A stretch of 23,486 bases of DNA from a virus (IMGVR_UViG_3300009409_001447:1-23486), one strand, 5' to 3'. Shown: positions 1 to 23,486, counted from the stretch's first letter. Made by a program: numbers and translations. Notes: generated by a model from the letters alone, not told the origin.

Positions 1-63
1 AACTTGTGGCGAATTAATATAGATCGTTACTTTAAAGAACGCACTCATTCTTTTTCTTCATAA
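1..63 (+). CDS. C-terminal tail of an unidentified gene (partial, cut by window edge)
   Basis: One + strand frame stays open from base 1 to a TAA at 61-63, giving 20 residues ending THSFSS; the other two + frames hit stops within the first 21 bases. It would run head-on into the halogenase-like gene and overlap its stop by 19 bases, as convergent genes also do at 12592-12611. The fragment is too short to recognise a family. It may be a real gene end or chance. Confidence 0.35.
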   Translation, partial: NLWRINIDRYFKERTHSFSS

Positions 64-1250
64 TATTTAAATTCATCATGATATAATCCTAATGTTGCCC
101 ATATGGCATCTGGATATAAATTAGTGTATTTGTTACTACGTTTTTTATAATTTTCCCATAATGATTTTCTAACATCAAAGTTACTATAATATTTCCAAAA
201 GTCAGTATCTGTTCGGTTGCTTAACATATAATGATGAAGAATATACTCTGAATTTTCCTTCCATAATTTCCTCATACTTCTATTATATATTGCTTGTTTA
301 TTATTTCTTTTAATACATTCAACTAATAACGTAATACTATATTGTGTCATAAACAATGCATTTGCTTCTAATGGATCAATAAAGCCATTTGCAAGACCTA
401 TAGCAACAACATCATCTTTCCAAGGATTAGTTAAGACATTAGGTCTCCATTTAAGTAACCTAGGTTCTTTATTCATAAAGGGGGTTCGATGTGCATTATA
501 CTCATTAAATTTCTTTAATGCTTTATCATCTGAAATATGTTTACTAGAATATACATATCCAGTTCCTATCCTGTTTGTTAAATCAATAACAAATTGCCAC
601 CCATGCTCTCGTGCAATTGATTTTGTATAATGCTCAATATTAGCATTATGTTCAAACGGACAAACCCATGCACGATCTACTAGATGATGATCGTATACTA
701 TTTCTGATTTATCTTTAACAAAGCGTCTAGCAAATCCTGTACAATCTACATATAAATCATATCCTTCTGGTAAGCTATCTAATGTTTCAATTCTGTGAAT
801 AACTTTTTTACAGTTATCTTTGACTACTTGCCCGGCTTGGTCTGCATCTAAATGATATGCAACAGATCGCCAAGCTCCTTTATGATACAAGTCATCATTA
901 ATTTGATCTTTTGTTTTATCCCCTGCTTTATATTCTTTATACCAATTTGAAAAAGCATCCTTTTCATTATACCAAAATGTAAAAGCAAAAGGATCACCGT
1001 TTGGCTTATCCCAGTTACTTTTTATATTTCCGTATTTGTGAATAGCATGACATTTAGACATCCATACATCTTCGTCTATTCCTATTTTATCAAAAAATGA
1101 TTTAATTTGTGGAAGGGTTGATTCGCCAACACTAATAGTTGGTATAGTATTGCTTTCAATTAATGTAATTTCAGCATCAGGTAAAAACTTTTCCATATAG
1201 CCTGCACACCACCAACCTGTTGTTCCTCCACCTATAATTGCTATTTTCAT
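45..1250 (-). CDS. Flavin-dependent tryptophan halogenase-like protein
   Basis: 401 residues, against roughly 500-540 for characterised tryptophan halogenases. Residues 7-14 (GGGTTGWW) are the N-terminal FAD-binding GxGxxG of the family and VGEST at 41-45 follows in the usual place. K72 and K77 match the AxKxxIK-like region holding the family's catalytic lysine. GFIDPLEAN at 289-297 matches the GFxxPLEST flavin/halide loop, keeping the Glu but changing the Ser-Thr-Gly that lines the chloride site to Ala-Asn-Ala. The fingerprint WxWxIP is degenerate (WQFVID, 218-223), followed by a family-like GTGYVYSS. The fold assignment is strong; halogenation itself is doubtful and another flavin oxidation is possible. 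It is the last gene of the leftward operon, with an ATGA overlap to the upstream hydroxylase gene. Related genes are known from marine T4-like phages. No reductase partner is visible. Confidence 0.82.
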   Translation of the reverse strand: MKIAIIGGGTTGWWCAGYMEKFLPDAEITLIESNTIPTISVGESTLPQIKSFFDKIGIDEDVWMSKCHAIHKYGNIKSNWDKPNGDPFAFTFWYNEKDAFSNWYKEYKAGDKTKDQINDDLYHKGAWRSVAYHLDADQAGQVVKDNCKKVIHRIETLDSLPEGYDLYVDCTGFARRFVKDKSEIVYDHHLVDRAWVCPFEHNANIEHYTKSIAREHGWQFVIDLTNRIGTGYVYSSKHISDDKALKKFNEYNAHRTPFMNKEPRLLKWRPNVLTNPWKDDVVAIGLANGFIDPLEANALFMTQYSITLLVECIKRNNKQAIYNRSMRKLWKENSEYILHHYMLSNRTDTDFWKYYSNFDVRKSLWENYKKRSNKYTNLYPDAIWATLGLYHDEFKYYEEKE

Positions 1251-1951
1251 AATGCTAATATATCTAAAATTTTAGTTTCGTCAACTCTAGTTAAAAAATG
1301 AGCTCTGTCAGTTTTACCTAGATTTTCTGTGCCATGATAAGCATTAGTATTTAAGATATAAACTTTACCAACTTTCATATTATACTTCTCTTCTCTATCT
1401 TTTCCAAAACAAAAAACTGCCTCTTCATTTGTTTCTAAAGGTATATGTAATTTCTTTACACTACTATCTTTATGTGTTTTAATTTCTGCACCTGGTCCAT
1501 GTACTGTAATAATACATTGTTTAAAACTTTCTTCTCCTAGCATTTCAATTAAGTTATTCATATAACCAAACCGATACTTAGGCAATATATTACATTTATC
1601 ATAAAATTCTGGATCTAATGTTTCAGGAAACATATCTATATTAGCTTGACTAGGAGGCGGCAATGGTTCATACTTTTCAAGCGGCCATGCTAATGTGTAT
1701 CCGCTGATAGGTCCGCAATAATAACCACAGTAACCTAAATCCATATATTGTTTGCTAACTTCTACATTTAGTCTATCAGGGAAGTTATAAAAATCAAAAA
1801 ACGTATGATTAAAATTTTCCTTTACGGAGGCATAATATTGCTGAAGTTTTTCAACATCAAGATCACAGTTTAACTCTATGGCGCCCCAATGCTCTTCTTC
1901 ATATAACATTTTCCAACCAATGTCTTTAGGATCATAGTTTTTAATTATCAT
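1247..1951 (-). CDS. 2-oxoglutarate/Fe(II) oxygenase, Asp/Asn beta-hydroxylase-like
   Basis: 234 residues. The C-terminal half has the double-stranded beta-helix signature: H160-x-D162 in THKDSS as the proximal iron ligands, the strand KLHIPL, distal H206 in YHGTEN, and R216 ten residues later as the expected 2-oxoglutarate-binding Arg. This layout is typical of the aspartyl/asparaginyl beta-hydroxylase family (Asp_Arg_Hydrox). The N-terminal part (about 1-110) is specific to this group and contains AIELN.DLD (24-32), also seen in the paralogue at 3082-3834. A strong ribosome binding site (AGAGGA, about 6 bases upstream) supports the ATG at 1951. It overlaps both neighbours by ATGA-type junctions, so translation is probably coupled. 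The substrate is not predictable; a cytoplasmic peptide, amino acid or amino-acid-like metabolite is plausible. Confidence 0.82.
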   Translation of the reverse strand: MIIKNYDPKDIGWKMLYEEEHWGAIELNCDLDVEKLQQYYASVKENFNHTFFDFYNFPDRLNVEVSKQYMDLGYCGYYCGPISGYTLAWPLEKYEPLPPPSQANIDMFPETLDPEFYDKCNILPKYRFGYMNNLIEMLGEESFKQCIITVHGPGAEIKTHKDSSVKKLHIPLETNEEAVFCFGKDREEKYNMKVGKVYILNTNAYHGTENLGKTDRAHFLTRVDETKILDILAL

Positions 1952-2538
1952 ATTAATTCCTCTTTGTATTTAAGTAGTTCAGCTTCCTTGTCCTTAGGAA
2001 CCTTAAAAAACAAATGTACTCTATCTGATTCACCTTCATTATGTGTACCATGCGGTATGCTAGTATTAACAAGAGTCATACGTCCATCAGCAGGTAATAC
2101 ATATCTTCTATTAGGTTCAAATTTAAAAAACGCTTTACTATTTGTTCTAATTGGAATGTGTATTTTTAAATACTCATCTGTATCTTTATGAAAGTTAATT
2201 AATGCTCCTGGCGGATGTACACTTACACTAAATTGGTGTGCAAATGGAAATTTATCCTGTAACTTCTTTGCTAATCCAAACATTAACTTTGTATCTCTAT
2301 ATTCATATTTTTCTTCTTTAGTAATGTTATACGGAGGACAAGGTTTAGTTAGGTCTTCTAAATTACTTTGTAATGCCCAACCGGTCACTCCTTTAAGTTT
2401 ATGCCCCCCAACACCTTCTTCTTCGGTACCTTTCCATGCCCATTTCATATCCTTATGCTGGTCTTGAAGCTGTATATAAAACTGTCGTAGATCATTTATA
2501 TCTATCTTAGGCTTTAGTATTTTAAGATCGCTGTTCAT
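1948..2538 (-). CDS. 2-oxoglutarate/Fe(II) oxygenase, Asp/Asn beta-hydroxylase-like
   Basis: 196 residues, the shortest of the five hydroxylase paralogues in this operon. Iron ligands are H117-x-D119 (NFHKDT) and H163 (IPHGTHNEG), with R173 exactly ten residues after the distal His as the presumed 2-oxoglutarate contact. The strand KIHIPIRTNS follows the HxD pair, as in the relatives at 3082-3834 and 3824-4483. The N-terminal region (about 1-100) is shorter and different, so substrate choice probably differs. AAGGA lies about 6 bases upstream of the ATG at 2538. The gene overlaps the SDR-like gene by 17 bases and the next hydroxylase by 4. The catalytic residues are complete, so an active enzyme is likely. 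Confidence 0.82.
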   Translation of the reverse strand: MNSDLKILKPKIDINDLRQFYIQLQDQHKDMKWAWKGTEEEGVGGHKLKGVTGWALQSNLEDLTKPCPPYNITKEEKYEYRDTKLMFGLAKKLQDKFPFAHQFSVSVHPPGALINFHKDTDEYLKIHIPIRTNSKAFFKFEPNRRYVLPADGRMTLVNTSIPHGTHNEGESDRVHLFFKVPKDKEAELLKYKEELI

Positions 2539-3085
2539 CTACTATCCTTTTTATCTTATCTTTTTTCCAAGCATCATAGCTTTCAATATAGTGTTTAAAG
2601 TCAACGTTTGCTACTGTAGGATTTTCAAACCAAAAATCTAATACTTTGCTAAACTCTGTTTGACTCATTCCTTTGCCATCTTTTTCTACTTCACTTATTG
2701 TCATATGAAATAGATTTGTATATATATTTAATGTCTCAATAGGTAGCATTTTACATCTTTGCTTTAAAGCACGTTTTACTTTGGCATACTTTTCATCAGT
2801 ATCAAAGTCTCCAGCAATACTACCTATACAGATAATATATTTTACTTTACCATATACTGCATTTAAAAGCCTTACTTGGAAGTCATCTATACAACTAGCA
2901 TTTATAAATATATCATTCTTTAATATTTCACTTACAATAGCGTCAAAATTCTTATTAAAATCATAGCCGGTTTCTCTACTTAATTGTGTCACCTTATAGT
3001 CAGCAAAATAATCATGTAACCAGTTAAGTATGTAACTACCCGAATGCCTAATACCTTTTCGACTACCTGTAATTGCTACGTTCAT
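2522..3085 (-). CDS. Short SDR-like (Rossmann-fold) oxidoreductase
   Basis: 187 residues, shorter than the usual 240-260 of classical short-chain dehydrogenases. The start MNVAITGSRKGI matches the TGxxxGI nucleotide-binding loop. INAS (61-64) matches the NAG-like segment, and S89 (CIGS), Y100 and K104 (YxxxK) reproduce the catalytic Ser-Tyr-Lys set. The C-terminal substrate-binding part is reduced. NAD(P)-dependent oxidation or reduction of a hydroxyl/keto group is the family role; the substrate is unknown. A clear AAGGA sits about 9 bases upstream of the ATG. It lies between hydroxylase genes with overlaps on both sides, so it may act on a hydroxylated product. A paralogue with the same Tyr100/Lys104 numbering is at 12592-13143. 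Confidence 0.7.
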   Translation of the reverse strand: MNVAITGSRKGIRHSGSYILNWLHDYFADYKVTQLSRETGYDFNKNFDAIVSEILKNDIFINASCIDDFQVRLLNAVYGKVKYIICIGSIAGDFDTDEKYAKVKRALKQRCKMLPIETLNIYTNLFHMTISEVEKDGKGMSQTEFSKVLDFWFENPTVANVDFKHYIESYDAWKKDKIKRIVDEQRS

Positions 3086-3834
3086 ACGGTTATTTCCTTA
3101 TTAAGTATCTTTAATAAATTTTCGTGGGTAGGTTTAGTTTGTATATGTACTCTACTCTCTTTGCTTTTATTAATTGTACCGTGTGGAATTGCGGCATTTA
3201 TTACATACGCCTTTCCAACTTTCATATGGTATTCTCTTTCTAAATTTTCTCCATATAAGAATAATGCATCTTCATTGCTATTAATAGGTATATGCAATCT
3301 TTGTACATCTGGTCCATCAATATGTTTCTCTAAAACTACTTTAGATTCATGCAATCTGATACTAGTATCTCTCCAAACAGCTTCGCCTAATTTGTTATAT
3401 AAGTCATTAAAATATCCAAACTTAAATTTTTCTTGCACTAATTTTTCTTTAGGATCAATTAACTCGGGATATAAGTCTTGTCTACCTGCCCACTTTGGTG
3501 TGCAAGGAATATCTTTTTCACAGTACCAACTAACTTCCATTACTAATACTTCTTCAGGTTTTTTAAACTGATCTTTAATATAACTTATAATATGATACCC
3601 TTCATCATATACTCCCCTGGTTTTAGGATTTGCATATCCTTCAAATGCTTTATCGATATTTTTTAAATGATATTTTTCTTTTAAATATTCTTCGTTGCGC
3701 CAACTAAAATAAAGATTATTGTATTGTTCGTCTACATCATTATACCATCGTTGTAAACTAAGAATATCTAAATTCCAATCAAGTTCAATTAGATCCCATT
3801 TAGTACTATTTAAATATTCTAAGCTATATTTCAT
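3082..3834 (-). CDS. 2-oxoglutarate/Fe(II) oxygenase, Asp/Asn beta-hydroxylase-like
   Basis: 250 residues from the start chosen here. The frame is open to an ATG at 3852, but that has no ribosome binding site, whereas the ATG at 3834 has AAGG 9 bases upstream and overlaps the previous gene by only 11 bases. Iron ligands are H171-x-D173 (KHIDG) and H218 (IPHGTINKS), with R228 ten residues on. The N-terminus contains LIELDWNLD, matching AIELNCDLD of the hydroxylase at 1247-1951; LYPELIDP also resembles MFPETLDP there, so these two are the closest pair and probably arose by duplication. The substrate is unknown. It overlaps the SDR-like gene by 4 bases. Confidence 0.8.
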   Translation of the reverse strand: MKYSLEYLNSTKWDLIELDWNLDILSLQRWYNDVDEQYNNLYFSWRNEEYLKEKYHLKNIDKAFEGYANPKTRGVYDEGYHIISYIKDQFKKPEEVLVMEVSWYCEKDIPCTPKWAGRQDLYPELIDPKEKLVQEKFKFGYFNDLYNKLGEAVWRDTSIRLHESKVVLEKHIDGPDVQRLHIPINSNEDALFLYGENLEREYHMKVGKAYVINAAIPHGTINKSKESRVHIQTKPTHENLLKILNKEITV

Positions 3835-4483
3835 CTGCCCATACCTTACCATATAAGTGTATTCTATCTGTACTACCTTTGTTTTCTACACTATGTGGAA
3901 TAGTTGTATTAACAAGATATGCCCAGCCTGGTTCCATATGAAATTCTTCGTCCCCTATAATCCAATTACTATCTTTATTTGTATGTATAGGTATATGGAC
4001 TCTAATTTTATCTGGACTATCTTGATGTGTAATTAATTTAGTGCCTGGGGTGTGAATTGTTACTAACCACTTCTTACTACGCATTGGTAACCGATTAACA
4101 AGTTCTAATCCGTAACCTGTAAAACACTTACGAGGATTTAGTTCATCATTATCATTATCTTTATATTCTTCTTTTGCACACCCTTGTTCAAATGGTTTAG
4201 GCCCTGGTTCATCACTATTCCAACAAAGTGTATAATATGCTGTATCGTCAGGAAGATAATGACCTGTTTTTGCTTCAGGGTCAACAATAGGAAACTTCCA
4301 TACATGAGTATTATCACCAATAACAAACTTCCAGTCAGCGTAGTTTTTTTCTAACTCTGCAAACCAAGTTTGTATTTTATCTACATCAACTTTAAACAGT
4401 TTTTTAACTTTGAAACCTAAATCAACAGGTGAATGGGTTTCAATATACTGTTTAAAATCTTGGGTGTGTTGTTTGTTTTCCAT
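3824..4483 (-). CDS. 2-oxoglutarate/Fe(II) oxygenase, Asp/Asn beta-hydroxylase-like
   Basis: 219 residues with complete catalytic layout: H153-x-D155 in ITHQDS, the strand RVHIPIHTN, distal H197 in IPHSVENKG and R207 ten residues later. The N-terminal segment is distinct from the other paralogues and carries an acidic run (KDNDNDE, 108-114). The ATG at 4483 lies inside the end of the upstream 487-residue gene (32-base overlap), with GAGAG about 7 bases upstream as the likely ribosome binding site. As with its neighbours, the family chemistry is hydroxylation driven by 2-oxoglutarate and oxygen; the target cannot be read from sequence. Confidence 0.82.
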   Translation of the reverse strand: MENKQHTQDFKQYIETHSPVDLGFKVKKLFKVDVDKIQTWFAELEKNYADWKFVIGDNTHVWKFPIVDPEAKTGHYLPDDTAYYTLCWNSDEPGPKPFEQGCAKEEYKDNDNDELNPRKCFTGYGLELVNRLPMRSKKWLVTIHTPGTKLITHQDSPDKIRVHIPIHTNKDSNWIIGDEEFHMEPGWAYLVNTTIPHSVENKGSTDRIHLYGKVWADEI

Positions 4484-5915
4484 TCCTAACTCTCTCGGTC
4501 ATATCTACAGAAACATAATCATGACCGTATAATATTAAATCTTCTGGTATTAATGATTCAAATGCTTTCCATTTTTCTTCTAATACCTCTGGTTCGATAT
4601 TCCAATGTAACATTTCACTTGACCAGATATTGGTAGTCCATAATACTTTTGTACCTGTCACACTACTTACCTTATCAAACAATTGATATGGTTTATTAAC
4701 AATATCTACAATATGAAACTCGTGTTTTAAATTTTTATACCTATCCCATAGCGTTTTAAATGCTTCTTTACCACCATGTTCAGCAACTTCTTGTTGCCAA
4801 TATGACTCGTAATTGCCTCTATACGTTGAGGAGAAGTTGTATTCTAGGTCGTGTTCTAGTAACCATTCATGTAAATCGTAGCCATCCCACGTCTCTAATA
4901 GATGTTTTTTGTAATTTAAACTTGCTTCGCACCAGTCAAAATAATGTATTTGCGTTCCTTCATGAAAGCCATTTGCATTTAAAATTGCAAGTGGTTTAAA
5001 TCCTGCGGCCGCACTAAACAATGCATCGATAGGTTTAGTTGTACGTACACCTTCACCACTAAGTGTTTCTGTATTAAATGCATACACCCTATCTTTTTCT
5101 ATTTCTTCTTGGTATGCTAATTTTCTTAACCAGCCTCGTTGGGCCTGATTAGTTAACTTATCAACTGTTAACGATTGCTTATTATACCAAACTGATTCTA
5201 ATTTTTCTGTATCAGAATATGGATATAAAAATACTTTACAAGCTCGCATATCATTGTCTAAATTGTCAATACGGATATTCTTTTTACAAGCAATGTCAAT
5301 CCAATTACTTCCGTCACTAGTTATGACATGATTAGTACTTCCTTCAGCACCTTCTATCCATGCAGGAGTATAGTTACTATGGATAGTTTCTTCACTTAAT
5401 TTATAATTTTTTAAATTTTGTTTCCTGTCCCAAAAGAATCCTATTTCATCAAACGGAGGCTTACCTAGTTTATTCCAAGTATTTAAATTAACAAACAAAT
5501 ATTGTCTATGCAATCCTGGATATGCATCTGTAATAAAACGATGCTGTCCTTTCTTATCCATAACATGAGCTATTACAAAAAAATTTGGATTCTTTTTTGC
5601 ATATTCTAAACTTTGTACTATAAGACTTTGCCCTCGAAACAACAATAGGCCTTGACAAGCAACCATGCAATATTCCTTACCCTGTTGTACTGCGTTATCT
5701 AATATATCTTTAACACTATTATGTGATCCTATATAATCACACAGGCCTGCTTTCACCATACGATTGATATAGAAGTACGTCATATCAAGGGTGCGTTTAT
5801 TAACAATTTTACTATTAATGTCTCTACTAATATTAAGAATACCTATAGCTACAGTACTAGGTACTCGAAGTTGTTCATAATATCTATCAACAGTAATACT
5901 ATTCCAGTCTTTCAT
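4452..5915 (-). CDS. Unknown 487-residue protein, possibly glycosyltransferase-like in its N-terminal half
   Basis: I do not recognise this gene securely. The frame is open further upstream, to 5972, but the ATG at 5915 follows the previous gene's TGA by one base (TGATATG) and has GAGA upstream, so I choose it. Residues about 15-165 look like an alpha/beta domain: CMVACQGLLL (83-92), then FFVIAHVMD (112-120) and LFVNLNTWNKLGKPPF (140-155). That order recalls GT-A type transferases that scan a donor site, but no clear DxD is present. The second half has a hydrophobic-loop region AAAGFKPLAILNA (302-314), an aromatic FDWCEASLNYKKHLLETWDG segment (326-345) and a WTTNIWSSE segment near the C-terminus, suggesting a second alpha/beta domain. 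No signal peptide or membrane segment is seen. Position between hydroxylase genes suggests a role in the same pathway. Confidence 0.6.
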   Translation of the reverse strand: MKDWNSITVDRYYEQLRVPSTVAIGILNISRDINSKIVNKRTLDMTYFYINRMVKAGLCDYIGSHNSVKDILDNAVQQGKEYCMVACQGLLLFRGQSLIVQSLEYAKKNPNFFVIAHVMDKKGQHRFITDAYPGLHRQYLFVNLNTWNKLGKPPFDEIGFFWDRKQNLKNYKLSEETIHSNYTPAWIEGAEGSTNHVITSDGSNWIDIACKKNIRIDNLDNDMRACKVFLYPYSDTEKLESVWYNKQSLTVDKLTNQAQRGWLRKLAYQEEIEKDRVYAFNTETLSGEGVRTTKPIDALFSAAAGFKPLAILNANGFHEGTQIHYFDWCEASLNYKKHLLETWDGYDLHEWLLEHDLEYNFSSTYRGNYESYWQQEVAEHGGKEAFKTLWDRYKNLKHEFHIVDIVNKPYQLFDKVSSVTGTKVLWTTNIWSSEMLHWNIEPEVLEEKWKAFESLIPEDLILYGHDYVSVDMTERVRNGKQTTHPRF

Positions 5916-5916
5916 A

Positions 5917-6615
5917 TCAATCTCTATTTGTAAAATAACTTTCACGTAATACGTAAAAGAAATCTCTAACACGGCGTCCTAACTCATAATGTATAATCAT
6001 ATGAATCCTTGGTTTATCACTAGTGTTCCAGACACTATGTACGTTACTAATGTCCATTAAAAAAGCACTACCTTCATCTTTAAACGGAACACGCCCTTTA
6101 TCTTTTAATGCAAAATTACATCCTTCTGGATTATTTAAACTAATATTACAAACACTTAATCGTTTTTCATGATCTTTGCGATCTTGATGCGGCAATATAT
6201 ATCCACCTGGTTCAAGTAACATAAAGCGTACACGATTTAAATATTCAGCTGGCCAAACATCCGTTAAAAACTTTTTAGTTACAGGACATTCATTTGCCAC
6301 CCAAGTCCAATCTAATTGGTTAAGTGTATCTTGTCTATCGCCATATGTATTAAGACTTTGAGTGTCGTCATTAACTCCATGTAGTGTTAAGCTCTTCCAA
6401 CCTTTCCCATAAGTATCCTCTCTATGAGTATAAAATTTATCACTTAATGCTTCGGCTTCTTTATACATGTCTTGCCAAGGTTGATTATCTAATGCACTAA
6501 GATGGAAATATGGCCAGCCGCTTTCCATAACTATCCATTTAGGATCAAATACTTCAGGATACTTCTGTTGTAATACAGTATTGTTTTTGGAATGGAATTT
6601 TTCTAAGTTAATCAT
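5917..6615 (-). CDS. 2-oxoglutarate/Fe(II) oxygenase, Asp/Asn beta-hydroxylase-like
   Basis: 232 residues. H143-x-D145 (LPHQDRKDH), distal H193 (SNVHSVWNTS) and R203 ten residues later give the full iron and 2-oxoglutarate set. It keeps the segment SVCNISLNNPEGC after the HxD pair, closer to the classical aspartyl/asparaginyl beta-hydroxylase pattern than the four downstream paralogues, which have an HIPI-type strand there. It is the first gene of the leftward operon, starting 59 bases from the divergent radical SAM gene at 6675. TTAG precedes the ATG, with no strong ribosome binding site. Active hydroxylase chemistry is likely; the substrate is unknown. Confidence 0.82.
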   Translation of the reverse strand: MINLEKFHSKNNTVLQQKYPEVFDPKWIVMESGWPYFHLSALDNQPWQDMYKEAEALSDKFYTHREDTYGKGWKSLTLHGVNDDTQSLNTYGDRQDTLNQLDWTWVANECPVTKKFLTDVWPAEYLNRVRFMLLEPGGYILPHQDRKDHEKRLSVCNISLNNPEGCNFALKDKGRVPFKDEGSAFLMDISNVHSVWNTSDKPRIHMIIHYELGRRVRDFFYVLRESYFTNRD

Positions 6616-6652
6616 CTAACAATATTTATCTGCCAGCTTAATTAAATACGCA

Positions 6653-6660
6653 TATAAAGA
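6653..6660 (+). promoter_or_regulatory. Possible T4-type late promoter (TATAAAGA)
   Basis: TATAAAGA differs by one base from the T4-type late promoter octamer TATAAATA and ends 14 bases before the ATG at 6675. It lies in the 59-base gap between divergent operons. One mismatch in AT-rich DNA is weak evidence; position is the main support. Confidence 0.3.
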
Positions 6661-6674
6661 CTGTTAAATACAGT
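6660..6674. repeat. Short inverted repeat abutting the start codon at 6675
   Basis: ACTGT (6660-6664) and ACAGT (6670-6674) form a perfect 5-bp inverted repeat around TAAAT, ending one base before the ATG of the radical SAM gene. It could be an operator or a small mRNA hairpin at the initiation site. No ribosome binding site is visible there. Chance cannot be excluded for arms this short. Confidence 0.3.
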
Positions 6675-7661
6675 ATGCCATTCTTAAAAATAGAAGAACT
6701 TAAGACTCTTATTATAGACTTTACAAGCCATTGTAATGCTATGTGTGGCAATTGTAGTCGTAATATTTCAGGTGTTGACGTTAATCCTAATATGCCATTA
6801 GACCATATGAGTCTACGTACTTGGAAGAAAATAATTGACAATAGCACTTATGTTGATGAAATAATTTTTAATGGCAGTTATGGTGATGCTATAATGAATC
6901 CTAATCTATTAGAAGCATTAGAATATGCTAGTTCAAAGAAAATTAGTATTATGATTCATACTAACGGTGGTATTGGGAAACCTGAATTATATGTTAAACT
7001 TGCAACCGTTTTAAAAAAATTTAAACAGCCTAGTGGTATAACTTGGAGTATTGACGGATTGGAAGATACTAATCATTTATATCGAAGAGGTGTTATATGG
7101 CAAAGAATTATAGACAATGCACAAGCATTTATTAATGCCGGCGGATTAGCTCGTTGGCGTATGTTAGTTTTTGATCACAACGCACATCAATTAAAAGAAT
7201 GTGAACAACTTGCATTTAGTATGGGATTTAAAAAGTTTGATATTAATGGAGGACATACTTTTAGTGCTATTAATAGTATAATAGGTAAAGCTGTAGAAAA
7301 GTTTAAAGCAAATAAAAAAGAAGAAGCACGTACTATTGCATATAATAAAAGTTATTTAGATAACGTAGAACGTGTAAAAGGATTATTAGAAAAAGGATTT
7401 GATAAGAGTCAGATTACTTGTAAGTGGCAAAAGAAACGTAAAGTACAAATAAGTCACATAGGTGAAGTATTACCTTGTTGTTACTTATTAACTGACAGGT
7501 ATCCTAGATATCCCGACAGTCCTTATGCTATAGAACAAAAAGATATAAAATGGCCAAATATAAACACAGAATCTTTAAAAGATATTGTACAAGGAGAAAC
7601 TCTTACATATCCAAAAGATAATAGATTTAAAATTTGCGAGGTAACCTGCGGTGAAGTGTAA
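6675..7661 (+). CDS. Radical SAM protein with C-terminal SPASM-like cysteines
   Basis: 328 residues. C20-x3-C24-x2-C27 (CNAMCGNC) is the radical SAM [4Fe-4S] site close to the N-terminus. The usual GGEP is replaced by NGSYGDAIMNP (66-76), matching the CGNLGDPMI of the paralogue at 16845-17843. IHTNG (94-98) and WSIDGLEDT (124-132) are further core elements shared with that paralogue. C249, C268-C269, C321 and C325 form a SPASM-type auxiliary cluster region. Family members cleave SAM to a 5'-deoxyadenosyl radical and often modify peptides or peptide-like substrates. It is the first gene of the rightward operon and overlaps the next by 11 bases. The substrate is not known. Confidence 0.88.
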   Translation: MPFLKIEELKTLIIDFTSHCNAMCGNCSRNISGVDVNPNMPLDHMSLRTWKKIIDNSTYVDEIIFNGSYGDAIMNPNLLEALEYASSKKISIMIHTNGGIGKPELYVKLATVLKKFKQPSGITWSIDGLEDTNHLYRRGVIWQRIIDNAQAFINAGGLARWRMLVFDHNAHQLKECEQLAFSMGFKKFDINGGHTFSAINSIIGKAVEKFKANKKEEARTIAYNKSYLDNVERVKGLLEKGFDKSQITCKWQKKRKVQISHIGEVLPCCYLLTDRYPRYPDSPYAIEQKDIKWPNINTESLKDIVQGETLTYPKDNRFKICEVTCGEV

Positions 7662-8733
7662 ATATTTAGAACATCAAGTTTGTGTAAGATCAGACGGTCA
7701 ATATCGGTTATGTTGTGTTAGTCTTGAAAAAGATAATAAAGAAAATATTAAAGATATGACTCCACAGGAATGGCATAACAGTGAATTTCCAACTACAGCT
7801 AGAGAACAATTTGATCGTAACGAATGGCCTGATGCTTGTACTAGGTGCGAACAGTTAGAAGAAAAAGGCTTAGATAGTATGCGTACTAAAGTGAAAGATG
7901 ACGGTACTAGATATGTTAGACATGAATACGGTCCAGGCCTTTCACATTTTGATATTCGGTTTGGAAATAGTTGTAATCTTAAATGCATTAGTTGTTTCCA
8001 GATGTCTAGTAGCAGTCTTGCTCAAGAAGCCATTGAAATGAATAAAGCAGGGGTTGAGCCTCTGCACTTGCCATTGTTAGCTGAACCTAATTTTAATTGG
8101 GCTAATGACGATACTATGAAACGCTTTGAAGGGTTACCTATTAAAGAAGTTTATTTAACTGGTGGTGAGCCAATGATGGTAAGACATTTACCTAAATTTT
8201 TAGAAAAACTAGATTCTAGTGTAATAGTTAGATTTAATACTAACGGTACAATATGGAACCCGATAGTATCTAAAATGCTAAAAAGATTTTCTTCTGTAAT
8301 TATGAGCATGAGTTTAGATGCCGCAAGTAAAAAAATTGATTACATTAGGCACGGTAGTAAGTGGGACGAGATTGAAGTTAATGCTCAACGATATGCAGAG
8401 TTTTGTACTGTTGATATTACACCTACTATAAGTGTATTAAATGCTTCTTACTATGACGAAATCGTAGACTGGTCAAGTAGCAATCACTTTAAACTATATA
8501 ATGATAATTTATTATTGACTCCTGAATGGTTACACGTTAAAAATGCTCCAGACGAATTAAAGAAAGATTATGGAAATATTAAGTTACCAGGATTAACAGA
8601 ATGGGCGAACAGCTCTGCTGATACTATGTGGATTGAACATTTTAAAAGACAAATTACAAAATTAGATAATTGGCGAGGAATGTATATAAAGGATTACTTA
8701 CCAGAGGTAGCAAAAGCGTATGGACTTAATTAA
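7651..8733 (+). CDS. Twitch-type radical SAM protein (N-terminal auxiliary cluster domain)
   Basis: 360 residues starting at GTG (7651) with GAGGT 10 bases upstream, overlapping the previous gene by 11 bases. The domain order is reversed relative to SPASM proteins. Auxiliary-cluster cysteines come first (C3, then DGQYRLCC with C21-C22, then C63-x2-C66 in CTRC). The radical SAM core follows, with C108-x3-C112-x2-C115 (CNLKCISC), GGEP at 171-174, and a FNTNG strand near 195. The layout matches the proteins at 14685-15995 and 11493-12611. Twitch-domain radical SAM proteins of this type are known from marine phages and bacteria without assigned substrates. All iron-sulfur ligands appear intact. 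Confidence 0.9.
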   Translation: MKCKYLEHQVCVRSDGQYRLCCVSLEKDNKENIKDMTPQEWHNSEFPTTAREQFDRNEWPDACTRCEQLEEKGLDSMRTKVKDDGTRYVRHEYGPGLSHFDIRFGNSCNLKCISCFQMSSSSLAQEAIEMNKAGVEPLHLPLLAEPNFNWANDDTMKRFEGLPIKEVYLTGGEPMMVRHLPKFLEKLDSSVIVRFNTNGTIWNPIVSKMLKRFSSVIMSMSLDAASKKIDYIRHGSKWDEIEVNAQRYAEFCTVDITPTISVLNASYYDEIVDWSSSNHFKLYNDNLLLTPEWLHVKNAPDELKKDYGNIKLPGLTEWANSSADTMWIEHFKRQITKLDNWRGMYIKDYLPEVAKAYGLN

Positions 8734-9160
8734 AGAAAATAAAGAAAAGCAACGAAAGGTCTATAAGTCTCCAACTTTTTATAGAAAAGTTTGGGAACAG
8801 CAACCGTTTGAGTGGGAAGAACATTTAGAGCTTTTAGATAAATTTATGCCTGGGTTTGTGCTCGACTATGGAAATTTATATATAGATTACAAAATTATAT
8901 CCGGAGTGCCGGCGAATACATTTCCACATACTAAAGAATTTATAGATAAGATTTATAATTTTTGTATTAATAATATTAATACTACTTCCCCTTATGCTCA
9001 TGGTGATTGGGTATTAAGTAATATTCTTATTGACGATGATGATATACATATAATAGACTGGGATAATGTAGGCATCTATAGTCCTACAGAAATATTAGAA
9101 AAACTACATAGTGATTTAAAATCAGCATTTGGAGATAAATTTGACCCCCCAAGCATTTAG
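8720..9160 (+). CDS. Minimal kinase-like protein (APH/choline-kinase fold, C-lobe motifs)
   Basis: 146 residues. HGD (94-96) followed by N101 (SNIL) is the Brenner-type catalytic loop of aminoglycoside/choline/lipopolysaccharide kinases, and IIDWDN (111-116) is the metal-binding DFG equivalent with D113. Family members are usually 250-350 residues, so the N-lobe is greatly shortened. VYKSPTFYRKVW (14-25) may be a relic of the strand that carries the ATP-binding Lys, and no Gly-rich loop is visible. It overlaps the twitch radical SAM gene by 14 bases, with AGAGG upstream of the ATG, and the next gene by about 20 bases. Phosphorylation of a sugar or other small hydroxyl compound is the likely role, if active. 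Confidence 0.72.
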   Translation: MDLIKENKEKQRKVYKSPTFYRKVWEQQPFEWEEHLELLDKFMPGFVLDYGNLYIDYKIISGVPANTFPHTKEFIDKIYNFCINNINTTSPYAHGDWVLSNILIDDDDIHIIDWDNVGIYSPTEILEKLHSDLKSAFGDKFDPPSI

Positions 9161-10364
9161 TTACGCAACACTTAGTAATAATGGCTTTATCTATGTTCCA
9201 CCTTTTGGACTTACAGAATCTATTGACTATATGTTAAAAATGGATCCTGCCACGTATAAAATTACTAAGATACAATTAAATGTTAATAGCTCGTGTGAAA
9301 AATGGCAACATGGTATTGTATACCGTAATAAAATATATTTTTTACCGTACAATGAAGAAAATATCCTAGTTGTTAATACAGACAATGATAGTATTGAGTA
9401 TATTAAAGTACAACAACCTGGTAAGGGAAAATATATACAAGGACATATATATCGCAATAAAATAATTGCATTACCGTACGGTGAACATAGCCCATACGAA
9501 TATGTACTTAAATTAGACCTAGACAGTCATGAAATAGAATTACAAGAACTAAAGTTACCACGTACTGATTGTAAAAAATGGCATACTACACAATTACTAG
9601 ATGGAGTAATTTACGGATTACCTAGAGGTGAAGATTGGGAGAATTATTTTCCATATAGAATACATTACGATTGTACTACTAGTAACTATGAAATAATAGA
9701 TATGTCTCCATTATGGTTAGATTACGATACAGAAACCTTTACAAATAAGAAGTTTACTACATTAGCTAAAGTTGGTAGAAAATTATTTGCACCTCCATAT
9801 AGTGAAAATCCTAATTTTGATGTATTAACAAAATTTATAGACGGTGAATGGTTTAGCGAAAGAACAGGATTAAAAGCAACTAGTAGAAAGTATTATACGC
9901 ATACGGTTGCTCGCAATGGTAAGATATTCTTCCCTCCGGCAGGGCACGATAATGATTGGAGTTCAATGCTTGTCATAGACAGTGATACTAATAAGTGGCA
10001 TACTATTGAATTAGGAATTGGTAAGGAAAGTAAAAAATATTTTGCTGGTGTAGAAAATTCACAAAATAAAATTTATTACATTCCACGAGGTGGTTGCGTT
10101 TGCGAACCTACAGACACATGGAAAAAAGAAGGCGATCTAGCAGAAGTACTTGTAGTAGATACTATATCAGAACAGTTTTATACTATAGACATTAGCGAGT
10201 ATTTTAAAGATTCAACTACGATTGAAAAATATAATAACTGTATTATTAAAGATAATATTATATATGCATTTCCATATGGACAAAGTAATAGCTTTCAGAC
10301 TGTACTAGTATTTGATACTATTAAAGAAAAAATAATACATACACGAGATTTAAATGACTTATAA
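9141..10364 (+). CDS. Beta-propeller-like repeat protein (8 repeats), first of a tandem pair
   Basis: 407 residues from the TTG at 9141, chosen because GGAG lies 6 bases upstream; an earlier in-frame TTG at 9129 has no such site. Eight repeats of about 43-63 residues each centre on a short strand ending in Pro-aromatic/Gly, e.g. YFLPY (66-70), IALPYGE (109-115), YGLPRGE (158-164), FFPPAG (263-268), YYIPRGG (312-318) and YAFPYGQ (375-381). Most are followed by a strand such as VLKLD, LVVNTD or MLVIDSDT and a turn. This is the pattern of a Kelch/YVTN-like beta-propeller. No signal peptide or catalytic residue stands out. The next gene is a paralogue. A role as scaffold, binding protein or enzyme substrate in the radical SAM pathway is inference. 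Confidence 0.75.
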   Translation: MTPQAFSYATLSNNGFIYVPPFGLTESIDYMLKMDPATYKITKIQLNVNSSCEKWQHGIVYRNKIYFLPYNEENILVVNTDNDSIEYIKVQQPGKGKYIQGHIYRNKIIALPYGEHSPYEYVLKLDLDSHEIELQELKLPRTDCKKWHTTQLLDGVIYGLPRGEDWENYFPYRIHYDCTTSNYEIIDMSPLWLDYDTETFTNKKFTTLAKVGRKLFAPPYSENPNFDVLTKFIDGEWFSERTGLKATSRKYYTHTVARNGKIFFPPAGHDNDWSSMLVIDSDTNKWHTIELGIGKESKKYFAGVENSQNKIYYIPRGGCVCEPTDTWKKEGDLAEVLVVDTISEQFYTIDISEYFKDSTTIEKYNNCIIKDNIIYAFPYGQSNSFQTVLVFDTIKEKIIHTRDLNDL

Positions 10365-11496
10365 AGCCTTTGAAGAATTTTATCGCAAAGCAAAAATAAA
10401 ACATTTAGTTCTTGCTGAACACAACGGTGCATTAATATCGCCTCCATTTGCAACAGAGCTTTGTAAAGACTATAGTAAAATTGCTGTTTACGATGGAAAG
10501 GTTTCTTACATTGATTTAGACTTGCCTGCTGTAACTAGTAAAACAAATGCTACAGCAAGAGTTAACGATGCTACTTGGTTAATTCCATATGGAATATGGG
10601 ACGAATTTAAAACAGTTATAGAGTTAAAAGATCGTGTGCCTGTGTACCATTATTTAGATAAGCCAGGCAAAGGACAATTTTATAGCATAGCTACTAATGG
10701 AAAAAGTGCTTGTAGTTTTCCATTAGGATATCAAGAAACAAGTTTTATAATATACATTGACGACAAAGGACTGCATACTGTAGACTTTGAAAGTAATAAT
10801 AAAAAATGTCATATGGGTACTGTATATTGCAATGGACAATACTGGAGTATGCCTAGAGGTGATTTTAGAAACTATAATTCACTCGTTAGTTACAATGGCT
10901 TACGAACTACAAAACATAGCATAGATGTTGCTCCCCATGTAACTAGAAAATTTACAGACTTAATTCCGGTAGGGAACACGTTGTATAGCTTACCATTTGG
11001 TGAATCAGAAGGTCTTACTTGTGTTGTAGAGTTTAATACTAACACTTGGAAATCAAGAACCCACGAACTAGCTGTTCCAGACTTTGGTAAAAAATATAAT
11101 GCACAAGTACTCCTTAACGAAAATATTATTGGATTACCTTACGGAGAGGAATACGAGGACAATAGTAATTGGGGTGTTGTATTTAATACTGTAACTAAAC
11201 AAAGTAAACGCTTTGATATTAGATTAAACTTTGGTGGGAAATATAGATATCGTTGCGGTATTGCATATAAAGGCAATGCTGTATTTTTACCTTCTGGATC
11301 TCCTAATTGTCCAATTATAAGTGTAGACGAAAACGGAAATTTTAAAGCATCTAAAATTGATAGTAATCTTATGTTTGGAAGACCTATTATATACAATGAT
11401 ACATTAATGAGTATATGTTATAATCTAACTGATTCGAGTCACACTATAGTTGAAATTGATGAAGATTTAAACTTGAAAGAGGTAACCAAAATATGA
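10354..11496 (+). CDS. Beta-propeller-like repeat protein (8 repeats), second of a tandem pair
   Basis: 380 residues. Repeats centre on ISPPF (28-32), LIPYG (76-80), SFPLG (121-125), SMPRG (165-169), SLPFGES (212-218), GLPYGEE (260-266) and FLPSG (311-315), with a degenerate last copy near 351-356. The segment PGKGQFY (104-110) matches PGKGKYI of the previous gene, so the two are diverged duplicates. The first repeat lacks the NGxIYVPPFG spacing of its neighbour. It overlaps the upstream gene by 11 bases and the following twitch radical SAM gene by ATGA (4 bases). No secretion signal is seen. Function is unknown; pairing with twitch radical SAM genes on both sides is the main clue. Confidence 0.73.
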   Translation: MTYKAFEEFYRKAKIKHLVLAEHNGALISPPFATELCKDYSKIAVYDGKVSYIDLDLPAVTSKTNATARVNDATWLIPYGIWDEFKTVIELKDRVPVYHYLDKPGKGQFYSIATNGKSACSFPLGYQETSFIIYIDDKGLHTVDFESNNKKCHMGTVYCNGQYWSMPRGDFRNYNSLVSYNGLRTTKHSIDVAPHVTRKFTDLIPVGNTLYSLPFGESEGLTCVVEFNTNTWKSRTHELAVPDFGKKYNAQVLLNENIIGLPYGEEYEDNSNWGVVFNTVTKQSKRFDIRLNFGGKYRYRCGIAYKGNAVFLPSGSPNCPIISVDENGNFKASKIDSNLMFGRPIIYNDTLMSICYNLTDSSHTIVEIDEDLNLKEVTKI

Positions 11497-12611
11497 AATG
11501 TTACGCACCTTGGCATAGTATTTTGGTACGCTTTAATGGTGATATAGTACCTGATGGAGTGTACACTAATAGGTACGGAAACATACTTAAAGACAGTTTA
11601 AATAACGTGTTAGACAGCTTTACAGCGTCATACACACGTGATCAACTACGTATGGGACACTTACCGCCCGAGTGTCAACAATGCCAACGTAAAGAAGATG
11701 TTATAGGGCATTCTAGGAGATTATTCTTCCGTGATATCCTAAATCCAGTGTTAGAAAATACCAATTATGACTACTCAAAAAACTTTACAGATATCCTTTT
11801 TTTAGAGTTTAATATGAGTAATATATGCAACTTAAAATGTCGTATGTGCAATGGCATTAGTTCTAGCACATGGGTTAAAGAAGAACTTAAACTAGCTAAA
11901 ATATCCAGCGACTATCAACGCCCTGTTGAGCATCCGGAGTTTGGATATACAAATAAAAGTGAAGAGATAGTTGCTAGACTATTCGAAGATCCAACACCAT
12001 TTATGAACTTACGTTATCTTAGTATTAAAGGTGGTGAGCCTTACATGGAGCCTGCAAATAAAATTATTCTTAAGAAATTTATCGACTTAGGTATTGCAAA
12101 GAACGTTACACTTGATTGGACTACCAACGGAACTATTGTAGATGAAGAAGTTGCAGAGTTGGCAAACCACTTTGGTGAAACTAAATGGACAGTAAGTCTA
12201 GAAGGTACTGATGGACTTTACGAATATATTAGAGGCGGTGATAACTTTACCTTTAAACAACTAAATGACAATTTAAAACAATATAACTTTGATAGAATTA
12301 TTATTGCTGTAACTATAATGGCATATAATATAGCACATTTAGATAAAATACATTTTTGGTTTGAAGAGAATAAACAAGAAAATTGGGAGATTTATTTTAA
12401 TAACGTTGTTGCCACTCCAGCATATTTAAATCCAAGAGTATTACCTAATATCGTATTTGACAAGATTGACTTTAGATTACCTAATATAAATTACACAAAT
12501 AATGGAAGTAATTTATTAGACACGTTTGTTAATTATACAAAGGACTTGGATAAAATAAGAAATACAAATGTATTAGAATATTGTCCGGAACTTAAAGATC
12601 TGTTTGAATAG
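11493..12611 (+). CDS. Twitch-type radical SAM protein with altered auxiliary cluster site
   Basis: 372 residues; GAGGT lies 10 bases before the ATG, which overlaps the upstream stop (ATGA). The core is complete: C112-x3-C116-x2-C119 (CNLKCRMC), KGGEP at 179-183, WTTNG near 208-212. The N-terminal twitch domain has C3 (CYAPWHS), NGD at 15-17 and C61-x2-C64 (CQQC). However, where the relatives have a Cys-Cys pair 18 residues after the first Cys, this protein has D21-G22 (VPDGVY). Thus one expected ligand is Asp, or the cluster is lost. The last gene of the rightward operon, it runs into the convergent SDR-like gene with a 20-base overlap. Confidence 0.88.
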   Translation: MKCYAPWHSILVRFNGDIVPDGVYTNRYGNILKDSLNNVLDSFTASYTRDQLRMGHLPPECQQCQRKEDVIGHSRRLFFRDILNPVLENTNYDYSKNFTDILFLEFNMSNICNLKCRMCNGISSSTWVKEELKLAKISSDYQRPVEHPEFGYTNKSEEIVARLFEDPTPFMNLRYLSIKGGEPYMEPANKIILKKFIDLGIAKNVTLDWTTNGTIVDEEVAELANHFGETKWTVSLEGTDGLYEYIRGGDNFTFKQLNDNLKQYNFDRIIIAVTIMAYNIAHLDKIHFWFEENKQENWEIYFNNVVATPAYLNPRVLPNIVFDKIDFRLPNINYTNNGSNLLDTFVNYTKDLDKIRNTNVLEYCPELKDLFE

Positions 12612-13143
12612 GATCAAGTGCAATATAGTGAATATTTAAAGTCTTAGGACTGTTAATTATCCATTGAACAAACTTCCCAGCTTCTACTAAACTAATTTTC
12701 TTTCTACCATCTTGTCTAGCTTGTTGACTTTTAGAATTAAGTTGGCCAAATGCAATATTAGAAATTTTTATTCTACTTCCATTCCAACAAACATTTCTGC
12801 AAAGATTTTTACTTAGATCATCTAGGTCAGTTTTATTTTTTATGTAATTTTCTGGACTAGGGCCATCTCCCCAATAACTACTTGTACTGCTAATGTTTAT
12901 AATATGTCCTTGCTCAAACTTATCATATACAGATTTAAGTAATCTAACTTGCTCTCCGTTAGGCCCATATAAGCTATTTACAAAAACATCAAAGTCTTTT
13001 ACATAGTCAGCTACTTTTTCATAGTCGCTAATGTCCCAACCATTATGTCTACCAATAAACTCAATATTATTTTTATTATATGCTTCGTATATACCTTGAC
13101 ATAATCCTTGATAGTTAGGGTTTCCTGTTACAAGTATTCTCAT
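12592..13143 (-). CDS. Short SDR-like (Rossmann-fold) oxidoreductase
   Basis: 183 residues. The N-terminus MRILVTGNPNYQG gives the TGxxxxG loop, VNS (55-57) the NAG-like turn, INISS (82-86) the catalytic Ser strand, and Y100-x3-K104 (NYIKNK) the catalytic pair. RxDG-type residues and a short C-terminus replace the usual substrate lid, and total length is well below the common 240-260. It is the last gene of the long leftward operon, starting by ATGA overlap with a radical SAM gene. A paralogue at 2522-3085 has the same Tyr100/Lys104 positions and a similar R-L-L-x-x-V-Y segment (RLLKSVY here, RLLNAVY there). The substrate is unknown. Confidence 0.72.
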   Translation of the reverse strand: MRILVTGNPNYQGLCQGIYEAYNKNNIEFIGRHNGWDISDYEKVADYVKDFDVFVNSLYGPNGEQVRLLKSVYDKFEQGHIINISSTSSYWGDGPSPENYIKNKTDLDDLSKNLCRNVCWNGSRIKISNIAFGQLNSKSQQARQDGRKKISLVEAGKFVQWIINSPKTLNIHYIALDPIQTDL

Positions 13144-14042
13144 ATTTCTTTCCTAACATATATATCACTTAAACAAGCACATATTTCTTTTCCGCAAGTA
13201 ATAGTATCAGTTGGTAGTTTATAACGTTCGAGATTTCCGATAGGTCCTCCATATTGACAATCAGCCCTATACATATTACCCCACATATCAATATTAATCA
13301 TATGTACACCTGCCCAGCACTCCCAGCCTAAAAACTTATTTTTACCAGTTGTTATTAAATCATTTGCATCAACAGGCAACTCATCTAATAATAGTTCTCC
13401 TCTATGTAGATGATAAACATTATGAGGTCTAAAATACGGCCAATTTTTAATAATACCTAACTGCTTAGGTGTATAAGCTACTACTTCATTAGAAATACTG
13501 TCTATATTACTTTTATCTAATATAACTTTAGGCCATATTGCTAATGTTTCTGTATTTTCATATAAGAATTTTGCAGTATCAACTAACTCGTCAAACTGAT
13601 CTTGAACCATCATTAAATTAATAGCAACTGAACACTTAACATTATTTGCTATATCAATAATATGCTTGAGATTAGCATATTTAGGATGGTAACTAATAAT
13701 GATTCCTCCTGTGTACTCACTTATTTCCTTAAAATACTCTACAGTTTGACTACCATTAGTAATAAAACTAAATGTATGTCCTTGTTCTTTTACTAACTTT
13801 GCTAAATCAAGAAAATGTTTCCAGTATGTAGGTTCACCTCCACTCAGTCTATAACAAATTTTCTTACCTGGGCGTGTAAACTTTTCAACAAACCGTTTAA
13901 CAGTTTCCCAACGAGGCTGTCCTGTGCTACCACTATGAAGATGTTCTGGACAATAGTCACAGCTATAGTTACATTTGTTAGATAATGTCCAGCTAACAAG
14001 AAACCAATCATCTTTTTCGGGTGTTGCGTAAGTTAGTTTCAT
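13140..14042 (-). CDS. Radical SAM/SPASM protein
   Basis: 300 residues. C24-x3-C28-x2-C31 (CNYSCDYC) is the radical SAM cluster site, SGGEP at 67-71 and FITNGS at 93-98 follow. At the C-terminus C242, C262, C283, C288 and C290 form a SPASM-type auxiliary region. It is paralogous to 19207-20187: both share VSW-x-L before the Cys motif, Y-x-PKQ after about 190-215, and GW-x-C-x-AG before the auxiliary cysteines. It begins with a TAATG overlap after the hydroxylase-like gene and ends in an ATGA overlap with the SDR-like gene. Peptide or small-molecule radical chemistry is likely; no substrate is indicated. Confidence 0.88.
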   Translation of the reverse strand: MKLTYATPEKDDWFLVSWTLSNKCNYSCDYCPEHLHSGSTGQPRWETVKRFVEKFTRPGKKICYRLSGGEPTYWKHFLDLAKLVKEQGHTFSFITNGSQTVEYFKEISEYTGGIIISYHPKYANLKHIIDIANNVKCSVAINLMMVQDQFDELVDTAKFLYENTETLAIWPKVILDKSNIDSISNEVVAYTPKQLGIIKNWPYFRPHNVYHLHRGELLLDELPVDANDLITTGKNKFLGWECWAGVHMINIDMWGNMYRADCQYGGPIGNLERYKLPTDTITCGKEICACLSDIYVRKEI

Positions 14043-14692
14043 TAGTTCATTGTATTCTTAATAATAATATCATGTGTTCTTTCATTTAACTTAACAGTTA
14101 GTATTAATGCATATAACCCATCACTAAAACTAAACACACTATGGTCTAATTGGAAATTTACAAAATATAAAAACCCTGGATCTGGATAAAACGGCTTACC
14201 GTCTAGCATATGAACAAAGTTTTCCGGTTTACAATTACCAAATACACATAACAGTCTAAAATATTCTGGTCCAAGGCCTGGGAAATCTCTATGAGGTGGG
14301 AAAAATCCACCTTTATCAATTCTTAGTAAATGTACTCTGCCAATGTCCGGAGCAAATTCATCTACTACCTTTTTTAAATCAGGTATAGCATGGTAAACAT
14401 CAGTCGGCGTTGTGAAATTTTCTTCTTTCATATCAGCATTGTTATATTCTTGCATATATCCAAAGCTGTTTAAATGATAATTGTCCATTACGTCGCCGGA
14501 ATGACTTGTAATAGGTAATCCCCATCTATTGTTTACAGTATCTTTAACAGCATTATAAGGACACCAGTTATTTTCAAACTGTTTAAGTTGGTGGAGTACT
14601 TCATATCCGTTTATGTTAAATTTTAGTTTTGATGTTTGCCCTAAATTACATAAACTACTATACAAGTAAGCTCGTCTTTGTTTTTCATTCAT
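14042..14692 (-). CDS. 2OG/Fe(II) hydroxylase-like protein lacking the usual distal Arg
   Basis: 216 residues. The metal triad is H134-x-D136 (PPHRDF) and H184 (LDHSVFS). In the five hydroxylase paralogues of the left operon an Arg lies ten residues after the distal His; here that position is Y194 (GLYALIL). R146 after the HxD pair might substitute, or the co-substrate differs. The N-terminal region contains CPYNAVKD and SHSGDVMDN segments not seen in the other paralogues. It is the only hydroxylase-like gene in the right operon, placed between twitch and SPASM radical SAM genes with 8-base and 1-base (TAATG) overlaps. The fold is fairly secure, the activity less so. Confidence 0.7.
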   Translation of the reverse strand: MNEKQRRAYLYSSLCNLGQTSKLKFNINGYEVLHQLKQFENNWCPYNAVKDTVNNRWGLPITSHSGDVMDNYHLNSFGYMQEYNNADMKEENFTTPTDVYHAIPDLKKVVDEFAPDIGRVHLLRIDKGGFFPPHRDFPGLGPEYFRLLCVFGNCKPENFVHMLDGKPFYPDPGFLYFVNFQLDHSVFSFSDGLYALILTVKLNERTHDIIIKNTMN

Positions 14693-15995
14693 TTATAAAT
14701 TCTCCAATCTCTTTAAACGTTTCCTTATAATTAGTTCCTCGTCTTTTATCTGATATTTCTAAATATTCGCGAAGTGCCGGTAGTTTATGACTCCAGTCAT
14801 CTTCCATCATATATTTAATAAGTCCGTGCCATCTGTCCCTTCCAAATGGATTGTTGTTAAAGTCCAAATTAAATTTTTGCTTATCAATAAAACTTTCTAA
14901 TTTAGTTTTAACCCATTCCTTTGCTGGTTGTGGTAAAACTTTGACATTTAAATAACTTGGAAGATAAACTAAATGTGTTCCTATAACTCCACCGCCGAAC
15001 GGTGCTGGATTGACTTTATTAAATCCTTGATCCATTTTCCATTCAGCAAGTTCGTCAATATAAGGAATGTTTAATAACTGTACTGCACAAGCAATATTGA
15101 TCACTGTATTATCATTTGTATTAAGATCTAATCTTTTTAAATTTGCTTCTACATCTTTCCACTTACTAGGATAACGTATATAATCATTACGTTTATCATA
15201 TGCATCAATACTAAAGTTAAATCGTACTTCTTTAAAATGATTCCAAAGTGCAAATAATTTATCAGGCAATTCTAGTCCATTTGAGTTATATCTTAAAGCA
15301 CAATTTTTTGCATGGCCTTCTTCAACCATAAACTCTAGTATATTATAGTGTTCAGGAATTAATAACGGTTCTCCGCCAGCAAAGTAAAGTTCTTGAATAT
15401 ACTTTGCTTGATCTTTCATTGACTCAATAAACGATCCTTTTTGATACCAAGTGTAGTCAAAGTTATCGTTCCACCCTTGATCTTTAATTAAGTCTTTGTT
15501 CTTGTATTGTGGAAACTGTAACTTCCATTCTTTAATCCAACTTGAACTATCATGCGGACTACACATAATACATTTAAGCTGACATAGATTTCCTAACCGC
15601 AAATCAAAATATGGAATGTTAACAGGAACACTACCGTCTGGCTTAGTGTCCTTAACTATTGCTTTTAAGTCTAATCTTTGATCCCACTCTTTAGTTTCCC
15701 ACTGACGTTTACTTGTAATACCATTAGCTTCTTCTTTAAAACATTTAATACAGCTACTTGGTACTTCTCCTGCTATCATTTGTAATCTTGTTTTACGCAT
15801 CTGATGACTGTTGAATACTTCTTCAATAGTATGGTCACGTAAATTCATATTAATACCGTCTTGTTTAACTAGCCCTACTTCTTTTTCATCTTCTATACCT
15901 GCACCACTGGCGTTAGCAGTACAACAAACTCTAACATCACCGTTAGGTCTTGTTGCTAAATGTATCCAAGGTAAAGGGCAAAATGTTTTACTCAT
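14685..15995 (-). CDS. Twitch-type radical SAM protein (canonical example)
   Basis: 436 residues, the longest of the three twitch proteins here. The N-terminal auxiliary domain shows FCPLPWIHL (5-13) with C6, NGDVRVCC with C24-C25, and C82-x2-C85 (CIKC). The core has C138-x3-C142-x2-C145 (CQLKCIMC), AGGEP at 206-210 and RYNSNG near 235-240. This is a full set of ligands for two [4Fe-4S] clusters. It starts with an ATGA overlap after the unknown 286-residue gene and overlaps the hydroxylase-like gene by 8 bases. The target is unknown; radical modification paired with hydroxylation is a reasonable inference from position. Confidence 0.92.
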   Translation of the reverse strand: MSKTFCPLPWIHLATRPNGDVRVCCTANASGAGIEDEKEVGLVKQDGINMNLRDHTIEEVFNSHQMRKTRLQMIAGEVPSSCIKCFKEEANGITSKRQWETKEWDQRLDLKAIVKDTKPDGSVPVNIPYFDLRLGNLCQLKCIMCSPHDSSSWIKEWKLQFPQYKNKDLIKDQGWNDNFDYTWYQKGSFIESMKDQAKYIQELYFAGGEPLLIPEHYNILEFMVEEGHAKNCALRYNSNGLELPDKLFALWNHFKEVRFNFSIDAYDKRNDYIRYPSKWKDVEANLKRLDLNTNDNTVINIACAVQLLNIPYIDELAEWKMDQGFNKVNPAPFGGGVIGTHLVYLPSYLNVKVLPQPAKEWVKTKLESFIDKQKFNLDFNNNPFGRDRWHGLIKYMMEDDWSHKLPALREYLEISDKRRGTNYKETFKEIGEFINE

Positions 15996-16852
15996 ATCAT
16001 TCTCGATATATTAAAATATAGGAAATCATGTGTCATATCAAGTTCTACTAATTCTATATCTGTTAACGTTTTATAGTTAGACAACATTAAAGTCCAGTCT
16101 ATTCTATTTTCCCATACTGCTGGCATAACAAGTTTTCCTACTAAAAGGTATCCTATTGCTAAATGTGAACTTATACTAGGACCTGCTATATTTTTTTCAT
16201 ACCACGTAACAAATTGATTTAATTTAAAATATGGTTCTATATCAGAAGGACGAAAAAGCATGTAGCCTTGTGCTTTAATTCTATCTTCGGGTTGTAACTG
16301 TCCATCTGTAATAGCTTCAATATCATTATCTGATGCTACTTCTAACCAATGCTTACCTTTATATGTATAATTCATACATAAGTCGCCAAAGTCTCGATCT
16401 GCTTTAAAAAACAAATAATCTGATTGTTCTAAAGGAATATAATCTTCTTCATCAAATTGAAAATACGCATTTAAGCGAGGTTCATTACCGTGTTGCACTT
16501 TATACTGTTCATAACTATGAATAGCATCGTTAATTGTGTCCCACAACTCTCCTGTTATATCTGCTACATCTTGATGCAATTTGTTTAAGTCACTATTTTC
16601 TGTTATTTGTATTACTTCTAAATTATGTTTTACATTTATTCTTTTTATTAAATCATTAATATACGCTATTAAATTGTTCTTATCTTGTTCTGTAACAACA
16701 AAACTAGTATCACTAAGTAACTTAGATTTTCTCTTTATTGCATCTTTAACTATATTAAACCATTTAACAGCAGACTTATGACTATAAATTTTATAGAATA
16801 AACTTAACGTTTCTGCACCATTAGAAAATGTAATTTTAAGTCCGTTACTCAT
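15992..16852 (-). CDS. Unknown 286-residue protein between two radical SAM genes
   Basis: I cannot assign a family. Residues about 25-120 look largely helical, with NKLHQDV (90-96) inside a polar helix. The middle carries an acidic, aromatic stretch (FQFDEEDYIPLE, 131-142) and then DRDFGDLCMNYTYKGKHW (152-169), which reads as beta strands with a Gly-Asp turn. The C-terminal part has YLLVGKLVMP near 235-244 and ends in aromatic residues. No signal peptide, cysteine cluster motif or convincing membrane helix is present. The ATG overlaps the upstream radical SAM gene's stop by 8 bases, and its TGA overlaps the next radical SAM gene (ATGA). Tight coupling suggests a partner or substrate-binding protein of these enzymes. 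Confidence 0.6.
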   Translation of the reverse strand: MSNGLKITFSNGAETLSLFYKIYSHKSAVKWFNIVKDAIKRKSKLLSDTSFVVTEQDKNNLIAYINDLIKRINVKHNLEVIQITENSDLNKLHQDVADITGELWDTINDAIHSYEQYKVQHGNEPRLNAYFQFDEEDYIPLEQSDYLFFKADRDFGDLCMNYTYKGKHWLEVASDNDIEAITDGQLQPEDRIKAQGYMLFRPSDIEPYFKLNQFVTWYEKNIAGPSISSHLAIGYLLVGKLVMPAVWENRIDWTLMLSNYKTLTDIELVELDMTHDFLYFNISRMI

Positions 16853-17843
16853 GTTCTACCTTATCAAATTGACTATTAAGTTTATCAAAACTACCGCATT
16901 GTTTTGAACATTCTTTTAATCCTGTTGTTGTCCAACATCCACTAATATTATTAAAAAATCCACTATTAAATATTTCACGCAAACTTGCATCATGTAAATT
17001 AGGAAATCTTTTAATCTTTCCCATATACTCTATACGTACATCTGCCTCCTTAGGTGCCCATTCTAAATCTAACCAACAACAAGGTGAAACATTTCCAGTA
17101 GCACTTATATATAACATATTATCTGCTTTTGCTTTACAAGTAATAGTTGGTAGTAATTCACGTTCAGCCGTTTTTACTTTTGCAGTTATATCTTTGCTTC
17201 TCTTTGTAGGATAAAGAGTATTAACAACATTATAGTCATCATCAATTACATCTAATTTACCATCTCTAAATCTTGCAGAATGTTTCATTGCAAATGCTTT
17301 AAATCCTAACTCTTTGCTTAACTGCTCACACTTATCAACTTGATGTTCATTATGTTTAAAAACTAACATATCCCAACGAGCATTGCCTCCTGCACTAATA
17401 AACTCTTTTGCATTAGCAATAATTTTATCCCAGTTTGTGTTAATTCTGTATAAAGAATGCGTATCCTTTAATCCATCGATACCAAATATAACTGTAACAT
17501 TTATTTTTGCAAGAGCCTGCCACCATTCTATACTTCTACCACTACCGTTAGTATGCATTTGTAATCCCATATATGGATTATGCTTATACAGATAATTAAA
17601 AATTTCTAAAGTATCTTCGGCTATCATTGGATCACCTAAGTTACCACACATACTAAAATGATTTAATTGTTTAATAAAGTCAACATCAAACCACTTCATA
17701 AAATTTGTTAATGTAATTTCTTCTAAATCTACACCATCTCTTAACGGACCGCCTTGAATTCTTCTAGGACACATTGGGCAACGAGCTTGACACTTACTTG
17801 TTACCTCAAAGTGTATTGATTTAATTTCGTCTATATTATACAT
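16845..17843 (-). CDS. Radical SAM protein with C-terminal SPASM-like cysteines
   Basis: 332 residues. C18-x3-C22-x2-C25 (CQARCPMC) is the cluster site; CGNLGDPMI (66-74) replaces GGEP, MHTNG (96-100) and GIDGLKDTHSLYR (121-133) follow. C236, C255-C256, C312 and C316 are SPASM-type auxiliary ligands, with C303 as a possible extra. It shares with the protein at 6675-7661 the GLxDTxxLYR segment, the AGGxARWxMLVF-x-HNxHQ segment near 151-168 and the auxiliary layout, so the two are paralogues in separate operons. Overlaps of 8 bases on both sides indicate translational coupling with an SGNH hydrolase and the unknown 286-residue gene. Confidence 0.88.
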   Translation of the reverse strand: MYNIDEIKSIHFEVTSKCQARCPMCPRRIQGGPLRDGVDLEEITLTNFMKWFDVDFIKQLNHFSMCGNLGDPMIAEDTLEIFNYLYKHNPYMGLQMHTNGSGRSIEWWQALAKINVTVIFGIDGLKDTHSLYRINTNWDKIIANAKEFISAGGNARWDMLVFKHNEHQVDKCEQLSKELGFKAFAMKHSARFRDGKLDVIDDDYNVVNTLYPTKRSKDITAKVKTAERELLPTITCKAKADNMLYISATGNVSPCCWLDLEWAPKEADVRIEYMGKIKRFPNLHDASLREIFNSGFFNNISGCWTTTGLKECSKQCGSFDKLNSQFDKVEHE

Positions 17844-18612
17844 TCAAATTCTCAGCTATTCTTTCTGCAACGAGTCTTATAGTTTGACTGCCAGGATGAA
17901 TATCATCTCTTGCTTTGTCTGATATCTCAGGAAGAGGACTACCTAAATCATCGCACCCTATAACATTAGCAGTTTCCTGGAAGTAACTTGCTTCATAGTA
18001 TTCGGTGTCTTTCCATAACTGTTTACTAGTTAAACTAGCAAGTAAGGCATGTGTTTCTCCGTGTTCTTTAGACTTTGTCCAATGACCTATATAGTTATGT
18101 GGAGTTATGTTCCAAGGACCATAAAAAGTAACATCTTTACGATCATAATATACTGTTCGATCATATCCTGTCCAAAGATGCACTACGGCTTTTGGTGTTG
18201 GATAATTAGCACTTAAAATTATTGAGTTATGTAATGCGTATGTAATAGAACTTCCACCAACGCCCATATTAATTACAGGTCGATTAATTAAAGTAGATAA
18301 TTGACTGCTAATAGTATCAGCATCATCAACTCCAACGCCAAATACTGCACTACATCCAAATATAACTATTGATTCCGCCCAGTCAATATCTGCAAATTGT
18401 TTTGTTCGATAACTATGCTTATTAAGAGTATACCTAACTGACTTATTTCTATATTCCCAATCTTTAGATTTTGTCTTAAGATTTGTTTGATATAACTCAT
18501 TAGAATCTGTACCAAGGCTAGTAAAATTATTAATTACCTTATTGTTACCAGCAGTTGGTAGGAAACTTCCAGCTCTAATAGACTTTGGTATACTATTAAA
18601 AAGTTTTAACAT
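17836..18612 (-). CDS. SGNH/GDSL-type hydrolase-like protein
   Basis: 258 residues. IVIFGCSAVFGVG (82-94) matches the GDSxxxG block with S88 as likely nucleophile (GCS in place of GDS). NMGVGGSS (115-122) supplies the second-block Gly, and DDIHPG (236-241) the D-x-x-H dyad with D236 and H239. The third-block G-x-N-D is not clear (LWTGYDR, 146-152). An extra N-terminal region of about 75 residues has YTLNKHSYRT, often seen before such domains. Family members hydrolyse or transfer acyl groups, commonly on sugars or lipids. It starts on the TAATG end of the methyltransferase gene. A second SGNH protein lies at 20847-21677. Confidence 0.75.
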   Translation of the reverse strand: MLKLFNSIPKSIRAGSFLPTAGNNKVINNFTSLGTDSNELYQTNLKTKSKDWEYRNKSVRYTLNKHSYRTKQFADIDWAESIVIFGCSAVFGVGVDDADTISSQLSTLINRPVINMGVGGSSITYALHNSIILSANYPTPKAVVHLWTGYDRTVYYDRKDVTFYGPWNITPHNYIGHWTKSKEHGETHALLASLTSKQLWKDTEYYEASYFQETANVIGCDDLGSPLPEISDKARDDIHPGSQTIRLVAERIAENLNV

Positions 18613-19217
18613 TATTTACGACCTATAATCATATATCTATCATACTTAGGTAATTCTAATATACCTGAGTAAAGCTCTTTACTAATTTGTGCCTTCCATT
18701 TAAAGTCTTTTAGACTTTCTGAACAATTAATGTGCTCAGGATGAGATGAAAAATTGTTACTTTGTACAACTATCCACGTGTCATCTGGAACTTTTTCTAA
18801 CCAAGTATTATATTGTTCTTGTGTAAGATGCTCGCAACTTGTATTAATAACAATGTGTGGATCTTCTGTATATACATAATTACACATATCTTCTGTAACT
18901 GCATCAAATGAGCCGTCCATCTCATATGCTTTATTCATGCCCAACGCTATGTCCTTACACGCAGGGTCAATATCAATAGATCTAATATGTCGTACACCAA
19001 GCTCGCTATTAAAAAGCATTGAAGCCAAGATTCCATACCACCCTCCAAAGATAACTATTTTACTAGCTTCAGCATGATTAACCGAAGCGAGCGATTCACA
19101 TAACCAAACTTTACTATCAAGCTGACCATGCCAGAAACTTTCTAACACACGTTTATGATCGTCTGCATCTCTAATTGTGTCCATCCAATAAGCTATGTCA
19201 TTAATACTAATCTTCAT
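18612..19217 (-). CDS. Class I SAM-dependent methyltransferase-like protein
   Basis: 201 residues. IVIFGGWYG (54-62) fits motif I of the Rossmann methyltransferase fold, SIDIDP (80-85) motif II with D82 as the ribose-binding acid, AVTEDM (106-111) motif III, and HIVINTSCEHL (121-131) motif IV. Conservation is loose but in the right order and spacing. The protein has no recognisable substrate-specific domain. It overlaps the radical SAM gene upstream by 11 bases and the SGNH gene downstream by one base (TAATG). The methyl acceptor may be the product of neighbouring enzymes; this is inference from position. Confidence 0.72.
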   Translation of the reverse strand: MKISINDIAYWMDTIRDADDHKRVLESFWHGQLDSKVWLCESLASVNHAEASKIVIFGGWYGILASMLFNSELGVRHIRSIDIDPACKDIALGMNKAYEMDGSFDAVTEDMCNYVYTEDPHIVINTSCEHLTQEQYNTWLEKVPDDTWIVVQSNNFSSHPEHINCSESLKDFKWKAQISKELYSGILELPKYDRYMIIGRK

Positions 19218-20187
19218 ACACTAGCTCTTTTGGTATTTTGCTATCTGCACTACTTACACAAGTTGGTGTAATACAAACTTTACGTTCTTTAAATAAATTA
19301 AACCCTTTATCAATAGTACCCAACGGTTCGTCATGACAACTATAAGCACGTTTAACTTCGCCGCCTGGTTCGCGAATAATACAACTTTGGTATCCTGCAT
19401 TACACATCCACCCTTCAAATTTATTAAACTTATGAGCATTAAGTCTTTCTGCTTGGTCTAACTTATATTCTGTTCCTGCTTTATCGTATAATAACATCTG
19501 TTCTGTTTCTTGTTCCATTTCATTTTGCAATATTTCCCATTGTTTAGGACTGTATCCTTCAACTATTGCACTTGCTGTATCATTACTTTGTGGTTTTAAT
19601 GTAACATGTAATCCTTCGTTTTTAAACCTTACAGCTCTTTCGTAATATTCATCAAACATACTTGGAACCATAACTTGATTAATTGTAACTAATACTCCAT
19701 GTTCTTGTAGAAATATAAGTTTACCCATAAATTCTTTTTCATTAGAAAATTCTGCATGATAACTTGCTGTGATGCTTTTACGATCTAATCTATCCGTTGC
19801 TGTTAACCATTTATTCCACCAATTAAATCCTGGACTAGCATTAGTAGTCATGTGTATACTAAGGTATTCACTAACTGGTTCATTATATGCTTTAATTAAA
19901 TCTATTAAGCCTTTATATGCAGTAGGCTCGCCTCCACTAAAACTAAAATGAAACTTATCAAAGCTATTAGCTCTAGCTTGACTTTTAATTTGATCCATTG
20001 TTTGAATATACTGTTCAATAGGTCTGTGGTCTACAACTTTGCTTTTAGCATACGGCCAGCAATAGCTACAATTATAATTGCAAAATCTGCCTAAGATCCA
20101 ACTAACTGAAAAAACATTGTTTTCCAACATAGTTTTTTGTCCTAGTTTAACAATACCTAATTTGTTTATATCAACAATTTTCTGCAT
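19207..20187 (-). CDS. Radical SAM/SPASM protein
   Basis: 326 residues from the ATG at 20187; the frame also has a TTG one codon earlier, which I reject in favour of ATG. C36-x3-C40-x2-C43 (CNYNCSYC) is the radical SAM site and SGGEP at 84-88 follows. C262, C269, C284, C305 and C310 provide a SPASM-type auxiliary region (GWMCNAG, YSCHD, VCITPTC). It is paralogous to 13140-14042 through the VSW-x-L start, Y-x-PKQ and GW-x-C-x-AG segments. It overlaps the upstream glycosyltransferase-like gene by 17 bases and the methyltransferase gene by 11. The substrate is unknown. Confidence 0.88.
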   Translation of the reverse strand: MQKIVDINKLGIVKLGQKTMLENNVFSVSWILGRFCNYNCSYCWPYAKSKVVDHRPIEQYIQTMDQIKSQARANSFDKFHFSFSGGEPTAYKGLIDLIKAYNEPVSEYLSIHMTTNASPGFNWWNKWLTATDRLDRKSITASYHAEFSNEKEFMGKLIFLQEHGVLVTINQVMVPSMFDEYYERAVRFKNEGLHVTLKPQSNDTASAIVEGYSPKQWEILQNEMEQETEQMLLYDKAGTEYKLDQAERLNAHKFNKFEGWMCNAGYQSCIIREPGGEVKRAYSCHDEPLGTIDKGFNLFKERKVCITPTCVSSADSKIPKELVYED

Positions 20188-20854
20188 CAAACTTTTCTTT
20201 TAACCATTTATAATCATTAATTTTAAATAACGCTTTGATATTCCCTTTATTTGCTTCGCCATACTCTTTACCTGCACGAGCTCCTGCCATAGCATAGTCT
20301 CCGTTAGGTTTACCCATTCCTTCATTACACCATACCATCAACCGCATTTCAGTTTCTTCGTCTACTTGACCTCTAATAATTTTACTTGATAATTTAACAC
20401 ATTCTCTAAATCCACTCTTCCATGCATTAAATGGATCTGTATTAAATGCTGTAACATTGCTAATTTCTTCATGTGCAAAAAACTTATTGCTAATACTAGT
20501 TGTCATGTCTGGATTAGTAACATCCATATCTAGTGTTAATTGCTTTGGTAATAACTTTATACCACCATAGCCGTATTCTAAAAAGTTTACAGGATTTTGA
20601 CAACGCCACACATGAACTGCTTCCATATCCCATTCATTGGCAATGTAATCAAATTGCCATTCGTTTTTTAGTTTAGCATCACCGTCAACTACCCAAAACA
20701 TTTTTGTAAAACATTTTTTAGCCGCGGCTATATGAGCTTGATGTATACCTTCTACGCCATGCACACGCTTAGCCATCGGAAATCGTGCCTTTAACTCTGC
20801 ATAAACTTCATCTGCATTTGGTTCTTCGTAACTTATAAAAACAATATCATACAT
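20171..20854 (-). CDS. Glycosyltransferase-like protein (GT-A-like, tentative)
   Basis: 227 residues. The N-terminus DIVFISYEEPNAD (3-15) reads as a first beta strand and loop. GVEGIHQAHIAAAKKC (33-48) is a conserved-looking helix and MFWVVDGDA (52-60) contains a D-G-D at 57-59, in the place where GT-A transferases hold the metal-binding D-x-D after a hydrophobic strand. Similar proteins are common in marine phage genomes and usually carry no firm assignment. WRCQNPVN and GGIKLLPK (near 83-104) would form the acceptor region. It overlaps the SGNH gene upstream by 8 bases. Proximity to a UDP-sugar dehydrogenase-like gene supports sugar transfer, but this is inference. Confidence 0.6.
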   Translation of the reverse strand: MYDIVFISYEEPNADEVYAELKARFPMAKRVHGVEGIHQAHIAAAKKCFTKMFWVVDGDAKLKNEWQFDYIANEWDMEAVHVWRCQNPVNFLEYGYGGIKLLPKQLTLDMDVTNPDMTTSISNKFFAHEEISNVTAFNTDPFNAWKSGFRECVKLSSKIIRGQVDEETEMRLMVWCNEGMGKPNGDYAMAGARAGKEYGEANKGNIKALFKINDYKWLKEKFDAENC

Positions 20855-21677
20855 ACGGCTCTATCTCTTCTGCTAATTTTTTATGAAGTATCCGTCCTGG
20901 ATGGCCATTATCTGGAAAATCATCTGATGATGCCATATAATTTATAACCTCCTCATATTTGTTAACTTCTTCTTTAAACTCATCTGTATCTGCTAAATCT
21001 GGTCTTAACTGTTTAAGATCATTAATTGAATTCCACGATGTAAGTAACGGTATTTGCTTACCTAGTATTTTTTGTAACCAACCTTTATGAATGTGTTTAA
21101 TAAAAGTATAATTACTTTCTAGACCGTATGTTTCGCCCCAGCCTTCTATTAAAATAAAAGGAATTTTTAACTTATTATATATTGCTTGGGCTCCGTCAAA
21201 TGCAACCTTCATTAGCACTTCATTTAATTCAGCAATAGAGTTACATTTGTTAGTTTTACTAAATTTTAAATAATACTTATCTAGGTCCCATAATCCTGCG
21301 GCGCCTGATGTTGTATCTTGCTTGTGATTGCGACAAGGTTCTGTTAACATCCATATAATAACATCTGGTGTATAAAAAGTTGGTGATGTAAAAGGTGGTG
21401 CCAATCCCAATGCTTCTTCACCTCTAAAAATTGCTTCAAAATTGCCGGCTCCCCCAACACTAGAATTACAAGTAGCATGACCTTGTAATTCTAGAAAGTA
21501 TCCAAAGCCTGGATAAACTAGTTGGAAGGGTTTCGGTGAGTCGCCTTCTAAATACTTGTCTTGGTTATACGGTCTAAAGATAGTATTATCATTATTGTTA
21601 GCAACGCCAGGCCCGGGAGTAATTTGTCCCCATTCTCCTAATCCGTTACTATCGCCAATTATTAATATTTTTTTCAT
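20847..21677 (-). CDS. SGNH/GDSL hydrolase-like protein
   Basis: 276 residues. IIGDSNGLGEW (6-16) is a clean GDSxxxG block with S10 as nucleophile at the extreme N-terminus. NSSVGGAGN (71-79) provides the block-II Gly and a likely oxyanion Asn, and DNGHPG (256-261) is the D-x-x-H dyad (D256, H259). No signal peptide is present, so it would act in the cytoplasm. It is the second gene of the long leftward operon, joined to the dehydrogenase by an ATGA overlap. Esterase or acyl-transfer activity on a sugar is plausible from family knowledge and context; the substrate is unproven. Confidence 0.82.
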   Translation of the reverse strand: MKKILIIGDSNGLGEWGQITPGPGVANNNDNTIFRPYNQDKYLEGDSPKPFQLVYPGFGYFLELQGHATCNSSVGGAGNFEAIFRGEEALGLAPPFTSPTFYTPDVIIWMLTEPCRNHKQDTTSGAAGLWDLDKYYLKFSKTNKCNSIAELNEVLMKVAFDGAQAIYNKLKIPFILIEGWGETYGLESNYTFIKHIHKGWLQKILGKQIPLLTSWNSINDLKQLRPDLADTDEFKEEVNKYEEVINYMASSDDFPDNGHPGRILHKKLAEEIEPYV

Positions 21678-22846
21678 CTTGTATTTCCGTAATAAATTAC
21701 CTTATGTTTACTAGACGTATACTGTCTCCATGGATCAACAACGATGCTGTCGTCATTAAGTTTACAGTATAGCTCTGGATGAGCTAATAATACTACTGCA
21801 CTAAATGGTCCTAGGTCAGGACTAACTAACGGATCAACTTGCATACAAGCATAATCTATTTCTGCACAATAATATCCCACTAGTAAACTATAACTTCCAT
21901 CTATATATGGTACTCCTGGTTTATAACTAACTCCATTTAATAGTATTGGTAACTCATTTTCATGTGCTAGTTTAACCAACCGCTTAGCCATATTTCGAGC
22001 TTGTACTTCTCTAGCCTTTATTATAGCATCAAATAGATCATATTGCAAGTTTAATTTTTGAGCTAGAAATCGTAATGCAATATTATCCCTTGGATGACAT
22101 CCACCACCGTCACCTAATCCCGCTGTCATGTATTTTGAACTAATAAGTCGATTTGTACTTTTTGAAAGAGCGTTTGTGACTACATCAACATTAATATTCC
22201 CTTGCTTTTCTGCAACATCTTGGATCATATTAACAAATCCAATTTTCATACTAATAAATGTGTTATAAAAAACTTTAATACATTCGCATTCGTCCCAAGT
22301 ACCTATTTCATATCTTGGTTTATTTTCCATTATTGTTTTATAGAACGTTACTAATTGTTGTGCATCAGTAGTTGACTTTCCATCTTCAGTTCCAATAATT
22401 ACCATTTCAGGATTTACCATATCCCAAGCTACAGTACCCATAGCAATAAAATAAGGATTATATACAAAGCGAGTATTATTAATTAACGGAACAAAATGAT
22501 TCCGTGTTGTTCCAGGTAAAACAGTACTAATAAGAACTAGTAGTTGGTTCTTATTCATATGAACGTTAGCTTCTCTTAACACGTCTATAACAATTTCATA
22601 ATTAAAATCTTTGGGTTCTAAATGTGCAGAAGGGGTCCTACCATCATAGTCAGGATGGTGTGGCGTTGGTACTGAAACAAATACAATATCTCTATCTTGT
22701 ACTACTTCTTTAATAGTGTTTTTAATAGCTATTACTTTTGATTCTATGTCAATAATATCATACCCTGTTACATCATGTCCTTTTTCAGCAACAATTTCAG
22801 CACACGGTAACCCTAGTTTTCCTAATCCTATAAACCCAATCTTCAC
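21674..22846 (-). CDS. UDP-glucose/GDP-mannose dehydrogenase family protein
   Basis: 390 residues from GTG at 22846, with a strong AGGAGG five bases upstream. GLGKLGLP (7-14) is the NAD-binding loop, VSVPTP (58-63) and STVLPGTT (107-114) are typical family segments. K201 (FISMKIGF) and N195 match the conserved Lys and Asn of the active site, and GGGCHPRD (247-254) holds the nucleophilic C250 and D254. The Glu of the usual PEF-L motif is replaced by Tyr (NPYF, Y132). Enzymes of this family oxidise a nucleotide sugar twice to the uronate; the change at Y132 leaves the exact reaction open. First gene of the long leftward operon. Confidence 0.85.
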   Translation of the reverse strand: MKIGFIGLGKLGLPCAEIVAEKGHDVTGYDIIDIESKVIAIKNTIKEVVQDRDIVFVSVPTPHHPDYDGRTPSAHLEPKDFNYEIVIDVLREANVHMNKNQLLVLISTVLPGTTRNHFVPLINNTRFVYNPYFIAMGTVAWDMVNPEMVIIGTEDGKSTTDAQQLVTFYKTIMENKPRYEIGTWDECECIKVFYNTFISMKIGFVNMIQDVAEKQGNINVDVVTNALSKSTNRLISSKYMTAGLGDGGGCHPRDNIALRFLAQKLNLQYDLFDAIIKAREVQARNMAKRLVKLAHENELPILLNGVSYKPGVPYIDGSYSLLVGYYCAEIDYACMQVDPLVSPDLGPFSAVVLLAHPELYCKLNDDSIVVDPWRQYTSSKHKVIYYGNTR

Positions 22847-22858
22847 ATGAACCTCCTA
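22847..22858 (-). promoter_or_regulatory. Strong ribosome binding site that fixes the GTG start at 22846
   Basis: On the minus strand AGGAGG (22852-22857) lies five bases before GTG. An out-of-frame ATG overlaps the site and is followed at once by TGA, so it is not the start. This is the strongest Shine-Dalgarno sequence in the window. Confidence 0.75.
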
Positions 22859-22872
22859 TCATTATATGCGTA

Positions 22873-22880
22873 TATAAATA
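22873..22880 (+). promoter_or_regulatory. T4-type late promoter (perfect TATAAATA)
   Basis: A perfect TATAAATA octamer lies 31 bases before the ATG at 22912, leaving room for a short leader. In T4-like phages this octamer, read by the late sigma factor gp55, is the late promoter; the assignment depends on the window being from such a phage. Confidence 0.6.
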
Positions 22881-22890
22881 CTACTACTGA

Positions 22891-22898
22891 TATTTATG
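22891..22898 (-). promoter_or_regulatory. Possible T4-type late promoter (CATAAATA) for the long leftward operon
   Basis: On the minus strand CATAAATA differs by one base from TATAAATA and ends 44 bases before the GTG at 22846, a suitable distance. It faces the perfect + strand octamer ten bases away, so the two transcripts' 5' ends would overlap. Confidence 0.42.
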
Positions 22899-22911
22899 GT
22901 GATTTTTATAT

Positions 22912-23486
22912 ATGATTCCAGTAACTGACTACATCAAAAGAAATGTATATGTACGAAAAGTTGGCAGTTCTCTAGCCTCTCAAAAATTTTTGCAGGCATT
23001 TAAAGAGCTTAATATTGATGATCCAAAAATGTGTATTTTTCATGTATTGATAAAGTATCCTAGATGGGAAAAGGATATTAATCTATTTCAATTTATGAGA
23101 AAAAAGAATTTAAAACAATTACGTAAAGACCCAAAAGCATTTTTTTTATTTGATGCAAGTACTGAAGGCTTTAGTACTATATACGGAAATACTCCGTTTT
23201 TTGATGTATTATACCATAGCTGTAAATTAAATGATATATCACCTAAAAAGGTTATTCTTGTTACATCTAATATGGTTGAAGAAAATAACTTAGCTCGGTA
23301 TAATTATAGTCATAGTATAGAAGAATCTATTCATGCTGTTAGTTTTCATAACTTTGAACACATGCTTTTTAATTTAAAAGTAGAAACACTACCAATATCT
23401 GGATTAGCTGAAACTGAGCTCGACGCTCGCATCGACAAGACTTATCTTGACGTTGTAAAGAATAGGAAAAGATTTTATTACGGTGA
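22912..23486 (+). CDS. Unknown protein, N-terminal 191 residues (cut by window edge)
   Basis: An open frame starts at ATG 22912, with GGTGAT about 9 bases upstream, and has no stop before the end of the window. The protein begins MIPVTDYIKRNVYVRKVGSS. Residues 76-100 read as an alpha/beta unit: FFLFDASTEGFSTIYGNTPF (77-96), then FFDVLYHSCK and a strand VILVTSNMVEENN (115-127). The fragment ends KNRKRFYYG. Proteins of this look occur in marine phage genomes without a known function; a transferase-like role is possible but not shown. It follows a perfect late-promoter octamer and is transcribed away from the dehydrogenase operon. Confidence 0.65.
   Translation, partial: MIPVTDYIKRNVYVRKVGSSLASQKFLQAFKELNIDDPKMCIFHVLIKYPRWEKDINLFQFMRKKNLKQLRKDPKAFFLFDASTEGFSTIYGNTPFFDVLYHSCKLNDISPKKVILVTSNMVEENNLARYNYSHSIEESIHAVSFHNFEHMLFNLKVETLPISGLAETELDARIDKTYLDVVKNRKRFYYG

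Follow-up and report, generated by a model that had tools for sequence, protein, structure and literature searches.

Gene content of the window

The record IMGVR_UViG_3300009409_001447 is a linear virus sequence, and the window analysed here spans the whole of its 23,486 bases. It contains 26 complete genes and the start of a further one (Table 1). Overlaps of 1-56 bases were found at 24 of the 26 gene junctions, as a preliminary description of this DNA had proposed for nearly all of them. The only two intergenic gaps, both divergent, lie at 6616-6674 (59 bases) and 22847-22911 (65 bases). The three operons suggested in that description are present as three complete runs of overlapping genes, to which the start of a fourth has to be added. 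No RNA families or tRNAs were detected in the window, the count of sigma-70 promoters and terminators was no higher than in shuffled sequence, and a strongly hydrophobic segment was absent from all 27 island proteins.

The segment 45-22846 had been described as a radical and oxidative tailoring cluster in a phage-like setting, and its coordinates agreed throughout with gene calls, Pfam searches and motif checks. Apart from the radical SAM proteins, 2OG oxygenase-like proteins and halogenase treated below, the window encodes two SDR-like, two SGNH-like and two propeller-like proteins, a methyltransferase-like, an APH-like and a GT-A-like protein and a UDP-sugar dehydrogenase.

Table 1. Genes and promoter motifs of the window, in order of position
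Feature	Assignment	Position	Strand	Remarks
Hal	Flavin-dependent halogenase family, 401 aa	45..1250	-	PF04820 E 1.9e-73; phrog_2928
OH1	Asp/Arg-hydroxylase-like 2OG oxygenase	1247..1951	-	PF05118 E 6e-10; HKD...H
OH2	Asp/Arg-hydroxylase-like	1948..2538	-	PF05118 E 2.5e-9; HKD...H
SDRa	SDR-like, YxxxK	2522..3085	-	Motifs alone; no Pfam match
OH3	Asp/Arg-hydroxylase-like	3082..3852	-	PF05118 below cut-off; HID...H; 30% identical to OH1
OH4	Asp/Arg-hydroxylase-like	3824..4483	-	PF05118 E 8e-13; HQD...H
X506	GT-A-like N-terminal half plus second domain	4452..5915	-	Start is conserved ATG at 5915 (15-sequence alignment)
OH5	Asp/Arg-hydroxylase-like	5917..6615	-	PF05118 E 3e-15; in 54/54 X506 loci
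RS1	Radical SAM with C-terminal SPASM	6675..7661	+	PF04055, PF13186; 31% identical to RS6
RS2	Twitch radical SAM	7651..8733	+	NF033640 230 bits; in 54/54 X506 loci
APH	Small APH/kinase-like C-lobe	8720..9160	+	HGDxxxxN, DWDN; PF01636 below cut-off
KelA	Propeller-like	9129..10364	+	PxGE-type motif repeated at 43-63 aa
KelB	Propeller-like, distant KelA paralogue	10354..11496	+	Seven motifs, 44-51 aa spacing
RS3	Twitch radical SAM	11493..12611	+	NF033640 226 bits
SDRb	SDR-like	12592..13143	-	Invariant Y100xxxK104 in alignment
RS4	Radical SAM, GGEP	13140..14042	-	PF04055 E 3.5e-13; in 54/54 X506 loci
OH6	2OG oxygenase-like	14042..14692	-	HRD...H; PDB 4p7w profile match E 0.007
RS5	Twitch radical SAM	14685..15995	-	NF033640 414 bits; strongly conserved, 62-95% identity in IMG/VR
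U286		15992..16852	-	No family match; clear orthologues mostly in close relatives
RS6	Radical SAM with SPASM, GNLGD	16845..17843	-	PF04055, PF13186
SGNa	SGNH-like	17836..18612	-	Motifs alone, GCS...DxxH
MT	Methyltransferase-like	18612..19217	-	Weak PRK14103 match; alignment
RS7	Radical SAM, GGEP	19207..20190	-	PF04055 E 2e-12
GTx	GT-A / nucleotidyltransferase fold	20171..20854	-	AF2 pLDDT 88.9
SGNb	SGNH-like	20847..21677	-	GDS...DxxH; alignment
UGD	UDP-glucose/GDP-mannose dehydrogenase family	21674..22846	-	PF03721, PF00984; phrog_9148 E 4e-94; first gene of long operon
TATAAATA	Late-type promoter motif, divergent gene (E191)	22873..22880	+	Conserved in relatives
CATAAATA	Late-type promoter motif, UGD operon	22891..22898	-	Conserved in relatives
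E191	Start of conserved ~425-aa protein	22912..23484	+	Truncated by window end

Enzyme families and their motifs

The core motifs of the enzyme families are intact. All seven radical SAM proteins counted in the preliminary description matched PF04055 above cut-off and carried one CxxxCxxC motif. Twitch proteins were assigned with NF033640 at its curated cut-off of 170 bits, which was passed by RS2, RS3 and RS5, the three genes already placed in this subtype, and not by RS1, RS4, RS6 or RS7. The two other proposed subtypes held in part: of the two proteins described as GNxGDP-type, the one at 16845 has GNLGD and the one at 6675 carries the variant GSYGD, while the pair at 13140 and 19207 described as GGEP-SPASM has GGEP and no Pfam SPASM domain, only a Cys-rich tail seen by eye. 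A gene for an A-type Fe-S carrier occurs in 6 of 11 contigs of relatives, which fits a demand for maturing many Fe-S enzymes.

Asp/Arg hydroxylases were defined by a PF05118 score above 22.6 together with HxD...H. This score was exceeded by OH1, OH2, OH4 and OH5, OH3 reached 21.4 and OH6 had no Pfam match; HxD...H is present in all six proteins, OH3 and OH6 included, in keeping with the six 2OG/Fe(II) hydroxylase-like proteins originally listed. OH6 weakly matches L-proline cis-4-hydroxylase. PF05118 is not known to be of the TET/JBP type, which speaks against a DNA-base modification reading. Hal, earlier called flavin halogenase-like, belongs to the PF04820 family and is shorter than usual for it; it passes the PF04820 cut-off and has GxGxxG and the aligned active-site Lys and Glu, and it lacks the WxWxIP motif, with GWQFVID where GWQWQIP is expected. 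The viral halogenase VirX1 (PDB 6qgm) is of the same family (E 2e-36), differing in length (531 aa) and in that the WxWxIP motif of Hal is degenerate.

The AF2 model of X506, of moderate quality (pLDDT 72), gave weak GT-fold matches; the model of GTx is confident, and its Foldseek matches were HddC, ppGalNAc-T, WrtF and SunS (E ~1e-4 to 1e-3). Because the X506 fold also matches COLGALT1/LH3, collagen-like hydroxylation and glycosylation was considered and rejected, there being no run of at least eight Gly-X-Y repeats in the phage proteins examined. KelB is 22% identical to KelA (E 2e-13), and the motif region of APH is conserved across 14 homologues.

Several of these families could act on peptides or proteins directly, in a RiPP-like manner or as post-translational modification, with glycosylation secondary. 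Peptides are common substrates of SPASM and twitch radical SAM proteins, the PF05118 family takes in protein hydroxylases, and the propellers could dock a protein substrate. Such direct modification is nevertheless improbable: the 59 and 65 bases of non-coding DNA leave no space for a precursor peptide gene, none is present, and no NCBIfam peptide-maturase equivalog was found at cut-off. A RiPP cluster was rejected on the same two grounds.

Conservation and genomic setting in related phages

A search of IMG/VR with RS5 returned 52 loci at 62-95% identity, and genes were mapped on 25 of the corresponding contigs, nearly whole. A search with X506 found 93 loci, of which 80 were taken and 54 of these had ~10 kb on both flanks. 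All locus searches were seeded with island genes and covered at most 80 loci each, closer relatives being recovered best. On the 25 contigs, a recurrent order was seen: it begins with UGD-SGNb-GTx-RS7-RS6-MT-RS5-OH6-RS4, next comes the oppositely directed run RS3-KelB-KelA-APH-RS2-RS1, and OH5-X506-OH4-OH2-OH1-Hal completes it, with insertions and losses along the way. The relatives retain gene set and order at 50-95% identity. OH5, RS2, APH and RS4 all accompany X506 in each of the 54 two-flank loci; these represent 30 types at 90% X506 identity, so the count reflects more than copies of a single virus. Likewise, KelB, APH, RS4 and OH6 lie near KelA in 64 of 64 KelA loci, and OH6 sits between RS4 and RS5 in all 58 OH6 loci. 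The cluster is thus not a chance assembly, since its set and order recur across many relatives. Scattering of the genes without co-occurrence was not seen, and the coordinated cluster initially proposed is supported by the order kept in these contigs.

KelA, KelB, OH4 and OH1/OH2 behave as a module: of the 54 X506 loci, 46 have every one of them and 8 have none, and of the 30 types, 25 possess the module and 5 do not. OH6 was found in 40 of the 46 module-bearing loci; the sequence retrieved for the remaining six ends short of its place. The module genes, which are co-inherited, are spread over three distinct sites of the island. When module presence is mapped onto a tree of an independent flank gene, an HNH-type nuclease (12 genomes), three changes are needed, and a single origin is possible. 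In the module-lacking contigs G002 and G004, genes for a HAD phosphatase and a sugar-nucleotidyltransferase-like protein occur instead, and G002 has a TauD oxygenase after X506. On this reading, a constant core is combined with one or the other of two decoration sets. A set kept in order, with a sub-module at three places coming and going as a unit, points to one pathway and one product.

A 225-aa AMP-binding (ANL) protein encoded just past the Hal end also co-occurs with the module. Together with the resemblance of OH6 to a free-proline hydroxylase, it would suit a pathway for a diffusible halogenated amino-acid/sugar metabolite, the product predicted for a cluster with halogenase and 2OG enzymes in the jumbo cyanophage S-SSM6a (PMC7824862). 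Such a metabolite seems unlikely here, as the window has no carbamoyltransferase, NRPS, carrier protein or exporter and the halogenase gene was not found in some Kel-positive loci.

No close GenBank phage relative was found by DNA or by the X506, GTx or KelA proteins. GTDB genome contigs held no relatives of X506, and a bacterial origin of this protein was rejected on that result. Longer contigs of relatives, of up to 356 kb, encode the T4-type capsid protein Gp23, a DNA polymerase closest to those of Phosso (50%) and Atu_ph07 (45%), and a baseplate wedge closest to those of Phosso and SCTP-2 (35.6%). On these matches, which come from the relatives' contigs and not from the window, the island carriers, which are water-borne phages, are classed as T4-type jumbo myoviruses nearest to Phosso and Atu_ph07. 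The data support the island as one conserved, lineage-specific unit of jumbo T4-type phages with sugar-pathway genes in its core.

In the relatives, the UGD side of the island adjoins genes for a baseplate hub, wedge, tail lysozyme, a 4,906-aa virion protein and tail fibres. On the Hal side, a gene whose product has the receptor-binding N-terminal domain of Mtd is followed by nuclease, exonuclease and DNA polymerase genes. Distances of X506, RS4, RS5, APH and KelA broadly track those of nuclease, exonuclease, polymerase and wedge (Mantel r 0.5-0.97); those of RS2 and OH5 do not, the OH5 figure being affected by paralogues (37% matches in some contigs). Most of the core therefore looks inherited with the phage genome.

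The gap between UGD and E191 contains one motif copy per strand in nearly all relatives. The motif, NATAAATA, serves T4 and its marine T4-like relatives as late promoter. Of 332 cases, 239 lie no more than 90 bases upstream of a gene, against 16.7 expected. On contigs G002 and G001, the genes that it precedes are those for the baseplate wedge and a tail fibre, the Mtd-type gene and UGD; none was found upstream of the DNA polymerase or exonuclease. The divergent gap at 6616-6674 has no conserved copy in relatives; the late motif thus holds for the UGD operon only, and the other two runs are without a conserved one.

Proposed function and known counterparts

The reading favoured here, tentatively, is that the window forms the core of an island of the host-recognition region which is expressed late and tailors a glycoconjugate; its likeliest targets are receptor-binding or fibre proteins of the phage itself. 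It draws support from the sugar genes in the core (UGD, the GT-A-like GTx and X506). We infer a glycoconjugate product, whose structure and target are putative, as are the acceptor, the sugar and each of the reactions. A sugar acid nucleotide would come from UGD, and GTx and X506 would build the sugar or transfer it. The radical SAM, 2OG, methylating, SGNH and SDR enzymes would modify this sugar, with Hal adding a halogen in most members. The UGD operon would be switched on late, alongside the virion genes. The lack of a strongly hydrophobic segment in any island protein suggests cytosolic action, and nothing points to machinery for glycan export or polymerisation. Given the late timing and the neighbouring receptor-binding genes, virion proteins are the most probable acceptor, closely followed by the cell envelope. 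Counting against this reading, the fold matches of X506 and GTx are weak (TM 0.2-0.4), no island enzyme has a characterised close homologue, and a search for virion proteins that co-occur with the Kel/OH module brought up none, yielding only genes of the island and additional hydroxylase-like ones. Moreover, islands interpreted elsewhere as modifying the O-antigen typically lie next to fibre genes as well (PMC7029224).

The island might instead remodel the envelope glycan of the infected cell (LPS O-chain or capsule), blocking superinfection or changing adsorption, as has been proposed for glycosyltransferase-rich regions of pelagimyophages (PMC7029224) and P-SSM2-type clusters of cyanophages (PMC7824862). 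UGD, the SGNH-like proteins and the sugar genes are compatible with this function. It is possible but rather unlikely: the 27 proteins include no flippase, polymerase, initiating or membrane transferase or strongly hydrophobic segment, a late motif at UGD fits superinfection exclusion poorly, and gene order is conserved here whereas such islands are described as hypervariable (PMC7029224). Membership in the O-antigen or capsule assembly clusters was rejected for want of a membrane flippase, polymerase and initiating transferase.

Phage tailoring islands of similar flavour are already known; what is new is this gene set, conserved in order. In pelagimyophages, glycosyltransferases and radical SAM cassettes belong to a large island situated amid the tail-fibre genes (PMC7029224). 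The host recognition cluster of one of them, Mosig EXVC030M (MT647606), resembles the present island in having radical SAM, Asp/Arg hydroxylase, methyltransferase and sugar genes, including distant homologues of OH6 (34%), RS6 (26%) and MT (29%), and in its setting, given that the relatives' contigs place the present island among tail-fibre and receptor-binding genes as well. The pelagimyophage cluster is described as non-syntenic and hypervariable, whereas the island order is kept at 50-95% identity in a different phage family. The S-SSM6a cluster likewise combines a halogenase and several 2OG oxygenases with adjacent sugar-modifying genes in a jumbo phage; it differs in comprising ~10 genes with carbamoyltransferases, of which the window has none, and a HemK-like methylase, and the main text of its description names no radical SAM proteins (PMC7824862). 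For the Campylobacter phages CP220/CPt10 (PMC2853527) and the marine T4-like genome TARA_ERS488813_N000010 (PMC5332604), the sections consulted report 11-12 radical SAM genes per genome and describe no conserved hydroxylase/halogenase/propeller island. The literature searched contained no description of this exact gene set and no characterised pathway based on it, in agreement with the preliminary description.

The ~25 radical, oxidative and sugar enzymes probably act jointly to make an unusual decoration for phage fibres or the infected-cell surface. A more specific and doubtful proposal is that a vertically kept, late pathway of ~25-30 genes may equip virion receptor-binding proteins with a glycan of a new class, hydroxylated, halogenated and rearranged by radical SAM enzymes, with KelA and KelB as a scaffold for the hydroxylases or a substrate-docking pair. 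The island offers concrete enzyme candidates in three twitch radical SAM proteins, six hydroxylases and a short halogenase, next to X506 and KelA/KelB, families without known characterised relatives. Tailoring genes of phages are usually viewed as scattered, swappable cargo; here ~25 of them stay ordered in jumbo phages that have diverged and come from many samples, and they frame the question of whether their product is placed on the virion or on the cell.

Additional genes in and around the island

The accessory and neighbouring genes found in the IMG/VR relatives that carry the island are listed below, with coordinates in the frames L081, L082 and L083 (contig G002) or L373 (contig G026). 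Genes equal in size to hemC adjoin the methyltransferase-like gene MT in G005, G009, G014, G016, G017 and G024, and may be further copies; the Pfam search covered the G002 copy. In G002, which lacks the KelA/KelB/OH6/OH4/OH1-2 module, the aminotransferase is located close to the position normally occupied by the 2OG oxygenase-like gene OH6.

Features in and beside the island in relatives
Feature	Location	Match or setting
hemC, porphobilinogen deaminase	L083:8117-8956, G002	PF01379, E 1e-65; inserted in island
hemE, uroporphyrinogen decarboxylase	L082:12433-13374	PF01208, E 4.5e-71; in island flank
Class III aminotransferase	L083:10257-11378, G002	Acetylornithine/DAPA type by sequence
Second gene set	L082:14580-19775, G002; equivalents in other relatives	Adjoins island
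Virion structural protein, 4,906 aa	G002:7798-22518 (L081 from 7798, into L082)	phrog_10938
630-aa protein	L373:5900-7792, G026	B12-binding and radical SAM, both weak

Flanking genes

The second set encodes another protein similar to GTx (GT-A/nucleotidyltransferase fold), two more radical SAM proteins resembling the twitch-type RS5, and proteins of 306 and 292 aa. Several distant twitch-like radical SAM proteins also lie within one stretch of Vibrio jumbo phage K566. The 4,906-aa virion protein is encoded upstream of the tail-fibre genes, and the 630-aa protein directly beyond the Mtd-side end of the island.

The OH5/RS divergent gap

A GTTAAATATACTT-like string, conserved in the OH5/RS divergent gap of the window (6616-6674) and of several relatives, differs from the late-type promoter motif of the UGD/E191 gap and possibly represents another promoter class.
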